Assembly: GCF_023520795.1 (NCBI RefSeq)
Contig: NZ_CP046605.1
Location: 310,001-374,000, forward strand
DNA: 64,000 nt
Origin: Corynebacterium accolens
GTDB taxonomy: Bacteria > Actinomycetota > Actinomycetes > Mycobacteriales > Mycobacteriaceae
Direction of reading: 5' to 3'
Shown: positions 1 through 64,000 of the stretch, piece after piece
Position numbering within the stretch: the first letter of the stretch is position 1
Layout of the letters: each line of letters starts with the position of its first letter
Made by a program: the position numbers and the translations under genes
The notes under the pieces: generated by a model
Told to the model about the DNA's origin: nothing
The model's database searches: none
The model's input: the letters and a program-made list of their open reading frames with translations, nothing else

Positions 1-149
1 CCGTCCTTTGAGTCAAACGTCAAAGCATCTTTTTTCGTCTCTTGTTGTGCATGATTGCCAGTTGCGGCTTCGGCTTGAGCGGCAGTGGCTAGCCCTTCAC
101 TCGTCGCCAGCGCAAGCGCGATAGAGGCAAAGATTTTCTTAACGGACAT
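1..149 (-). CDS. Secreted protein, N-terminal part only (runs off the window)
   Basis: Read from an ATG at 149 the frame stays open to the window edge (49 codons). It begins M-S-V-K-K, followed by a hydrophobic Ala/Leu-rich stretch and Ala-rich residues around 25-30, which looks like a Sec signal peptide with an A-x-A type cleavage site. The region after it is hydrophilic (Gln, Lys, Thr). Only the start is visible, so no family can be named. The upstream 235 bp are AT-rich and non-coding and are followed by an insertion sequence, so any promoter must lie within that stretch. Confidence 0.6.
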   Translation of the reverse strand, partial: MSVKKIFASIALALATSEGLATAAQAEAATGNHAQQETKKDALTFDSKD

Positions 150-434
150 TTTATAAAACCCTTTCCTGGTACGTGAGTGACTAAATTCGTCACCCTATCG
201 ATATGTGAAATTAGAGACTTTTTTATTTATTCATCAAACGTTCAAGCGGTCAAGCGAAAGGAGTGAAAATTAACCATATGTTTACAACACCCTCGATAGC
301 TCACCGCATATTAATTAGGAAATCACCCTATAGACAAAGAGGTTACGAGAACGTTAATTGTGCATAAACTCTGAAATGTTGACTTGAAGTGTCCCAGGTT
401 TTGTTCCGTTTGAGTAGATGGGAAAATCTGGAAC

Positions 435-748
435 ATGCCGAGAAAATTTGACCAGGATGCGAAGGACCGTGTGGTCCGTCTCGTGGAGGACCGCATCGTG
501 GCGGAAAATATGTCGATGCGCCCCGCGTGCCAGGCAGTAGGCCCAAAGCTGGGGGTTTCATGGCACACAGCTCGTCAATGGACTTAAGCCTGCTCGCCGT
601 GCAGGAAGAACCCCAGAACCTGTGCCTGAAGATGTGGCTGCCGAAAACGCGAGGCTACGTCGTGAAAATCACCAGCTACGCGATACTAATGAGTTGTTGA
701 AGGCCGCGTCAGCTTTTTCGCGTCGGAACTCGACCCGAAACGTTAAGA
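435..748 (+). pseudogene. IS3-family orfA (helix-turn-helix part), frameshifted
   Basis: The frame opens at an ATG at 435 (M-P-R-K-F-D-Q-D) and matches orfA of the second IS copy (97 residues at 63275-63568). Around 553-558 it has a run of five G where the sister copy has four, which throws it out of frame and into a stop some 40 residues in. The rest of the orfA sequence (leucine-zipper-like A-E-N-A-R-L-R-R-E-N) is still legible in another frame up to about 715. A shorter T run near 717 adds a second change. It is a remnant. Confidence 0.8.
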
Positions 749-749
749 A

Positions 750-1672
750 ATGATCCGGTTCATCGATGAAAACCGGAATCGTTTCACTGCCCGAGTTCAT
801 CTGCAAGACGTTGAAAAATAACCGGGCTGGTGGGTTTATCACCTCGCGTGGGTATCGCCAGTCCAAGGCTCGCGGGTTAAGTGCTCGTCGACTTCGTGAT
901 GCTGCGTTGGTTGAACGCATTAGTGCTGTTCATCGGGATAATTATGGTGTCTACGGTGTGCGGAAAATGTGGCATGCTCTTCGCCGTGAAGGAATCGATA
1001 TCGGTCGTGAACAAACCGCCCGACTGATGCGCCTAGCTGGCGTTTCTGGCAAAGGCACAGGCGGATCACCGATTACAACCCGAAAAGCTAACGTGCCTGA
1101 TTTGCGCCCGGATTTGGTCGAGCGTGAATTTAAAGCTCAAGGACCGAATAAGCTGTGGGTGGCTGACATTACCTATGTACGGACACGAAAAGGATTCGTC
1201 TACACCGCGTTTGTCACCGACGTCTACTCCCGGCGGATCGTCGGGTGGGCGCTGTCAGATTCGATGCGGACCGAAGCTTTGCCGCTGCAAGCACTCAACC
1301 AAGCGATTGTGAGTGCTGAGGAAACAACAGGTCTCATTCACCATTCGGATCACGGCTCGCAGTACGTCAGCGTTGTCTACAACGAGCGACTTACCCGGCA
1401 CGGCATTACAGCTTCCACCGGAAGTGTTGGTGACTCCTATGATAATGCTCTGGCTGAAAACGTTAACGGCCCCTCATAAGAACGAGCTAGTCCATACCCG
1501 CAGGTGGGATGACGTTGTAGAGGTAGAAATCGCGACGTTCGAGTGGGTGTCATGGTGGAACGAGACTAGGCTCCACCAAAGCTTGGGATACCGAACCCCG
1601 GTCGAGGTGGAAACCGAGTTTTGGAAGCAGAACTTGCCACAGGCAATAATGGAAAACAAGGCAAATGCCTAG
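750..1672 (+). pseudogene. IS3-family orfB (DDE integrase-type transposase), frameshifted
   Basis: The natural start at 750 (M-I-R-F-I-D-E-N) shifts frame near 800 because of an extra G. A 237-residue frame then runs to 1479 and carries the DDE residues: D in W-V-A-D-I-T-Y, D in H-H-S-D-H-G-S-Q-Y and E in A-L-A-E-N. At a C run near 1470 the frame shifts again, and the C-terminal piece (H-T-R-R-W-D-D-V to N-K-A-N-A) continues in a different frame to 1672. Removing one C would rejoin the two parts. The same two shifts are present in the other copy. Confidence 0.82.
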
Positions 1673-1903
1673 GAACAAAACTCGGGGCACTTCAGTGTCT
1701 CGCTTGATGGTTCCTCATCATTCCCCTGGACTACGGGTTCAAGACGGTGATAATGCCCATGGCGGAGCATCGGTCTCCGATCAGCCTGGAGGTCTGGTCC
1801 TATAAAACTCATTCTTCCTTCACTCTTGGTATAGTTTTTCGTAGGGATTGAAGGCCGACAGAAATCACAGCCACCCTCGATTCGAATGTACAAAGATACG
1901 TGA

Positions 1904-2242
1904 GTGACTATGTTAAAAGGAATCACCTACGCATCGCTGGGTATGTTAGCGGTCTCCTCCTCCCTGTGGGCCATGTACATGCAAGACAATGCATTTGTGA
2001 TTATGAGCCTGCTTTTTGGACCAGTGGTCACTATATGGCAGATTCATCTCTATAAGGTGACGATTCCAAGCGCCGTTAATTTTATTGCGATAACCACTGG
2101 GATTGTGTCGGCTTTAGGTTTTGCAGTCCGGGATGATTTTTCAAATTTAACTAAAGCATTCTTAAGCTTTGGCACTGCTGGCGCATTGATCGCCTATGTT
2201 GGTTTCGCCGTTGTAGTGATTATTAATTCTCGCCTGAAGTGA
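1904..2242 (+). CDS. Small integral membrane protein, unknown function
   Basis: This 112-residue protein starts at GTG 1904, or at ATG 1910 two codons later. Hydrophobic segments lie at about residues 4-24, 28-48, 56-75 and 88-109, consistent with four membrane spans and little outside the membrane. The base composition is clearly more AT-rich than the heme and cell-wall genes further right, and it sits directly beside a decayed IS, so horizontal acquisition is plausible. I do not recognise a family. The 209 bp before it hold no convincing gene. Confidence 0.6.
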   Translation: MTMLKGITYASLGMLAVSSSLWAMYMQDNAFVIMSLLFGPVVTIWQIHLYKVTIPSAVNFIAITTGIVSALGFAVRDDFSNLTKAFLSFGTAGALIAYVGFAVVVIINSRLK

Positions 2243-2421
2243 AGGCCGTGGGAAGTTTTCAGCTCCTCAATCCCCACCTTTACCCAGCTGCCTAAAGGCT
2301 TAGGGGCGATACAAATCCTAATCAAACGATTTTAGCCAAGCCAGCTTTCTTGCCCCTTTGCAATGCCAACTAGTGTTATAGAGCGAAGCTCGAATGCACC
2401 TACGAACTCCAAGGAGAATTC

Positions 2422-3753
2422 ATGACGCACCGCTCGGACGCAGAGCTCGATACGGCGAGGGAGCCGGCATCGTCAGGCACCGGTGTGCCGCAGGCCGGCA
2501 ATCAGGAGGCGCGCCGGGCGGACCTGCGGCGGTGGAAAGCGATTGCGCTGTCGCTGCTTTTGCTGGCGGCGGTGATCTTTTTGGGGTGCTCGTGGTGGCA
2601 GGCATCGGAAAGCGGAGCGCCGGTGTGGGTGGGCTACGTGCGTGCGGCGGCGGAGGCTGGCATGGTCGGTGGCCTGGCGGACTGGTTTGCGGTGACTGCA
2701 CTCTTCCGCCGGCCGATGGGCTTGCCTATCCCGCATACCGCGCTGATTCCAAATAATAAGGACCGCGTGGGCGATGCGTTGAAGGACTTTGTGGAGGAGA
2801 ATTTCCTGACCGCGGATGCGCTGAGCGCTAAGGTGCGGGATGCGGAGCTGCCGCTGTGGTTGGCGCGCCAGGGGGCAGAACCCGGCAAGGCGGAGGAAGT
2901 CTCCGAATGGATTGGTCAGCGCGCCGCCAGCGTGGTGGAGGACCTCGACCCGGCTGAGGCGGAGCAGTTCATCCGCACCCAGGTCATGGACCGCCTGGCG
3001 GAGCCGGAGTGGGGGCCGCCATTGGGCCGGTTGCTGGAGGGCTATATCGCGGACGGCAAGGCGCGCCCGCTGGAGGATGACCTCATTGACTGGGCGCACA
3101 AGAAGATTCTTGGCATGGAATCGACGGTGGTCACGGCCATCGATGAGCGCATGCCCGGGTGGGCGCCGCGCTTTGCTCGCGAGATGGTGGGGGACAAGGT
3201 CTATAACGAGCTCGTCGAGTTCGCTGATGAGGTTCGCCGCGATGGCAACCACGAGGCCCGCCTGGCCATTCGCCGCAACTTGTCCAAGCTGGCTGCGGAC
3301 TTGCAGTGGGATGCGGATATGCGCGAGCGCATCGACAGCATCAAACAGGAGATGCTCGCCTCTGATCAGGTCCAGCAGGCGCCGGCAGCGATGTGGCGCA
3401 CGATTTCCACTACGCTAATTGATCAGTTCAATGACCCGGAATCCTTCCTGCGGCAAAAGATGACGGCCAAGGTGAAGGAATTGGCGCACCGTTTGCTCGA
3501 GGATTCCGAGTTCCTAGCCCAAGCCAATGACCTCGTGGACAAGGCCGCGCGCTACGCGGTGGAGAAATTCGCCCCGGAGATCATCGCGATCATCCCGGAG
3601 ACCATTAAGCGTTGGGATGCGCAGGAAGCCTCCCAGAATATCGAGCTGATGGTGGGGAAGGATCTGCAATTTATTCGCCTTAACGGCACGATCGTCGGCT
3701 CTCTGGCAGGCTTGGCCATATATGCTGTTAATCATCTCATTTTCGGCGCCTAA
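2422..3753 (+). CDS. DUF445 family membrane protein
   Basis: This 443-residue protein has a ribosome binding site (AAGGAG) ten bases before its ATG. A hydrophilic N-terminus is followed by one membrane span at about 40-58, then the DUF445 hallmark region around 67-120 (A-D-W-F-A-V-T-A-L-F-R-R-P, I-P-N-N-K-D-R). The long middle is charged and helical, and a second hydrophobic segment (about 424-441) ends the protein. DUF445 proteins resemble YjiN/YheB and have no settled function. The downstream gene begins 33 bp later and may be co-transcribed. Confidence 0.85.
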   Translation: MTHRSDAELDTAREPASSGTGVPQAGNQEARRADLRRWKAIALSLLLLAAVIFLGCSWWQASESGAPVWVGYVRAAAEAGMVGGLADWFAVTALFRRPMGLPIPHTALIPNNKDRVGDALKDFVEENFLTADALSAKVRDAELPLWLARQGAEPGKAEEVSEWIGQRAASVVEDLDPAEAEQFIRTQVMDRLAEPEWGPPLGRLLEGYIADGKARPLEDDLIDWAHKKILGMESTVVTAIDERMPGWAPRFAREMVGDKVYNELVEFADEVRRDGNHEARLAIRRNLSKLAADLQWDADMRERIDSIKQEMLASDQVQQAPAAMWRTISTTLIDQFNDPESFLRQKMTAKVKELAHRLLEDSEFLAQANDLVDKAARYAVEKFAPEIIAIIPETIKRWDAQEASQNIELMVGKDLQFIRLNGTIVGSLAGLAIYAVNHLIFGA

Positions 3754-3786
3754 TGCGCCGGAATAATTCATCACACGGAGGTTTTC

Positions 3787-4221
3787 ATGACTGAGAAGAA
3801 GAAGCTTTTTGATTCCCTGAAGGAAGCTGGCGCGTCCGCGCTGAATACCGCCAAGGACTTCGGTGGCCGCCTGCAGGAAGAGCGCGAGAACCAGGGTGCG
3901 CAGGGGGCGGGCGCACAGGACCCACAGGGCGATAAGGACGGCATGCTGGATAAGGCCACCACTACCGCCAAGCAGTGGGGCGCGTCCATCAAGAAGGCCG
4001 CGGAAGAAACCCGCGACTCGGAGGCTTTCTCTGAGGCGAAGGACAAGTTCGCGGATGCGTACCAGGAAACCCGCGAGGGCGTGAAGGACGCGTATGGCTA
4101 TGCCCAGGAGCGCGTGAACGAGAAGAAGAACGCGCCCAAGAACGGTAATTCCGCTGCGGCGGACAAGGACGATAATATTATCGATGGCGAAGTTATCGAT
4201 ACCGACGAACCCACGAATTAA
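3787..4221 (+). CDS. Hydrophilic helical protein, unknown function
   Basis: A 144-residue, highly charged protein with no membrane segment, preceded by a strong ribosome binding site (GGAGG, 3779). It contains loosely repeated helical units of the type A-x-x-A-K-D/Q-x-G-x-x-x and Y-x-x-A/T-R-E, reminiscent of late-embryogenesis-abundant or phasin-like amphipathic helices, but this is only a resemblance. The tail is acidic (D-D-N-I-I-D-G-E-V-I-D). It lies between a DUF445 gene and a DUF2516 gene in a tight same-strand group. Confidence 0.6.
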   Translation: MTEKKKLFDSLKEAGASALNTAKDFGGRLQEERENQGAQGAGAQDPQGDKDGMLDKATTTAKQWGASIKKAAEETRDSEAFSEAKDKFADAYQETREGVKDAYGYAQERVNEKKNAPKNGNSAAADKDDNIIDGEVIDTDEPTN

Positions 4222-4226
4222 TCTGC

Positions 4227-4517
4227 ATGTACGTTTTACTTGACATTGCCTATAAGTTTCCCATCTACTTCTTCCAGGCCCTGACCATTGCTGCCATCAT
4301 CGGTGCTGTCCTCGCGGCATCTACGCGCGAGGACGCGTTTCGGGCCGGCGACCGCAAAGGTAAATGGGTATGGGTAGGCCTGCTTGCGGGCTCGGCGGTG
4401 GCGATGGCTACCGGCCTGCAATTTTTGGCGTGGATTGGCACGGTCATCACCGGCATCTACTGGTTTGACGTGCGCCCGCAGCTCAAGGCCATCATCAACG
4501 GCGACTACAGCTACTAA
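4227..4517 (+). CDS. DUF2516 family small membrane protein
   Basis: A 96-residue protein starting 5 bp after the previous stop. It has an N-terminal hydrophobic helix (about 4-31), a short basic/acidic loop (T-R-E-D-A-F-R-A-G-D-R-K-G-K), and further hydrophobic segments (about 47-83) ending in a D-V-R-P-Q-L motif typical of actinobacterial DUF2516 proteins. Function is unknown in the family. The tight spacing with its neighbours suggests one operon from 2422 to 4963. Confidence 0.7.
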   Translation: MYVLLDIAYKFPIYFFQALTIAAIIGAVLAASTREDAFRAGDRKGKWVWVGLLAGSAVAMATGLQFLAWIGTVITGIYWFDVRPQLKAIINGDYSY

Positions 4518-4519
4518 GC

Positions 4520-4963
4520 ATGAAAAATCTCCTGCACGCTTCCGCCGCCGAGGTTAGGGAGCAGGCCACGGGGCAGCATGTTTTGGTCTCGCCGCACCAC
4601 GTGACGGTGGCGGCTGCAGCAGAGCCGGCGGGCATTACCGCCGTGGCGGGCTATCCCACCGGCCGGCACCACACGCTCATCAAGGCCTCTGAGGCCCGCC
4701 TGGCCATCCAGTCCGGCGCGGACGAGGTCTGGGTCAGCGTGGACGCCACGCTTGCCGATGCCACCCCCATCCTCTCCGAGCTCGTAGCCATCCGCGAGGC
4801 TTGCCCGGACCCGGCCCGCGTGGGCCTCATCCTGCCGGAGGCGGAACCGGCACGGTCCCTCGCGGAAACCGCTGCCGCCCAGGCCGGTTTTCACAAGATT
4901 GTCATAGGAAAAGGCAGCGAGCTGTCCAGCTCGCTGCCCGTCGTAGAATTTCCCGCCGCCTAA
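4520..4963 (+). CDS. Short DeoC-like (deoxyribose-phosphate aldolase-like) protein
   Basis: 147 residues, starting 2 bp after the preceding stop. The middle matches the DERA/DeoC barrel pattern: a strand ending in A-G-Y-P-T-G, then K-A-S-E-A-R-L-A-I-Q-S-G-A-D-E-V. Normal DeoC is about 220 residues and carries the Schiff-base lysine in a V-K-T-S-T-G-F strand. That region is missing, so aldolase activity is doubtful. The gene has intact ends and no frameshift, so it looks like a reduced family member. It contains one copy of the CTTGCCGATG word (4751). Confidence 0.6.
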   Translation: MKNLLHASAAEVREQATGQHVLVSPHHVTVAAAAEPAGITAVAGYPTGRHHTLIKASEARLAIQSGADEVWVSVDATLADATPILSELVAIREACPDPARVGLILPEAEPARSLAETAAAQAGFHKIVIGKGSELSSSLPVVEFPAA

Positions 4964-5000
4964 GTCGCGCCCTAGGCCGCCACTCCCTAGGTCGGCGCTG

Positions 5001-5804
5001 TTAGGCGGCCTTCTTCTGCTCGCCGCTCTCGGCGGAGAAGTGGTCCATATCGTTCATCGGGACATCGGTGCCGGTGATGGTCAGCGTGAGCTTGCCATCG
5101 CCCACGTCCACGGATTCAACCTGCATGTCATTGGCAACGAGCTGCTCGGACATGCCGTCCTGCAGGGCATCAGAAATGGCGCTGGTGGCTTGCTCTGGCA
5201 GGGAGAGGCCAAAGATGGCGGCCTCGGTGGCATTGATCTCCAGCTTGCCGTCGCGGGCGGTGGGCTTGAGCGAAAGGCTGGCTAAGCCGCCACCAAACTT
5301 CACTTCAAGCTCGTCGCTCTGGTCATTCGCGGTGATTTCAGTGACCACCATATTCCCAATGGTTTCGCTGCCGGATTGGTCCGAGATTCCCTTTTGGAAG
5401 CTCGCCAGCAGATAGTCATCCGGAACGGTGGTGGTGGCGCGGAGGAAGCCGGCCACTGGGTTATCTGCATCCGTGGACATATCTTCCACGTGGATTTCAG
5501 AGGCGGGTTGACCCTTGATCTGCGAGCCTTCGATCTGCAGGGTCGACGGCGTGGTCATATCCATCTGGGAAATCGAGCCGCGCATAAGCCCAAAGAGGAG
5601 GGGGCTGCCGCCAAAGCTTACCGAGGGATCCTCCGTGACCTCGATGCCTTCTTCTTTGGCGCTATTTTTAAACTCCTCGGTCATCTGGTTACCAATGAAC
5701 CAGCGCAGGCCAAATTCGGCGGTGAGGATTAAAACAAGCAGCGCTACGAGGACGCCTACGACAATTTTCCAAGCGAGCGATCCGCCCGATTTCTTTGCAG
5801 CCAT
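5001..5804 (-). CDS. DUF2993 (LmeA-like) envelope protein
   Basis: I start it at the ATG at 5804 (M-A-A-K-K-S-G-G), giving 267 residues; an in-frame start 12 codons earlier would place odd residues before the membrane helix. A single N-terminal transmembrane helix (about 10-32) is followed by an extracytoplasmic DUF2993 domain. The family includes mycobacterial LmeA, a phospholipid-binding protein involved in mannan elongation of lipoglycans. The specific role here is unproven. It converges with the DeoC-like gene, leaving 37 bp between the stops. Confidence 0.72.
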   Translation of the reverse strand: MAAKKSGGSLAWKIVVGVLVALLVLILTAEFGLRWFIGNQMTEEFKNSAKEEGIEVTEDPSVSFGGSPLLFGLMRGSISQMDMTTPSTLQIEGSQIKGQPASEIHVEDMSTDADNPVAGFLRATTTVPDDYLLASFQKGISDQSGSETIGNMVVTEITANDQSDELEVKFGGGLASLSLKPTARDGKLEINATEAAIFGLSLPEQATSAISDALQDGMSEQLVANDMQVESVDVGDGKLTLTITGTDVPMNDMDHFSAESGEQKKAA

Positions 5805-5853
5805 GACTACCAGTGTGGCGCATGAGGCGGCCGGTGGCAATGTGTGCTGGATA

Positions 5854-6663
5854 TTAGCGGGGCGCGATGCTCTCCCAGCTCACAGTGAGCGTATTATCGC
5901 GCAGCCGGCGGCGGGGAGGCTGGAGGTTAAAGGGGGCATCGGCAAGCAGGGCGTGTGCCATGCGCCATCGCACCCGCGGGCCGTGCGGGGCCCACCCGGC
6001 GGCGCGATCCCAGGCCCTATCGGCGGCCTGCAGGAGCTCGTGGATGGGCTCGCCGGGCACGTTGCGGTGGATGAGCACCTTGGGCAGGCGCTCGGCCACA
6101 TCGGAGGGACGGGCAACGTCGAAGGGATCCCACGCGAGCGTCAGCGTCTTCGGGCCATGCTGATCGAGCAGGATCCACGCCGCGCGCCGGCCCAGCTCAT
6201 CGCAGGTGCCCTCCACGAAGAACCCGCCAGGTGCCAAGCGCGAGCACACCGTCTGCCAGGCCTCCGCGACCTGGTCCACGTCGTATTGGCGCAGCACATT
6301 AAAGGCGCGCACCACCTGCGGCCGGTAGCCAGCGAGCTCAAATCCGCCCAGCTCAAAGCGGACGCCATCGCGCGGCGGCAGTACCCTGTCCGGGTGGATT
6401 TCCAGCCCGCGCACATCCACGCGGGGGTTGATGCGGCGCAGCCACCGCGCCCACTCCACGGTGGTGGTATGCGAGGCACCGTAACCCACGTCGAGCGCGA
6501 GCGGGGTGCGCACGTGGCGCAGCAGGGCCGAGATTTCCGGGTGCGCCATCATCCACCTATCGCAGCGCCTGAGCCTGTTGTAGTTGGTGGTGCCGCGGGT
6601 AATAACGCCAAAAGGCCGACCCGCTGCTGCGCTGGCGCGCAGGTTATGAGCGTGGTCGGCCAT
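5854..6663 (-). CDS. Class I SAM-dependent methyltransferase
   Basis: 269 residues, ATG at 6663. The SAM-binding motif I appears at about residues 54-66 (L-A-L-D-V-G-Y-G-A-S-H), the acidic motif II near R-G-L-E-I-H-P-D, and a motif like G-G-F-F-V-E-G-T-C-D-E near 147-157. The fold is therefore a Rossmann methyltransferase. The substrate cannot be told from the sequence. It is transcribed towards the DUF2993 gene, leaving 49 bp. Confidence 0.7.
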   Translation of the reverse strand: MADHAHNLRASAAAGRPFGVITRGTTNYNRLRRCDRWMMAHPEISALLRHVRTPLALDVGYGASHTTTVEWARWLRRINPRVDVRGLEIHPDRVLPPRDGVRFELGGFELAGYRPQVVRAFNVLRQYDVDQVAEAWQTVCSRLAPGGFFVEGTCDELGRRAAWILLDQHGPKTLTLAWDPFDVARPSDVAERLPKVLIHRNVPGEPIHELLQAADRAWDRAAGWAPHGPRVRWRMAHALLADAPFNLQPPRRRLRDNTLTVSWESIAPR

Positions 6664-6695
6664 GGGAATCGGTGGATGCTAAGGCTGGGGATGCC

Positions 6696-7187
6696 TTAGG
6701 AGTTTTCAGAAATCCACTGTTCGGTCAGCTTGCCCTCGTTATCAAAGAGCTCTGCGAGGGATTCGCCCACCTTCGGCTCGATGGCTGCGCCCATCATCGG
6801 AATCTTGACGGAGATCTCGTTGGTGTAGGTCAGCTTGGTCATCTCGCCCTCGCCGGCCAGGGAAATCTCGCCCTTGAAGTCCACCGGGGTGCCCTTGACG
6901 TCAGCGGTGTAATTGACGTCAGCGGCCTGGCCGTTGAGCTCGCCTACGGTGACCACGCGCTTGACCTTGAGGTCCTGCGAGACCATGGCGCGCACAGCCT
7001 CTGGCAAGAGGTTGGTCGGCAGGACCTCGTAGAGAGTTGCTACGTTATCGGAGAAATCGTGAACCTGGCCTGCCTCCGGGGAAAGATTTTCCACGATGTA
7101 CTCCCAGTACCCCTGGGTAAGCAGCGCCTTGTGAACCATGTCGATAGGCTGATTGATGGTTACGGTGTTTTCACTACGAGTTGACAT
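6696..7187 (-). CDS. DUF2505 family protein (START/SRPBCC-like fold)
   Basis: 163 residues from the ATG at 7187 (M-S-T-R-S-E-N-T-V-T-I-N-Q). The frame is open further upstream, but only this start avoids overlap with the divergent murB. The sequence is typical of DUF2505: an N-terminal strand and helix (I-D-M-V-H-K-A-L-L), then alternating beta strands and a long C-terminal helix. It belongs to the polyketide-cyclase/START-like superfamily, which binds hydrophobic ligands. Only 15 bp separate its start from murB, so the two promoters must overlap the opposing coding regions or transcripts must be nearly leaderless. Confidence 0.72.
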   Translation of the reverse strand: MSTRSENTVTINQPIDMVHKALLTQGYWEYIVENLSPEAGQVHDFSDNVATLYEVLPTNLLPEAVRAMVSQDLKVKRVVTVGELNGQAADVNYTADVKGTPVDFKGEISLAGEGEMTKLTYTNEISVKIPMMGAAIEPKVGESLAELFDNEGKLTEQWISENS

Positions 7188-7202
7188 GCTTAACAGACTA
7201 CC

Positions 7203-8336
7203 TTGGTATACGTGCTTGATAAATTTTTGACGCAACAACTCACAGCAATCGACGGCGTAGACGTGGATCCCACGGCGAGCTTTGCCGATCTCACCACCTT
7301 GCGCGTGGGGGGAAAGCCACAGGTCACGTTGCGTTGTTCGCTGCCCGAAGCAGCGGTTGCGGCACTGCGGTACCTCGCGAAAGAAAAAGTTCCTTTCATC
7401 GTGGTCGGCGGCGGCTCCAACCTGCTGGTTTCTGATGGCGAGGTAGACGTAGTCGCCGTTGTCCTGGACTTTGCCGCGGTGGACATGGATACCCAGACCG
7501 GTCTCGTGCGCGCCCAAGCCGGCGCGGTATGGGACGAGGTCGTGGCGGAATCCGTGGCGCAGTCCCTGGGCGGAATCGAGTGCCTGTCCGGCATTCCCGG
7601 CACGGTGGGCGCGGTGCCCGTGCAAAACGTGGGTGCCTATGGCGCCGAGATTTCTGAGGTCCTGACCCGCGTGCGCCTGTATAACCTGCGCACCGATGCC
7701 GATGAGTGGGTTCCCGTCTCCGATCTCGATCTGGCCTACCGCTACTCCAACCTGAAATTCACCGGCCGCGCGGTCGTGCTCGAGGTCGAATTGCAATTAA
7801 CCACGGATGGGCTCTCTCGCCCCTTACGCTTTGGGCAGCTTACCGATAACCCCGGCGAGCGCCGCCCCGTCGCCCAAGTCCGCGAGGAGGTCCTCGCCCT
7901 GCGCCGCGGCAAGGGCATGGTGCTCGATGCCGCCGACCACGACACCTGGTCCGCCGGCTCCTTCTTCACCAACCCCGTGGTCGAATCCAGCGTCGCCGAC
8001 GCCATCCAGGACAAGGTGCGCGCCACGCTTGGCGATGCCCCCGCCGACCGCATGCCCCGCCACCCCGTCGCCGCCGCACAGGGCGACACCTCCCCGCATG
8101 AGAAGCTCTCGGCCGCTTGGCTTATCGATAACGCCGGCTTTACAAAGGGCTACCCCGGCTCCGGCCCGGCAACGCTATCCACCAAGCACACCCTGGCGCT
8201 GACCAATCGCGGAAACGCGACCGCCGCCAATATCGTCGCCCTGGCCCGCACGATCCGCGATGGCGTCCGCGAGGCCTTCGGCGTCGAGCTCGTGCCCGAG
8301 CCCGTGTGGCTGGGCCTATCCATGGACGAGGACTAG
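7203..8336 (+). CDS. murB: UDP-N-acetylmuramate dehydrogenase MurB
   Basis: MurB reduces UDP-GlcNAc-enolpyruvate to UDP-MurNAc with NADPH, the second committed step of peptidoglycan precursor synthesis, in the cytoplasm with FAD bound. The FAD-binding part is clear: T-T-L-R-V-G-G-K-P near residue 31, V-V-G-G-G-S-N-L-L-V near 65 and G-I-P-G-T-V-G-A near 132. The C-terminal substrate domain has S-A-G-S-F-F-T-N-P, with the conserved serine, and W-L-I-D-N-A-G-F. At about 377 residues it is a normal length. Start is TTG 7203 or GTG 7212; no ribosome binding site decides. Confidence 0.92.
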   Translation: MVYVLDKFLTQQLTAIDGVDVDPTASFADLTTLRVGGKPQVTLRCSLPEAAVAALRYLAKEKVPFIVVGGGSNLLVSDGEVDVVAVVLDFAAVDMDTQTGLVRAQAGAVWDEVVAESVAQSLGGIECLSGIPGTVGAVPVQNVGAYGAEISEVLTRVRLYNLRTDADEWVPVSDLDLAYRYSNLKFTGRAVVLEVELQLTTDGLSRPLRFGQLTDNPGERRPVAQVREEVLALRRGKGMVLDAADHDTWSAGSFFTNPVVESSVADAIQDKVRATLGDAPADRMPRHPVAAAQGDTSPHEKLSAAWLIDNAGFTKGYPGSGPATLSTKHTLALTNRGNATAANIVALARTIRDGVREAFGVELVPEPVWLGLSMDED

Positions 8337-8408
8337 GCCGCGCCTTTCGGCGCGACGGGGCCGCAGCCGCTGTGGCCGCGCGGGTTTTAGGCCTGCGCGG
8401 ACATAAAA

Positions 8409-8477
8409 ACGTCCAAAACAACCGCGTTCTTCTAAAATTTGCCCTCATTTTTGGCGAAACGCGGTTGTTTTGGACGT
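8409..8477. repeat. Perfect 20-bp inverted repeat with 29-nt loop
   Basis: Arms at 8409-8428 (ACGTCCAAAACAACCGCGTT) and 8458-8477 are exact reverse complements. The repeat lies between the convergent murB and luxS genes in an otherwise non-coding 227-bp gap. As RNA it would form a very stable hairpin but lacks a following U tract on either side. It could act as a bidirectional transcription barrier or be a small dispersed palindromic element. Confidence 0.85.
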
Positions 8478-8563
8478 AAGTGTCGCTTGCAGGCAGCACT
8501 GGCAGCGCGGGCAGCACGGGCAGGCAGCGCAAAGCCGCCCCGGCGCTGCGGCCCGGCGCAGTC

Positions 8564-9040
8564 TTAGGCAGCCATGACCTCGAGCCACTCCGGCTTGGCG
8601 TCCAAGAACTTGCGGGCCGCATCCTTTGCGCCCTTCAAGCTGTGGTGCGCGCCCCAACCGCACTGCTCTTCGTTGGCGGCGGGAACCTCGGTGGCGGAAA
8701 GGATATCGTTCAGCGCACCCTCAACGGCGCGCAGCAATTCATTCTGCTCCATGCCGTTGGTGATGGCGTAGAAGCCGGTGCGGCAGCCCATGGGAGCAAA
8801 GCCGATGAGCTTATCGGTGTAGTTGCGCATAAAGTTGGCCATCATGTGCTCCACGGAGTGCAGTGCCTCCGTGTCCAAGTGCTCCTTATTGGGCTGGCAG
8901 AAGCGCAGGTCATACTTGATAATCTCCACGCCGCCGCCCAAATCGGTGCGGTCAGCCACGCGGATATAAGGCGCGCTGACGAGGCGGTGGTCGAGCTCGA
9001 AGGACTTGACGTTAATCTTTTCTTGGTTCTGTTCAGTCAT
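8564..9040 (-). CDS. luxS: S-ribosylhomocysteine lyase LuxS
   Basis: 158 residues from the ATG at 9040. LuxS cleaves S-ribosylhomocysteine to homocysteine and DPD, the precursor of autoinducer-2, as part of the activated methyl cycle. The metal site is intact: H61-S-V-E-H65 and C127 (E-Q-C-G-W-G), with the catalytic Cys at 86 (M-G-C-R-T-G-F-Y). Length is normal for the family. The gene stands alone; no pfs/mtn partner is adjacent. It is divergent from the YihY/BrkB gene, with 70 bp between the two starts for both promoters. Confidence 0.95.
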   Translation of the reverse strand: MTEQNQEKINVKSFELDHRLVSAPYIRVADRTDLGGGVEIIKYDLRFCQPNKEHLDTEALHSVEHMMANFMRNYTDKLIGFAPMGCRTGFYAITNGMEQNELLRAVEGALNDILSATEVPAANEEQCGWGAHHSLKGAKDAARKFLDAKPEWLEVMAA

Positions 9041-9110
9041 ACTCCCCAGCCTAATCGCTGCGAGTGTCACTTCACAGAATAGATTCTTAGGCCGCATACG
9101 CTGCGTAACT

Positions 9111-10280
9111 ATGAGTGCCTTGGACGATGCCCCCGCAACCGGCAGCAAGCAAGCCCGGAAGCAGACTGCCCAGCAACAAAAGATCGTGCCAAGCACCGTT
9201 ACCACCCTGGTCACCGTGGAAAGCCCCGCCGCCGATGTCGATCCGTGGGCGCGCGGCAACCGCCTGCGCAAGGACAGCTGGGGCCTGGTAATGCGACGCG
9301 TGTGGGCTGATTTCTTCCACGATGCCTTAATGGACCGCGCCGCCGCGATGACCTACCTCACCCTCATGGCCTTCGCGCCCACTGTCCTGGCGGCATATTC
9401 CATTGCCACGCTGGTCTTTTCTTCGCGCCGGGGAGAGGTGGAGGCACTGACTGCGCAGTTCATCGATACGTACGTGCCCCGTTCTATGGCGGAGGAAGCC
9501 GGCACCATTGTCAGCTCCATTATCGGTTCTACGCGGGAGGGCACGTTTGCACTGGTGGTCTCCGTCCTGATTTCACTCTTCGCCGCCTCGGCGTATGTGC
9601 GTGCCTTCTCGCGCACCGCCAATACTGTCTACGGCCGGGTGGAGGGACGCGGCACTATCCGCACATGGGCGTTGATGTGGGCCATTACCGTGGTCCTCGT
9701 CATTGGCGCGGTGGTGGTCCTGTGTGCCAATTTATTGCGCGATACCGTCGTGGACAGCGTCATCGAGCCTGTAGCACTCCGCCTAGGGCTGCATGGAACC
9801 GTGGACTTTTTCGGTGGCATTTTTATGCCGGTGTGGAATTGGCTGCGCTTTCCCATAACTGTCGTGGTGGCGCTGGCGCTTATTGCCGTGTGGTACCACT
9901 TTGCGCCGAACGTTCGGCCCAGCCGTTTTCGCTGGATCACCTTGGGCTCGGTGGTAGCGCTAGTGACGAACCTGGTGGTGTGGGGCGCATTTTCCCTCTA
10001 CATCAAGTACCTGGCCGGGGTGAGCATTTACGGGGCATTCGGAACGGTCATGGCGGTATTTATGACCGTCTGGCTGTCCAATACGATGCTGATTTTGGGC
10101 ATCAAGATCGATGCGGAGGTCCTGCGTGCCAAGGAGCTGCAACTTGGACTGCACGCAGAGCGCTATATTCAAGCCCCACCGCGCTCCGAATTCGCGGCGC
10201 AGCAGCAGGTGCGCGCGAAGAAGAAACTAGAAGAGCGCTCGGGGCGCATCTTTGCCGATGCCGCCCGCGGCGAGGAATAG
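9111..10280 (+). CDS. YihY/BrkB family inner-membrane protein
   Basis: 389 residues from the ATG at 9111 (M-S-A-L-D-D-A-P). An earlier in-frame start would overlap luxS and is not needed. The hydrophilic N-terminus (about 75 residues) precedes the YihY core: R-A-A-A-M-T-Y-L-T-L-M-A-F-A-P then about six hydrophobic segments up to residue 325, including G-A-F-G-T-V-M-A-V-F-M-T-V-W-L-S. The C-terminal 55 residues are charged. The family was once mislabelled ribonuclease BN; its transport or envelope role is undefined. Confidence 0.82.
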   Translation: MSALDDAPATGSKQARKQTAQQQKIVPSTVTTLVTVESPAADVDPWARGNRLRKDSWGLVMRRVWADFFHDALMDRAAAMTYLTLMAFAPTVLAAYSIATLVFSSRRGEVEALTAQFIDTYVPRSMAEEAGTIVSSIIGSTREGTFALVVSVLISLFAASAYVRAFSRTANTVYGRVEGRGTIRTWALMWAITVVLVIGAVVVLCANLLRDTVVDSVIEPVALRLGLHGTVDFFGGIFMPVWNWLRFPITVVVALALIAVWYHFAPNVRPSRFRWITLGSVVALVTNLVVWGAFSLYIKYLAGVSIYGAFGTVMAVFMTVWLSNTMLILGIKIDAEVLRAKELQLGLHAERYIQAPPRSEFAAQQQVRAKKKLEERSGRIFADAARGEE

Positions 10281-10328
10281 CCCCGCACCGGGACGTAGCC
10301 CGCGCCGGGAATCCACCGCTGCTGAGGA

Positions 10329-11846
10329 TTAGTGTGAGGACACTGCTGCCACCAAGATGTCCTGCACCTGGCGGCGGCGCAGCTTGCCCAGCTGATCGGT
10401 GGGCAATTCTTCTTGCACTACGAAATGGCGCGGGACCTTATAGCGGGCCAAAAGGCCGCGGCAGTGCTCGCGCAGCGCCTCCGCGTCGAAGGTGGCGCCG
10501 GGGTGGAGTACCAGGCAGGCGGCGACGTCCTCGGAACCATCGGCACGCGGGATGCCGGCAACCGCAGCTTGGCTTATCGCGGGGTGGCTAAGCAGGGCGT
10601 GTTCCACCTCGCTGGGAAAGACGTTAAAGCCACCGGTGATGATGACCTCTTTAATTCGGCCGACCAGCCGGAAATGGCCATCGGCCTCGCGCACACCCAT
10701 ATCGCCGGTGCGCAGCCAATCGCCGTGGAATGCCTCCCGCGTGGCGGCGGGATTGTCGAGGTAGCCTCCAAAAACCTGGGGTCCGCGGGCAAGAATCTCA
10801 CCGGGCGTGCCATCGGGTTGGCTGCGGTCAAGGTCGTCGGGATCCCCGATGCGCAATTCGGTATCGGCAAGCGGCTTGCCGATGGTCCCCACGCGCCGCC
10901 CCTCACCAAGCGGGTTAATGGTCAGCACGGGGGAGGCCTCGGTAAGCCCGTAGCCCTCGACGAGCATGCCGCCGGTGCGGTCTTGCCAGGGCTCGATGAT
11001 GCGCGCCGGCAGCGATGCAGCCCCGGAAATGGCGTAGCGCACCCCGCCCAGGTCCGCTGCTGCTTCGCCGGCCTGCTCGTACATGGCTCGCTCATAAATG
11101 GTGGGCACACCCGGCATCCAGGTCGGCCGGCGCTGTGCCAAGGCGTTGACCACGGCCGTGGGGCGCGGGGAGGGCAGCAGGATGATCTCGGCGGCGCAGC
11201 GCACCGCGAGCAAGACGCTCATGGTCAGTCCATAGGAGTGGAACATCGGCAGCGTGGCAAGGAAGCGCTCGTGGCCCGGGCGCAGATCGGCCTGGGCTTC
11301 CAATTGGATGCAATTGGCGGCGAGGTTGCCGTGCGTGAGCACCACGCCCTTGGGCTGGCCGGTGGTGCCGGAGGTGTAGAGGATGAGGGCGGCATCGGCA
11401 AGCGCGGCCTCGCGGTGGGGAACTGGGGCGCCGGAGAGGGGAAGGGGCGCCTCCAAAGACACGGGGATCACCGTGCTGGCCAGGCCATCGACCACGGCAG
11501 CGACCTGATCCCAGACCAGGGCGATGCGGGCGCCGTGGTGGGCAAAGAGCGGGGCGAGCTCGTGGGCGGTGTACTGAGGGTTATGTTCGACTACGACCGC
11601 GCCCAGGCGCAGCACCGCGAAAAAGGCAATGAGGTGCTGCGGGGAGTTGGGCAAGACCAGCGCTACCCGGTCGCCGGGGCGGATTCCCATCTCCCGCAGG
11701 GCGCCGGCGGCAGCGGCGATGCGGGTATCAAGCTCCGCGTAGCTCAGGGTCTCGCCACTGAAAAAGGTGGCGGGACGGTGGGGGAAGTTGGCTACGGCGG
11801 TGGCGAGGAAATCCGTCAGCGTGGCGTCGTACTTGAGGTCTGACAT
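10329..11846 (-). CDS. AMP-forming acyl-CoA synthetase (FadD-like), short form
   Basis: 505 residues, ATG at 11846. It belongs to the ANL superfamily: the P-loop motif is L-I-L-Y-T-S-G-T-T-G-Q-P-K-G near 155, then G-Y-G-L-T-E-A-S-P, and the hinge and C-terminal lysine region (G-R-I-K-E-V-I-I-T-G-G-F-N-V-F-P). It likely activates a fatty acid to the acyl-CoA via an acyl-adenylate. Compared with the two larger paralogues next door it lacks about 55 N-terminal residues. It begins 11 bp after the stop of the next fadD gene, so they share an operon. Confidence 0.85.
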   Translation of the reverse strand: MSDLKYDATLTDFLATAVANFPHRPATFFSGETLSYAELDTRIAAAAGALREMGIRPGDRVALVLPNSPQHLIAFFAVLRLGAVVVEHNPQYTAHELAPLFAHHGARIALVWDQVAAVVDGLASTVIPVSLEAPLPLSGAPVPHREAALADAALILYTSGTTGQPKGVVLTHGNLAANCIQLEAQADLRPGHERFLATLPMFHSYGLTMSVLLAVRCAAEIILLPSPRPTAVVNALAQRRPTWMPGVPTIYERAMYEQAGEAAADLGGVRYAISGAASLPARIIEPWQDRTGGMLVEGYGLTEASPVLTINPLGEGRRVGTIGKPLADTELRIGDPDDLDRSQPDGTPGEILARGPQVFGGYLDNPAATREAFHGDWLRTGDMGVREADGHFRLVGRIKEVIITGGFNVFPSEVEHALLSHPAISQAAVAGIPRADGSEDVAACLVLHPGATFDAEALREHCRGLLARYKVPRHFVVQEELPTDQLGKLRRRQVQDILVAAVSSH

Positions 11847-11857
11847 GGTGGTTAATA

Positions 11858-13567
11858 CTAAGCCTTCTGCTTGAGGAGATCGAGCAGATCCTGTTGCACC
11901 ATGCGTCGGCGGATCTTGCCCAGCTGGTCTGAAGCCAGCTCCTCAAAGTGGTAGAAGGTGCGCGGAATCTTGTAGCCGGTCAGGCGCTCGCGGCAGAAGG
12001 ACTTCAGGCCCTCTGGGTCCAGGACGGCGCCATCGCGCAGGATGACGCAGGCGACGACGTCCTCCGAGCCATCCTTGCGCGGGCGGCCCACCACGGCGAC
12101 CTCCTTGACGTCTGGGTGCTTGCGCACCACTTCTTCTACCTCGGCCGGGTAGACGTTAAAGCCGCCGGTGATGATGATTTCCTTGATGCGGCTGACCAGG
12201 CGGACCCAGCCATCCTCATCCATGATGGCCATGTCACCGGTGCGGAACCAGCCGTTGTGGAAGGACTCCGCGGTGGCCTTTTCATTATTGAAGTAGCCCT
12301 GGAAGATCTGCGGACCGCGGGCCAGCATCTCGCCCGGCTCGCCATCTGGCTGGGTTTCATCGAGGTTATCCGGGTTGCCAATGCGCACCTCAACATCGGG
12401 GAAGGGCAGGCCCACATAGCCCGGGCGTCGATTGCCGTTCATAGGATTGCCGATGAGCACGGGGGAGGTCTCCGTCATGCCGAATCCCTCGACGAGCCGG
12501 CCGCCGGTCATGGATTCCCAGCGCTCCATCACGTCAACCGGCAGGGTGGCGGCGCCGGAGAAGGCATTGCTGATGCCGGCGAGATCCACGCCCTTGTCCT
12601 CGGCGGCGTCCATGATCTTCTCGTACAGCGTGGGCACGCCCGGCAGCCAGGTGGGGGTGTGCTTTTTAATGATGTCCATGATGAGCGGCATCTGCGGGGA
12701 CGGAATCAGGATGAGCTCGGCTCCGAAGTAGATGCTGAGCACGCACAGCGTGGTCATGCCGTAGGCGTGGAAGAGCGGCAAGGCAGCGAGGAAGCGCTGC
12801 TCGGTGGCGTCCATATTCGTCAGCCAGGCCTCGCCCTGCACGCAGTTGGCGATGAGATTGCCGTGCGATAGCAGCGCGCCCTTGGGCTTTCCGGTGGTGC
12901 CGGAGGTGTAGAGGATAAGCGCGATATCGTCCTGCGTAACCTGGGCAATCTCGAGGTCCTTGCCGTCGCCGCCGATGGCAGAACCGATAAGCGTGGACCA
13001 GGCCACGGTATTCGGGGCCGCACCGGTCAGCTGCTCGCGCTTGGCGGCCAGCGGTGGCAGGGGAATCCGCAGCGCGAGGCGCTTTAGTGGCGGCATCGCC
13101 TCGATCATATTGACGGACACGATGGTCTCTAGCGGGGTGGTGGCGCGCAGCTTATTCAGCGTCTGCGCCGTCTTATCCCAGGCGATGACCACGCGCGCGC
13201 CGTGGTCCTGGAACAGCCCCTCGAGCTCGTGGGCGGTGTAGAGGGGATTGTGCTCTACCGCGGTGGCTCCCAGCAGCTGGATGGCATAAAACGCCACCAC
13301 GTGTTGGGGGCAGTTGGGCATGACGATGGCGACCCTATCGCCAGGCCGGATGCCAAAGGCCTTAAGGCCCGCGGCGGCTGCGCGCACCTGGGAGTCTAAT
13401 TCCGCGTAGTTCTGCGTATTGCCGAAGAAGTAGGTAGCGGACTTATTCGCATTGATGCGGAGGTTATTGACGTAGTAGTCAACGATGGTTTTATCGCCGT
13501 AATCAAGCGTGGCGGGGGTCCAGTCACTGTAGTGCTTGACCCAGGCCCGGGATTCGTATGCGGACAC
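11858..13567 (-). CDS. fadD: Long-chain fatty-acid-CoA ligase (FadD)
   Basis: 569 residues from a GTG at 13567. ANL motifs are complete: L-I-L-Y-T-S-G-T-T-G-K-P-K-G, G-F-G-M-T-E-T-S-P, and R-I-K-E-I-I-I-T-G-G-F-N-V-Y-P. It should convert long-chain fatty acids to CoA esters in the cytoplasm, feeding degradation or lipid and mycolate-related synthesis. It is closely similar along its whole length to the gene at 14210-15928, so the pair is a tandem duplication now separated by ogt. Which fatty acid it uses cannot be read from sequence. Confidence 0.88.
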   Translation of the reverse strand: MSAYESRAWVKHYSDWTPATLDYGDKTIVDYYVNNLRINANKSATYFFGNTQNYAELDSQVRAAAAGLKAFGIRPGDRVAIVMPNCPQHVVAFYAIQLLGATAVEHNPLYTAHELEGLFQDHGARVVIAWDKTAQTLNKLRATTPLETIVSVNMIEAMPPLKRLALRIPLPPLAAKREQLTGAAPNTVAWSTLIGSAIGGDGKDLEIAQVTQDDIALILYTSGTTGKPKGALLSHGNLIANCVQGEAWLTNMDATEQRFLAALPLFHAYGMTTLCVLSIYFGAELILIPSPQMPLIMDIIKKHTPTWLPGVPTLYEKIMDAAEDKGVDLAGISNAFSGAATLPVDVMERWESMTGGRLVEGFGMTETSPVLIGNPMNGNRRPGYVGLPFPDVEVRIGNPDNLDETQPDGEPGEMLARGPQIFQGYFNNEKATAESFHNGWFRTGDMAIMDEDGWVRLVSRIKEIIITGGFNVYPAEVEEVVRKHPDVKEVAVVGRPRKDGSEDVVACVILRDGAVLDPEGLKSFCRERLTGYKIPRTFYHFEELASDQLGKIRRRMVQQDLLDLLKQKA

Positions 13568-13637
13568 GCGCTACCCTTTCGTTTGGTAAAGAAAAATATT
13601 ACAAAGGGCGAGTATACCCAGAACGTGAGGAAATCCT

Positions 13638-14186
13638 CTAGTTTTCTTCGAGTGTCAGCAAAAAACGCTTGATATCCAGGCCGCCGGCATAGCCGCCGAG
13701 CGTTCCATCGCTGCGCAGCACACGGTGGCAGGGCCTAATGATGGGCAGGGGATTGGCGCCGCAGGCGGTGCCGACCGCCCGAGTAGCAGCGGGGCGCCCC
13801 ACGGCGGCGGCGAGCTCGCCATAGCTTGAGACTTCTCCGTAGCCAATGGAGTCGAGCTGCGCATGAATTTGGGCGCGAAATTCCGTCGTTGGCGCCGGGT
13901 TGAGCGGCAGGTCAAACTCGCGGCGGCACCCAGCGAAATACTCCGCGAGCTGCTCCTGCGCCGCATCTAAGATGTCTGCACCGCGCTTGTCGGTGCCCCC
14001 ATCGTCCCCGCCGCTCACCTCGCCGCGAACCTTATTGGTTTCGCGGTGTCCCTTGCTTTCCTCGTTGCGGTCCTTGCTGGTTCCGTCGCGACCCAACTGG
14101 ATCGCGACGAAGTCGACGCGGGACAGTCCGTCTGCGTCTGCGGTGAGCAGCAGCGGGCCGATGGGGGTATCGATGGTGCGCAGCAT
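13638..14186 (-). CDS. ogt: Methylated-DNA-protein-cysteine methyltransferase with an internal insertion
   Basis: 182 residues. The C-terminal half is a standard alkylguanine DNA methyltransferase: Y-G-E-V-S-S-Y-G-E-L-A, the helix-turn-helix arginine region, and the suicide cysteine in R-P-C-H-R-V. It removes methyl groups from O6-methylguanine. Residues about 29-73 are an unusual hydrophilic insertion rich in Gly, Asp, Lys and Arg, placed in the N-terminal beta domain and absent from typical proteins. The motif before the Cys is I-I-R-P-C-H rather than the usual I-V-P-C-H. It lies between two fadD paralogues, same strand, 23 bp after one. Confidence 0.85.
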   Translation of the reverse strand: MLRTIDTPIGPLLLTADADGLSRVDFVAIQLGRDGTSKDRNEESKGHRETNKVRGEVSGGDDGGTDKRGADILDAAQEQLAEYFAGCRREFDLPLNPAPTTEFRAQIHAQLDSIGYGEVSSYGELAAAVGRPAATRAVGTACGANPLPIIRPCHRVLRSDGTLGGYAGGLDIKRFLLTLEEN

Positions 14187-14209
14187 GGTGGTTGTGAACT
14201 CTAGGTGTT

Positions 14210-15928
14210 TTAGGAGTTCTTCTCTGCTTCGAGGCGGTTGATGAGGTCTTCTTGTACCTCACGGCGGCGGATCTTGCCCATTTGGTCCTTGGCCAGTTCC
14301 TCAAAGTGGTAGAAGGTGCGCGGGACCTTGTAGCGGGTCAGGCGCTCGCGGCAGTAGTCCTTGAGGCCTTCGGGGTCGAGAGCGGCGCCATCGGCAAGAT
14401 CGAGGCAGGCCACGACGTCTTCGGAGCCGTCCTCGCGCGGGCGGCCCACCACGGCGGCGTCGTCGACGCTGGGGTGCTCGCGCAGGATTTCTTCGACCTC
14501 GCCCGGGTAGACGTTGAAGCCGCCGGTGATGATGATTTCCTTGATGCGGCTGACCAGGCGGATGAAGCCGTCTTCTTCCATGATGCCCATATCACCGGTG
14601 CGGAACCAGTCGCCGTGGAAGGCGGCATCGGTGGCTTCCTGGTTATTGAGGTAGCCCTTGAAAATCTGCGGGCCGCGGGCCAGCACTTCGCCCTCAACGC
14701 CGTCCGGCTGGGTTTCATCCAGGTTATCGGGGTTGGCGATGCGCACCTCGGTATCCGGGAAGGGAATGCCCACGTAGCCGGGGCGGCGGTCGGTGCTCAT
14801 GGGGTTGCCCACGATAATGGGCGAGCATTCGGTGAGGCCGTAGCCTTCCACGAGCAGGCCGCCGGTGGCGTGCTCCCACTTATTGACGGTCTCAGAAGGC
14901 AGGGTGGATGCACCGGAGAAGGCCGCGCGCACGCCCTTGATGGGAACCTCTTGTTCCTCGGCTGCCTTGACGATGCGCTCGTACAAGGTAGGAACGCCCG
15001 GGACCCAGGTCGGGGTGTGCTTCTTCATCAACTGCATGATGAGCGGGATCTGCGGCACGGGGAGAATAACCAATTCGCCGCCGATGAGCTGGGCCAAGGT
15101 GACGTTCATGGTCAGGCCGTACGCGTGGAAGAAGGGGAGGGCGGCGAGCATGCGCTCTGGCTTATCCCCCAGGCCCGGGACCCATGCCTTGCCCTGGAGC
15201 AGGTTGGATACGAGGTTGCCGTGCGAAAGCATCGCGCCCTTGGGCGCACCGGTCGTACCGGAGGTGTACATCACCAGCGCGACGGTGTCCTTATCAATGT
15301 CCTCCGGCGTCTTAATATCGCTGCCGTTGCCACCGATGGCATCGCCAATCAGCGCCTCCCACGGCACGGTATTCGGCGCTGGGGCGGAAAGCTGCTCGCG
15401 CTTGGCCTTGAGCGGGGGAAGCGGCAGGCGCAGTGCGGCGCGCTGCAGGGTGGGCATGGCGTTGATCATGTTGATGGACACGACCGTTTCCAGGTTGGTG
15501 GTAGCCCGCAGCTTCTCCAGGGTGGGGGCGGCCTTGTCCCAGGCGATGGCGATGCGCGCGCCGTGATCCTGGAAAAGCCCCTCCAGCTCGTGGGCGGTAT
15601 AAAGCGGGTTGTGCAGAACAACCTGGGCACCGAGCTTCAAGATGGCATAAAAGGCCGCGATGTACTGCGGGCTATTGGGGGCAACGATGGCTACGCGGTC
15701 ACCGGGGCGCACGCCGAAGGCCTTAAGGCCGGCAGCGGCGGCGCGCACTTGGCGGTCCAGCTCGGAATAGTTTTGGGTGCGTCCAAAGAAATACGTGGCT
15801 GACTTATCACCATTGACCTCGAGGTTGTTGTCATACAGGTCCAACAGGGTGGTGGTGCCATAGTCGAGGCTATGCGGCGTCCACTCCGGGTAATACTGGA
15901 GCCATGCCTTTGATTCATAAGCGGACAA
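14210..15928 (-). CDS. fadD: Long-chain fatty-acid-CoA ligase (FadD), tandem paralogue
   Basis: 572 residues from a TTG at 15928 (M-S-A-Y-E-S-K-A-W), the same beginning as the paralogue at 11858-13567, which supports this start. Motifs: L-V-M-Y-T-S-G-T-T-G-A-P-K-G, G-Y-G-L-T-E-C-S-P, R-I-K-E-I-I-I-T-G-G-F-N-V-Y-P. It is the first gene of the leftward fadD-ogt-fadD-fadD group. Its upstream region is shared with the divergent mshA (66 bp). Confidence 0.88.
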   Translation of the reverse strand: MSAYESKAWLQYYPEWTPHSLDYGTTTLLDLYDNNLEVNGDKSATYFFGRTQNYSELDRQVRAAAAGLKAFGVRPGDRVAIVAPNSPQYIAAFYAILKLGAQVVLHNPLYTAHELEGLFQDHGARIAIAWDKAAPTLEKLRATTNLETVVSINMINAMPTLQRAALRLPLPPLKAKREQLSAPAPNTVPWEALIGDAIGGNGSDIKTPEDIDKDTVALVMYTSGTTGAPKGAMLSHGNLVSNLLQGKAWVPGLGDKPERMLAALPFFHAYGLTMNVTLAQLIGGELVILPVPQIPLIMQLMKKHTPTWVPGVPTLYERIVKAAEEQEVPIKGVRAAFSGASTLPSETVNKWEHATGGLLVEGYGLTECSPIIVGNPMSTDRRPGYVGIPFPDTEVRIANPDNLDETQPDGVEGEVLARGPQIFKGYLNNQEATDAAFHGDWFRTGDMGIMEEDGFIRLVSRIKEIIITGGFNVYPGEVEEILREHPSVDDAAVVGRPREDGSEDVVACLDLADGAALDPEGLKDYCRERLTRYKVPRTFYHFEELAKDQMGKIRRREVQEDLINRLEAEKNS

Positions 15929-15994
15929 TGCGTGACCTTTCGGTAGCGTAGGTTGTTGGCAGGGGCCAGTATAGCGCCGCTAAGATGGGACAAC

Positions 15995-17260
15995 ATGCGC
16001 ATCGCCATGATTTCTATGCATACCTCCCCCATTGAGCAGCCTGGCTCCGGGGATGCCGGCGGAATGAACGTCTACGTTTTAAATATTGCCTGCCAATTAG
16101 CCCAGCTTGGCGTCGAGGTAGATGTCTATACCCGCGCGACCCGCCCCAGCCACAAAGAAATCGTGGACGTGGCCCCCAACCTGCGGGTGATCAACATCGT
16201 GGCAGGCCCCTTTGAGGGGCTAGAAAAGGAAGATTTGCCCACCCAGCTCGCGGCCTTTTCCGGCGGCGTGGTGCAATTTGCCAAGTGGCAGGGCAAAAAA
16301 TATGACCTTATTCATTCCCACTACTGGCTGTCCGGCCAAGTGGGGTGGCTGCTGCGCGATCTTTGGGGCATTCCGCTGGTCCACACCGCCCATACGTTGG
16401 CCGCGGTGAAAAACGCTTACCGCACCGCCGAGGACACCGTGGAATCAGAGGCGCGACGCATCTGCGAGCAGCAATTGGTGGATAATGCCGATCTCCTGGT
16501 GGTCAATACCGATCAGGAAGCCCGCGACTTGGCGGAGCATTACGATGCCGAGCGCGACATCATCCGCGTGGTCTCCCCGGGTGCCGACGTGGGCCTTTTC
16601 ACCCCTGGCACCGACCGCAATACGGAGCGCTCCCGCCGCGAGCTGGGCATCCCGCTGCACACCAAGGTCATCGCCTTTGTGGGGAGGCTACAGAAATTCA
16701 AGGGGCCCGAAGTTCTTATCCGCACCGCCGCCGAGCTGTGCCACCGCGAGCCCACCCGCGATTTTCGGGTGCTGATCTGCGGCGGGCCATCGGGAGCCAA
16801 TGCCTCGCCGGAGGCGTATAGGGAATTGGCGCGGGAGTTGGGCGTGCAAAAGCGCGTGCGCTTTTTAGGACCCCGCCCGCCCGAGGAGCTGGTGGGAGTG
16901 TACCGCGCCGCGGATATCGTGGCGGTGCCCAGCTACAACGAATCCTTTGGCCTGGTGGCGCTCGAGGCACAGGCCTCTGGCACGCCGGTCGTCGCCGCGG
17001 CCGTGGGTGGGCTGCCCATCGCCGTCGTCGATGGTGAGACCGGGCTGCTCGTGCCGTCCCACGATCCGAAGGAGTGGGCGGATTCCCTGACCCAGCTGCT
17101 GGACGATGACCCCCGGCGCATCGCCATGGGCGAGGCCGCCGTCGCGCATGCCGTGCGCTTTAGCTGGACCAACACTGCCCGCGAGCTGACGGAGATTTAT
17201 GCCGAAGCCCAGCAGATTCCGGTGCCTGACTGCCACCAACGCCGCGCGATGGGAGACTAG
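15995..17260 (+). CDS. mshA: D-inositol-3-phosphate glycosyltransferase MshA
   Basis: 421 residues from the ATG at 15995 ([12 protein letters not shown]). MshA joins GlcNAc from UDP-GlcNAc to 1-L-myo-inositol-1-phosphate, the first step of mycothiol synthesis. This GT-B enzyme shows the N-terminal Gly-rich acceptor loop ([12 protein letters not shown]) and the family GT4 donor motif near the C-terminus ([17 protein letters not shown]). Mycothiol is the actinobacterial thiol, so the gene supports the taxonomic call. It is followed 41 bp later by gpmA, an order seen in corynebacteria and mycobacteria. Confidence 0.94.
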
Positions 17261-17301
17261 CCTCACTGACGCGCCGGGCGGTTTCGTGGCATGCTGGAGG
17301 C

Positions 17302-18048
17302 ATGACTAACGGAAAACTGATTCTTCTTCGCCACGGCCAATCCACCTGGAATGAATCCAACCAATTTACCGGTTGGGTCGATGTTGATCTGACAGAAAAG
17401 GGTGAGGCAGAGGCCAAGCGTGGCGGCGAGCTGCTCGCGCAAGAGGGCATCCTGCCCAACGTTCTGTACACCTCCTTGCTGCGCCGCGCCATCCGCACCG
17501 CCAATATCGCGCTGGATGCGGCCGACCGCCACTGGATCCCGGTCATCCGTGACTGGCGCCTTAACGAGCGTCACTACGGTGCGTTGCAGGGCCTGAACAA
17601 GGCCGAGACCAAGGAAGAATACGGCGAGGACCAGTTCATGGCATGGCGCCGTTCCTATGACACGCGCCCGCCCGAGCTTGCCGATGACGCCGAGTACTCC
17701 CAGGCCAACGACCCCCGCTACGCGGACTTGGACAAGGTCCCACAGACGGAGTGCCTGAAGGACGTTGTCGAGCGCTTCGTGCCCTACTTCGAGGAAGAGA
17801 TTCTGCCGCGGGCTAAGAAGGGCGAATCCGTCATGATCGCAGCGCACGGCAACTCCCTGCGCGCGTTGGTCAAGCACCTCGATGGTATTTCCGATGATGA
17901 CATCGCCGGGCTGAATATCCCGACCGGCATCCCGCTGGTGTACGAGATTGCGGAGGATGGCTCCGTGGTCAACGAGGGCGGCACCTACCTGGATCCAGAG
18001 GCCGCCGAGGCCGGGGCCGCTGCCGTCGCCGCGCAGGGTGGCAAGTAA
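17302..18048 (+). CDS. gpmA: 2,3-bisphosphoglycerate-dependent phosphoglycerate mutase
   Basis: 248 residues, ATG preceded by GGAGG. It interconverts 3- and 2-phosphoglycerate in glycolysis. The phosphohistidine motif is [12 protein letters not shown] at about 6-17, and the second catalytic histidine lies in [10 protein letters not shown] near 182. The typical [14 protein letters not shown] motif is present. Full length. It is followed by a strong hairpin (18065-18097) directly before senX3. Confidence 0.95.
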
Positions 18049-18064
18049 CCCACTACTGCATATA

Positions 18065-18097
18065 AGTCCCCGGGGAGGTGCTCCCTGGGGACTTTCT
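18065..18097 (+). terminator. Rho-independent-type hairpin between gpmA and senX3
   Basis: A stem of 13 positions (one mismatch) is formed by 18065-18077 and 18081-18093 with loop GTG, followed by TTTCT. The senX3 ATG starts 2 bp after it, and an alternative GTG start (18078) sits in the loop, so the structure may affect senX3 translation as well as end gpmA transcription. Confidence 0.7.
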
Positions 18098-18098
18098 A

Positions 18099-19379
18099 AT
18101 GGTTAGGCTTAATGACGTGGAATTAATTTTTGTCTTTCTCGCGGGCGTGGTTGCCTGCGCGGTGGTGCTGCCGTTAATTTCGCGGGTGCGCGAGCGCATG
18201 GTACGCCGCCAGCGCGCCAGCGATGCCCAGGCAAACCAGGTCACCACCGTGAGCCAAGGCCTGCATCTTGCGGTCCAAGGCTCGCCCACGGCGCTGACGG
18301 TGCTCGATAGGAACCAGGAAATCATCCTGTCCAATCCAGCGGCGCACGAGATGTCCGTGGTCCACGATCGCGCCGTCAACCCAGAGATCTGGAAGACCGC
18401 AGAGCAGGTCTTCGAGGATAAGGAAACCCGCACCGTGGACTTGGCCATCCCCAAGCGCCGCACCGGGCACCGCGTCACACAGGTCAAGGCCGTCATCAAG
18501 CCGCTGACGCTTAACGATGGCCGCTTCATCATCATCTACGGCACCGATGAGAGCGAAAACGTGCGCATGGAATCCGCGCGCCGTGACTTCGTGGCCAACG
18601 TCTCTCATGAGCTGAAAACCCCGGTGGGTGGCATCGCGCTGCTTGCCGAGGCCCTCCTCCAAGACCCCGAGGACCCGGAGCATGTGAAGTACTTCGGTAC
18701 CAAGGTACAAAAAGAGGCCAACCGCATGGCGGATATGGTCAGCGAGCTCATTTCGCTCTCCAAGCTGCAGGGCGCCGAGGCACTGCCGGAGATGGAACCG
18801 CTTTTCGTGGACGATCTCATCGACGAGGCGATTTCGCGCAATCAGCTCGCCGCAGACGCGCGCTCCATCAGGCTGACCCAAGGTCCCTCCGAGGACGTGC
18901 AGGTCATGGGTGACCGCTCCCTCTTGGTAACCGCGCTGTCCAACCTCATTTCCAACGCGATCAATTATTCGCCAGAGGAATTGCCGGTCTCCGTCTCACA
19001 GAAGGTGGTGGGGGATGACGTCGTGCTGATCCGGGTAACGGACCGCGGCATCGGCATCCCGCCGGAGCATCAAAAGCGCGTCTTCGAGCGCTTTTTCCGC
19101 GTTGACCAAGCCCGGTCGCGGCAGACGGGAGGCACTGGCCTAGGATTAGCAATTGTCAAACACGTGGTGGCCAACCACGGGGGCAATATCAAGCTGTGGT
19201 CGCGGCCTGGCACGGGCTCTACTTTCACCATCGAGTTGCCCATATATAAGGAAGAGAAGCCAGCGCACGAGGCTGACTTGCAGGATAATGAAGACAGGGA
19301 TTCCGTCGATGCGGCGGCTCCTGGGCTCCAGCGTGCGGTAGCACGCGTAGCAGCACGTCGAAAGGATAAAGCACAATGA
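18099..19379 (+). CDS. senX3: Sensor histidine kinase SenX3
   Basis: 426 residues from the ATG at 18099. One N-terminal membrane helix (about 8-28) is followed by a PAS-like domain (about 50-155), the dimerisation/phosphoacceptor motif F-V-A-N-V-S-H170-E-L-K-T-P, and an ATPase domain with N-L-I-S-N-A-I-N-Y-S, D-R-G-I-G-I-P and G-L-G-L-A-I-V boxes. The SenX3-RegX3 pair responds to phosphate limitation in mycobacteria. A GTG start at 18078 inside the upstream hairpin is possible. It overlaps regX3 by 4 bp (ATGA), indicating translational coupling. Confidence 0.92.
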   Translation: MVRLNDVELIFVFLAGVVACAVVLPLISRVRERMVRRQRASDAQANQVTTVSQGLHLAVQGSPTALTVLDRNQEIILSNPAAHEMSVVHDRAVNPEIWKTAEQVFEDKETRTVDLAIPKRRTGHRVTQVKAVIKPLTLNDGRFIIIYGTDESENVRMESARRDFVANVSHELKTPVGGIALLAEALLQDPEDPEHVKYFGTKVQKEANRMADMVSELISLSKLQGAEALPEMEPLFVDDLIDEAISRNQLAADARSIRLTQGPSEDVQVMGDRSLLVTALSNLISNAINYSPEELPVSVSQKVVGDDVVLIRVTDRGIGIPPEHQKRVFERFFRVDQARSRQTGGTGLGLAIVKHVVANHGGNIKLWSRPGTGSTFTIELPIYKEEKPAHEADLQDNEDRDSVDAAAPGLQRAVARVAARRKDKAQ

Positions 19380-20086
19380 CCACCATTCTCATCGTGGAAG
19401 ATGAAGAGTCGCTGGCCGATCCGCTGGCATTCTTGCTCCGCAAGGAAGGCTTCGAGCCGATTATCGCTCTCGATGGCCCATCCGCGCTGGAGAAATTCGC
19501 CGATAATGACATCGACATCGTGCTGCTTGACCTCATGCTTCCCGGTATGTCCGGCACCGACGTGTGCAAGCAGCTGCGCGCTACCTCCTCCGTGCCGGTC
19601 ATCATGGTCACCGCGCGCGACGCGGAAATCGATAAGGTCGTGGGACTCGAGCTGGGTGCGGATGATTACGTCACCAAACCGTATTCCTCCCGCGAGCTCA
19701 TCGCCCGCATCCGCGCCGTGCTGCGCCGCGGCAACGATCAGGCCTCCAACGCGGACGCCGCAGAGGGCGCCGAGGCAGAAGACGAGCAGATCCTCTCCGG
19801 CGGCCGCGTGAAGATGGATGTGGAGCGCCACATCGTCACCGTGGCGGGCGAGCCGGTAGCGATGCCGCTCAAGGAGTTTGACCTGCTGGAATACCTCCTG
19901 CGCAACGCCGGGCGCGTGCTGACCCGCGGCCAGCTCATCGATCGCATCTGGGGTGCGGATTACGTGGGCGATACCAAAACGCTCGACGTGCATATCAAGC
20001 GCCTGCGTACCAAGATTGAGGAGCACCCCTCCCGCCCGAAGCACCTAGTAACGGTGCGCGGGTTGGGCTATAAATTCGAGCTCTAG
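19376..20086 (+). CDS. regX3: Response regulator RegX3 (OmpR/PhoB type)
   Basis: 236 residues. Receiver domain 1-120 with acidic pair E8-D9, phosphoacceptor D52 (V-L-L-D-L-M-L-P-G) and the lysine in V-T-K-P-Y. A linker rich in Ala and Glu (about 122-140) leads to a winged-helix DNA-binding domain with the [13 protein letters not shown] and [13 protein letters not shown] signatures. It should regulate transcription after phosphorylation by SenX3. It converges with the next gene, sharing 4 bp at their 3' ends. Confidence 0.93.
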
Positions 20087-20982
20087 TACCAGCCGGCCTT
20101 GATGCTGGCCGGGTGCTGGGTAAGCTTCACGCCGTGCTCGGCGGCTTCCGCACGAGCCCGGCATTGTTGCGCCAAAATATCGTAGCTTTCGCGCCCCATG
20201 AGCGCGACGAGCTCGTCCTCGTGCGATTGCCACATCGGCAGCGGATTGGCGTGGCAGGCGCTATCGGTAGAGCAGTACCAATCAAAGTCTTCGCCGCCAT
20301 TGCCCCAGCCACGGCGGTCATATTCGCCGATGGTGGTGCGCAAAATTTCCTGCCCATCGGGGCGTTCTTCATAATCCTCGTAGCGCCGCAGCGGCAGCTG
20401 CCAGCACACCTCTGGCTTGACCACGGTCAGTTCCTCGCCACTATCGACGGCCCATTGGTGCAGCGCGCAGCCGGTTCCCGTTTCCCAGCCGGCGCGGTTG
20501 GCAAAGATGCAGGCGCCATCCACGATGGGCGTTTTCAGCGCCGGCTCAGGTTCGCCGTCCTCGCCGTCAAGCTCATCCCATTCCAACCACGGCTCTAGCT
20601 CATCGGTATTTTCTTGCGCCAAGAACTCATCTACCCCCGCTGGCCGCAGCTGCCAGTAGCGCGCGGGCATGCGGGAGACGGCATCGTAAAGCTGGTCCCG
20701 GTCTTGTTCATCGGCCATATATGCACCGTGCACGCAGCAGCCCACATCGGGCTGGCTCTTATCGATGCCCCTGCACGCCGACGTGCCAAATTGGCAGCTG
20801 TAGTGCGATTCCACCCACGTCAGATCGATGGAAAAGACGTGGTAAGGGTCGTTTGGGTTGGTAAATTCGAACCACTCCCGCGGAAAATCTGGGGCCTCTT
20901 CGCGCCCGGCTTTAATCGATGCCGCCGCTGGCGAGCTCGCGGGAAAACCTAGGTAAACGGTGTCAGATTTTGGGCGATTCAC
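20083..20982 (-). CDS. Conserved cysteine-rich protein, unknown function
   Basis: 299 residues, ATG at 20982. It has no signal peptide or membrane span. Eight cysteines are visible, including C-Q-F-G-T-S-A-C, the pair in [24 protein letters not shown] and a pair near Y-C-S-T-D-S-A-C-H. The G-C-A-L-H and G-C-C-x-H-G spacing suggests a metal or Fe-S centre, as in YkgJ/DUF3109-type proteins, but I cannot confirm the family. The 3' end overlaps regX3 by 4 bp on the opposite strand. Confidence 0.6.
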
Positions 20983-21015
20983 ACCTAACCACGGTAGACC
21001 TACTACGCTATTAGT

Positions 21016-21945
21016 GTGCGATTAGGTGTATTAGACGTTGGAAGTAATACCGTCCACCTCGTTGCGGTCGATGCCGCAATGGGGGGACGGCCTACTCCGA
21101 TGAGCGATTGGAAGACCCCACTCCGGCTGGTAGAGCAGCTGGATAAGAAGGGAAACATCCACGAAAAGGGCCTGAAAAAGCTCGTTTCTGCCGTGGGTGA
21201 GGCAAGTGAGCTGGGTGACAAACTCGGGTGCGCCGAATTTATCGCCTTCGCGACCTCCGCGGTTCGCTCTGCCCCTAACTCTGAAGCAGTGCTCGATGAG
21301 GTGGAAAAGCAGACCGGCGTGCGCCTGCAGATCCTCTCGGGCGTGGAGGAAGCCCAGCTTACCTTCCTCGCTGCTCGCCGTTGGTACGGCTGGTCCGCTG
21401 GGCGCATCACCAACTTGGACATCGGCGGTGGCTCCCTGGAGCTATCCACCGGTACCGATGAACACCCTGACCTGGCCTTCTCCCTCGATCTGGGTGCAGG
21501 CCGGCTTACCCATAACTGGTTCGATACTGATCCGCCGGAGAAAAAGAAGGTCAGTGCGCTGCGCGATTTCATCGATGCAGAGCTTGAAGATGCCGTTACG
21601 CAGATGAAGGCGATGGGCCCCGCCGGCCTAGCCGTGGGCACCTCGAAAACCTTCCGCACCCTATCGCGGCTGACCGGCGCGGCACCCTCGTCTGCAGGGC
21701 CATATGTCAAGCGCACCTTGACCGCACCGGGCCTGCGCCAGTTGATTTCATTCATCACTCGCATGACTGCAGCAGACAGAGCGGACCTCGAGGGTGTAAG
21801 TTCGAACCGATCGCACCAAATCGTCGCCGGCGCTTTGGTTGCCGAGGCAAGCATGCGAGCTCTGGGAATTGAGAAGTTAGAAATCTGCCCATGGGCGCTG
21901 CGCGAAGGTGTTATTTTGCGCCGGACCGACAAGGGATTGGAATAG
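21016..21945 (+). CDS. Ppx/GppA family phosphatase (exopolyphosphatase-like)
   Basis: 309 residues from GTG 21016 ([16 protein letters not shown]). The ASKHA-type ATPase fold is clear: first phosphate loop D-V-G-S-N-T, then F-A-T-S-A-V-R-S-A, the E of S-G-V-E-E-A, and the second loop [10 protein letters not shown]. It lacks the C-terminal HD-like extension of long Ppx proteins, as is usual for the short actinobacterial form. Likely action is release of phosphate from polyphosphate or pppGpp. Its place next to the phosphate-responsive regX3 fits a role in phosphate storage (inference). Confidence 0.85.
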
Positions 21946-21954
21946 GAAGAGATC

Positions 21955-23196
21955 ATGGCTGACGAAAAACAGTTGACCGTGGCCGAGCTGCTGGCTCGCA
22001 ATAAGAAGGACCGCACGGATAAGGACGAGAAGACCTCTCGCCGCCGTCGGCGGAGCCTCGATGAGGGCGGCGTATCCGTTGCCGAGCTCACCGGCAGCCT
22101 GAAGAAGGTAAAGTCCACCCCGCCAGAGGCGAAGCACACCAACGTCTCCATCGACGATGACGCCCCTGTCATCCGCGCGCCAAAGTCCAAGGACGAGCAG
22201 TCCGTAGGAAACAAGGCCGCGGAGTCTAAGACCTCGGAGTCCAAGCCTGCAGCGGGCAAGTCCGCTGCAGGTAAGCCAAGCGCGGAGAAGCCAGCCGCGG
22301 GCACGCAGGAAGGCTCGAAGCAGGGCGTGGGTCAGTCGGGCATCGGCAAGCCTGCGCAAACCAAGCCATCCCAGCCGCAATTCGCTTCACCCAAGCCGGC
22401 TGCAGAGAAGCCTTCCGCGGCTACCCCAACCGCGTCCCCGGCGCCGAAGCAGAACGGCAAGCCGAGCGGGCCTACCGCCTCTCCTAAGCCGGCGGCAGGT
22501 TCTGCCTCGCAGCCGACGGCCAAGCCTGCCCCCGCGCAGAAGGCTAATGCGCAGAAGGCAAACGCGCAGGAGGCAAAGAAGCCTGCGCAGTCGGAGTCGG
22601 AGGACAAGGCGGGTGCTCAGGACGCCGAGAAGAAGTCTTATCAGCCGTCCGCGGATGATACTGCGGTGATCCAGCGCATCGGCAAGTCGCAGTCCTCTCA
22701 GTCCTCGCAGGACAAGCGCAAGGATGCCGCTGACGGCGCCGAATCCGGAGCCAAGGAGAAGGCAGGCGCAGCTAGCGCTGCCGCTGCTGCGACCGCAGCG
22801 GGAGCCAAGGATGCCAAGGACGCGGGAACCAAGGGCAAGGCTGGCGCGCCTGCGCAAAAACCTGCCGCGGCCGCAAAGAAGTCCGACGATACCGGCGAGC
22901 TGCCCCAGGTGCGGGACGAGGAAATCACCGAAGAGCACGAGAAGCTTAACCCCATGTCCATCCTCATCATGGTGGTTGTGGGCATCGTCTTGGCGATCAT
23001 CATCTTCAAGGGCTTTGAAGTGCTGTGGGATAACTTCCCGCGCACCGTCGTGGCCATCCTGGCGCTCTGCGTCACCGCAATCATGGCTGGTGTCACGCAT
23101 GCGCTGCGCACCGCCCGCGATGGCTTCTCCATGTTCCTTGCAGGCATTACCGGCCTGATATTGACCTTTGGGCCACTGCTTTTGGTCATGCTCTAA
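21955..23196 (+). CDS. Low-complexity Lys/Ala/Pro-rich protein with C-terminal membrane anchor
   Basis: 413 residues. About 330 N-terminal residues are low-complexity and charged, with many A-A-x-K-P and E-K-P-A-A type units. Residues 1-50 include a short conserved-looking start ([11 protein letters not shown]) with a second related T/S-V-A-E-L-T-G motif. The last 85 residues carry three hydrophobic segments. The layout suggests a cytoplasmic disordered domain tethered to the membrane. It follows ppx by 9 bp. Family and function are unknown. Confidence 0.65.
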
Positions 23197-23277
23197 ACCG
23201 GCCATCCGCTGAGAACCACCCGGCTGCTTCCCTCGTGGAGGTAGCCGGGTGTCGTTATTTTTGGCATGGTGGAGACT

Positions 23278-24069
23278 ATGACAAAGATTGCAATTTTAGG
23301 TGGAGGACAAATCGGTGAGGCTTTGACCTCGGGTCTTGTGGAATCGGGCTTTAATGCCTCCGATATCACGGTGACTAACCGCACGGCCTCCCGCGGTGAA
23401 GAACTCAAGAGCAACTATGGCGTTAATGTCACGACGGATAACGCCGAGGCGGTGGACGGCGCGGACTATATCTTCGCGTCCGTCAAGCCTTACGCCATCT
23501 TGGACCTGCTGGGCGAGATTAACCCGGCCAAGGACGCCGTGGTGGTCTCTATGGCTGCTGGGCTGACGCTGGAGGCCCTGCAGGCCGCTGCGGGCGAGGG
23601 CGTGCCGGTTGTGCGCGTTATGCCCAATACGCCGATGCTGGTACGCCGCGGGATGTGCACCTGCGCCGCCGGCGAGCACGTCACTGAGGCCCAGATGCAG
23701 GGCGTGACGGAGCTGCTCGAGGCCGTTGGTGAGGTTGCGGTCATTCCGGAGAAGAATATCGACGCCGCGACCGCCCTGGCGGGTTCCTCGCCGGCGTACT
23801 TTTTCCTCGTGGCAGAGGCGCTTGTCGATGCCGGCGTGCAGCTCGGCCTCCCCCGCGATATCGCCGAAAAGCTCGCCGCCCAGGCGGCTGCCGGCGCGGG
23901 CGATATGCTGGCCAACTCGGGCCGCTCGGCAACGCAGCTGCGCGCAGGCGTGACCTCGCCAGGCGGCACCACCGCCGCGGCCGTGCGCGAGCTGGAAGAG
24001 TCCGGCCTGCGCGGTGCGTTCTACCGCGCCGCCGAGGCATGCTCCGATAAGGCTAAGGAGCTGGGGTAG
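23278..24069 (+). CDS. proC: Pyrroline-5-carboxylate reductase ProC
   Basis: 263 residues. I chose the ATG at 23278 because GGTGGAG lies just upstream; an in-frame ATG at 23266 has no such site. ProC makes proline from pyrroline-5-carboxylate using NAD(P)H. The Rossmann loop is I-A-I-L-G-G-G-Q-I-G-E-A near 4-15, and the C-terminal signature A-G-V-T-S-P-G-G-T-T-A-A is complete near 225-236. Length is normal. Confidence 0.94.
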   Translation: MTKIAILGGGQIGEALTSGLVESGFNASDITVTNRTASRGEELKSNYGVNVTTDNAEAVDGADYIFASVKPYAILDLLGEINPAKDAVVVSMAAGLTLEALQAAAGEGVPVVRVMPNTPMLVRRGMCTCAAGEHVTEAQMQGVTELLEAVGEVAVIPEKNIDAATALAGSSPAYFFLVAEALVDAGVQLGLPRDIAEKLAAQAAAGAGDMLANSGRSATQLRAGVTSPGGTTAAAVRELEESGLRGAFYRAAEACSDKAKELG

Positions 24070-24320
24070 AAGCCCACCTAATGCGACCAGTTCCCCGTGG
24101 TGGGGGTGTAGTTACCTCACACCACTCGGGGGCCGTACGGGAGCCATGAGGCGGTTGTTACGCAGCGCTTTTGCCGGTGAACTGAACAACTGCTGTGAAA
24201 AAATTTGGCACTTGGGTCGCATTAGTCACATGTTTCACGATAGGCTGGGACAAGCACGTGCGTGAAGTCCTGTGGGAGGGGAAGCCTACAGCGCGTAACG
24301 AGCTGAAGGGTTAGATAATT

Positions 24321-24509
24321 ATGGCAAATGAAGAAAAAGGAACCTTTCTGACCATCGCGGAGGTCGCTGAAATCATGCGCGTCTCCAAGATGACTGTCTA
24401 CCGTTTGGTTCACGCAGGCGAAATGCCGGCAGTCCGCGTCGGACGCTCTTTCCGCGTTCACGAGTCCGCCGTCAACGAGTACCTCGAGGCATCCGTTTAC
24501 GGAGCGTAG
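24321..24509 (+). CDS. Small helix-turn-helix DNA-binding protein (excisionase/BldC-like)
   Basis: 62 residues. The whole protein is a MerR-type winged helix as in phage excisionases and BldC: F-L-T-I-A-E-V-A-E-I-M-R-V-S-K-M-T-V-Y-R-L then A-V-R-V-G-R-S-F-R-V. Proteins of this kind bind DNA as multimers. In corynebacteria such a gene stands next to proC, so this is a chromosomal regulator and not a phage remnant. The 251-bp upstream gap should carry its promoter. A terminator hairpin follows. Confidence 0.8.
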   Translation: MANEEKGTFLTIAEVAEIMRVSKMTVYRLVHAGEMPAVRVGRSFRVHESAVNEYLEASVYGA

Positions 24510-24527
24510 GTTCTCGCGCCTTTCAGG

Positions 24528-24584
24528 CAGCGCCCACTTCTGTTGGCCACTCTTGGTCAGCGGTGGTGGGCGCTGTCTCGTTTT
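24528..24584 (+). terminator. Likely terminator after the small HTH gene
   Basis: Perfect 10-bp arms CAGCGCCCAC (24528-24537) and GTGGGCGCTG (24566-24575) are separated by a 28-nt loop that may fold further, and are followed shortly by TTTT at 24581-24584. Confidence 0.6.
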
Positions 24585-24702
24585 CCAGCGCGACGTCTTG
24601 CCGCGGGTTTCCATCGGGGCCACTTTTGGAGACGCGCTGGGGACTAGGTAAGATGGAACGCATTCGTGTCGGCACGCCGTGATGGCCCGCATATGTGCGG
24701 CC

Positions 24703-24728
24703 AAGGTGGCAAAGAGTGCACCTTTGCC
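24703..24728 (+). promoter_or_regulatory. Possible alternative hairpins in the bS22 leader
   Basis: Two overlapping, mutually exclusive stems can form before the bS22 gene: AAGGTG (24703-24708) with CACCTT (24719-24724), and GGCAAAG (24708-24714) with CTTTGCC (24722-24728). A further stem GGCC/GGCC lies just upstream near 24683-24702. The second stem is followed by GTTT. This could be an attenuator-like element; it is inference from base pairing only. Confidence 0.35.
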
Positions 24729-24784
24729 GTTTCAGGCGCCGGCAGGTTCACAGTACGTACTAAAAGAAAGTGAGGACGCCTGTT

Positions 24785-24886
24785 ATGGGTTCTGTCATCA
24801 AGAAGCGCCGCAAGCGCATGTCCAAGAAGAAGCACCGCAAGATGCTGCGCCGCACCCGCGTGCAGCGTCGTAAGTTGGGTAAGTAA
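24785..24886 (+). CDS. Small ribosomal subunit protein bS22
   Basis: A 33-residue, strongly basic protein: [20 protein letters not shown], then leucine/arginine-rich to the end at K-L-G-K. This is the actinobacterial bS22 (AURKAIP1/COX24-type) protein found in mycobacterial ribosomes. More than half the residues are Lys or Arg. A GTGAGGA ribosome binding site sits about 8 bp upstream, and a strong terminator follows at 24902-24940, so it is probably a single-gene transcript. Confidence 0.93.
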
Positions 24887-24901
24887 ACCCAACAGCCTAG
24901 G

Positions 24902-24940
24902 AATCCTCCGCACCGTGCCTTAGCGCGGTGGCGGAGGATT
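24902..24940 (+). terminator. Terminator after bS22
   Basis: AATCCTCCGC (24902-24911) pairs perfectly with GCGGAGGATT (24931-24940), with an inner ACCG/CGGT extension. The run TCTGGTTTTC follows. It lies 15 bp after the bS22 stop codon. Confidence 0.8.
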
Positions 24941-25097
24941 TCTGGTTTTCGGGCCGAGCGTGGATTCTCGGTCGTTCTTCCGCTGCACATCTCCACATAC
25001 GTTTGCTTGTTTTGAGCTGTAGAATCAATTCAACCCACAAAAGTTGGGCCATGCGATGCTTCATGTGCTTAGCATCTGATTCAAGGGAGGTTCCCGA

Positions 25098-25463
25098 GTG
25101 GGGTCTTTAGCTGTCTTTGGTACGTATCTTTTAGCCATCGTTTTGATCGGCGATGCCGTGCTTTCTGTGAAGCCGCCCAAGTTCATTAGTCGCTGCCTTA
25201 GAGGGGTCAATTTTCCTCAAGACTGGTGGTGGGCGCTTATCGGAATTAAGGCGCTGGCCGCGCTTGGATTGATCGTCGGAGCCGTTTTGAATAACCCGTC
25301 GATTACAGCCACTGTCTCAGTCGGCGTACTTGGTTACTTTATTTTCGCCATCATCGCTCATATCAAGGCGAACTTCGTAGGTAAGGAGTTCTGGGTAAAT
25401 TGTCTCGGGATGACGGCTCTTAGTGCGGTTGTTCTGGTGTTCAACGTCGCGGCGACGGGGTAG
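25098..25463 (+). CDS. Small membrane protein (DoxX-like), unknown function
   Basis: 121 residues from a GTG with a strong site (AAGGGAGG) upstream. Four hydrophobic helices are visible at about 4-21, 43-64, 68-88 and 98-118, with I-G-I-K-A-L-A-A-L-G-L-I-V-G between the first and second pairs. The layout is like DoxX-type proteins, but the match is by shape only. Base use is more AT-rich than its neighbours. It converges with the HAD-family gene. Confidence 0.6.
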   Translation: MGSLAVFGTYLLAIVLIGDAVLSVKPPKFISRCLRGVNFPQDWWWALIGIKALAALGLIVGAVLNNPSITATVSVGVLGYFIFAIIAHIKANFVGKEFWVNCLGMTALSAVVLVFNVAATG

Positions 25464-25537
25464 CAATAGCCACACCGAGGGGCTTGAGAAAGCAATGTGC
25501 TGAGTGCCGTTGAGAGACGGCAGTGTTGGCTGTATTT

Positions 25538-26599
25538 CTACTTCCGGAAATAGCGCCAGCTGCCATAGGAAAAGGCGGCCGTGACAAGCGCTGGAAGGCC
25601 GTAGGTGCGGATGGCGCGGCGGATGGAGCGGTAATCGCGGACGATCCAACCGCGCTCTTCTGCGATGTTACGCAGCTTGCGGTCCGGGTTGATGGCCACG
25701 GGGGTGCCCACCATGGTGAGCATCGGCATATCGTTCGCGGAATCGGAGTAGGCGGTGCACCGGTCCAGATCGAGCCCCTCGATGGTAGCGAGGGCGGCCA
25801 CGGCGTGCTTCTTGCCCGGACCGTGGAGGATATCGCCCACCAGGCGGCCGGTGAACTTGCCGTCTTCTACCTCCGCGACGGTGCCGAGGGCGCCGGTAAA
25901 GCCAAAGCGACGCGCCAAGACCTGGGCGAGCTGGACTGGGGTAGCGGTAACCAGCCACACCTGTTGGCCGGCGGCCAGGTGCATCTCAGCGAGCTGTGTG
26001 GTGCCGGGGTATGCGCGGCGGGCCAGGGAGGCTTCGACGATTTCCTCGCAGAGATCGATGAGCTCATCTACGCTGCGGCCCTTGACAAACTCCAAGGCCT
26101 GCGCGCGACCGGCGGCAACGTCTTTTGCGTTCTCCGCGCCGGAGAGGCGGAATTTAAGTTGCTTCCAGGCAACCGGGAGTATCTCAGAGATGCGGATATA
26201 GCGCCGGCGGGCGAGCCCAAAGCCGAATTCCACCAAGGAGGAACCCTGAACGAGGGTATTGTCCACGTCGAAAAAGGCGGCGGCACCCACATCGACGGGG
26301 ACGTCCGGATCTTGGTCCGTGATGCGCGGGGAGCCTGCGGCGTCGTAAGAGCCGGAGACGGAGGCGATGCCGGAGGCAAAGTCCTCGAGCTCGAGCCCGA
26401 ATTCCTCTAAAGCGGCGGCAGCGGCCGCCTCACCTGCGGCGCGTTGTTCTTCCTCGCCCAAGGGGGCCAGCGCCTGGTTTTCTAAGAAGTTGCGCAGATT
26501 GCCGCGCGAGGCCGTCCAATTGGCCAAAAAGTCGCGGGGAGATTCGGGGAATCCGGGGGGAGGTATAGCGGACACGAGTGGAATAAACAGCTTTCGCAA
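25538..26599 (-). CDS. HAD-IB family hydrolase (SerB-like phosphatase)
   Basis: Up to 353 residues; the start is uncertain (TTG 26599, or GTG 26575). The catalytic HAD motif I is [11 protein letters not shown] near residue 106, motif II is V-T-A-T-P near 227, and motif III/IV is the K of G-P-G-K-K followed by [11 protein letters not shown]. These mark subfamily IB phosphatases related to phosphoserine phosphatase. The first 100 residues are Ala/Glu-rich and not part of the catalytic fold. It is divergent from the glutaredoxin-like gene near hemA. Confidence 0.8.
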
Positions 26600-26672
26600 A
26601 CGCGGGGTGGACTAATATGTCCATAGTAAACGTTTCCACCGTCGGCGTCCTTATGAGGAGAATCCCGCCCCT

Positions 26673-26912
26673 ATGTCCCAGCATCTAGTCGAGCTCATGG
26701 TGCGCCCCACCTGCGGTTCCTGCAAACGGGTAAAAGAGCAGATTACCCCCGTTATCCAGGCGGCCGGCGCCCAGCTGGAAGTGCGCAACGTGGAAGACAG
26801 CCGCGAGCTCGAGATGGAATTCGGTGACCGCGTTCCCGTTGTAGTGATAGACGGGGAAGAGTTCGCCTGCTGGGAAGTCGATAACGAAGAGCTAGCTGCC
26901 GAGCTGCGCTGA
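26673..26912 (+). CDS. Glutaredoxin-like thiol-disulfide protein
   Basis: 79 residues with a thioredoxin fold. The redox centre is R-P-T-C-G-S-C-K at about 11-18, and the cis-proline lies in R-V-P-V-V-V-I-D-G near 54. Small proteins of this DUF836/glutaredoxin type are common upstream of hemA in actinobacteria. It might protect the adjacent heme-synthesis enzymes' thiols, but that is inference. The start at 26673 is 74 bp from the divergent HAD gene; hemA follows after 76 bp. Confidence 0.8.
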   Translation: MSQHLVELMVRPTCGSCKRVKEQITPVIQAAGAQLEVRNVEDSRELEMEFGDRVPVVVIDGEEFACWEVDNEELAAELR

Positions 26913-26988
26913 CGATTCGGGTTCCACGCCCATGCGGGGTAGTCTTTGGAACCATTGCGGTCAATCAAAAGGTTGAGGAGTGTGGAGC

Positions 26989-28323
26989 ATGAGCGTGCTT
27001 GTTGTGGGAATGTCCCACCAATCGGCACCCGTGGCGTTGCTGGAAAAGTTGAGCATGGACGATGTGGTGCAGCATTCCGCCTGCGGGCAGTTGGTTGATG
27101 CCGAGTCCCTGACTGAGGCGATGATCATTTCCACGTGCAACCGCCTCGAGGTCTACACGGTGACCAATGCCTTCCACACCGGCGTGCAGGACGTCATCCG
27201 GGTGCTTAAGGAAGTCTCCCAGGTCGATGAGGAAGAGCTGCGCAATTACCTCTACGTGCGCTATGCCGATGCCGCCGCGGAACACCTCATGTCCGTTACC
27301 TCCGGCCTGGATTCGATGGTGGTGGGCGAGCAGCAGATCATCGGCCAGGTACGTTCTGCCTACCAGTCCGCCTCCGAGCAGGGCACGGTTGGCCCGCGCA
27401 TCCACGCCTTGGCGCAGTCCGCGCTGCGGGCCGGCAAGCGCGTGCACTCGGAAACGGAGATCGACAAGGCCGGCGTCTCGATGGTGACCTTCGCCTTTGA
27501 CCAGGCACTGCAGCGCCTCGATGCGGAGGATCTGCAGGGCAAGTCCGCGCTCGTGCTGGGTGCTGGGGCAATGGCCTCGCTTGCGGCCACCCACGCGGGC
27601 CGGCTGGGCATTGGCGAGCTGGTGATTGCCAACCGCACCCGCGAGCGCGCCGAGCGCCTTGCCAGCCACGCTGAGGAGGCCGGGGTGCGCACCCGCGTGG
27701 TGGACTTTCAGGACCGCGCCGCCGCGCTTGCCGATGTCGACCTCGCCATCTCCGCCACCGGCGCCGAAGGCTTTACCATCACTGCCGGCGATATCCCGCC
27801 CGCGCACCCGCTGATGCTCATTGACCTCTCCCTCCCGCGCGATATCGATGACGAGGCAACGAAAATCGATGACGTGGACTTGGTCAATATCGAGCGCCTC
27901 AGCAAGTCCCTGTCCGCGGCCGCCACCGACGTCGCGGCCGGCACGAGCCCGCACGAGCAGGCCCGCACCATCGTGGACGAGGAGCTTGCCGCCTATACCT
28001 CCGCCCAGCGCGTGCGTGATGTGGCACCGGCTGTCAGCGCCCTGCACCGCCGCGCGGCGGACCTCGTGGAGTGCGAGGCAGCTCGCCTGCAGCAAAAGCA
28101 CCCGGAGCTAGAGGGCAAGCAGCTTGCCGATGTCCAAGGCGCCCTCAAGCGCGTCGCCGACAAACTGCTGCATGAACCGACGGTGCGGGCGAAGAAGCTG
28201 GCGGCATCAGATAGCAGCTTTAACAGCGAAAATGCCCTGCAGGAGCTTTTTGGCCTGCAGCTGGAAGGCTCCGGCGTTGCCGTGGCCGTCAATGAATTGC
28301 CCACGCTGAATAAGGAGGCGTAA
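26989..28323 (+). CDS. hemA: Glutamyl-tRNA reductase HemA
   Basis: 444 residues from the ATG at 26989, preceded by TGAGGAG. HemA reduces glutamyl-tRNA to glutamate-1-semialdehyde with NADPH, the first step of C5-pathway heme synthesis. The nucleophilic cysteine is C50 in I-I-S-T-C-N-R-L-E-V-Y. The NADPH domain has V-L-G-A-G-A-M-A-S-L-A near 182, and the C-terminal dimerisation helices are complete. It runs straight into hemC (stop codon and hemC start abut), forming the front of the heme operon. Confidence 0.96.
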   Translation: MSVLVVGMSHQSAPVALLEKLSMDDVVQHSACGQLVDAESLTEAMIISTCNRLEVYTVTNAFHTGVQDVIRVLKEVSQVDEEELRNYLYVRYADAAAEHLMSVTSGLDSMVVGEQQIIGQVRSAYQSASEQGTVGPRIHALAQSALRAGKRVHSETEIDKAGVSMVTFAFDQALQRLDAEDLQGKSALVLGAGAMASLAATHAGRLGIGELVIANRTRERAERLASHAEEAGVRTRVVDFQDRAAALADVDLAISATGAEGFTITAGDIPPAHPLMLIDLSLPRDIDDEATKIDDVDLVNIERLSKSLSAAATDVAAGTSPHEQARTIVDEELAAYTSAQRVRDVAPAVSALHRRAADLVECEAARLQQKHPELEGKQLADVQGALKRVADKLLHEPTVRAKKLAASDSSFNSENALQELFGLQLEGSGVAVAVNELPTLNKEA

Positions 28324-29211
28324 ATGTTCCAGATTGGTACCCGTGGCTCCAAGCTCGCCACCACCCAGGCAGGACACGTCCGCGATTGGCTTATCGATGC
28401 CGGATTCGATTCCGAACTCCACATCGTCACCACCGCAGGCGATACCAATATGGCCCCGGTCGAGCGCATCGGCGTGGGCGTATTTACCCAGGCGCTGCGC
28501 GAGGCGCTGTGCCGCGGCGAATGCGATATCGCCGTGCACTCTTTCAAGGACCTGCCCACGGCCGAGGATGACCGCTTCCGCCTGGTCATTCCGCAGCGCC
28601 AGGACAGCCGAGAGGTGCTGGTCGCCCGCGATGGGATGACCCTGATGCAGCTGCCGGAGGGGGCGCGCGTAGGAACCTCGGCGCCGCGCCGCATTTCCCA
28701 ATTGGCCGCCCTGCGCCCGGACCTGGAGATCCGGCCACTGCGCGGCAATATCGATACCCGCATGTCCAAGGTGACCGACGGCGAGCTCGACGCCGTGGTG
28801 CTGGCCTATGCCGGCCTGCTGCGCGGCGGCTACGAGGATCGGGCGAGCGATATTTTCGATCCAGAATTATTCATGCCCGCTCCCGCCCAGGGTGCGCTTG
28901 CCATCGAGGCCGTCGCCGGCACCGAGGCCGCCGCGGCGCTCGACGCTGTTGTCGATGAACAAGCCACCGCCGCAGCCCTCGCCGAGCGCGCCGTTCTCGC
29001 CCGCCTTGAGGCCGGCTGCACCGCGCCCGTGGCCGCCACGTCCCGCTGGAATGGCGATCAGCTCACGGTGCGCGGCGGCGTCTTTGCGCTGGATGGTTCC
29101 CGCCAATTGACCGCCACCGCCTCTGGCACCGCGGCGGAAGCTGCGGAGTTGGGCGCGCGGGTCTCTGATGAGCTTTTCGCCCAAGGCGCGGCCGACCTGC
29201 TGGGTCAGTAA
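28324..29211 (+). CDS. hemC: Hydroxymethylbilane synthase (porphobilinogen deaminase) HemC
   Basis: 295 residues. It joins four porphobilinogen units into hydroxymethylbilane. The dipyrromethane cofactor is attached to C232 in [10 protein letters not shown]. Other family marks are T-R-G-S-K-L-A at 6-12, H-S-F-K-D-L-P-T near 72-79 and G-T-S-A-P-R-R near 117-123. Its ATG directly follows the hemA stop, so the two are co-translated. A 209-bp gap containing a hairpin separates it from hemD. Confidence 0.96.
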
Positions 29212-29292
29212 TTTCTACTTTAAGCGCTAATAATTTAAGGTGTAGATACCATAGATCATTTTTTGCAATGATACCCGGCCCCCTTTAAGGGC

Positions 29293-29320
29293 ATCCCAGG
29301 ACGTAGCGCCTGGGATTTTG
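29293..29320 (+). terminator. Hairpin between hemC and hemD
   Basis: ATCCCAGG (29293-29300) pairs with CCTGGGAT (29309-29316), loop ACGTAGCG, followed by TTTG. A second palindrome, CCCTTTAAGGG, lies just before it. This could terminate or attenuate the hemAC transcript before hemD. Confidence 0.5.
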
Positions 29321-29420
29321 GCCGTTATGACCTTGATACCCACCGACGGCGCGGGGAGAAACACTGCAGGCGATCATGTCCGTGTGCGGTGCCGCGGGCC
29401 CAGATCTAGAAAAGAACTTT

Positions 29421-31097
29421 ATGAGCAATGCTGTGTCAGACACCCAGTTGGGCAAGATCGTCTTCGTGGGCGCTGGTCCGGGAAACCCAGACCTGCTGAC
29501 CGTCCGCGCCCGCGAAGTTCTGGCCAATAACGCTATCGCCGTGGCCGATCCGCAGGTCATGCAGGGCGTGCGCGATGCAGTCGCCACCGCGCTGCCCGTC
29601 CCGCAAGAGCTGTTGGATGCCGCGGAAGAGGAATACGCGCAGATGTGCGCCGATGCCAAGGCCAAGGGCGCGCGCCGCAAGCCGCCCCGCCCGCCGGCAC
29701 CGACCGCCGCGGTGGTCTACGCACCGGGCGAGGACATCGTAAACCAGCTGCGCGAGTGCCTTGCCGAGGCCGATGGCGAGGACGTCATCCGCCTCGTGAC
29801 CGGCAACCCGCTCAACCGTGAATCCATCAAGGCCGAAATCAACGCCGTGGCCTCCGCCGGCCTGGAATTCCAGGTCGTGCCGGGCATGTCCCTGCCCTCA
29901 ACCGTGCCGTCTTTTGCCGGGCTGGCCCTGGGCTCGACGTACACGGAGGCTGATGTCACCGATGGTGCCGACTGGGACGCGCTCGCCAATGCCACCCAGC
30001 CCATCGTTTTGCAGGCCACCAAGGATGACCTCGCGGAGATTTCCACCGAGCTGCAGCAGCGCGGCATGCCGGCGGAAACCGAGGCGTTTGTGACCGTCCA
30101 CGGCACCACGCGCCTGCAGCGCACGTATGAGGCAACGCTGGGGACCATCGCCAAGCTGGATGCGGACTTGTCCGGCCCGCTGGTGGTTACACTCGGCCGC
30201 AGCATCGATGACCGCACCAAGTACTCGTGGTGGGAAAACCGCCCGCTCTACGGCTGGCGCGTGCTGGTGCCGCGCACCAAGGAACAGGCCGGGCCCATGT
30301 CCGCGCGCCTGGCCGGCTACGGCGCCATCCCGCAGAACGTGCCGACGATTTCCATCGAGCCGCCGCGCAACCCGGCGCAGATGGACCGCGCCATCAAGGG
30401 CATCGTCGAGGGTCGCTACAAGTGGATCGTCTTTACCTCCGTCAACGCCGTGACCGCCGTGTGGGATAAGATTTCCCAGCTCGGCCTGGACGCGCGCGAT
30501 TTCGCCGGCGTGCACCTCGCCGCCGTGGGCACCAAGACCGCCGATGCCATCCGCGCCAAGGGCATGGTGCCGGAGCTTCTGCCGCACAAGAAGAAGCAAA
30601 ACGCCGAGGGTTTACTTGACGTGTTCCCAAACTACGTTGAGGATATCGACGCGGTCAGCCGCGTGCTCCTGCCGCGCACCGATATCGCCGCCGACACGCT
30701 TGTCGATGGCCTCCAAGCCCTCCAGTGGGACGTCGATGACGTCGTGGCCTACCGTACCGTGCGCGCCGCCCCGCCCTCGGCAGAAATCCGCGACATGATC
30801 AAGACCGGCGGCTTCGACGCCGTGGCCTTTACCTCCGGATCCACCGTGCGCAACCTGGTGGGCATTGCCGGCAAGCCGCACCAGCGGACGATCATTGCGT
30901 GCATCGGGCCATCGGCAAGCGCAGCAGCAGAAGAGCTGGGCCTGCGCGTCGATGTCGTGCCGGATGTTGCGGACGTGCCCGCGCTTGTCGATGCCCTCGC
31001 CAGCCACGTCGCCGCCCTCCGCGCCGCCGGTAACTTGCCCGCGCCTCGCAAGAAGCGTCGCGCGCGCAAGAAGACTACTAAGGTCGAGAAGGCGTAA
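29421..31097 (+). CDS. hemD: Fused uroporphyrinogen methyltransferase-like / uroporphyrinogen-III synthase (HemD)
   Basis: 558 residues from the ATG at 29421. The N-terminal half (to about 255) follows the SUMT/CobA layout: G-K-I-V-F-V-G-A-G-P-G-N-P-D-L-L-T near 11-27 and V-P-G-M-S-L-P-S near 155. The C-terminal half (about 270-520) is HemD, which cyclises hydroxymethylbilane to uroporphyrinogen III; it contains W-R-V-L-V-P-R-T and the F-T-S-V-N-A-V motif. Actinobacteria such as M. tuberculosis carry the same fusion. The usual D-A/R-L-V-S loop of active methyltransferases is altered (E-V-L-A-N-N-A), so the first domain may be inactive. Confidence 0.88.
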   Translation: MSNAVSDTQLGKIVFVGAGPGNPDLLTVRAREVLANNAIAVADPQVMQGVRDAVATALPVPQELLDAAEEEYAQMCADAKAKGARRKPPRPPAPTAAVVYAPGEDIVNQLRECLAEADGEDVIRLVTGNPLNRESIKAEINAVASAGLEFQVVPGMSLPSTVPSFAGLALGSTYTEADVTDGADWDALANATQPIVLQATKDDLAEISTELQQRGMPAETEAFVTVHGTTRLQRTYEATLGTIAKLDADLSGPLVVTLGRSIDDRTKYSWWENRPLYGWRVLVPRTKEQAGPMSARLAGYGAIPQNVPTISIEPPRNPAQMDRAIKGIVEGRYKWIVFTSVNAVTAVWDKISQLGLDARDFAGVHLAAVGTKTADAIRAKGMVPELLPHKKKQNAEGLLDVFPNYVEDIDAVSRVLLPRTDIAADTLVDGLQALQWDVDDVVAYRTVRAAPPSAEIRDMIKTGGFDAVAFTSGSTVRNLVGIAGKPHQRTIIACIGPSASAAAEELGLRVDVVPDVADVPALVDALASHVAALRAAGNLPAPRKKRRARKKTTKVEKA

Positions 31098-31126
31098 GTT
31101 TTTAGTCTCGCTCTAAGGAGTACCCA

Positions 31127-32110
31127 ATGAGCTCATTTCCTGCCCGCCGCCCCCGCCGCCTGCGCTCCACGCCGCAGATGCGCAACCTCGTGGCCGAAAC
31201 CACGCTGCGCCCATCGGATCTGATTCTGCCGATGTTTATCGCAGACGGCCTCGATGAGCCGAATGAGATTTCCTCCATGCCCGGCGTGTACCAGCACACC
31301 TTTGACTCGCTGCGCCGCGCGACCGAAGAGGCCCTCGAGGCCGGCGTTACCTGCGTGGACCTCTTCGGCGTTCCGCTGGAAAAGGACAAGGACGCCACCG
31401 GCTCCGTGGCCTGGAATCCCGACGGCATTTTGAACCGCGGCATTGCCGCCCTGCGCGAGGAATTTGGCGATGACCTCATCATCATGGCCGATACCTGCCT
31501 CGACGAGTTCACCTCGCACGGGCACTGCGGCGTCCTCGATGACCAGGGCCGCGTGCTTAACGATGAATCCGTCCAGCTCTACCAAAAGATGGCCCGCTCC
31601 CAGGCCGAAGCCGGCGCGCAGATCATTTCGCCGTCTGGCATGATGGACGGCCAGGTTGCCGCCATCCGCGCCGACCTCGATGAAGCCGGGCGCGATGACG
31701 TCTCCATCATGGCCTACTCCGCGAAGTACGCCTCCGCCTTCTTCGGCCCCTTCCGCGAGGCCGTCGGCTCTTCCCTCGAGGGCGACCGCCGCACCTACCA
31801 GCAGGACCCGCGCAACTTCCGCGAATCCCTGCTGGAGGCCGAGCTCGATATCGAGGAAGGCGCCGACTTCGTGATGGTCAAGCCGGGCTTGCCGTATTTG
31901 GATGTCTTGTCCGCAATCGCGGAGACCTCCTCGGTACCCGTCGCCGTGTACCAGGTCTCCGGCGAGTACGCGATGATCAAGACCGGCGCCGCCAACGGCT
32001 GGGTCGATGGCGAGGCCATCATGCTCGAGTCGCTCACCGCCTTCAAGCGCGCCGGTGCCGACCAGATCCTGACGTACTTCGCCACCGAAGCCGCACGCCT
32101 GCTCAAGTAA
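31127..32110 (+). CDS. hemB: Delta-aminolevulinic acid dehydratase (porphobilinogen synthase) HemB
   Basis: 327 residues, with an AAGGAG site before the ATG. It condenses two 5-aminolevulinate molecules to porphobilinogen. The two active lysines are K200 (M-A-Y-S-A-K-Y-A-S) and K252 (V-M-V-K-P-G-L-P-Y). In the metal-binding stretch, [13 protein letters not shown], there are cysteines at 124 and 134 but Asp at the middle position, so it is neither the classic three-cysteine zinc type nor the all-Asp magnesium type. It lies 29 bp after hemD. Confidence 0.95.
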
Positions 32111-32119
32111 AGGATTCTT

Positions 32120-33196
32120 GTGACACAGCCTTCTTCTCGTCCGACGCCGCCGCCCGCGTCGCCGGAGCCGGGCAACCCAGGCCCACAGCCAGGCGACCCG
32201 CGACCACAGCACGGTCAACAGGAGCCGCAGCCGGGTGCTCCAGGGGCACAGCCCGAAGATCCGCGTGGCCAGCAGGGGCAACAACCCGGAACCCCGGGGC
32301 CGCAGCGCGATAAGCAGCGTGAGCCTCAACGAGAATCGCGGCCCAAGCCGCAGCCCGGCAAACCGCGCGGCCAGAAGGAGCCGCAGCCGGGCAAACCGCA
32401 GAACCAGCGAAACCAGCGCGGGAAGCCGAGCCCGAATCAAACTGGCGGTGGCCGGCAGGGAGGCAAGGACGCGAAGGGCGGTTCCAAGCGCCCCGAGACC
32501 GTGGTCTACATGTTGTGGCTATGGCTGGGCGTCGTCGTCGGCGAGACCGTCCACCAGATCCTCAACGTGGTGCTGACCCTGCTCAACCACGATGTGCTCA
32601 TGGCGCAGGCCAAGCAGATGGTCGAAAGCGCCTCGGGGGGCGAGGACGGCGAAGAGGTATCGGATTCCTTTATTGAAATGGCCGCCTATGGATCGGTGGC
32701 GCTGTCGGCAGCCATTGCCATCGGCGTGCTGGTGCTGCTGCTGTTTTTGCTGAAGTCGCTGGCAGAGCCATCAAAACGCGCGGGCACCTCGCGCCGCATC
32801 TGGTTCGCCTTTTCCATTTACTTCGGTTTCCGCATCCTTCTGACCTTCATAGTCACGCCCGCGGGTGCCGACGTCCCCGACTGGCTCTTCGCTGCCGACG
32901 GCATGGTGCAAATCCTGGTCGGCGTCGCCGCCGTACTGGGTCTCATCTTCTCCATTAAGCCCGACACCCTTGACTACACCGGCGAGCTCGAGCAAATGCG
33001 CGAGCTGGAAAAGGAACTCGAGCAGGCGCGCCGCGATAAAGAACGCGAGAAGCGCGAAAAGCAGGAAGCCAAGGAGAAGGGCGTCAAAGAGAAGGACGCC
33101 AAGCAAAAGGACCCCAAGGGTAAAGGCGGCCGCAATCAGTCTCCGCGGAATTCCGCCTCCCACAACAGGGGCGATGACGACAGGGTCAACCGATGA
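32120..33196 (+). CDS. Membrane protein with disordered Pro/Gln-rich N-terminus and charged tail
   Basis: 358 residues from GTG 32120, preceded by AAAGGA. Residues 1-125 are rich in Pro, Gly, Gln and Arg (repeats like P-Q-P-G-K/D). Four hydrophobic segments follow at about 130-150, 190-215, 232-250 and 255-280. The last 80 residues are a charged, probably coiled-coil region rich in Lys and Glu. The architecture matches corynebacterial proteins found inside the heme cluster, but no function is known. It overlaps the next gene by 4 bp (ATGA). Confidence 0.65.
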   Translation: MTQPSSRPTPPPASPEPGNPGPQPGDPRPQHGQQEPQPGAPGAQPEDPRGQQGQQPGTPGPQRDKQREPQRESRPKPQPGKPRGQKEPQPGKPQNQRNQRGKPSPNQTGGGRQGGKDAKGGSKRPETVVYMLWLWLGVVVGETVHQILNVVLTLLNHDVLMAQAKQMVESASGGEDGEEVSDSFIEMAAYGSVALSAAIAIGVLVLLLFLLKSLAEPSKRAGTSRRIWFAFSIYFGFRILLTFIVTPAGADVPDWLFAADGMVQILVGVAAVLGLIFSIKPDTLDYTGELEQMRELEKELEQARRDKEREKREKQEAKEKGVKEKDAKQKDPKGKGGRNQSPRNSASHNRGDDDRVNR

Positions 33197-33747
33197 CCAG
33201 CATGTTCCCCGGCCACGGCCGGCGCGATGATGACCAGAACGGCGGTTCTGCGGATAAGAATCATCGCCCAGGGCCTCGCGACTATAACCGCCCTGTGCAG
33301 CACACCACCCAGGATCAAGACTTGTCCGTGTGGCCGCGCCCGCTCCAGTGGGCGTATTGGGTTCTCGTTGTTGCCGCCGTCATCATGCTGGTCAGTGGCA
33401 TGGTCGGCATCTTCGGCGGAGGCGGCGAGCAGATGGAGCCCTCGGATTCGCGCGTCGCCGAGTACGTGCGGTCGAACCGCCTATTCGTCGCGGTATTTAA
33501 TATCATCGGTGCAATCATTCTGGCGCTCTTTTCCGCGCAACTCGCCAACGGATCGAAGTGGGCGCGCCGCATTATTTCCGTTGTCATTGCGATTGCCCTC
33601 TTCTTCAATATCGCAGCCCTGGCGCTTGGTATCGGCGGGCTTGGCTTATTGGTTATCGCCGTGACGCTGCTTATCGCGGTGGTTCTGCTCTTCCGGCCCC
33701 AGTCCAATCGGTTTATCGCCCACCGCAGCCTCCACGGGCGGGGCTGA
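33193..33747 (+). CDS. Small four-helix membrane protein, unknown function
   Basis: 184 residues; its ATG overlaps the upstream stop. A charged N-terminus (His, Asp, Arg) of about 50 residues is followed by hydrophobic segments near 55-78, 100-120, 124-145 and 148-165. Translational coupling with the preceding membrane gene suggests the two proteins act together. I see no catalytic motif. Confidence 0.65.
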   Translation: MTSMFPGHGRRDDDQNGGSADKNHRPGPRDYNRPVQHTTQDQDLSVWPRPLQWAYWVLVVAAVIMLVSGMVGIFGGGGEQMEPSDSRVAEYVRSNRLFVAVFNIIGAIILALFSAQLANGSKWARRIISVVIAIALFFNIAALALGIGGLGLLVIAVTLLIAVVLLFRPQSNRFIAHRSLHGRG

Positions 33748-33864
33748 CGGGCGCTGATCGCAGGGCTAGCGCGCAAGCCGAGGCGCCATTGACACGCATG
33801 AAGCGCGCGGGCAAAGGCGCGGCAAATTAGCCCCTGCTCCAACTTTTGATTCATAATGAGGGGT

Positions 33865-34899
33865 ATGTCTCGACTTAACCGCGCCCCCATTATCGACGCC
33901 GCCCTCGGCCGCACCCCCTCCCGCCCACCAGTGTGGTTGATGCGTCAAGCTGGTCGCTCCCTGCCGGAGTACCGCGCCGCCCGCGAGGGCATCAGCATGC
34001 TGGAGTCTTGCTTCATGCCGGAACTCCTCGCAGAAATCACCCTGCAACCGGTGCGCCGCCACGACGTGGACGCTGCCATTCTCTTTTCCGATATCGTGGT
34101 CCCACTCAAGGCCGCCGGTGTCAACGTCGACATCGTGCCCGGCCGCGGGCCGGTGATGGAGAAGGCGGTGAGGGAGAAGGGGGACATCGGCAAGCTGCCT
34201 ATTTTGGAAGCCGACGTGCCCGAAGTTGCCCAAGGCATTGCGGGAATCCTCGGCGAGCTTACCGAGACCCAAGCGCTTATCGGTTTCGTCGGCGCGCCAT
34301 TTACCCTGGCTAGCTACCTTATCGAGGGCGGGCCGTCCAAGAACCACGAGCGCACCAAGGCGCTCATGCACGCCGAGCCCGAGACGTGGCACATGCTCAT
34401 GCGCCGGCTCGTGCCCACGATCATTAACTTCCTGCGGGTGCAAGTCGATGCCGGCATCGACGCCATGCAGCTTTTCGATTCCTGGGCCGGCTACCTCAAC
34501 GAGCGCGACTACCGCGAGTTCGTGCTGCCATATTCGCAGGAAATTCTGGCCAGCGTTGACATTCCGCGCATCCACTTCGGCGTGGGCACCGGGGAGCTGC
34601 TACAGGCGATGTCCGAAGCTGGCTCCGAGGTCATGGGCGTGGATTACCGCGTGGCCATGGACGCCGCCGCGCAGCGCGTGAATTCGCGCGTGCTGCAGGG
34701 CAACCTCGACCCAGCGCTGCTTTTTGCCGGCGACGATGCCGTGCGCCAGGCCGTGCGCACCATCCGCGGCGAGGTCGAGCGCGCCCAGCAGTGCGGCGAT
34801 ATCGACACCCACATCTGGAACCTTGGGCACGGGGTGCTGCCCACCACCGACGCGGAGGCCATCACCCGCGCCGTATCCATCATTCACGAGGAGGGCTAA
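33865..34899 (+). CDS. hemE: Uroporphyrinogen decarboxylase HemE
   Basis: 344 residues from the ATG at 33865; an in-frame ATG at 33856 lacks a ribosome binding site. It removes four carboxyl groups from uroporphyrinogen III to give coproporphyrinogen III. The signature P-V-W-L-M-R-Q-A-G-R-S-L-P-E-Y is present near 21-35, and the conserved D in F-S-D-I-V-V-P-L near 76-83. Y-L-I-E-G-G-P-S-K near 150 is also typical. Its stop directly precedes the hemY ATG. Confidence 0.95.
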   Translation: MSRLNRAPIIDAALGRTPSRPPVWLMRQAGRSLPEYRAAREGISMLESCFMPELLAEITLQPVRRHDVDAAILFSDIVVPLKAAGVNVDIVPGRGPVMEKAVREKGDIGKLPILEADVPEVAQGIAGILGELTETQALIGFVGAPFTLASYLIEGGPSKNHERTKALMHAEPETWHMLMRRLVPTIINFLRVQVDAGIDAMQLFDSWAGYLNERDYREFVLPYSQEILASVDIPRIHFGVGTGELLQAMSEAGSEVMGVDYRVAMDAAAQRVNSRVLQGNLDPALLFAGDDAVRQAVRTIRGEVERAQQCGDIDTHIWNLGHGVLPTTDAEAITRAVSIIHEEG

Positions 34900-36282
34900 A
34901 TGCGTATTGCCATCATCGGTGCCGGTCTCGCCGGCCTTACCGCCGCTTACGAACTGCGCGATCACGATGTCGAGGTTTTCGAGGCCGCCGGGCGCATCGG
35001 CGGGAAGCTGTATTCCGTGCCTTTTAATGACGGCCCCACCGACATGGGTGCCGAGGCTTTCCTCGCCCGTCGGCGCGATGCCGTGGAGTTCTTCCACGCC
35101 CTCGGCCTTGCCGGGAGTTTAGTTGACCCGTCAGGTTTGCGCTCGCTGGTCTACAGCGGGGAGCTCAAGGCCCTGCCGCAGGGCGGGGTGATGGGCATTC
35201 CGTCGCATTCCGCGCCGGTTGCGCACCTGGTTTCGGAAGAGACGGCGCGGCGCATCGATAACGAGCAGCCCTTCGAGTGGACCGTGGGCGGCGACGTTTC
35301 GGTCGGTGAGTTGGTGCGTCAACAATACGGCGGCGACCTGGTGGACCGCGTTGTTTCCGCGCTGCTGGGCGGGGTGTACTCGTGCACCGCCGATGACCTG
35401 GGCCTGCGCGCCACCATCCCCACGCTTGCCGATGCCCTCGATTCCCTCGCCGCCTCCCGCCCCGTCACCCTTTCTGCGGCCGTGCGCTCCCTTGAGGAAG
35501 CCCGCGCGGATAACCCCAGCGGTTCCGGGCCCGTTTTCCAGACCTTCCGCGGCGGCTACGCCGAACTCTATGAGACCCTGGCCGAAAAATCCCGCGCCAA
35601 GATTTTCGTTGACACGTTCATTTCTGGCATCTCGCGCGAGGGCGATAAGTTCCGCCTCACCGGTGCGCCAGGCGATACCGCGCCCTTCGACCGCGTGCTG
35701 GTAGCTACACCAGCACCGACCGCCGCGCGCCTGCTGCCCAAGGTGGCTCCGGATGCGGCGACGCGGTTGAAGGGGGTGAAGCTGGCGGCATCGGCAGTCG
35801 TGGGCCTCAAATTCGAGTCTGACACCGATCCCTCCGGCACCGCGCTGCCACAAAACTCCGGCATCCTCGTCGCCACCGACCAAGATGACGTGCACGCAAA
35901 GGCGTTTACGTTGTCGTCGCGCAAGTGGCCGCACCTGGCAGAGCGCGGCGGGGCGCTGGTGCGCGCCTCGTTCGGCCGGTTCGGCGACGACGCCATCGTC
36001 CGCGCCGAAGAAGACGACCTCGTGGACTACGCCCTCGATGACCTGCAACACCTGACTGGCTTCGACGGCCGCGCGGCTGGCGTTGCCGAAATCTTCACCC
36101 AACGCTGGTTCGGCGGCCTGCCGCGCTTTGACGCCACCCACCTCGACACCGTGGCCGCCGTGCGCGATGCCTTGTCCCAGTCCTCAGGCGTCGACGTTAC
36201 GGGGGCTTGGGCCGGCGGCGTGGGCGTGCCTGCAGTCATCGCAGATGCGCGCGCTTCCGCCGCACGCATCGCTAGCAGCTAG
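34900..36282 (+). CDS. hemY: Protoporphyrinogen/coproporphyrinogen oxidase HemY (CgoX)
   Basis: 460 residues, starting at the base after the hemE stop. An N-terminal FAD loop (I-A-I-I-G-A-G-L-A-G-L-T-A-A-Y-E-L) and G-R-I-G-G-K-L near 42 mark the flavin amine oxidase fold. The C-terminus also has the FAD contact region (A-G-G-V-G-V-P-A-V-I). In Actinobacteria this oxygen-dependent enzyme usually oxidises coproporphyrinogen III to coproporphyrin III in the coproporphyrin-dependent route; the sequence alone does not prove which substrate is used. hemQ and hemH are not next to it here. Confidence 0.92.
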   Translation: MRIAIIGAGLAGLTAAYELRDHDVEVFEAAGRIGGKLYSVPFNDGPTDMGAEAFLARRRDAVEFFHALGLAGSLVDPSGLRSLVYSGELKALPQGGVMGIPSHSAPVAHLVSEETARRIDNEQPFEWTVGGDVSVGELVRQQYGGDLVDRVVSALLGGVYSCTADDLGLRATIPTLADALDSLAASRPVTLSAAVRSLEEARADNPSGSGPVFQTFRGGYAELYETLAEKSRAKIFVDTFISGISREGDKFRLTGAPGDTAPFDRVLVATPAPTAARLLPKVAPDAATRLKGVKLAASAVVGLKFESDTDPSGTALPQNSGILVATDQDDVHAKAFTLSSRKWPHLAERGGALVRASFGRFGDDAIVRAEEDDLVDYALDDLQHLTGFDGRAAGVAEIFTQRWFGGLPRFDATHLDTVAAVRDALSQSSGVDVTGAWAGGVGVPAVIADARASAARIASS

Positions 36283-36718
36283 CTCGCACGGCGGGGATCC
36301 GCATCTAGCATCAGAACCTGGTCTCGGCTGCAACTAGCGCCGGCTGCAACTGGCGCCGGTTGCAACTGGCGCCGGTTGCAGCTAGCGAAGTCGGTGGCTG
36401 ACGCTGCCGGTAGTTAAGAATCGCCGGCGGTCCCGTACTTGAACCGCGACGCGGTCCGGAGCTGGAGCGAATCGGTTTTGGGCATGCCTAAACAGGCAGC
36501 AGGGTTACTGCTGCCTGAACAGGCGCTTGCGGGTGACTCCGCGCGTGCGGAAACCTGACATGCGCGTAGATAACCGGCATGCGCGAGGACACGTCCCTCG
36601 GCAGGGAATGGCGGCGGGCCCTGGGCGCTAGGTTCCAGTGCTGGGAACCGGTGTTAGGAACCAGCGCTACGGGGCAGTGCCGAAAGTCCGTGCTGGGGGG
36701 CTATGCTAGGCGCTAGCA
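36283..36718. other. 436-bp intergenic region with tandem repeats and a hairpin
   Basis: No credible gene is seen between the convergent hemY and HNH endonuclease genes. It holds a short tandem repeat (36326-36387), a perfect 10-bp hairpin (CAGGCAGCAG at 36493-36502 with CTGCTGCCTG at 36508-36517, 5-nt loop), two direct CATGCGCG copies near 36560-36590, and repeated GGTTCC/GGAACC words near 36630-36663. The hairpin could end transcription from either side, although no T tract follows. Confidence 0.7.
36326..36387. repeat. Tandem 16-bp repeat, nearly four units
   Basis: Units GGCTGCAACTAGCGCC (36326), GGCTGCAACTGGCGCC (36342), GGTTGCAACTGGCGCC (36358) and a partial GGTTGCAGCTAGCG (36374) follow without spacers. 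Each unit contains near-palindromic TGCAAC and GGCGCC words. Copy number may vary between strains. Confidence 0.9.
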
Positions 36719-37759
36719 CTAGGTTCCGACGCTGGGGCCGGGCACGGCATCGGGCACGGTGTCGGCCCAGGGCGGTTGCCACACCACCCGCCCGCGTCTG
36801 CGGGCGAGGCGACCGCGGCGTGGTGGGGCATTCGGGTCATCGTCGTTGACGCCGTTGTGATATGGGCAGCAGGCCGCAAGGTTGGCCATATTGGTATCGC
36901 CGCCGTGCTGCCAGGCTTCCAGGTGGTGGATTTGGCACTTATCCGCAGGATAGTTGCACCGCGGCCACGGGCAGACGGGATTTTCGGCGGCGGCCATGAG
37001 CCGCTGCTTCTCGTTAGCCATGCGCTCGGTGCGGTAGAGGTTCACCGCGCCTTCGAAGGGATGCACGAGGGTGATAAGGCCACGCTCGGAAAGCGTGCGC
37101 GCGACCAATTCGGCGCCGGTAAGCCGCGCACCATTGGTGAGTTGGATGGTGATTTCCTCGCCGTCACCGTCGATGATGCGGTCGAGATCGTCGAGCGTGA
37201 TGATCGCATTGGTCGTTACCGTGGGATGCGGGGCGGCGGAGCCGGAGAAAAGCCCCGCGACGGAGTCTAAGGGCGCATCTTCGTCCAGGTTGGACTCCAA
37301 GTCAGCGATGAGGGCAGACGGCCCAGTAATCGCGAGCGTCCACGGCGCGTCCTTGCGGCGGCGAATGCGCACGCCGGGGCGCGGCGGGGTGGGCGGATTG
37401 ATCTCGCGCAGTTTCTTGCGCGCGAGCTTTTCCATCTCATCGGTATCCGCGGCGGTGCGGCAAAGCTCCACCCGCAGCTGCCATGCCTGGCGCTTGGTCT
37501 TGGCGCGCGTGGCGTAGCGCTCGATGACCTCGAGCGTTGGCAGCGCGTGGGCGCGTTCGCGGGCGGCGGCCACGGCGCGGCGTTGTTGGCGGGAAAAGGA
37601 GGTGGGGGAGAAGAAGGCATCGGCAAGCGTGAGCAGCGTGCGCGCCGTCCGGTTCGGCGCACCGGCCGCGCGCAGCTCGCGGGCGGACATGCCTGTGCAC
37701 CCGGCGACGATGTCGATGCCGGGCGCCAGGGCCGCGAGGTATGCCTGAAGTGCTGTCAT
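36719..37759 (-). CDS. HNH endonuclease-signature protein (DUF222 type)
   Basis: 346 residues from the ATG at 37759 (M-T-A-L-Q-A-Y-L); an earlier in-frame start exists 9 codons upstream. The N-terminal 200 residues are helical and Arg-rich, as in DUF222 proteins. The C-terminal HNH region is complete: C-P-W-P-R-C-N-Y-P, I-H-H-L-E-A-W-Q-H-G-G-D-T, and C-C-P-Y-H-N-G-V-N. Such genes are multi-copy and variable in actinobacteria; their biological role is unclear. Together with the next dehydrogenase gene it interrupts the heme gene order between hemY and hemL. Confidence 0.82.
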   Translation of the reverse strand: MTALQAYLAALAPGIDIVAGCTGMSARELRAAGAPNRTARTLLTLADAFFSPTSFSRQQRRAVAAARERAHALPTLEVIERYATRAKTKRQAWQLRVELCRTAADTDEMEKLARKKLREINPPTPPRPGVRIRRRKDAPWTLAITGPSALIADLESNLDEDAPLDSVAGLFSGSAAPHPTVTTNAIITLDDLDRIIDGDGEEITIQLTNGARLTGAELVARTLSERGLITLVHPFEGAVNLYRTERMANEKQRLMAAAENPVCPWPRCNYPADKCQIHHLEAWQHGGDTNMANLAACCPYHNGVNDDDPNAPPRRGRLARRRGRVVWQPPWADTVPDAVPGPSVGT

Positions 37760-37874
37760 GCCCCGCAGCTTAAGGTGATAGCGCAACTAAAGCGCGGCGC
37801 GCGGGCGCAGCCTGTGGATAACTCGCCCCAAAAGCGCTAAAAAGCCGCGGTTCGTTGACGCGACATGTGAATAA

Positions 37875-38714
37875 CTAGCCCTTATTGCGGAAAACGAAGA
37901 TGGAAGAGAAGTCCTGGTTCCCGTGGCCCATGTCCTGCATCTCGGCGAACCGTTCGATGGCAGCAGTTACGGCGGGCAGGGGCTTATCGGAGGTGCTCTC
38001 CATGAGCTTGGCGTCCTTGGCCAGGGCGTCGACGGTGAAATCGCCGGGGTCGGTATTGCGCTCGCCGGTGATAAACGGGCCTTTCATATTGGACATGAAC
38101 GACAGGCCGGTGATGTCGAGCATCTGCAGGATCACCTCGGAATCGAGCCCCTCGGACTCGCCGAGCTGCAGGGCCTCGAGCAGGCCTTCGGCGGTCACGG
38201 CCAAGGCAAGGTTGGCCAGCAGCTTGCCGATGGCCGCCGTCGCCGCCGTTTCCACCCCAATCAGCTTTTCTTCGCCCGCCCAGGCCTCGGCAAGGCCGAG
38301 GGCGACCTCGCGGCGGTCATCGTCAGGCGTGCCGACATAAACGCCCAGGTTGCCCTCGCGCGCCGGGCCCAGCGAGCCCACGACGGGGGAGTGGACGTAG
38401 GAGTCGACGGCGGCGGCGAACTCGCGGGCATCGTCAGGCGAGACCGTCGTGGTGTCGATCCAGGTAATGCCCTCGGGGATAAGCTGCGGCTCGATGACCA
38501 CCTCGCGGATCTGGTCGGGGCCGAAGAGAGAGGTGATGATGACCTCGGCGCCCTCGATGGCCGCGGCGGGGGTATCGGCGCGCGCCGCACCCTCGTCCAC
38601 GAGCGGTTGCGCGCGCTCAGCGGTGCGGTTCCACACCGTCAGCTCGTGCTCAGATAGTAGGTGGCGGGCAAGCTCGGTGCCCATGCGTCCGGTTCCTAAA
38701 AATGCAATCTTCAT
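37875..38714 (-). CDS. NAD(P)-dependent beta-hydroxyacid dehydrogenase family protein
   Basis: 279 residues from the ATG at 38714 (M-K-I-A-F-L-G-T-G-R-M-G-T-E-L-A), which begins exactly at the Rossmann motif; six more codons upstream add little. The family is 3-hydroxyisobutyrate/6-phosphogluconate dehydrogenase-like. The second domain is all-helical, with G-K-L-L-A-N-L-A-L in the place of the usual catalytic lysine helix (K-x-x-N). The substrate is unknown; some relatives are imine reductases. Confidence 0.8.
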   Translation of the reverse strand: MKIAFLGTGRMGTELARHLLSEHELTVWNRTAERAQPLVDEGAARADTPAAAIEGAEVIITSLFGPDQIREVVIEPQLIPEGITWIDTTTVSPDDAREFAAAVDSYVHSPVVGSLGPAREGNLGVYVGTPDDDRREVALGLAEAWAGEEKLIGVETAATAAIGKLLANLALAVTAEGLLEALQLGESEGLDSEVILQMLDITGLSFMSNMKGPFITGERNTDPGDFTVDALAKDAKLMESTSDKPLPAVTAAIERFAEMQDMGHGNQDFSSIFVFRNKG

Positions 38715-38859
38715 ACCTCCCCAGTGTGCCATCTCAGCGGGAATGCCGTTTTCTATGACGTATCACGGAACCTCAGGGAACGTTGGAGGGTTGCTGTGAA
38801 TTCCACCGACATGCATAGTCAAACTTTTGTATGTCGCGCGAGTCGCTAGAATGACAGAC

Positions 38860-40161
38860 ATGCCTAATACTTCCCAGTCGCAACAGTGGTTCGAGCGTTC
38901 CTCCAAAGTGATCCCGGGCGGGGTGAACTCGCCGGTGCGCGCTTTCGGCTCCGTGGGCGGCCAGGCCCGCGTGATCGAGCGGGGCGCAGGATCGCGCCTG
39001 TGGGATGTCGACGGCAATGAGTACGTCGACCTCGTGAGCTCGTATGGCCCGATGATCCACGGCAATGCGCACCCGGAAATCGTCGAAGCCGTGCAGCGGG
39101 CTGCCACCGGCGGGCTGAGTTTTGGCACGCCAACGGAGGGTGAGGCGCTGCTGGCGGAGGAAATCGTCAAGCGCACCGCGGCCGATAAGGTGCGCATGGT
39201 CAACTCCGGCACGGAGGCGACCATGTCGGCGGTGCGTTTGGCCCGCGGCTATACGGGCCGCGCGAAGGTGCTGAAGTTTGAGGGGTGCTACCACGGGCAC
39301 GTGGATGCGCTGTTGGCATCGGCGGGCTCGGGCGTGGCGACGTTTGGCCTGCCGGATTCGCCGGGTGTTACGGGTGCGACGGCGAAGGACACCATCGTCG
39401 TTCCTTATAACGATCTGGATGCGGTGCGCGAGGCCTTCGCGGAGAACGAGGGCCAGATTGCCTGCATCATTGCGGAAGCCTCTGCCGGCAATATGGGCAC
39501 CGTGGCCCCGAATGAGGGCTTCAACGCGGCGCTGAAGGAAATCGCGCATGCCGATGGCGCCCTGCTCATCCTCGACGAGGTCATGACCGGCTTCCGCACC
39601 TCCTATAAGGGCTGGTACGGCGTCGATGGCGTGGCGGCGGACCTGGTGACCTTTGGCAAGGTGGTTTCCGGTGGCTTGCCGGCCGCGGCCTTTGGCGGTC
39701 GCGCCGAGGTCATGGACTACCTGGCGCCGGATGGTCCGGTCTATCAGGCGGGCACCTTGTCCGGTAACCCGGTGGCGATGGCCTCGGGCCTGAAGTCGCT
39801 GCAGCTTGCCGATGAATCCCTTTACCCCCGCCTTCAAGAAAAGGCCGACCAGCTTGGCGCGATGATTTCCTCCGCGCTGGAGGCCGAGGGCGTGGCGCAC
39901 CACATTCAGCGCGCGGCATCCATGTTCTCCATTCGCTTTGCAGAGGGCGAGGGCCGCAACTTCGCGGACATGCAGGCCGCAGAGAACTTCCGCTTTGCCC
40001 CGTTCTTCCACGCGCTGCTTGAAAACGGCATCTACGTGGCACCGAGCGCGTTCGAGACCTGGTTCGTCTCTGATGCTCTTGGCGATGCCGACTTCGAGCG
40101 CATCGATGCCGCCCTCAAGCCCGCCGCGAAGGCCGCGGCTGCAGCGCGTCCCGCACAATAA
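38860..40161 (+). CDS. hemL: Glutamate-1-semialdehyde 2,1-aminomutase HemL
   Basis: 433 residues from the ATG at 38860; an ATG at 38851 is also in frame. It makes 5-aminolevulinate from the HemA product using PLP. Key parts: [12 protein letters not shown] near 15-26, N-S-G-T-E-A-T near 116-122, the cofactor aspartate in [11 protein letters not shown], and the PLP lysine in [10 protein letters not shown]. Full length. The following phosphatase gene starts 36 bp later in the same direction. Confidence 0.96.
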
Positions 40162-40197
40162 GGCCTGCGCAACAAGGCCTACTCAACAAGGAGAGAC

Positions 40198-40806
40198 ATG
40201 ACACGCACCATCGTTCACCTCGTGCGCCATGGCGAGGTACACAACCCAGGAAAGATCCTGTACGGGCGCATCCCGGGCTACCACCTATCCTCGCGCGGGC
40301 ATTCCATGGCCGCGCGGACGGCGGAAAGCTTCCGCGATCATGATGTGACCTATTTGGCGGCCTCGCCGCTGCAGCGCGCGCAGGAAACGGCGCGGCCGAT
40401 TGCGCAGGTAACGGGGCTAAATGTGGACGTCGATAAGACGCTCATTGAGTCCGGCAACCAATTCGAGGGCCTGCGCACCAAGGGTTTGCGCTCGGCGCTG
40501 TGGAATCCGCGGCACTGGCCCAAGATGGTCAACCCGCTGGAGCCGTCGTGGGGCGAGGCGTATGAGGGCATCGCCGAGCGCATGCTCGGTGCGGTCGACC
40601 GCGCGTATACCGCGGCAGAAGGCCACGAGGCCGTGCTGGTGAGCCACCAGCTGCCCATCGTGATGGTGCAGCGCACGGTGCTGGGCCAGCGCCTGCCGCA
40701 TGCGCCGTGGAATCGCGAGTGCGCGCTGGCTTCGGTAACCTCGCTGCTTTTTGAGGATAACCAGGTCACCGATATCTTCTATTCCTCGCCGGCGCAGGAG
40801 ATTTAA
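40198..40806 (+). CDS. Histidine phosphatase superfamily protein
   Basis: 202 residues, with an AAGGAG site. The phosphohistidine motif is V-H-L-V-R-H-G-E-V near 6-14; the distal part has V-S-H-Q-L-P-I near 148. It belongs to the phosphoglycerate mutase-like branch 1, but lacks the residues specific to mutases and is probably a phosphatase. In corynebacteria the gene sits between hemL and the cytochrome c maturation genes. It overlaps the next start by one base, so the group 38860-45037 may be one operon. Confidence 0.82.
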   Translation: MTRTIVHLVRHGEVHNPGKILYGRIPGYHLSSRGHSMAARTAESFRDHDVTYLAASPLQRAQETARPIAQVTGLNVDVDKTLIESGNQFEGLRTKGLRSALWNPRHWPKMVNPLEPSWGEAYEGIAERMLGAVDRAYTAAEGHEAVLVSHQLPIVMVQRTVLGQRLPHAPWNRECALASVTSLLFEDNQVTDIFYSSPAQEI

Positions 40807-41423
40807 TGGCACGCACACGCACCCGTGCGGCAACGCGCGTTGTGGCAGCCGCGCTTTCTATAACCGCCCTGACCTTGACCGCCTGCACGCAGGACGCCGA
40901 AAACGCGCAGAACGCGGTGGCCACCGGCGGCGAATTCGAATTCATCTCCCCGGGCGGGGAGCGGGAAATCCACTACGAGGAAGCCGATAGGAAACCGCTG
41001 CGCAGCTTCAGCGGCGCGGATGTCCGCGATACGGATAAGACCATTTCCTTGGATGACTACGAGGGCGAAGTCGTGGTCTTGAATTCCTGGGGCCAGTGGT
41101 GCGCGCCGTGCCGCGCCGAGGCCGATGACCTGCAGGCAGTGCACGCAGAGCTGCAAAAACGCGACCTGGGCACGGTCCTAGGCATCAATGTGCGCGACTA
41201 TAACCCGCAGGTATCCAATGACTTCTTGGACGATAACGGCTTGGAGTACCCCTCCATCTATGACCCGCCGTTTAAGACGGCCGCGGCGCTCGGCGGCGTG
41301 CCTACGTCCGTGGTGCCGACCACGATCGTCTTGGATAAACAACACCGCCCGGCTACCGTTTTCTTGCGGTCCATCACCACCGATGACGTGATGGATGTTG
41401 TGGATAAGTTAGAAAAGGAATAA
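40806..41423 (+). CDS. TlpA/ResA-like thiol-disulfide lipoprotein
   Basis: 205 residues. A lipoprotein signal peptide ends with the lipobox L-T-A-C27, placing the protein on the outer face of the membrane. A thioredoxin domain follows, with the redox pair W-C98-A-P-C101 and the cis-proline in S-V-V-P-T-T-I near 168. In system II cytochrome c maturation such a protein (ResA/CcsX) reduces the CxxCH cysteines of apocytochrome, receiving electrons from CcdA, encoded next. The ccdA ATG directly abuts its stop. Confidence 0.9.
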   Translation: MARTRTRAATRVVAAALSITALTLTACTQDAENAQNAVATGGEFEFISPGGEREIHYEEADRKPLRSFSGADVRDTDKTISLDDYEGEVVVLNSWGQWCAPCRAEADDLQAVHAELQKRDLGTVLGINVRDYNPQVSNDFLDDNGLEYPSIYDPPFKTAAALGGVPTSVVPTTIVLDKQHRPATVFLRSITTDDVMDVVDKLEKE

Positions 41424-42227
41424 ATGGATTACGCAGCAAATATCGGCGGCCAGTTTGCCGAAGCTGCCACCTCCGGCCCGTTGATCCTCGGCATCCTCGC
41501 CGCGGCTCTGGCGGGTCTTGTCAGCTTTGCCAGCCCCTGCGTCATCCCGCTGGTGCCCGGCTATATCTCTTACCTCGCCAGCGTGGTTGGCGGTGAGGTG
41601 AGCTATGACGAGAAGCTGGGGGTGGGCGTCGGCAAGCGCAGGCAATGGGCCGTCGTGCTGGCGGCAGCACTGTTCATCTTGGGCTTTACCGTGGTCTTTG
41701 TGCTGGCGACGGTCTCGGTCTTTGGCGCGATTTCCGCGCTCACGCTCAACGCCGATACGCTGATGCGCGTGGGCGGTGGCGTCACCATCTTGATGGGCGT
41801 GGTTTTCCTGGGCGCGATTCCGGCGCTACAGAAAGACACCCGCCTGGCGCCGAAGCGCTGGACAACGTGGCTGGGAGCGCCGCTGTTGGGCGGCGTGTTT
41901 GCGCTGGGCTGGACGCCGTGCCTGGGACCCACGCTGGCGGCGATTGTGTCCATTTCCGCCGGCACCGAAGGCGTGACCGCCGCCCGCGGCGCCCTGCTTA
42001 TCGTGGGCTATTGCCTGGGCCTTGGCCTGCCGTTCCTGCTGGTGGCGCTGGGGTCCGCGCGGGCGATGCGCACCATTTCGTGGGCCCGCAAGCATTCGCG
42101 CACCATTCAGATCATTGGCGGCGTGGCGATGATCCTCGTGGGCCTTGCTCTGGTTACCGGCCTGTGGGGCGAGTTTATTTCCTATATCCAGAAATGGACC
42201 GTGGACTACGGCGCAACCCTCATTTAG
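41424..42227 (+). CDS. ccdA: Cytochrome c biogenesis protein CcdA
   Basis: 267 residues with six membrane helices. The two redox cysteines lie in the usual places: F-A-S-P-C-V-I-P-L-V-P-G-Y in the first helix and G-W-T-P-C-L-G-P-T in the fourth. CcdA passes electrons from cytoplasmic thioredoxin to an extracytoplasmic thioredoxin-like protein, here most likely the preceding lipoprotein. resB begins 7 bp downstream. Confidence 0.94.
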   Translation: MDYAANIGGQFAEAATSGPLILGILAAALAGLVSFASPCVIPLVPGYISYLASVVGGEVSYDEKLGVGVGKRRQWAVVLAAALFILGFTVVFVLATVSVFGAISALTLNADTLMRVGGGVTILMGVVFLGAIPALQKDTRLAPKRWTTWLGAPLLGGVFALGWTPCLGPTLAAIVSISAGTEGVTAARGALLIVGYCLGLGLPFLLVALGSARAMRTISWARKHSRTIQIIGGVAMILVGLALVTGLWGEFISYIQKWTVDYGATLI

Positions 42228-42234
42228 GAGAAAC

Positions 42235-43866
42235 GTGAAATATATCCGCAAAGCCTGGCGCTGGCTTACCAGCATGCGCACTGCGCTGGCCCTGCTTTTC
42301 TTGCTGGCGCTCGCCGCCATCCCCGGCTCCCTCTTGCCGCAGCGCGACCTGAACGAGCAGAACGTGCAGGAGTTCATCGAATCCAATGGCACCGTAGCGG
42401 AAATCTACGATAAGCTGCAGCTTTTTGATGTCTTTTCCTCCATCTGGTTCCAAGCCATCTTCCTGCTGTTGGCGGTCTCGCTCATCGGCTGCATCATTCC
42501 GCGCTCCATCGATCACTACAAGGCGTGGCGCACTCAACCCACGCGCGCGCCGAAGTACCTGCACCGCCTGCCGCTGAGCGCCGAGGGGCATTCGGATAAG
42601 AGCGAGGAAGAACTCAGCGCGGAGATCCACAAGCGCCTGAAAAGGTGGCGCGTGGCCGAGTACGCCCCGGATAAGGATCGCGCCGGGGTGCACGCCTTTT
42701 CGGCCGAGCGCGGCTACGGCCGCGAGCTGGCCAACCTCATTTTCCACGTCGCGCTGGTGGCTATTCTGGTCACCGTGGCCGCTGGCCGCCTGGTCAACTA
42801 CGAGGGCCAGGTCATCGTGGTGACGGAGTCCGGCTCGCAGGGCGGCAATACCTCGCTGGAGCAGTCCACGGAGTTTTGTAATACCTCCACCTCGAACTTT
42901 GACTCCTTCCGAGCAGGGCCGCTTTTCGATGGCACCGGGCTCCACCCCTTCTGCATGACCGCGCACGACTTCACCGCGAAGTACCTGCCCAATGGCCAGG
43001 CGGAGATGTTTACCTCCAACGTTTCTTATGCGGAGGGCGACGATATTTATAAAGATTCTTCCGAATGGAAGGACTACGAGCTCAAGGTCAACCACCCGCT
43101 GCGTCTGGCACAAAACCGCGTCTACCTGCAGGGCCACGGCTATGCGCCGACGGTGACGGTGGAGTGGCCGGATGGGGAAAAGCGCACGCAGACCATCCAG
43201 TTCCAGCCCACTGACACGACCTTCTTCCTGTCTTCGGGCGTGCTGCGCTTTGACCCGCCTGCGGGCATGTACCCGGATCTTTTCGAGCGCCGCCAAAACC
43301 AACTGGCCATCCAGGGCCTTTTCGCCCCGACGGCCGAGTGGAGCGGTGAGAATGGCAAGCTTTTGCAGTCTTCCCACCCGGGCCTCAACGATCCGGCGCT
43401 GGCGGTTGATATCTACCGCGGCGATGCTGGCCTCGATACCGGTACGCCGCAGTCGCTCTTCTCGCTGGACACAAGCCTCGTGCACTCCGGGCAGCTGCAG
43501 AAGATCGACCGCGTGAACCTGAGCCAGGGCGATGACGTCACGCTTGACGATGGCACCAAGATCACCTTCAACGGCGCCAATGAGTTTGCTAATTACCAGG
43601 TCTCCTATGACCCATTCCAGAAGTGGGTGCTGGCATCCGCGCTGATCATGTTGGTATCCCTGGTGGCCTCATTGATGATTAAGCGCCGCCGCGTCTATAT
43701 TCGCCTGCGGCCGGATTCCGCCGGCGGCACCACCATCGAGATGGGTGGTCTCGCCCGCACCGACCGCGCCGGCTGGTCCGAGGAATTCCACGAGCTGCAC
43801 CGCGCGCTCTTGGAGCTTCCGGATCCAGATGAGGTGGAAGAAGACAAACTCTATACTGATGATTGA
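42235..43866 (+). CDS. resB: Cytochrome c biogenesis protein ResB
   Basis: 543 residues from GTG 42235, with AGGAG 5 bp upstream. Three N-terminal membrane helices (about 15-35, 65-90, 165-185) are followed by a large extracytoplasmic domain and a fourth helix near 470-490, the ResB/Ccs1 layout. With CcsB it forms the system II heme lyase that exports and attaches heme to apocytochrome c. The ending is acidic. A perfect 20-bp palindrome overlaps its stop codon. Confidence 0.92.
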   Translation: MKYIRKAWRWLTSMRTALALLFLLALAAIPGSLLPQRDLNEQNVQEFIESNGTVAEIYDKLQLFDVFSSIWFQAIFLLLAVSLIGCIIPRSIDHYKAWRTQPTRAPKYLHRLPLSAEGHSDKSEEELSAEIHKRLKRWRVAEYAPDKDRAGVHAFSAERGYGRELANLIFHVALVAILVTVAAGRLVNYEGQVIVVTESGSQGGNTSLEQSTEFCNTSTSNFDSFRAGPLFDGTGLHPFCMTAHDFTAKYLPNGQAEMFTSNVSYAEGDDIYKDSSEWKDYELKVNHPLRLAQNRVYLQGHGYAPTVTVEWPDGEKRTQTIQFQPTDTTFFLSSGVLRFDPPAGMYPDLFERRQNQLAIQGLFAPTAEWSGENGKLLQSSHPGLNDPALAVDIYRGDAGLDTGTPQSLFSLDTSLVHSGQLQKIDRVNLSQGDDVTLDDGTKITFNGANEFANYQVSYDPFQKWVLASALIMLVSLVASLMIKRRRVYIRLRPDSAGGTTIEMGGLARTDRAGWSEEFHELHRALLELPDPDEVEEDKLYTDD

Positions 43867-43884
43867 TCCAACTATAGTTGGATC
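43865..43884. repeat. Perfect 20-bp palindrome between resB and ccsB
   Basis: GATCCAACTATAGTTGGATC reads the same on both strands and overlaps the last two bases of the resB stop codon. The 61-bp gap before ccsB holds it. It has no loop, so a protein-binding operator is as likely as an RNA hairpin. Confidence 0.8.
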
Positions 43885-43927
43885 CCGCTGTGTGCATGAG
43901 TAAGGTATTCAGCATTATCCCGCACGT

Positions 43928-45037
43928 GTGAAGGCTAGGTGGACTCCCTTGCAGATCGATCAGAATCTGTCGAACTTCTCGGATCTCGCGGTGCAGACCG
44001 CATTCGTGGTGTACTGCGTCGCGCTATTTATGTCGCTGTTGTATTACGGCCGCATTCGCAGCCTCATCGAGGCGCGCCGCGCGGGCCGCTCGGAGGCGTC
44101 CAAGGTATTGGTCGGCGCTGGAGCCGAGGCTGGCGCCACGACTGCTCCCGCGGCCGGAGCTGGGACTGGCTCTGACGCTGCAACCGGCACGGACGCGGCA
44201 TCTGCCAACACCGATTACGAAGCTGAGGCCGCCTCTGCGGCCGCCAGCTCGAGCGAGGATAAAGTCGCGGAGAAGGAACGCAAGCTGGATAAGCTCGGCG
44301 GCATGACCACCTCGCTGATGTGGGTTGGCATTGCTTTGCACGCCGCGGCAATCGTCCTGCGCGGGCTGGCCACGGGCCGTTTCCCGTTTGGCAACCTCTA
44401 CGAATACGTATTGATGGTGTGCTTCGGCGTGCTGCTGGTGGGAAATATCGCCATGCAGCGCAAGGAATGGCGCACGGTCTGGCCGTGGATCCTTACCCCG
44501 GTGCTGGCGCTGATGTTTTACGGTTCCACCAAGCTTTATGCGGATTCCGCACCGGTGGTGCCGGCGCTGCAATCGCACTGGCTGCCCATTCACGTCACGG
44601 TGGTGTCCTTGGGCGCGTCCATCGGCATCGTGTCCGGCATCGCCTCGCTTTTGAGCCTGTTGCGCCTGTGGCAGCCAAAGGACGCCGAACGCGGCTTCTT
44701 TGGCGCGCTGGCTTATCCGCTGCCGTCCGCGGCGAAGATTGACCGCCTGGCATACCGCTTGGGCGTTATCACCCTGCCCACCTTGGGCCTAGGCATCATC
44801 TTGGGCGCCATTTGGGCAGAATCCGCGTGGGGCCGGCCTTGGGGCTGGGACCCGAAGGAAACCGTGTCTTTTGCCACTTGGATCCTCTATGCGGCCTACC
44901 TGCACGCCCGTGCGACCCCGGCCTTCCGCAAGGCCGCGCCGTGGATCAACATCTTGGCTACAGCCGTGATGATCTTCAACCTCTTCTTCATCAATATGGT
45001 GGTCTCCGGCCTACACTCCTATGCGGGGCTGAACTAA
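43928..45037 (+). CDS. ccsB: Cytochrome c biogenesis protein CcsB (heme-handling CcsA family)
   Basis: 369 residues from GTG 43928; a TTG at 43949 is another possible start. The protein has about eight membrane helices. A low-complexity Ala/Gly/Thr-rich loop (about 60-115) follows the first helix. The WWD heme-binding motif is present (A-W-G-R-P-W-G-W-D-P-K-E-T), with conserved histidines before and after. It is the partner of ResB in heme delivery to apocytochrome c. Confidence 0.92.
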   Translation: MKARWTPLQIDQNLSNFSDLAVQTAFVVYCVALFMSLLYYGRIRSLIEARRAGRSEASKVLVGAGAEAGATTAPAAGAGTGSDAATGTDAASANTDYEAEAASAAASSSEDKVAEKERKLDKLGGMTTSLMWVGIALHAAAIVLRGLATGRFPFGNLYEYVLMVCFGVLLVGNIAMQRKEWRTVWPWILTPVLALMFYGSTKLYADSAPVVPALQSHWLPIHVTVVSLGASIGIVSGIASLLSLLRLWQPKDAERGFFGALAYPLPSAAKIDRLAYRLGVITLPTLGLGIILGAIWAESAWGRPWGWDPKETVSFATWILYAAYLHARATPAFRKAAPWINILATAVMIFNLFFINMVVSGLHSYAGLN

Positions 45038-45295
45038 ATGGCCACCAACCATAGCCCGCGCAATAAACAGGGAAAGCCCGCCGGCGATAACGAGCTCATC
45101 TTGGGCTTGGGCGCGCAGATTGCGCAGCGGCGGCGGGAGTTGGGCATCGTCCAGCAGCAGCTTGCCGATGCCGCCCAAGTCTCCCGCTCCACCCTCCACA
45201 CCATCGAACACGGTGGGGCAGGCGTGCGGTGGGAAAAGGTTATCGCCGTGGCAGAAGCGCTGGGCTTAGAGATGCGTTTCGTGCCAAAGGATTAA
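45038..45295 (+). CDS. Small XRE-type helix-turn-helix regulator
   Basis: 85 residues; the ATG directly follows the ccsB stop. After a polar start the HTH runs from about 25 to 75 (Q-Q-L-A-D-A-A-Q-V-S-R-S-T-L-H-T-I-E-H-G). The ending E-K-V-I-A-V-A-E-A-L-G-L-E-M-R-F is HipB-like, but no HipA toxin gene is next to it. Its position suggests it could control the cytochrome c maturation operon; this is inference. Confidence 0.75.
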   Translation: MATNHSPRNKQGKPAGDNELILGLGAQIAQRRRELGIVQQQLADAAQVSRSTLHTIEHGGAGVRWEKVIAVAEALGLEMRFVPKD

Positions 45296-45567
45296 TCCTG
45301 GTTGTCGTCCTGGCCCTTTGAATCACCGTTGCCGTCGGCGTCGCGAGTGCGGCGCTGGCGGCGTTTTTCTTCCTCGGCCTCCTGCTTGCGGCGCTGCTTG
45401 AAGCGCTCCTTTTCCAGGTTCCACAGGAACTCCTCGTCATCATCGGGGCCCTTGATGGAACGCGGTTGTTCTTCAACCTGGCGGGACTTCCAGGATGATG
45501 GCCCAAAGGCCTTCCACACCAGGTAGGCGGCGAGGACAAAAAGCAGTAGGAGGATTAGTCGACCCAT
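45292..45567 (-). CDS. Small membrane-anchored charged protein, unknown function
   Basis: 91 residues from the ATG at 45567 (M-G-R-L-I-L-L-L-L-F-V-L-A-A-Y-L-V-W). One N-terminal membrane helix is followed by an acidic then Arg/Lys/Glu-rich helical tail ending in Asp-, Gly- and Asn-rich residues. Its 3' end overlaps the HTH gene by 4 bp, and its start lies 38 bp from the divergent DUF4229 gene. Confidence 0.65.
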   Translation of the reverse strand: MGRLILLLLFVLAAYLVWKAFGPSSWKSRQVEEQPRSIKGPDDDEEFLWNLEKERFKQRRKQEAEEEKRRQRRTRDADGNGDSKGQDDNQD

Positions 45568-45605
45568 GCAGATTATTCTACCTGTACGGCGTACAATCGA
45601 CCCCC

Positions 45606-45929
45606 ATGACGCACAACCCTGAGCCACCAAAACCGGACCCCGAACTGCGCCGTCGCTCCCGCAAGGCGCTATGGAAATACGGGCTCGCGCGCGTGGTGCT
45701 TTTTATCGCGCTCACCGCGGTCATCGAGCTGCTGGCGGTAGGGATTGGTTTCCCCATCCCCGTCCTCGTGGCAGCGCTCCTAGCCCTTTTTGTTGCCCTG
45801 CCGCTATCGATGCTGATCTTTAAAAACTGGCGCATCGAGGCCACACAGACGCTGGCGGAATACTCCGCGCAGCGCAAGGCGCATAAGCAGTGGGTGCAGG
45901 CCGAATTGGAAGGCCGCGCGGAGGCCTAG
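45606..45929 (+). CDS. DUF4229 family small membrane protein
   Basis: 107 residues from ATG 45606. A Pro-rich charged start, then two hydrophobic segments (about 26-44 and 48-66), then an acidic/basic helical tail (I-E-A-T-Q-T-L-A-E-Y-S-A-Q-R-K-A). The pattern matches actinobacterial DUF4229 proteins, which are found beside menA. Function unknown. It converges with menA, 21 bp apart. Confidence 0.7.
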   Translation: MTHNPEPPKPDPELRRRSRKALWKYGLARVVLFIALTAVIELLAVGIGFPIPVLVAALLALFVALPLSMLIFKNWRIEATQTLAEYSAQRKAHKQWVQAELEGRAEA

Positions 45930-45950
45930 GCGCGCAAGCCTAGCCCTGGA

Positions 45951-46847
45951 CTAGACGAGGGCGACGGCGATGGCCTCGATGACTGCCCAGATGAGCATGG
46001 CGCGCCCGGTAAGCCCCAACACGGGGATGAGCTCGGCGCCGGTGGCGCCGCGATTGACGGTGCGCACCGCGCGGAGTGCAAACGGGAAGTAGACCAGACC
46101 GGCGAGCGCGAGCCAGCTGCCGAAGGCAACCGCGATGGTGAGCATGAAGGGCAAAAGCAGCAGGCCGGTAAAGAGCAGGCGGGCGTTCTTATTGCCCAGC
46201 CGCACCGCGAGGGTGATCTTGCCGGCCTCGGCATCGGAGGGGATATCGCGGATATTATTGACCAGGTTCACCCCGGAGCTCATGGCGCCGATGCCGATGG
46301 CCAGGGCTAGGCCCGTCCAGGAAATGTGGCCGGATTGGGTAAATTCGGTGCCGAGCACGGCGACGAGGCCAAAGAAGACGAAGACGGCGACCTCGCCCAG
46401 GCCGCGGTAACCGTAGGGGTTCTTGCCGCCGGTATAAAACCACGCGCCGGCGATGCACAGCGCACCGATGAGGATGAGCCACCAGGCACCAGCGGCCAGG
46501 GACAGGATGATTCCGGCCAAGCCAGCGACGGCGAAGCAGCCAAAGGCGGCGTATTTCACGTGGCTAGGCTGCGCGAGGCCGCTGCCGGTCAGCCGTTGCG
46601 GGCCGGTGCGGTCAGCATCGGTGCCGCGGATGCCATCGGAATAGTCGTTGGCATAGTTCACGCCGATGATAAGCGCCCACGCCACGATGAGCGCGAGCAT
46701 CGCGCGGCCGATATGCCCGCCGCTAATGCCGAAGGCCGCGCCCGTACCTGCGACAACGGGTGCGAAGGCGTTGGCCCACGTATGCGGGCGGGCGCCATTG
46801 ATCCAATCCTGTGCGGTAGCGGAATAATTACCGGCTGATGAAGTCAT
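45951..46847 (-). CDS. menA: 1,4-dihydroxy-2-naphthoate polyprenyltransferase MenA
   Basis: 298 residues from the ATG at 46847; an in-frame start three codons earlier is also possible. It joins the naphthoate head to the isoprenoid tail in menaquinone synthesis. UbiA-family motifs: N-Y-A-N-D-Y-S-D-G-I-R-G-T-D near 68-81 and the second Asp-rich region N-N-I-R-D-I-P-S-D near 197-205. About eight to nine membrane helices are evident. Confidence 0.93.
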   Translation of the reverse strand: MTSSAGNYSATAQDWINGARPHTWANAFAPVVAGTGAAFGISGGHIGRAMLALIVAWALIIGVNYANDYSDGIRGTDADRTGPQRLTGSGLAQPSHVKYAAFGCFAVAGLAGIILSLAAGAWWLILIGALCIAGAWFYTGGKNPYGYRGLGEVAVFVFFGLVAVLGTEFTQSGHISWTGLALAIGIGAMSSGVNLVNNIRDIPSDAEAGKITLAVRLGNKNARLLFTGLLLLPFMLTIAVAFGSWLALAGLVYFPFALRAVRTVNRGATGAELIPVLGLTGRAMLIWAVIEAIAVALV

Positions 46848-46934
46848 AGCCACCATTGTGCCACTGGGCTAGCAGCGTTCAGCAATCAGGAAGCCGGGGT
46901 CGGGGCTGGGGCCGAGGCCGGGCCCCGGTGAAGG

Positions 46935-48071
46935 TTAGGCGCTAAAGAGGGCGGCGACGGCCTGGCGGTCGACCTTGCCAGGGCCGGTGGTGGGAAAGTC
47001 CGCGAGGCGCTTTAAGTCCTTAGGCAGCTGCCAGCGGGGGAGTTCGGCGTCTTCGAGGGCCTCGAAGATATCGCCAAGTTCGGCATCACCGGTATAGGCG
47101 GCCACGATGGCCTGGCCCAGCCGCGGGTGCGGGATGCCGACGACGCACGCCTCGTCAACACCGGGCACCCGGAGGATCTCGCGTTCCAAGACGTCTGGGT
47201 GCAGCTTCAACCCGCCGGAGTCGATGACATTATCGAGGCGCCCGGTGACGGTGAGGATGCCGTCTTTGATGACACCGGCATCGGAAGTGGCGAACCACCC
47301 GTTTCCGGGAAACGCCTCGTGGCTTGGGGCATTGCGGTAGCCCTGCGCGATGGTGGGCCCGCCGAGCAAGATGCGGCCGTCCTGGACGCGGGCGGTCGTT
47401 CCAGGCAGGGGGCGGCCATCGTAGACGCAGCCGCCGGCGGTCTCGGAGGAACCGTAGGTGGTGGTGATAGTGATGCCCTGGTCCGCGGCCGCGGCGTGCA
47501 GGCGCGGGTGGATGGCGGCACCGCCCACCAAGATGGCATCGAAACTCTGGAGCGCATCGATGCCCTCCGCCACATCCATGGCCTTGGCCAGCTGCAGCGG
47601 GGTGAGCGCGGTGTAGGTGCGGTCGCCGGTGCGGGAGAGCTCCGCGGCGGCGCGGGCGAAGGCAGAGATATTAAAGCCTTCGCTGAGATCGAGGCAGAGC
47701 GGATCCACCCCGGCCACTAGGGAGCGGACGAGGACCTGGATGCCGGCGATGTGGTGGGCGGGCATCGCTAAGAGCCATTGCCCAGGGCCGCCGAGGACCT
47801 GGTGGGTGGCATCGGCGCTGGCGACCAGGTTGGCCGGCGTTAATTGCGCGCCCTTTGGGGTGCCGGTGGACCCGGAGGTGGAGACCACGAGCGCGATATC
47901 CTCGGCGATGGGCTCACCGGCGCGCTGGGAATTGCGCAGGAGGGTGGCGCGGGTGGCATCGGCAAGCGGCAGCGGCAAAAAGCAGGACCTGCCGGCAATG
48001 GCGGATTCGAGGTCCGGCAGGATGGCCGCGGGATCGTGCGGATCGACGGGCAAGGGGGCGAGGATAGTCAC
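46935..48071 (-). CDS. menE: o-succinylbenzoate-CoA ligase MenE
   Basis: About 378 residues; I use GTG 48071 but GTG 48092 is also open. It activates o-succinylbenzoate to the CoA ester for menaquinone. The ANL motifs are V-V-S-T-S-G-S-T-G-T-P-K-G, T-Y-G-S-S-E-T-A-G-G and G-R-L-D-N-V-I-D-S-G-G. It is shorter at the N-terminus than E. coli MenE, as is usual in actinobacteria. Same-strand partner of menB; a tiny membrane-protein gene lies between them. Confidence 0.9.
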   Translation of the reverse strand: MTILAPLPVDPHDPAAILPDLESAIAGRSCFLPLPLADATRATLLRNSQRAGEPIAEDIALVVSTSGSTGTPKGAQLTPANLVASADATHQVLGGPGQWLLAMPAHHIAGIQVLVRSLVAGVDPLCLDLSEGFNISAFARAAAELSRTGDRTYTALTPLQLAKAMDVAEGIDALQSFDAILVGGAAIHPRLHAAAADQGITITTTYGSSETAGGCVYDGRPLPGTTARVQDGRILLGGPTIAQGYRNAPSHEAFPGNGWFATSDAGVIKDGILTVTGRLDNVIDSGGLKLHPDVLEREILRVPGVDEACVVGIPHPRLGQAIVAAYTGDAELGDIFEALEDAELPRWQLPKDLKRLADFPTTGPGKVDRQAVAALFSA

Positions 48072-48137
48072 GGCACTAGATCTTAAGGCCACGGCGGGAC
48101 AAACCCCGGTTGCGGTCGGGGTGAGTCGATGCGGGAA

Positions 48138-48278
48138 TCAGCGGTAGCTGTCCTCTTGATCAAAGGGCCGCTCGTTATTGGCCTCGGCCTCTTTAATGCG
48201 GCGCAGCATCCACACGCGCGAGCCAAGAACGCCCGCGACGGCGAGGACCGCGAGCAGGATACAAAATGCGATGAGCAC
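48138..48278 (-). CDS. Tiny single-span membrane protein between menB and menE
   Basis: 46 residues if started at GTG 48278 (11 bases after an AAGGAG site), or 50 from GTG 48290. A hydrophobic helix (V-L-I-A-F-C-I-L-L-A-V-L-A-V-A-G-V-L) is followed by R-V-W-M-L-R-R-I-K-E-A-E-A and an acidic end. The ribosome binding site lies at the menB stop codon, which suggests translation coupled to menB. No known family. Confidence 0.55.
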   Translation of the reverse strand: MLIAFCILLAVLAVAGVLGSRVWMLRRIKEAEANNERPFDQEDSYR

Positions 48279-48293
48279 GGTGCGGGGCACTCC

Positions 48294-49262
48294 TTAGTAG
48301 TAATAGGGGAACTCGTCCCAGTTGGGCTCGCGCTTGTCCAAGAAGGACTGCTTGCCCTCGACGGCCTCATCGGTCATATAGGCCAGGCGGGTGGCCTCGC
48401 CGGCGAAGACCTGCTGGCCCATCAGGCCATCATCGGTGAGGTTGAACGCGAATTTCAGCATGCGCTGGGCGGTGGGGGATTTCATGTTGATTTCCTGGCC
48501 CATGCGGATGGCGGCGTCCTCGAGCTCGCCGTGGTCCGCGACCTCATTGACCGCGCCCATCTCATACATGCGCTGGGCATCGTAAGTGCGGCCCAGAAAG
48601 AAGATCTCGCGGGCGAATTTCTGGCCCACCATCTTGGCCAGGTAGGCCGAGCCATAGCCCGCATCGAAGGATCCGACGTCCGCGTCCGTCTGCTTAAAGC
48701 GTGCCTCCTGGCGGGAGGCCACGGTCATGTCGCAGACCACGTGCAGCGAGTGCCCGCCACCGGCGGCCCACCCATTGACCACGGCGATAACCACCTTGGG
48801 CATGGTGCGGATAAGGCGCTGGACCTCTAGGATGTGCAGGCGGCCGCCTTCAACCTTGGCGCGGGCCTCATCGACGCTGGATTCATCCGCCGTGGCATCA
48901 TCGTGGGCATGCTCGGTGGCATAGCGATACCCCGAGCGCCCACGAATGCGCTGGTCACCGCCGGAACAAAACGCCCAGCCGCCATCCTTTTGCGATGGCC
49001 CATTGCCAGTAAGCAAGATCGTGCCCACATCCGGGGTGCGGCGGGCGTGATCCAAAGTGCGATACAGCTCATCCACGGTGTGCGGCCGGAAGGCATTGCG
49101 CACCTCCGGCCTGTCGATGGCGATGCGCACAATCCCATTCTTCCGACCGTCCGCCGCCAGACGGTGGTAGGTGACGTCCGTGAGATCCCCAAAGCCCTCA
49201 ACCGGGCGCCACAATTCCTCACGGAACGGATTTTCGGTGCTGTATTTCTTCTGCTCGCTCAT
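48294..49262 (-). CDS. menB: 1,4-dihydroxy-2-naphthoyl-CoA synthase MenB
   Basis: 322 residues from the ATG at 49262 (M-S-E-Q-K-K-Y-S). It closes the second ring of the naphthoquinone head by Dieckmann-type condensation. The crotonase fold shows the oxyanion-hole region F-C-S-G-G-D-Q, then V-V-N-G-W-A-A-G-G-G-H-S-L and D-V-G-S-F-D-A-G-Y-G-S. The C-terminus ends Y-Y-Y, typical for MenB. An insertion of about 20 residues after R-S-G-Y-R-Y is usual in actinobacteria. Confidence 0.95.
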   Translation of the reverse strand: MSEQKKYSTENPFREELWRPVEGFGDLTDVTYHRLAADGRKNGIVRIAIDRPEVRNAFRPHTVDELYRTLDHARRTPDVGTILLTGNGPSQKDGGWAFCSGGDQRIRGRSGYRYATEHAHDDATADESSVDEARAKVEGGRLHILEVQRLIRTMPKVVIAVVNGWAAGGGHSLHVVCDMTVASRQEARFKQTDADVGSFDAGYGSAYLAKMVGQKFAREIFFLGRTYDAQRMYEMGAVNEVADHGELEDAAIRMGQEINMKSPTAQRMLKFAFNLTDDGLMGQQVFAGEATRLAYMTDEAVEGKQSFLDKREPNWDEFPYYY

Positions 49263-49563
49263 AGCGCCCAGCATAGTGGGCGCGAATAAGTTAAGTCCCC
49301 ATTCCCAACCCTCACCTCTACGCACTGCCCAGCATGCTGGTAATAATCGATACTCAATAACTGCGAGGGGTTACCCGCAATGTACCCGTGTACCCTGTGC
49401 CGGCGCGGTCATCAATACGGTGGGAAGACTCGAACTTCCTCAACCCTTTAACGCCAAAGGGTGCCTAGATGTCCTCGAATTTCCCCTCGAAGGCGGGGGC
49501 ATACTCGCTGCAAGTGCGTAAAGGCTACCGCCACGCGCGCGGCGTGGCATGACTAAAGCTTCG
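49263..49563. other. 301-bp intergenic region upstream of menB
   Basis: No gene is supported. The region should carry the menB promoter (leftward). A T-arm-like palindrome (GGAAGACTCGAACTTCC, 49423-49439) is present but no tRNA can be folded around it. A hairpin near 49530-49548 could end the DIP1984-family gene that reads into it. Confidence 0.55.
49530..49548 (-). terminator. Possible terminator after the DIP1984-family gene
   Basis: GCCACGC (49530-49536) and GCGTGGC (49542-49548) are exact reverse complements with a 5-nt loop. Read leftward the hairpin is followed by GGTAGCCTTTAC, so the T run is weak. It lies 15 bp beyond the gene's stop. Confidence 0.4.
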
Positions 49564-50025
49564 CTATGAAGTTATCAGTTCCGTATTCCAGTTCAACTGC
49601 TGGATGCGGGTATCAAGCTCCCGGTACTGCTTGGACAGGTCATCGACCCGTTTGCGCAGTTCTGCTACCGGCAGCGTGGCCACGAACTTAATCTCCGCGC
49701 GGGAGTAGCGATCCTGGCGCGCGCCCGCGGCCTGGGCGAGGTCGTGGTAGATGCGGCGGGTGCGCACGAGGCCATCGCGAAGCGCCAGTGCCTGCATCAA
49801 GTTCTTCTCGCCATCAAAATCAGTGGCCACGTTTGTGGCATTGATGGCCTGCACGAGCTTATCGATGCGCCCAGTAATGCCCTCCAACTCGCGCAAAAGC
49901 TCGGCCGGATCCTCGTCCGGGGTATCGCCCTCCTGCACGCGCACGACGGAGAGCAGGCGCTCGCGCAGCTCATTGAGCCGATCCTGCGCCTGCGCGCGCT
50001 CTGCTAATGCCTCTGCCAGTAACAT
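49564..50025 (-). CDS. DIP1984 family protein
   Basis: 153 residues from the ATG at 50025 (M-L-L-A-E-A-L-A-E-R-A-Q-A-Q); a longer start 19 codons upstream has a Pro-rich, unlikely N-terminus. Two long amphipathic helices flank a conserved middle (I-N-A-T-N-V-A-T-D-F, L-A-L-R-D-G-L-V-R-T-R-R-I-Y). This matches the DIP1984 family, named from C. diphtheriae and sometimes called septolysin; activity is not established. It lies between menB and the CRISPR array. Confidence 0.75.
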   Translation of the reverse strand: MLLAEALAERAQAQDRLNELRERLLSVVRVQEGDTPDEDPAELLRELEGITGRIDKLVQAINATNVATDFDGEKNLMQALALRDGLVRTRRIYHDLAQAAGARQDRYSRAEIKFVATLPVAELRKRVDDLSKQYRELDTRIQQLNWNTELITS

Positions 50026-50135
50026 GGTTCCTCCTTCAGGGTAGGTAGGAACCAACCTAGCCGGGGTGGGGGCTGGGGTCAATGGGGCTGAGACACAAAA
50101 GTGAAGCTGTGAACGTATCGCTTGTGGCTCTCCCA

Positions 50136-50748
50136 GTCAGAGCTTAGTTCTCATTACCCCTGATAGACTTCGCGAACCGGAGGTAGCAGGAGGGAGGTGA
50201 CTGGGGTTCAGTTCTCATTACCCCTGATAGACTTCGGCCGCGCCCCCGACAAGCTGGAGGTACGCTGGGGTTCAGTTCTCATTACCCCTGATAGACTTCC
50301 TCAGCGCCGCTAATCCAATCCCAGTCTGCTGGGGTTCAGTTCTCATTACCCCTGATAGACTTCGGTAACCCGGGATAACGTCCATTTCTTGGCTGGGGTT
50401 CAGTTCTCATTACCCCTGATAGACTTCATAAAGGTACTGTAAGGTACTAAGTACAGCTGGGGTTCAGTTCTCATTACCCCTGATAGACTTCTCAAGTAAA
50501 TGTCTTATTTCCTCCTCGCGCTGGGGTTCAGTTCTCATTACCCCTGATAGACTTCCCCACCGACAGGAAGCCTCTCAACAAGAGGCTGGGGTTCAGTTCT
50601 CATTACCCCTGATAGACTTCCACCCCGCGAGATAGTGCTTGCTCTAAGGCTGGGGTTCAGTTCTCATTACCCCTGATAGACTTCAAAGGAAAGTAAATCA
50701 TGCTAGGAACATGCTGGGGTTCAGTTCTCATTACCCCTGATAGACTTC
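50136..50748 (+). CRISPR. Type II-C CRISPR array: 10 repeats, 9 spacers
   Basis: The 36-bp repeat begins GCTGGGGTTCAGTTC and ends CCCCTGATAGACTTC. Repeats start at 50136 (degenerate 5' half), 50200 (first base A), 50264, 50328, 50392, 50456, 50520, 50585, 50649 and 50713. Eight spacers are 28 bp and one (50556-50584) is 29 bp. The repeat half that matches the tracrRNA anti-repeat is the 5' half on the + strand, so crRNAs should be read rightward, towards cas2 and opposite to the cas genes. The degenerate repeat at the left end suggests that side is oldest. No spacer match within the window was noticed. Confidence 0.97.
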
Positions 50749-50753
50749 CAGTG

Positions 50754-50773
50754 CGGCCCAAAAAAGGCCGTTT
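50754..50773 (+). terminator. Possible terminator at the cas2-side end of the array
   Basis: CGGCC (50754-50758) and GGCCG (50766-50770) flank a C-A6 loop and are followed by TTT. It starts 5 bp after the last repeat, which fits rightward transcription of the array. The stem is short. Confidence 0.4.
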
Positions 50774-50799
50774 AACTGGAGTTTATTGGTGATCCTGCT

Positions 50800-51129
50800 T
50801 CAAAAAATTACGAGTTGGGACGGTTTTTCCTCTACTCCAGCGGGCTCTGCCTTAGAAAATCTGATGGCTTTTGCCCACTGATTATCAGTGACGGAAATTA
50901 TCCTGATGTCGCCACCTTCTGGGAGAGCTGTCTTTATTTGTTTGACGGTCGAAGCGATTCTAGAAGACAGTGGGAAGTACTGGACATAAACGCTTAGTTG
51001 AGACCTGCAGAATCCGAGATCTAAGAGATGGTTTCGGAATTTGTTCGCTTCACTAGTTTGTTTCTTAGATTTAACAGGCAGATCGAACATCACCACACAC
51101 CACATTGGTTCACTATCCTTCGCTGGCAT
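50800..51129 (-). CDS. cas2: CRISPR-associated endonuclease Cas2
   Basis: 109 residues. Cas2 dimerises and forms the spacer-integration complex with Cas1. The ferredoxin-like fold starts with W-C-V-V-M-F-D-L-P-V near 7-16, with the conserved Asp, and F-R-N-H-L-L-D-L-G-F near 27-36; Q-L-S-V-Y-V follows. It overlaps the cas1 3' end by 17 bp, so the two are co-translated. The array starts about 50 bp beyond its stop. Confidence 0.94.
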   Translation of the reverse strand: MPAKDSEPMWCVVMFDLPVKSKKQTSEANKFRNHLLDLGFCRSQLSVYVQYFPLSSRIASTVKQIKTALPEGGDIRIISVTDNQWAKAIRFSKAEPAGVEEKPSQLVIF

Positions 51130-52027
51130 CGAGGATTCCTTCCCAACGGGGTACGCTTAGATCACGAACTGCTCCCTCGACATACAGGCCATAGTGCTGG
51201 CCAAATTCATTAAAAACGGTGCTTAATGATTTTCCATCAGCTTCGAAGGCCCAAGTTAGAGCAGTGGAAATTGCTGTCTTTTGAGAAGCAGCTAATTCAT
51301 CTCCATAGTTGATGGTTGTGAATACGATCTGGTCCACCATGGGGCGGAAGGGTTCCATGAGATCGTCCACAAGAGCCCAGTTATTTCCACGGCCATGATG
51401 AAACACACCGAGTGTTCCAGAGAGTCCAGCACCGGCGATGGCACGAATCCCATAGCCACGCAAAAGCGTGTAGCCGTAATCCAATGCGGAATTCCAACCA
51501 GGATCGCCGGCACCGGGTAAGCGCGAGAATGCTTGGTCATGCGATAAGCAGGACCAGTATTTTCGGGCTGCTTGAGCCTCCCGATTCTCGGGATCCCCGG
51601 ACTTTACAGTGCGAGATAGTTTAACCAGTTCATTGGCACCGTTCTTTTGTAGAGCTTTCAATACGGACGCCTGACCGTGGATTTTGGCAGCGACTATCCG
51701 AGTCCAGGCCTGTTTCTTTTTAGGAACAGAGAGCTGCGCTTGTGCTTGCTGTCGTGCACCCAACCGTGAGTGCTGATTCCATGGGTAGGCCCCAGACACT
51801 GGAACGCCCCGCCAATCGCAAACTAATAATGCGATGTCATAGTCACCAAACTTCTGAAGCACGGCACCACTGATTGAGCTCTTGGATCCGATCAGAACTA
51901 CTGCAATTTGGGATAGGGGTATAGCGACATCGTCGGCATCGACCTTGCTGATGACGAGTTGGCCCCGAGAATATCGAAGTGAACCGTGAAGATTTAGACA
52001 GTCTATTACTCGCCATCCAGCATTCAT
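51113..52027 (-). CDS. cas1: CRISPR-associated endonuclease Cas1 (type II)
   Basis: 304 residues from the ATG at 52027, 4 bp after the cas9 stop; an upstream in-frame start would overlap cas9. Cas1 inserts new spacers. Family marks include A-V-V-L-I-G near 41, the metal-binding E/H/D residues in N-S-A-L-D-Y-G-Y-T-L-L-R near 185 and the H of G-V-F-H-H-G near 213, followed by D-D-L-M-E-P-F-R-P near 224. No cas4 or csn2 is present, so the locus is subtype II-C. Confidence 0.94.
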   Translation of the reverse strand: MNAGWRVIDCLNLHGSLRYSRGQLVISKVDADDVAIPLSQIAVVLIGSKSSISGAVLQKFGDYDIALLVCDWRGVPVSGAYPWNQHSRLGARQQAQAQLSVPKKKQAWTRIVAAKIHGQASVLKALQKNGANELVKLSRTVKSGDPENREAQAARKYWSCLSHDQAFSRLPGAGDPGWNSALDYGYTLLRGYGIRAIAGAGLSGTLGVFHHGRGNNWALVDDLMEPFRPMVDQIVFTTINYGDELAASQKTAISTALTWAFEADGKSLSTVFNEFGQHYGLYVEGAVRDLSVPRWEGILDASEG

Positions 52028-52031
52028 TTTC

Positions 52032-55000
52032 TTACTCCGCCTTCCACGAGATTGGAAGGTGCGCATTGCTGGTGAGCCTTGCTCTGCCCAAAGCATCACG
52101 CCTTACCACCGTAACGTGTCCCTCACCAAAGAGCTTATTTATAGCAGGCAGCCAACCTGGTCGGTCAATAATCTTCTTAGCACCTATCGAAGTATCTTCA
52201 CGCAGACCTTCTGCGCTCATTTGGAGTGGTCGGAGCCTTAACGTGGATGGGGAGTAAAATCCGTCCAACCGCCAACGTCGGACTTGACCGAGCTCGCTTT
52301 GCATCTCCGCGATTTGGCCGGTATTGAAGTTAGACGTATCAATGACCAGCTCGTCATCGGTGACGAGCCAACCTAGGTACTCTGCTGTATTTTCTGCCAG
52401 TGCCTTTCGCAGCTTTGGTTCTGCTTGTCGGACAGACATGGTTTGCGGCTTGATTTCAACAGAAAACAGGTCTTCGTGACGGTGTCGAATGAGATCGGCG
52501 TTATAGACGCGAAGCATGCAGTAAACCGGCGCTTTCTTACCGGGAATCTTGTAAATGCGTGCATGGTGGAAGCGGCTCAGCTCGGCATAGCCGCCACGAA
52601 CCTTGATGGCTCCCGCACCTACAGGGAAGACTTCAATGTCATCTTCTGCGTCATACCAAGTACCGTGAATGCGGATCCGTCGATCTGGGTTTTCTGGAAG
52701 TCCGTTATTTTCATCGAAGTCCGGTTCTCGGGTAAGCGCACACCACAAAGCTTCACTAGAGGCACGGTCGATATCGGTGACGGAGATGGCGTCGCCGACT
52801 CGGATGGTCTTCAATTCGCCAATGCTATCTTCGTGTGCACGCCCATTTCCTAGGCGTAAACGCAAGTTGGAGGTGACGGCGATGCGATCTTCATCCAGTG
52901 CCTTTTGCAGCAGGACAGCCAGTTTTTGCATTTTGGGAAGCCAAGCATTCCACGCAGCGCGGTGCTCTGCATCGGATCCGGTGAATTCTTTCCATTGTTC
53001 GGCAGCCTGTAGAAGCTGAGCTTCACGCTTTTTATTGGAACGAATGGCTAGGGTTTCCGCGACATAGTTTTGGGTAAACGCAACGACTGCCGCATCGACT
53101 GCATGGTGACGTCGGTCGAGTCGGGACTTTCCAGTTCCGTCAATAAACCGTAGCTTGTCGGAGATACCTGCAGCTCGGCGCGCTTCTGCAGTAAGCTCAC
53201 CACGGTAGACGTTGACCACAGTATTTTCTTCCTGGAACCGTTGCGCCACTCGGCCGCGCAGCTCATTTGCCATCCACGCTACTGATTCCATGGAACGAGC
53301 ATCTAAAGGTTCATCGACAACGGTGCGTTTTAACCGGTCGCAGACGTTCTTGCGGAATTTCTTGAAGTCTTTTGAAGTCATTCCGGAGTCTTCTGACCAG
53401 TGTCGTGTCCTATCAAGTGCCTCTTTGACGCTGACGCCTGGAATATTGGTTTGCGCAGCCCACACAGCAAAAGGAATGTTCTTTTTTGCCAAGTTGCAGC
53501 GATGACAGGTGGCAACCAAGTTGTCCCTGGTATTTGTAGAGCCTTCGCCCGCACGCGGAACAATATGGTCCATCTCGCAGGTTGTGTAGGTAATAGGAGA
53601 ACCGCAGTACGCGCATTGGCAGTTCTGTCTTTGCACGGATTGGTAGCGCCACAAATCCGAACTGCGCAGTTTTCCGTCGATTCCTAGGTTTTCCTGCATT
53701 TGCTTGAAGAGCTCTCGGTTCCGCTTGTGGCGGGCGTTGTTAGCTCGGTCAATTTCATTGGCTTTGGATTTGCTAATGAAGCCATCGCGAACGTGCTCGA
53801 TCACCACAGATTTGGGAGCGCCCCATTCATCTGCTGCAGCTTCTAACCACCGTGCCACTCCTTTAAGGACACGGTCTACGGCTGGATTGCCAACGGGTTC
53901 ACCAATTCGAGGCGCGGGAGGTGCCCAGTCTTTGGGGATATCAAACTCAGCTAGGCGGGCTTCATAAAGATCCAAATTTTCGTCGAGCATTCGGCTAGTC
54001 AGACGCATCAAGGTGTCTTCGCTGTAGGCAGCACGCCCAATTGGGAGGTGAAGGGAATCTAGTTTCTCTTGTTCAGATTCATCTAAATTGGCGAAGAATG
54101 CTTGAGTTTGTGCTCCGGCTGGGGAGTCGAAGTCTTCCACCTCGGAGTTGGATAGGGCCTTCAGCATCGCAGCACGCTCATCGTCGTTGGCGCCTTCCCA
54201 CCAGTGCACGAGGGGTTTTATCTTGCACCCCAGGATAGTTCTGTTGGTATCGTGCACCGGGGGTGCAGCTCCGGCGCGTTCACCATCATCGGTCATCGTG
54301 GCAGTGCCGTGGAGCTGGCCTCTGTCGATGTTTAAGACCTCGGCAACTTTGAGCCACGACGGCTCCTCTTTATGCGAGAGGTTGATCAGGTAGTTAAAGA
54401 CGATGAGTTTTTCGTCTCGGTCGAGAGGAGTAGAAACACCGTCGCGGTAGATACGCAGGTTTCCAGCCAAAGCGACGATTCGGTATTGCTGAAAAGCGTC
54501 CGAAGCTTTTAGAGCACGGGGTAGCTTTGGTTGCAGCGGGTCTTTTCCTACGCGCCCAATTTGTGCGCCCTTGGGAGATTCTGCGGCGAAAACAAGATCC
54601 AAAATCTGCTTTCGGAGGGCGTCATCAATTTTCTGCACTCGGCAGATTTCGTTGATTTCACGAGCGTGATCAATCTGATGAAGACGAGCCGAGATTACTG
54701 CTTGGTTAACCTGCTCCTGTGGTTTCTTTTCATCCTTTTTCTTCCCGCCACCGCGCAGCCTGTCCTTGCCAAACTGCGCAAAGGAAATTAGCTGGCCAAC
54801 GGTAACGGTTTCCGGAATCTTGTGGCCAGTGGACTCCTCGAGTTCTTTGCGGATCTGTTCAAAGGCATCGCTCGGTTTGTCGGGAGAGTACAAGCTCGAT
54901 ACTTTCCAGTACGGATTCCGCCAGCCACGGTGGTTGGCTATATGGCGGAAAGCGATGGAGAGGTACATTCCTCGTTGGGCATCGTCGGAGATATATCCAT

Positions 55001-55331
55001 TGACCAACGCAACGCGTGCGTTCCAGGGGAGATAGGGATCGGAGTAATGCTCAAAGGGGCGAGTTTCCCATCCTTGGGAGGTGAGAAACTTTTCCAGATT
55101 TATCATGCGGCGACGACGGCGACGATAAAGGCGACGAGTTCGTCGAGCTACGCCAGAAGAAGCAAGCCTCGTTACCGCCCGCTTTTGCTGGTCTGGATCT
55201 AGTCCAGAATCGTGAATAAGCGATACCGAGCTCAGGATATTGACTGGCTGGTCATTATCATCTACTTCAATGGCGGTGCATCCCAGAGAATAGGTGCCAA
55301 CATCGATGCCAACGCGGTAGGAGAGGGACAC
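52032..55331 (-). CDS. cas9: CRISPR-associated endonuclease Cas9, type II-C
   Basis: 1099 residues from GTG 55331, with AAGGA upstream. RuvC-I: G-I-D10-V-G-T-Y-S-L-G. An Arg-rich bridge helix spans about 62-77. RuvC-II: V-V-I-E512-H-V-R-D. The HNH domain has the catalytic D588-H589 (E-M-D-H-I-V-P-R) and two CxxC pairs (near 573/576 and 609/612) likely to bind zinc, a feature of some II-C Cas9s. RuvC-III: R-R-H-H-A-V-D746-A-A-V-V. All nuclease residues are intact. Length and motifs resemble C. diphtheriae Cas9. A tracrRNA candidate lies just upstream on the same strand. Confidence 0.96.
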   Translation of the reverse strand: MSLSYRVGIDVGTYSLGCTAIEVDDNDQPVNILSSVSLIHDSGLDPDQQKRAVTRLASSGVARRTRRLYRRRRRRMINLEKFLTSQGWETRPFEHYSDPYLPWNARVALVNGYISDDAQRGMYLSIAFRHIANHRGWRNPYWKVSSLYSPDKPSDAFEQIRKELEESTGHKIPETVTVGQLISFAQFGKDRLRGGGKKKDEKKPQEQVNQAVISARLHQIDHAREINEICRVQKIDDALRKQILDLVFAAESPKGAQIGRVGKDPLQPKLPRALKASDAFQQYRIVALAGNLRIYRDGVSTPLDRDEKLIVFNYLINLSHKEEPSWLKVAEVLNIDRGQLHGTATMTDDGERAGAAPPVHDTNRTILGCKIKPLVHWWEGANDDERAAMLKALSNSEVEDFDSPAGAQTQAFFANLDESEQEKLDSLHLPIGRAAYSEDTLMRLTSRMLDENLDLYEARLAEFDIPKDWAPPAPRIGEPVGNPAVDRVLKGVARWLEAAADEWGAPKSVVIEHVRDGFISKSKANEIDRANNARHKRNRELFKQMQENLGIDGKLRSSDLWRYQSVQRQNCQCAYCGSPITYTTCEMDHIVPRAGEGSTNTRDNLVATCHRCNLAKKNIPFAVWAAQTNIPGVSVKEALDRTRHWSEDSGMTSKDFKKFRKNVCDRLKRTVVDEPLDARSMESVAWMANELRGRVAQRFQEENTVVNVYRGELTAEARRAAGISDKLRFIDGTGKSRLDRRHHAVDAAVVAFTQNYVAETLAIRSNKKREAQLLQAAEQWKEFTGSDAEHRAAWNAWLPKMQKLAVLLQKALDEDRIAVTSNLRLRLGNGRAHEDSIGELKTIRVGDAISVTDIDRASSEALWCALTREPDFDENNGLPENPDRRIRIHGTWYDAEDDIEVFPVGAGAIKVRGGYAELSRFHHARIYKIPGKKAPVYCMLRVYNADLIRHRHEDLFSVEIKPQTMSVRQAEPKLRKALAENTAEYLGWLVTDDELVIDTSNFNTGQIAEMQSELGQVRRWRLDGFYSPSTLRLRPLQMSAEGLREDTSIGAKKIIDRPGWLPAINKLFGEGHVTVVRRDALGRARLTSNAHLPISWKAE

Positions 55332-55351
55332 GAGGAAAGTCCTTTCAGATA

Positions 55352-55432
55352 TAAGAAAAGCCGAACCCGAAGGTTCGGCTGGAGCATTCAACGCCGGAAA
55401 CGAGCCGACGCTTACTAAGGTTCAGTTCTCAT
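55352..55432 (-). ncRNA. tracrRNA candidate
   Basis: On the minus strand, ATGAGAACTGAACC (55432-55419) is exactly complementary to repeat positions 6-19 and would pair with crRNA. It is followed by a short nexus-like stem (about 55410-55392) and a strong terminator stem of AGCCGAACC/GGTTCGGCT with a TTCG tetraloop (55380-55359) and a T-rich tail. The layout (anti-repeat, nexus, terminator) matches II-C tracrRNAs. Ends are approximate. The upstream TATATT sequence could be its -10 region. Confidence 0.82.
55355..55380 (-). terminator. Rho-independent terminator of the tracrRNA
   Basis: A perfect 9-bp stem (55380-55372 with 55367-55359) closed by a UUCG-type tetraloop, followed by TTTC. It sits 28 bp before the cas9 GTG, so cas9 must either be expressed by read-through or from a promoter within or after the tracrRNA. 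Confidence 0.85.
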
Positions 55433-55586
55433 ATAAGAATATAACTTATTATCCGGAACATTTGTAGATCAGGCAGAATATATCCACCTATTGGGGGTAA
55501 ATATTAACCCTGCTGAGTGGCTCCGATGAGCAACTGTGGCCATCCCAACTTAGGTAGGGGTAAATAATGCCGGATAGTATGGCTCT

Positions 55587-56597
55587 ATGAACATAGATGA
55601 CGTTCTCGACCGCGCCCACGTAGTCTCCCTCCCACTGGCCGTGAAGTTTCGCGGCATCACCACGCGGGAGGCACTGCTTATTGATGGGCCTGCCGGTTGG
55701 GGTGAATTTGCGCCGTTCCTGGAATACGGGCCCGCGGAATCGGCCGCGTGGCTGCGCGCCGGGCTGGAGGCCGCTTACGAGGGGTTTCCTAAACCCGTCC
55801 GCGAGTGGGTAGAGGTCAATGCCACCATTCCCGCCGTTCCCGCCAGTGAGGTCCCGGCGATTGTGGATCGCTACCCCGGCTGCCGGACGTTCAAGATCAA
55901 GGTGGCGGAGAAGGGCCAGACGCTTGCCGATGACATCGCGCGCGTCCAGGCCGTCCGCGATCACGTCAGCGCCCGCGGCGTTGTCCCGGTGCTGCGCGTA
56001 GACGCCAATGGCGGCTGGAGCGTGGCCGAGGCGGTAGAGGCTGCCCAGGCGCTCATGCCGCTGGATTATATGGAACAACCCTGCGCGAGCGCGGAAGAAC
56101 TGGTGGAGGTGCGCAGGCAGCTCATGCGCAACGGGCTTTTTGTGCGTGTGGCCGCGGATGAATCCATTCGCAAGGTGGAGGATCCATACCGCGTGGCGGA
56201 TCTGCAGGCGGCCGATGTGGCGGTGGTCAAACCCGCGCCGCTGGGCGGGGTGCGCCGCGTCCTCGACGTGGCACAACACCTGCGCGAACGGCACATGGAT
56301 ATTACGGTGGCCTCGGCGCTGGATACTTCTATTGGCATCAATATGGGCTTGGCGGCAGTGGCGGCGTTGCCGCAAATCTATGACGACGAAGATATCGACG
56401 TCACCCCGGCGGCAGCGGGTCTTGCCACGGGCAGCCTCTTCGAAGAAGATGTCACCGCGCCCCGCCAGCTACACGACGGGCACCTGCGCGCCGAGATCCT
56501 CGCCCCAGAACCGGACCGTTTGTCCTCCTTGGCCGCCCCGGCCAGCCGCCGTGAGTGGTGGTTCGGGCGCCTCCGGGAATCGTGGCAATTCCTGTAG
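55587..56597 (+). CDS. menC: o-succinylbenzoate synthase MenC
   Basis: 336 residues, ATG at 55587. It dehydrates SHCHC to o-succinylbenzoate in the menaquinone pathway. Enolase-superfamily residues: catalytic K in F-K-I-K-V-A, metal ligands in R-V-D-A-N-G-G, E-Q-P and A-D-E-S, and a second lysine in V-V-K-P-A-P-L-G-G. Actinobacterial length. The CRISPR-Cas locus separates it from menB and menE. Confidence 0.93.
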   Translation: MNIDDVLDRAHVVSLPLAVKFRGITTREALLIDGPAGWGEFAPFLEYGPAESAAWLRAGLEAAYEGFPKPVREWVEVNATIPAVPASEVPAIVDRYPGCRTFKIKVAEKGQTLADDIARVQAVRDHVSARGVVPVLRVDANGGWSVAEAVEAAQALMPLDYMEQPCASAEELVEVRRQLMRNGLFVRVAADESIRKVEDPYRVADLQAADVAVVKPAPLGGVRRVLDVAQHLRERHMDITVASALDTSIGINMGLAAVAALPQIYDDEDIDVTPAAAGLATGSLFEEDVTAPRQLHDGHLRAEILAPEPDRLSSLAAPASRREWWFGRLRESWQFL

Positions 56598-56615
56598 TCG
56601 CTCCTAAAGCATAAG

Positions 56616-56645
56616 AAAAGCGCCTGGCACTTGCCAGGCGCTTTT
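56616..56645. terminator. Bidirectional terminator between menC and the OsmC-like gene
   Basis: AAAAGCGCCTGGCA (56616-56629) and TGCCAGGCGCTTTT (56632-56645) are exact reverse complements, giving a stem with A and T tracts at the outer ends. It serves both converging genes. Confidence 0.9.
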
Positions 56646-56658
56646 ATCTATCTAAACC

Positions 56659-57204
56659 TTAGACCAACTCGTGGGTGAGGTTGGCCGGGCGGGTGTAGGT
56701 ATTAACAACCGGGGACCACTTGATGGCGTCGTCCACGATCTTCTGCAGGGTTTCCTGGTCGGCGTCGCCGTCGATGTCGACCTTAACGTTGACGTCGGAA
56801 ACGCCTGGGCGCTTGTCCTCGCCCAAGTCACCAACGCCCCAGGTTGGGGAGAGGTCGATGTCGCCGACGATGTCGAGCTCCAGCTTGGTCAGGGTGACGC
56901 CGCGGTGCTGAGCGATGGCCTGGATGCCAACGTTGATGCAGGCGCCAAGACCGGCCTGGGCGACCTCGGTGGGGTTGGGGGCGGAGTCATCGCCAAGCAG
57001 CGGCAAAGGCTCGCCCACCTTGATGGTGTGGTCGCGCACGGTGGTGTTATTGCGGAAGAAACCGTCAGCCTCGGTGTGGGTGCGGACGTGCTTCTTGGCA
57101 CCCTCAGGGTTGTCGATGTTCTTCTGTGCTAGGTCGTTGAGCTTCTCGCCGTCGATAGGCTCGAGAGCGTCGCCTTCGTTGTGGTTTGGGGTGAGATCAG
57201 ACAT
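56659..57204 (-). CDS. OsmC family protein lacking the second cysteine
   Basis: 181 residues, ATG at 57204. The OsmC fold is clear: P-N-P-T-E-V-A-Q-A-G-L-G-A-C-I-N-V-G-I near 85-105, then long beta strands. Classic OsmC/Ohr peroxide reductases need a second Cys in a C-P-V motif; here the place is S-P-V-V-N-T-Y-T-R-P, so thiol-peroxidase activity of the Ohr type is unlikely. This form occurs in other OsmC-like proteins of unknown role. It is divergent from the ABC importer and shares its upstream region. Confidence 0.82.
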   Translation of the reverse strand: MSDLTPNHNEGDALEPIDGEKLNDLAQKNIDNPEGAKKHVRTHTEADGFFRNNTTVRDHTIKVGEPLPLLGDDSAPNPTEVAQAGLGACINVGIQAIAQHRGVTLTKLELDIVGDIDLSPTWGVGDLGEDKRPGVSDVNVKVDIDGDADQETLQKIVDDAIKWSPVVNTYTRPANLTHELV

Positions 57205-57273
57205 TAAATTGCTCCTTGTATCAGATGTTTATTAACTGATGGCGCCATGGTAACGCGAAGGCAAATATAAATC

Positions 57274-57289
57274 TAGAACGAGAGGTCTA
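57274..57289. promoter_or_regulatory. McbR-like operator
   Basis: TAGAACGAGAGGTCTA fits the McbR consensus TAGAC-N6-GTCTA with one mismatch. McbR is the corynebacterial TetR-type repressor of sulfur assimilation genes. GGTCTA recurs at 57307 and 57411, so several half-sites occur in this divergent region. The match is based on the remembered consensus and was not scored. Confidence 0.5.
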
Positions 57290-57362
57290 TTTTGTAGAGA
57301 ATGCCAGGTCTAGAATGAATATAAATGTGTGCACCGCATTTGCTGACCTGTGAATTTAGAAA

Positions 57363-57391
57363 TTGACACCGTAGTGCGCCTAGCCTAGGTT
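57363..57391 (+). promoter_or_regulatory. Probable promoter of the ABC importer
   Basis: A perfect -35 box TTGACA (57363-57368), a 17-bp spacer, and -10 TAGGTT (57386-57391). Transcription would start near 57398, about 34 bp before the substrate-binding protein gene. Confidence 0.65.
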
Positions 57392-57431
57392 CGTTCTGAA
57401 CAAACCACTTGGTCTAGTTAAGAAAGAACGC

Positions 57432-58601
57432 ATGGTTCACAATCGGAAGCTGTCGCGACGGCAGATACTGCGCAGCGCAGTGGCAATGGGCGGGGTAGCA
57501 GTAGGCTCGCAGGTGCTATCCGCATGTTCCACGCCGCGGCAGGAGGACAAGCCCCAGTCTGGACAATCCGGGCAGGGCGAGGAAACCCTCACCATCGGAT
57601 TCGTACCCATCGCGTGCGCGTCCCCGCTGGTCGCCGCCGACGGCCTGGGCGCCTTCGCAAAGCAGGGCCTCAACGTTGAGCTGCGTAAATTCGCGGGATG
57701 GGCAGACCTCTGGACCGCCTATGCCACCGGCGCCTTAGACGTGGCGCACATGCTCTCGCCCATGCCGCTGGCCATCGATGCCGGTGCCACCAATGCCTCC
57801 CGGCCTACCGAGTTGGCCTTTACGCAAAACACCAATGGGCAGGCACTGACCTTGTCCACTTCCCACCTGGATACCGTGTCGCGGCCCGCGGACCTCGAGG
57901 GCATGGTGCTGGGCATCCCCTTTGAGTATTCGGTGCATGCCCTCTTGTTGCGCGATTACCTCGTGGCCGGCGGGGTCGATCCGGTCTCCGATGTGGAGCT
58001 GCGCCTCTTGCGCCCGGCCGATATGGTGGCACAACTTTCGGTAGGTACTATCGACGGCTTCATTGGCCCAGAGCCCTTCAACCAGCGCGCCCTGACTACC
58101 GGCTCGGGCCGCGCCTTTGTTCCCACCCGCCAGATGTGGGATAACCACCCGTGCTGCTCGGTGGCCGTGGCAAAGGAAGTGGACCGGGACGTGCGCGACC
58201 GCGTGGTCGCGGCGCTGCACGAAGGCGCGCAGTACGTCGATAGCCCGCACCACGTCCATGAATCGGCCTCCATGCTGGCCAAGGAGAAGTACCTGAACCA
58301 GAAGGAAGAGCTGATCTCGCGGGCGCTGGCCGGAAACTACACCACCTGGGACGGCAAGGACATGGTGGATCCACAGATGATTAAGTTCGGCGGCCGCACC
58401 TCTGCCACCGCAATTACGTGGATGGCCGCCCAAATGGCCCGCTGGGATCTGGGCGGAAAGGCAATGCCGATGGATGACCAAGCGCTGCTAGATGTCACGA
58501 AATCCGTTTTGCCGCGCGAGGCCGATCTCACTACGGACCCAGTGGAAATCAACGGCCATACCTTCGATCCCCTGCACCCCACCGCCGGATACCAGCGTTA
58601 A
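57432..58601 (+). CDS. ABC importer substrate-binding lipoprotein (nitrate/sulfonate type)
   Basis: 389 residues. The signal peptide combines a twin-arginine motif (S-R-R-Q-I-L at 8-13) with a lipobox (L-S-A-C32), so it is probably exported folded by Tat and lipid-anchored. The mature part follows the NrtA/SsuA/TauA fold (G-F-V-P-I-A-C-A-S-P near 56, G-L-N-V-E-L-R-K-F near 78). Possible ligands are nitrate, bicarbonate, sulfonates or taurine. The McbR-like operator upstream favours a sulfur compound, but this is inference. It is the first gene of a three-gene import system. Confidence 0.82.
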   Translation: MVHNRKLSRRQILRSAVAMGGVAVGSQVLSACSTPRQEDKPQSGQSGQGEETLTIGFVPIACASPLVAADGLGAFAKQGLNVELRKFAGWADLWTAYATGALDVAHMLSPMPLAIDAGATNASRPTELAFTQNTNGQALTLSTSHLDTVSRPADLEGMVLGIPFEYSVHALLLRDYLVAGGVDPVSDVELRLLRPADMVAQLSVGTIDGFIGPEPFNQRALTTGSGRAFVPTRQMWDNHPCCSVAVAKEVDRDVRDRVVAALHEGAQYVDSPHHVHESASMLAKEKYLNQKEELISRALAGNYTTWDGKDMVDPQMIKFGGRTSATAITWMAAQMARWDLGGKAMPMDDQALLDVTKSVLPREADLTTDPVEINGHTFDPLHPTAGYQR

Positions 58602-58615
58602 GGACCCCCACGCTT

Positions 58616-59497
58616 ATGACCACACTGAAAAATCACAGCGCTAGCACCAGCACCGCGCACTCCACTGGCACCCACACCGCAGCGCCCAATTCGCGCCGCA
58701 CCGCCGGCCGCAAGAAGAAGCGCCGGGAGAGCCTGTGGAAGGCGATGGGCCTGGGTATAGCGCTTTTCATTGCCTTCATCGCTATCTGGCAGGCGGTCGC
58801 GGCTGCGGGCTGGCTTTCCGATATCGCCCCCACCCCCGCGCGCACCTGGGATAGGGCCGTAGAGATCCTCTCTGATCCTTTCTACCGGGATGGGCCGGCC
58901 TCGGTGGGCATCTTTTGGCACATGGTGGCTTCCCTGCGCCGCGTGCTCATTGGCTTTGCTATCGCCATGGTGATAGCCATTCCGCTGGGCTTTTGGCTGG
59001 GATCTTCTGCCACCTTCCGCCGCGCGACCGATCCCTTTGTCCAGATCCTGCGCCCCGTCTCCCCGCTGGCATGGCTGCCACTAGGACTGGCGCTGCTTCG
59101 CGATGCCGAAAATACCGCCGTCTTCGTCATCATCCTCTCCGCCTTGTGGCCGACGCTGCTCAATACCATCGAGGCCGTCCGCGGGATTCACCCCACGTAT
59201 AAGAACCTGGCGGCCACGCTCGGCACGAACCGGATGCAACAGCTCCTCTATATCGTCGGGCCGGCGGCGCTGCCGGGGATTATCACCGGCATGCGACAAT
59301 CGCTATCCACCGCCTGGTTGGTCATCGTGGCCGCAGAAATGCTCGTCGGTGGGCAAGGTGTCGGCTTCTTTGTCTGGAATATGTGGAACCGCCTCGATAT
59401 TGATGCCATCGTCGTGGTCATCGTCTTAATCGGTGTCATCGGATTGGCTCTGGATTACCTCGTTGCCTCCCTGCAGAAAGTGGTGCGCTATGACTAA
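58616..59497 (+). CDS. ABC importer permease
   Basis: 293 residues. A polar Thr/Ser/Arg-rich N-terminus (about 45 residues) precedes six membrane helices. The binding-protein-dependent transport signature lies near 195-225 (the conserved E-A, then A-A-T-L-G-T-N). It belongs to the SsuC/TauC/NrtB type. Starts 14 bp after the lipoprotein gene and overlaps the ATPase gene by 8 bp. Confidence 0.85.
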   Translation: MTTLKNHSASTSTAHSTGTHTAAPNSRRTAGRKKKRRESLWKAMGLGIALFIAFIAIWQAVAAAGWLSDIAPTPARTWDRAVEILSDPFYRDGPASVGIFWHMVASLRRVLIGFAIAMVIAIPLGFWLGSSATFRRATDPFVQILRPVSPLAWLPLGLALLRDAENTAVFVIILSALWPTLLNTIEAVRGIHPTYKNLAATLGTNRMQQLLYIVGPAALPGIITGMRQSLSTAWLVIVAAEMLVGGQGVGFFVWNMWNRLDIDAIVVVIVLIGVIGLALDYLVASLQKVVRYD

Positions 59498-60254
59498 TGC
59501 CCATATCGAATTTGCTGGTATTACCAAAAGCTACGGCCCAACGAAGATCATTGGGGAAACTTCAGTATCCATTGGGGAAGGCGAGTTCGTGTCCGTGCTG
59601 GGGCCATCGGGCTCCGGCAAATCCACCATGCTGAATATGATCGCGGGCCTGGCATTCCCCTCTACCGGCGAGGTGCGCGCGCGAGGAGAGGCCGTGACCG
59701 GCCCAGGTCCTGACCGCGGCGTGGTATTTCAAAATCACGCGCTCCTGCCCTGGATGACGGCGCGCGGGAATATCGAATTCGGGCTGCGATCGGCCCGCCC
59801 GGAGCTATCCAAGGCTGAGCGCACCCAGATTGCACAGGACTTCCTCGACGAGGTCAGTCTGGGTCATGCGGCAGATAGGCGCCCGTCGCGGTTATCTGGT
59901 GGTATGCAACAGCGCGTCGGTTTGGCGCGTGCCTTTGCCATTGGCTCGGATATCTTATTGCTCGATGAGCCCTTCGGCGCATTGGATGCGCTTACCCGCC
60001 GCCAGCTGCAGTCGCTGTTGCTAAATGTGTGGGAAGAAAACCGCCGCACGGTGGTCATGGTCACCCACGACGTGGATGAGGCAGTATTGCTCTCGGATCG
60101 CATTGTGGTCATGTCGCCGGGGCCAGAGGCCACCATCATCGAGGACATCGAAGTAGGGCTGCCCCGCCCGCGCAGCGGTAGCGATGACTCCGCGGTGGTG
60201 GAGCGCAAAAATGAGCTGCGCGAACGGCTCCTTGGGCTGCTCGAAAACGGCTAG
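59490..60254 (+). CDS. ABC importer ATPase
   Basis: 254 residues from the ATG at 59490, which overlaps the permease stop. Walker A: G-P-S-G-S-G-K-S-T near 40-48; Q-loop F-Q-N-H-A-L-L-P-W; signature L-S-G-G-M-Q-Q-R; Walker B L-L-L-D-E-P-F-G-A-L-D; switch histidine in V-T-H-D-V-D-E-A. The combination with H-A-L-L-P-W is typical of SsuB/TauB/NrtD subunits. An IS6-family element lies 76 bp downstream. Confidence 0.9.
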   Translation: MTNAHIEFAGITKSYGPTKIIGETSVSIGEGEFVSVLGPSGSGKSTMLNMIAGLAFPSTGEVRARGEAVTGPGPDRGVVFQNHALLPWMTARGNIEFGLRSARPELSKAERTQIAQDFLDEVSLGHAADRRPSRLSGGMQQRVGLARAFAIGSDILLLDEPFGALDALTRRQLQSLLLNVWEENRRTVVMVTHDVDEAVLLSDRIVVMSPGPEATIIEDIEVGLPRPRSGSDDSAVVERKNELRERLLGLLENG

Positions 60255-60330
60255 AGCGAGAGGATGTTCCTATATAGGTTGTCAACTTCGTGGGTGGGTT
60301 TGTTGGGGGTGTGTTGACTTTAGGTTGCTG

Positions 60331-61172
60331 GGTGCTGTTGCAAAGTTGGGGCAGTAGGAAGAGCGAGGTGAAATAATCACAGCCATGGGTATCTTCTCCG
60401 GTCGTCATTTCCCCGTGACATCATTCTGCGGGCAGTGCGGTGGTACTGCCGCTACGGGGTGAGCTACCGCGATCTGGAGGAAATGATGACCGAGCCGGGC
60501 GTGCCGGTCGATCACACCACGATCTACCGCTGGGTCCAGAAATACGCCCCTGAGCTGGAAAAGCAAACACGGTGGTACCGGCAGGTACCTGACTGGCAGG
60601 CCAGTTCCTGGCGGGTGGATGAGATCTATATCCGGGTCGGCGGCAGGTGGTGCTACCTCTATCGGGCGATCACCGCCGGTGGCCAGACCCTGGACTTTTA
60701 CCTATCTCCGAAGCGGAACGTGGCCGCAGCGAAGCGTTTCCTGGCCAAGGCCGTCAGATCCAATGCGTCAGCCGGGTATCCCAGAGTGATCAACGCCGAT
60801 AAATCACCCTCCCTAGCCAGGGCAATCGCCGAGTTGAAGTCAGAGGGAATCTGCCCGCCAACAGTGGAACACCGGCAGGTGAAATACCTCAACAACATCC
60901 TGGAAGGCGACCATGGTCGGCTGAAGCGGATTCTCGGGCCGAAAGGCGCGTTTAAGAACCGGACATCTGCATATCGGACGTTGAAAGGGACGGAGGCGAT
61001 GCACTCATTGCGGAAAGGGCAAGGTACGATGTTTGCCTACGGGCAACCGAACCCGGACGCGGTGATCGTCAACCGGGTCTTCGAGATGGCCTAACAACGC
61101 CCACACGCAGCGGCCATCAGGGAATGAGAAACTGAGTCTTCGCTGCTCTCCGCCCAACTTTGCAACAGCACC
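60331..61172 (+). mobile_element. IS6-family insertion sequence
   Basis: Perfect 20-bp terminal inverted repeats (GGTGCTGTTGCAAAGTTGGG at 60331-60350 and its complement at 61153-61172) enclose one transposase gene; total 842 bp, typical of IS6/IS26 relatives. The 8 bp outside each end differ (GGTTGCTG and TATTAAGT), so no target duplication remains. IS6 elements often cause deletions or cointegrates, which would explain the missing duplication. Confidence 0.92.
60435..61094 (+). CDS. IS6-family transposase, 5' end frameshifted
   Basis: 219 residues from GTG 60435. The DDE residues are intact: D in W-R-V-D-E-I-Y-I, D in I-N-A-D-K-S and E in L-N-N-I-L-E-G-D-H. The natural start is ATG 60385 (M-G-I-F-S-G-R-H-F-P), but one C seems missing in the C run at about 60410-60414, which separates the first ten residues from the rest. 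The protein may still be made from the downstream GTG, lacking about 17 residues. Confidence 0.8.
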   Translation: MRWYCRYGVSYRDLEEMMTEPGVPVDHTTIYRWVQKYAPELEKQTRWYRQVPDWQASSWRVDEIYIRVGGRWCYLYRAITAGGQTLDFYLSPKRNVAAAKRFLAKAVRSNASAGYPRVINADKSPSLARAIAELKSEGICPPTVEHRQVKYLNNILEGDHGRLKRILGPKGAFKNRTSAYRTLKGTEAMHSLRKGQGTMFAYGQPNPDAVIVNRVFEMA

Positions 61173-61210
61173 TATTAAGTTAACTTTACGGATTTTGAGG
61201 GTAAGGTTTT

Positions 61211-62122
61211 ATGATCCAGTCCAATAAACTAGGTGTAGGGGCGGTTATCGTAGCCCTAGCTGTCCTATGGCAAGGAATCGGCACTGCGATAGTCGGAGCC
61301 CAAGTAGACCCAGAGCTATCTACTTTTACTACGTTTTCAGCGTTTCTTATCGCGGCGATTATCTCCACAGTGGTCTATTTAGCGTTTTATCGTAGAAAAT
61401 ACCGAGCTACGGAAACACCGCATCCCCCCATGAAAATGACAACTGCAGCAAGCCTCAATCTGTTTACTGCGGGCGCTTTCTGCTTATTCTATGTTTCCAC
61501 TACTTTGATGCAGCCCACTGCAGCAAGTGTCATCGAAACAGGAGTCGGCCCTTTTATTGTCGCAGTAATAATGACTTGGTCGGCCAGAAGGCTCAGCAGT
61601 TCATTGGTGTCAACAACTGCAGTAGTGGTTCTGGCTCTATGTTTTTTCCTCCTAGGAACGGGAAGCAGTTCACCCCAGTCTTATCTGGGTTTCGCTCTAG
61701 CTGTAGGCGCAGGAATTTCTGCGGTAGGAGTGCTTTACTCCTCGCGCTGGGCTACTGAACAAGGGAACAGCGTTCTCACGATTGCAGCAGTGAGGTTTCA
61801 CTTAGCTTGGATTATTAGCGGTCTCGTGGCTTTCTTTTCCGTGGAAGCGGAGATGCTTCGAGGCTCTACCCTGTCAATCGTCCTGCTATCGGTGATGTGC
61901 ATTACTTTTCCTATCCTGCTCTTGCAGTGGGGAATTACCTTAGCGCCGCCTTTCATCTCGGCACTGATCATCGCGGCCCTTCCGGCCGTGGTGATGGCTA
62001 CCGAGGTGGCATTGGGCTCTCAAGTCGAACCAATTCAGTTAACTTTGTTGATGCTCATTGTGGCAATAACCATAAGCCAAGCACTGTGGGGAACACGGAA
62101 AAATGAAAATATTAGTAGTTGA
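61211..62122 (+). CDS. DMT/EamA-type membrane transporter
   Basis: 303 residues with about ten hydrophobic helices in two EamA halves. Typical sites are N-x-F-T-A-G-A-F near 80 and the repeat-2 V-R-F-H-L-A-W near 197. Such proteins export amino acids or small metabolites. The gene is clearly more AT-rich than the chromosome around it and lies between IS6 and IS3 elements, so it is probably acquired. Its last 20 bp overlap the start of a broken ATP-grasp gene, suggesting an original biosynthesis-plus-export pair. Confidence 0.78.
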   Translation: MIQSNKLGVGAVIVALAVLWQGIGTAIVGAQVDPELSTFTTFSAFLIAAIISTVVYLAFYRRKYRATETPHPPMKMTTAASLNLFTAGAFCLFYVSTTLMQPTAASVIETGVGPFIVAVIMTWSARRLSSSLVSTTAVVVLALCFFLLGTGSSSPQSYLGFALAVGAGISAVGVLYSSRWATEQGNSVLTIAAVRFHLAWIISGLVAFFSVEAEMLRGSTLSIVLLSVMCITFPILLLQWGITLAPPFISALIIAALPAVVMATEVALGSQVEPIQLTLLMLIVAITISQALWGTRKNENISS

Positions 62123-62306
62123 TGATTCTTCAAGTGGCGCCGATCTGGTGGCAACCCTGCGCCAAAAAAAGGGACGTAGAGGTTGCTACTGCTAACCCGC
62201 CGTATGCCATCTCAGCTAACGAAGACGGGAGCATTTCCGATCCATGGGCCCTGGCCCTACTCCGGGAATGTAGCCAAGAAAAATTTGACCTTGTTGTGCC
62301 GGGAAG
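62103..62306 (+). pseudogene. ATP-grasp-like enzyme, broken N-terminal fragment
   Basis: From ATG 62103 the sequence reads M-K-I-L-V-V-D-D-S-S-S-G-A-D-L-V-A-T-L-R-Q-K, then shifts frame at a run of seven A (62164-62170) and continues as D-V-E-V-A-T-A-N-P-P-Y-A-I-S and E-K-F-D-L-V-V-P-G-S-E. This is the pre-ATP-grasp fold seen at the start of ATP-grasp ligases such as amino-acid ligases. The rest has been removed at the IS3 copy 2 border. The exact family is uncertain. Confidence 0.6.
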
Positions 62307-62328
62307 TGAAGTGCCCCGAGTTTTGTTC

Positions 62329-63253
62329 CTAGGCATTTGCCTTGTTTTCCATTATTGCCTGTGGCGGGTTCTGCTTCCAAAATTCGGTTTCGACCTCGAC
62401 CGGGGTTCGGTATCCCAGGCTTTGGTGGAGCCTTGTCTCGTTCCACCATGACACCCACTCGAACGTCGCGATTTCTACCTCGACAACGTCATCCCACCTG
62501 CGGGTATGAATCAACTCACCTCTTGTGAGGGGCCGTTAACGTTTTCAGCCAGAGCATTGTCATAGGAATCACCAACAGTCCCGGTGGAAGCGATAATGCC
62601 GTGCTGGGCAAGTCGCTCGTTGTAGACCACGCTGACGTACTGTGAGCCGTGATCCGAATGGTGAATGAGACCTGTTGTTTCTTCAGCACACACGATCGCC
62701 TGGTTGAGAGCTTGCAGCGGCAGTGCTTCGGTGCGCATCGAGTCTGATAACGCCCACCCAACGATCCGTCGGGAGTAAACGTCGGTGACAAACGCGGTGT
62801 ACACAAAGCCTTTCTTCGTGCGCATATACGTAATGTCGGCCACCCACAGTTTATTTGGGCCTTGAGCTTTGAACTCACGCTCAACCAAGTCCGGGCGCAG
62901 ATCAGGCACGTTAGCTTTTCGGGTTGTAATCGGTGATCCGCCTTTGCCTTTGCCAGAAACACCGGCCAGGCGCATCAGTCGGGCGGTTTGTTCACGACCG
63001 ATATCGATTCCGTCACGGCGAAGAGCATGCCACATTTTCCGCACACCGTAAACACCGTAATTATCCCGATGAACAGCACTAATGCGTTCAACTAGAACAG
63101 CATCACGAAGGCGACGAGCACTTAACCCCTCGGGCTTTGGACTGGCGATAACCACGCGGGGTGATAAACCCACCAGTTCGGCTATTTTTCAACGTCTTAC
63201 AAATGAACTCGGGCAGAGAAACGATTCCGGTATTCATCGATGAACCGGATCAT
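62329..63253 (-). pseudogene. IS3-family orfB, several frameshifts
   Basis: Begins at ATG 63253 (M-I-R-F-I-D-E-Y), shifts near 63203, again near 63130 (an extra G) and again at the C run near 62530, leaving the C-terminal part (I-H-T-R-R-W-D-D-V) in a separate frame at 62329-62514. The middle frame (62511-63173) keeps all three DDE residues. Two of the shifts are shared with copy 1. Confidence 0.82.
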
Positions 63254-63274
63254 TTCTTAACGTTTCGGGTCGAG

Positions 63275-63568
63275 TCATGAGGCGAAAAAAGCCGAGGCAG
63301 CCTTCAGCAGCTCATTAGTATCGCGTAGCTGGTGATTTTCGCGGCGTAGCCTGGCATTTTCGGCGGCCAAATCTTCACACACAGGTTCTGGGGTGTTTCC
63401 TGCACGGCGGGCAGGCTTAAGTCCATTGACGAGCTGTGTGCCATGAAACCCCAACTTTGCAGCTACTGCCTGGCACGCGGGGCGCATTGACATGTTTTCC
63501 GCCACGATGCGGTCCTCTACAAGACGGACCACACGGTCGTTTGCATCTTGGTCAAATTTTCTTGGCAT
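63275..63568 (-). CDS. IS3-family orfA protein
   Basis: 97 residues, open from ATG 63568 to TGA 63275. N-terminal half M-P-R-K-F-D-Q-D-A-N-D-R-V-V-R-L; the usual HTH segment reads L-G-F-H-G-T-Q-L-V-N-G-L-K, which differs from the expected L-G-V-S-W-H-T-A-R-Q-W and may reflect two compensating shifts. The C-terminal zipper (A-E-N-A-R-L-R-R-E-N-H-Q-L) is intact. Without a working orfB it has no partner here. Confidence 0.65.
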   Translation of the reverse strand: MPRKFDQDANDRVVRLVEDRIVAENMSMRPACQAVAAKLGFHGTQLVNGLKPARRAGNTPEPVCEDLAAENARLRRENHQLRDTNELLKAASAFFAS

Positions 63569-63621
63569 GTTCCAGATTTTCCCATCTACTCAAACGGAAC
63601 AAAACCTGGGACACTTCAAAG

Positions 63622-63791
63622 ATGGTCTTTATTCTTGCACCAATAAGGGCATCGGAACACATCTTTAACCTGCGTTTTTTACGGGTGCTCACCCACTTGT
63701 AAAACGAGGAACGATTCAGCTTTAACACGTGGCACATCCGCTTGACCGAGTATGCGGTTCGGTGGTCATAGACAAACTGGAAGCGGATCAC
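63622..63791 (-). pseudogene. orfB fragment of the second IS3-type element
   Basis: Starts at GTG 63791, overlapping the orfA stop, and reads M-I-R-F-Q-F-V-Y-D-H-R-T-A-Y-S-V-K-R-M-C, the N-terminal HTH_21-type region that precedes the integrase core. Coding sequence ends at the IS copy 2 border after about 57 residues, so no DDE domain is present. Confidence 0.8.
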
Positions 63792-64000
63792 CAGTGAGTC
63801 TCTTCGGTAAAATACTTCGCGGCCTTGCGCAGAATATCGCGTTCTTCGCGCAGTTTAGAGACTTCTGTTTCTAGCTGGCGGATTCGCTAAGAATCAGTCG
63901 TCTCCTGGGCTTTATCGTGCACGGCTTTTATGCGGGCACGTTTGCCCGTGCCGTATTTCTTGACCCAAGAATGTAGCGAGGCTCGGTTGATGCCGAGTTC
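63788..64000 (-). pseudogene. orfA of the second IS3-type element, internal stop, partial
   Basis: The visible part encodes L-G-I-N-R-A-S-L-H-S-W-V-K-K-Y-G-T-G (HTH) and the zipper R-Q-L-E-T-E-V-S-K-L-R-E-E-R-D-I-L-R-K-A. An in-frame TAG at 63889-63887 replaces what is probably a Glu codon (GAG). The 5' end lies outside the window. Confidence 0.78.

Follow-up and report, generated by a model that had tools for sequence, protein, structure and literature searches.

A short word enriched across Corynebacterium in single-base dialects: a candidate DNA uptake sequence

To our knowledge, uptake sequences have been described in two families of Gram-negative bacteria. A raised intergenic density, or inverted pairs at terminators, is common among these words (DUS and USS), but not strictly defining. 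Chi is a short, species-specific word favoured in the chromosome, and words of the Chi type generally follow the direction of replication. HIP1 of cyanobacteria is a short palindromic word (GCGATCGC) with extreme over-representation and no known function. The DUS of the Neisseriaceae are species-specific words of about 10-12 bases, present in hundreds to thousands of copies, with dialects set apart by a single base or a few; an obvious word is missing from some Neisseriaceae genomes (extracts of PMC3630211). In Neisseria, the receptor that binds the uptake word is ComP (extract of PMC6370729). The USS of the Pasteurellaceae also number hundreds to thousands, with a different motif in one subclade, and one orientation is favoured within reading frames (extracts of PMC2346458).

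The Corynebacterium word described here resembles the Neisseriaceae DUS in its abundance, its one-base dialects and the presence of genomes that lack it (extracts of PMC3630211), and the Pasteurellaceae USS in copy number, dialects and gene-strand bias (extracts of PMC2346458). Unlike the DUS, it has a different sequence, occurs in another phylum, has no known ComP-type receptor and, in the window's genome (G000), shows no raised intergenic density; it is likewise unrelated in sequence to the USS. Features of both groups that are found here are two-strand over-representation throughout the genome, related dialects, spread at the DNA level and genes for candidate machinery, whereas raised intergenic density or inverted terminator pairs are not seen in G000. 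By analogy with these systems, we consider the word to be probably a DNA uptake sequence, i.e., a "self" tag for natural transformation (probability roughly 0.64).

The window is a stretch of 64,000 nucleotides from a 2.47-Mb Corynebacterium genome near C. macginleyi. The 10-mer CTTGCCGATG occurs in it 19 times, each copy exactly where the earlier note had placed it, compared to a mean of 0.21 in dinucleotide shuffles, none of which (0 of 100) reached 19. The enrichment of about 100-fold claimed in that note is approached with the shuffle (about 90-fold for the 10-mer), but it varies with the null, falling to 34-fold for the 11-mer (73 observed versus 2.15 expected) under a fourth-order Markov model trained on a 464-kb sample that itself contains the word. 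A recount agrees that G precedes 17 of the 19 copies, thus yielding the 11-mer GCTTGCCGATG. The 10-mer is nevertheless too narrow a unit: the natural motif is GCTTNNCGATG, in which the second N is preferably C and most of the fixed positions show few near misses. This family adds 16 sites to the strict copies, for a total of 33. The sites are as follows, where "group" refers to loci of the C. tuberculostearicum group.

4750..4760, plus: strict word GCTTGCCGATG, Leu-Ala-Asp frame, sense
5937..5947, minus: GCTTGCCGATG, sense to its own gene
10874..10884, plus: GCTTGCCGATG, antisense
11393..11403, minus: GCTTGCCGATG, sense
14389..14398, minus: CTTGCCGATG, leading G absent
17676..17686, plus: GCTTGCCGATG, sense; 8/8 group loci without site
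22341..22351, minus: GCTTGCCGATG, antisense; stretch not alignable in relatives
22677..22686, minus: CTTGCCGATG, leading G absent
27726..27736, plus: GCTTGCCGATG in hemA; same place is GCTTTCCGACG in 8/8 group loci
28122..28132, plus: GCTTGCCGATG in hemA; group without site
30910..30920, minus: GCTTGCCGATG, third frame, antisense; group without full site
34185..34195, minus: GCTTGCCGATG in the URO-D gene, antisense; GCTTGCCGACG in 8/8 group loci
35424..35434, plus: GCTTGCCGATG in the protoporphyrinogen oxidase gene, sense; group without site
37618..37628, minus: GCTTGCCGATG, sense; GCTTGCCGACG in 8/8 group loci
38222..38232, plus: GCTTGCCGATG, antisense; GCTTTCCGATG in 8 group loci, T retained, a counter-example
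39804..39814, plus: GCTTGCCGATG, sense
45160..45170, plus: GCTTGCCGATG, sense
47957..47967, minus: GCTTGCCGATG, sense
55922..55932, plus: GCTTGCCGATG in menC, sense
2603..2613, minus: family variant GCTTTCCGATG
8027..8037, plus: family variant GCTTGGCGATG
18509..18519, plus: family variant GCTTAACGATG; GCTTAACGACG in 5/8 group loci
20682..20692, minus: family variant GCTTTACGATG; GCTTTACGACG in 7/8 group loci
23820..23830, plus: family variant GCTTGTCGATG; in the group, GCTTGTCGACG 6/8, GCTTGTCGATG retained 2/8
28389..28399, plus: family variant GCTTATCGATG; GCTTATCGACG in 8/8 group loci
30146..30156, minus: family variant GCTTGGCGATG; group without site
30698..30708, plus: family variant GCTTGTCGATG; group without site
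30983..30993, plus: family variant GCTTGTCGATG; GCTTGTCGACG in 7/8 group loci
31555..31565, plus: family variant GCTTAACGATG; GCTTAACGACG in 6/8 group loci
42921..42931, plus: family variant GCTTTTCGATG
43542..43552, plus: family variant GCTTGACGATG
49773..49783, minus: family variant GCTTCGCGATG
49857..49867, plus: family variant GCTTATCGATG
56988..56998, minus: family variant GCTTGGCGATG
59095..59105, plus: family variant GCTTCGCGATG

Examination of the reading frames shows that 12 of the 17 strict 11-mers read Leu-Ala-Asp, four are antisense Ile-Gly-Lys and one occupies another antisense frame; the two 10-mers without the G (14389 and 22677) bring the tally, with gene strands read manually, to 13, 5 and 1, as had been reported. 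Neither the Cas9/Cas1 and repeat-array stretch (50137-55391) nor the transposase genes close to the ends of the window contain strict or family copies, in keeping with the earlier statement on the CRISPR-Cas locus and IS regions.

The enrichment continues outside the window, where its absence had been named in advance as grounds for rejection. On both strands of G000, GCTTGCCGATG has 340 copies and its reversed control none, while GCTTNNCGATG has 1021 and its reversed control 7; the 17 copies in the window represent about twice the genome mean (8.8 per 64 kb). In the G000 sample, a single frame, Leu-X-Asp, accounts for 135 of 188 family copies, as would be expected if Leu-X-Asp with CTT were preferred as a codon pair or at the mRNA level. 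Such a preference fails as an explanation because enrichment extends to several frames, to antisense and to intergenic copies. A codon-preserving shuffle, which retains the protein and codon usage of each gene but not its codon pairs, gives only 5.0 copies in the main frame, and two antisense frames are enriched over the same null (34 versus 11.0 and 9 versus 0.05). Against the Markov null used for intergenic sequence (genes being called by a simple script), there are 6 copies versus 0.93 in G000 and 12 versus 0.33 in G128. Codon-pair preference was therefore set aside as very improbable, and among those options of the earlier note that can be judged from sequence, an uptake-type or protein-binding motif remains.

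The density of intergenic copies in G000 (6 in 84.5 kb) is far lower than that of coding copies (182 in 379.6 kb), unlike H. influenzae, for which a slight shortfall in coding sequence is reported; we counted this low density against the uptake reading. Among five genomes compared, intergenic density is above coding density only in G128. Copies lying less than 80 bases apart form six pairs, two of them inverted.

The claimed lack of strand bias applies to replication (180 of the 340 copies of GCTTGCCGATG are on the leading strand, p = 0.30) but not to gene strand, where the G000 sample has 139 family copies in sense and 43 in antisense orientation. The lack of leading-strand skew led us to set aside a replication-oriented signal and speaks against one of the KOPS or Chi type, as the earlier note had argued. 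The main rival to uptake is nonetheless a Chi-like self-marker, whereby a helicase-nuclease or defence nuclease would spare or recombine word-bearing DNA and degrade the rest, with dialects following changes in the enzyme. The word is short, like Chi, and both its lineage-wise dialects and its scarcity in the four plasmids and one phage checked (a tiny sample), features that we counted for uptake, would fit it as well. We nevertheless consider this rival unlikely, given the lack of replication orientation, an enrichment far exceeding that known for Chi, and selection on about 1000 single sites that would seem weaker than biased uptake.

Megablast of window positions 1-25000 against phages gave zero matches. 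Even or clustered spacing of the copies was sought and not found, the gaps being random-like (CV 1.07). A strict word in hundreds of randomly spaced copies might instead be due to some plentiful DNA-binding protein or to mutational drive, of unspecified purpose, similar to HIP1 and with no link to uptake. Like HIP1, the Corynebacterium word is extremely over-represented; unlike HIP1, GCTTNNCGATG is non-palindromic and has dialects. Dialects that differ between sister groups, together with a private word in one genome (G051), ask for a fast co-evolving reader, and we regard this explanation as improbable, a shade more so than the Chi-like self-marker. It is the dialect pattern across the genus that leads us to favour uptake over other kinds of protein binding.

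Comparison with related species, as the earlier note had proposed, reveals the same word family in altered dialects across Corynebacterium. The GCTTNNCGATG dialect is found in 14 of 242 genomes (490-1337 copies) and the GCTTNNCGACG dialect in 168 (280-1964 copies), whereas 60 fall below the thresholds for both; the dialect cores are CGATG in the window's group and a few others, and CGACG in most of the genus. G128 carries an extended form. A search for an own word in four family-less genomes was positive in G051, one of the 60, which contains 644 copies of an unrelated word (at most 42 in any other genome), and gave nothing strong in G013, G159 and G067. Among 120 genomes of the order from outside Corynebacterium, the word reaches a maximum of about twice the control.

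How such dialects could arise can be outlined. A surface DNA receptor, perhaps a Tad/Flp pilus part or ComEA-linked, would bind double-stranded DNA bearing GCTTNNCGATG; ComEC would import one strand, and recombination would spread the tagged allele. Through biased uptake, copies would build up at any place where the sequence can accommodate them, regardless of strand, and in intergenic DNA as well as in several reading frames. Should the preference of the receptor shift, the genome would follow, giving rise to the CGATG and CGACG dialects, the extended form of G128 and the private word of G051. We infer DNA uptake, its preference for the word and a reader protein, and we lean, somewhat less firmly, to the view that much of Corynebacterium undergoes sequence-selective natural transformation, perhaps Flp-pilus-based, the words changing dialect from one sister species to another and having given way to an unrelated word in one genome. 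A parallel is the Flp-pilus transformation of Micrococcus luteus (extract of PMC4322843). Among the literature matches listed, there was no transformation experiment in Corynebacterium, which we counted against the uptake reading, and, in titles and abstract openings, no mention for the genus of an uptake sequence or of the present word.

If true, Gram-positive bacteria would have an uptake-sequence system, and its genus-wide dialects would form an independent case in Actinomycetota. The uptake reading suggests that widespread commensals of humans, and industrial relatives, may be naturally transformed, and would predict natural transformability, with dialect barriers to gene exchange, in commensals of the skin and nose. 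It would also predict directly which DNA each species should accept, and would offer many close species in which to study the joint change of a reader and about 1000 sites.

With respect to candidate machinery, G000 encodes TadA, CpaE and one TadE-like protein above the NCBIfam cut-offs, as are its matches to the ComEA and ComEC domain models; matches to the full-length models of ComEA and ComEC, and to one TadE model, score below, and its Flp has zero NCBIfam matches. The comEA-comEC and tad genes have open frames. ComEC is present in 241 of the 242 genomes and the T2SSE ATPase, above cut-off, in 235, in both cases regardless of the word. All eight tad-locus queries match in 20 of 20 loci (TadC of G156 over 33 aa only); in the four word-less genomes examined, all eight match. 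The presence of ComEC or a Tad-type ATPase was rejected as a genetic correlate, as neither separates word-bearing from word-less genomes; this failure of the machinery genes to track the word was counted against the uptake reading. The search for a receptor gave no convincing candidate, which likewise counted against uptake: in alignments of 20 genomes, TadG and Flp have no column with a dialect-specific residue; one column of TadE splits the dialects, yet without a consistent residue.

The dialects can also be followed at individual sites. T occupies position 10 in 91% of the family copies of G000 (1021:97) versus 17% in G201 (165:787), even though the share of GAT among Asp codons is 57% and 51% in the respective samples. 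Of 16 sites aligned between sister groups, 10 are kept, 8 of which differ by T/C. The initial control words for T/C were not frame-matched, and the frame-matched control gives a weaker contrast: the difference is seen in 7 of 8 Asp codons within the motif versus 30 of 62 GAT codons elsewhere that precede G, a modest effect. In a separate count, the two control words were reverse complements of each other and stand for a single control. Orthologous places in relatives are mostly of equal length with single-base differences, and a few sites, including strict site 22341, sit in stretches without alignment to relatives. A small mobile repeat inserted many times could account for the high copy number alone, but is contradicted at these aligned sites and by flanks that are nearly featureless apart from C at codon third positions; it was set aside with next to no probability. 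In the URO-D gene (34185..34195), GCTTGCCGACG turns Ile into Val in three translated loci of the C. tuberculostearicum group, and this dialect change at the DNA level, at an antisense site, was counted for the uptake reading.

The earlier note had counted about 19 copies of a 10-mer in the window; all 19 copies of CTTGCCGATG were recovered where they had been read, against a mean of 0.21 in dinucleotide-shuffled sequence (none of 100 shuffles reached 19), and a G indeed precedes 17 of the 19. The enrichment is not limited to the window (G000:C1:310001-374000): across its own genome, G000, a single contig of 2,465,625 bases, GCTTGCCGATG occurs 166 times on the forward and 174 times on the reverse strand, and the backwards-read word 0 times. 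By glutamyl-tRNA reductase, Corynebacterium sp. KPL1814 (97%) and C. macginleyi (95%) are among the closest relatives that bear a name, in a list from which the window's own record may be absent; the group is presumably the C. accolens complex. The natural unit is wider than the 10-mer. Single-base variants were counted in a 464-kb sample of G000 (20 stretches, each 20 kb long, in addition to the window), wherein any base is allowed at position 6 and position 5 is partly flexible; GCTTGNCGATG occurs with C 73, G 19, T 19 and A 14 times, and GCTTTCCGATG, GCTTATCGATG and GCTTTTCGATG occur 13, 15 and 10 times, respectively. The third letter is slightly tolerant (6-8 copies, ~2 expected), GCTTGCCGACG is present in 5 copies, and variants at the remaining fixed positions are hardly, if at all, in excess. 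Across the G000 genome, GCTTNNCGATG amounts to 1021 copies, and its reversed control (the same word read backwards) to 7.

The level at which the word is favored was assessed in genes called with a simple codon-usage script rather than annotation, using a codon-preserving shuffle as the null for coding sequence and a Markov model for intergenic sequence. In the G000 sample, the Leu-X-Asp sense frame holds 135 copies of the word family versus 5.0 in the shuffle, the other sense frames 3 versus 0.8 and 1 versus 0.02, and two antisense frames 34 versus 11.0 and 9 versus 0.05; the third antisense frame holds none. Intergenic sequence of the same sample contains 6 copies, compared to a Markov expectation of 0.93, and the corresponding values in four further genomes are 12 versus 0.33 (G128), 2 versus 0.30 (G065), 7 versus 0.26 (G062) and 7 versus 0.25 (G201), with a frame pattern of the same kind as in G000. 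Since sense, antisense and intergenic copies all exceed their nulls, the pressure acts on the DNA, and the copies are mostly placed where coding tolerates them cheaply. The intergenic word density of G000 is nevertheless far below its coding density, which does not fit our expectation for a typical uptake sequence.

No replication-strand bias is evident, in agreement with the earlier note: 180 of 340 copies are leading (p = 0.30), namely 89 forward copies before the midpoint boundary and 91 reverse copies after it. The boundary was set at ~1.28 Mb, from which point GC skew in the sampled G000 stretches drops to zero and below; the gene at the contig start, recognized from the gene's end, is presumably DnaA. 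The CRISPR-Cas locus, also described earlier as free of the word, falls in a stretch with no family word between positions 49867 and 55922 and comprises the following features.

Type II CRISPR-Cas locus of the window (50137-55391)
52032-55391, minus strand: Cas9
51113-52099, minus strand: Cas1
50137-50766: repeat array, 10 repeat copies ~64 bases apart

A second G000 array (L131, a sampled stretch, 12661-19184; ~1.773-1.779 Mb) has 99 repeats spaced mostly 61 bases apart, and we take its repeat to resemble type I-E.

The word is rare in the few mobile elements checked, four plasmids and phage BFK20. A C. tuberculostearicum plasmid carries 2 family words in 26 kb versus ~9.9 expected from the density in group member G201, and none occurs in the 29 kb of a C. 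aurimucosum plasmid, compared to 13 in 21 kb of a chromosomal locus of that species. The values for the plasmids of C. stationis (0 in 50 kb) and C. efficiens (2 in 49 kb) and for BFK20 (1 in 42 kb) are raw counts. Transposase genes (rve/HTH_21 and DDE_Tnp_IS240 domains) lie close to both window ends, at 766-1479, 60435-61094 and 62511-63173, and the segment 60300-63999 matches IS3 and IS6 elements of Corynebacterium plasmids.

Other species show related yet different words, as seen in a scan of 80 named hemA loci, none longer than ~21 kb. Whole-genome counts in 242 Corynebacterium genomes place 14 in the GCTTNNCGATG class (the CGATG dialect; 490-1337 copies each) and 168 others in the GCTTNNCGACG class (CGACG, with C for T at position 10; 280-1964 copies, 3.2 to many times the reversed control, median 16.6). 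G062 carries both (CGATG 1337, CGACG 352). The remaining 60 have fewer than 250 CGACG and 400 CGATG copies, a number which is not that of genomes wholly without the word, because CGACG still exceeds twice the control in eight of them (e.g., 195 versus 20 in G137 and 210 versus 35 in G221) and CGATG counts are intermediate (159-223) in four (G066, G070, G180 and G205). One of the 60, G051 (2.03 Mb; samples L236-L241), bears a private, unrelated word, ATGACGYCGCG, in 644 copies, with at most 42 in each of the other 241 genomes. The dialect of G128 (samples L137-L146) is extended, roughly AGCTTGCCGATGCCCCC, and there TGCCGATGCC outnumbers the full GCTTGCCGATG. The group of Corynebacterium sp. NML98-0116 (L041, L043, L045) shows a possible further dialect, TTATCGACGCC, lacking the GCTT half. 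Beyond the genus, in 120 genomes drawn evenly from the order, GCTTNNCGAYG does not exceed ~2 times its reversed control; the top ratio, about twofold, was seen in the family coded f9 (e.g., G032, G285 and G337).

The dialects were mapped onto a quick-search tree of 96 HemA proteins, a single gene with long branches flagged, where the dialect state of 80 rows derives from at most ~21 kb and that of the other 16 from the whole genome. All 13 CGATG rows fall within one starred group of 35, which also has 18 CGACG rows; at least three changes are required for the two dialects, and nine with "none" as a state. The genome matched to C. macginleyi has 490 CGATG copies, half of its neighbors' count. 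In the aligned region the C. macginleyi locus (L012) keeps 8 of 16 family sites, and among the eight lost, four differ by a single transition and one by two, as if pressure on the word had relaxed.

That alignment (window 16980-38323 with five close relatives and eight C. tuberculostearicum-group loci) spans 17 window family sites. Sixteen align with C. tuberculostearicum L014, where 10 remain family sites and 8 of these 10 have C for T at position 10; among control words, which are not frame-matched, 128 of 552 are kept and 11 of the 128 switched. With codons matched, the contrast shrinks: a difference is seen in 7 of 8 Asp codons of the motif, versus 30 of 62 GAT codons that precede G outside it. 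Genome-wide shares weigh more: the proportion of family copies with T at position 10 is 91% in G000 and 17% in G201, with GAT shares of Asp codons in the samples of 57% and 51%, respectively. At the antisense site 34185 the dialect difference turns Ile into Val. There are counter-examples, as CGATG is kept by both groups at 38222 and in two of the eight C. tuberculostearicum-group loci at 23820.

Hundreds of strict copies on both strands, absence of replication skew, DNA-level pressure, gene-strand preference, scarcity in the few plasmids and the phage checked, and lineage dialects together approach the pattern of the DUS (DNA uptake sequence) dialects of Neisseriaceae (PMC3630211). Because of this likeness, the word is most likely a DNA uptake sequence, a reading to which we assign a probability of roughly 0.64 and on which cells would take up DNA, select it by the word and possess a reader for it; the chief rival is a Chi-like self-marker for a nuclease. 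Known uptake sequences are likewise reported to show gene-strand preference (PMC2346458).

Candidate machinery for uptake is present in G000, where a ComEA-like protein (225 aa) adjoins a ComEC-like protein of 467 aa; there is also an operon that runs CpaE, TadA, TadB, TadC, Flp, TadE and a TadE-like protein, with TadB, TadC and Flp named from position and likeness. TadA, CpaE and the second TadE-like protein score over their NCBIfam cut-offs. For ComEA and ComEC, the domain models score over the cut-offs and the full-length ones below; the first TadE model is also below its cut-off, and Flp has no NCBIfam match. Of the 242 Corynebacterium genomes, 241 have a match to ComEC (PF03772), the exception being G205, and 235 have a T2SSE-type ATPase that exceeds the cut-off; all eight tad queries match in each of 20 loci taken, including four from genomes without the word (the TadC match of G156 spans 33 residues only). 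Since these genes also occur where the word is lacking, the machinery permits the word and does not explain it. Transformation of the actinobacterium Micrococcus luteus needs Flp pili, and tad clusters with ComEA/ComEC are reportedly frequent in the lineage (PMC4322843). G205 is 90% complete, the ComEC match of G153 has an in-frame TGA, and G053, G001 and G246 each have two separate ComEC matches.
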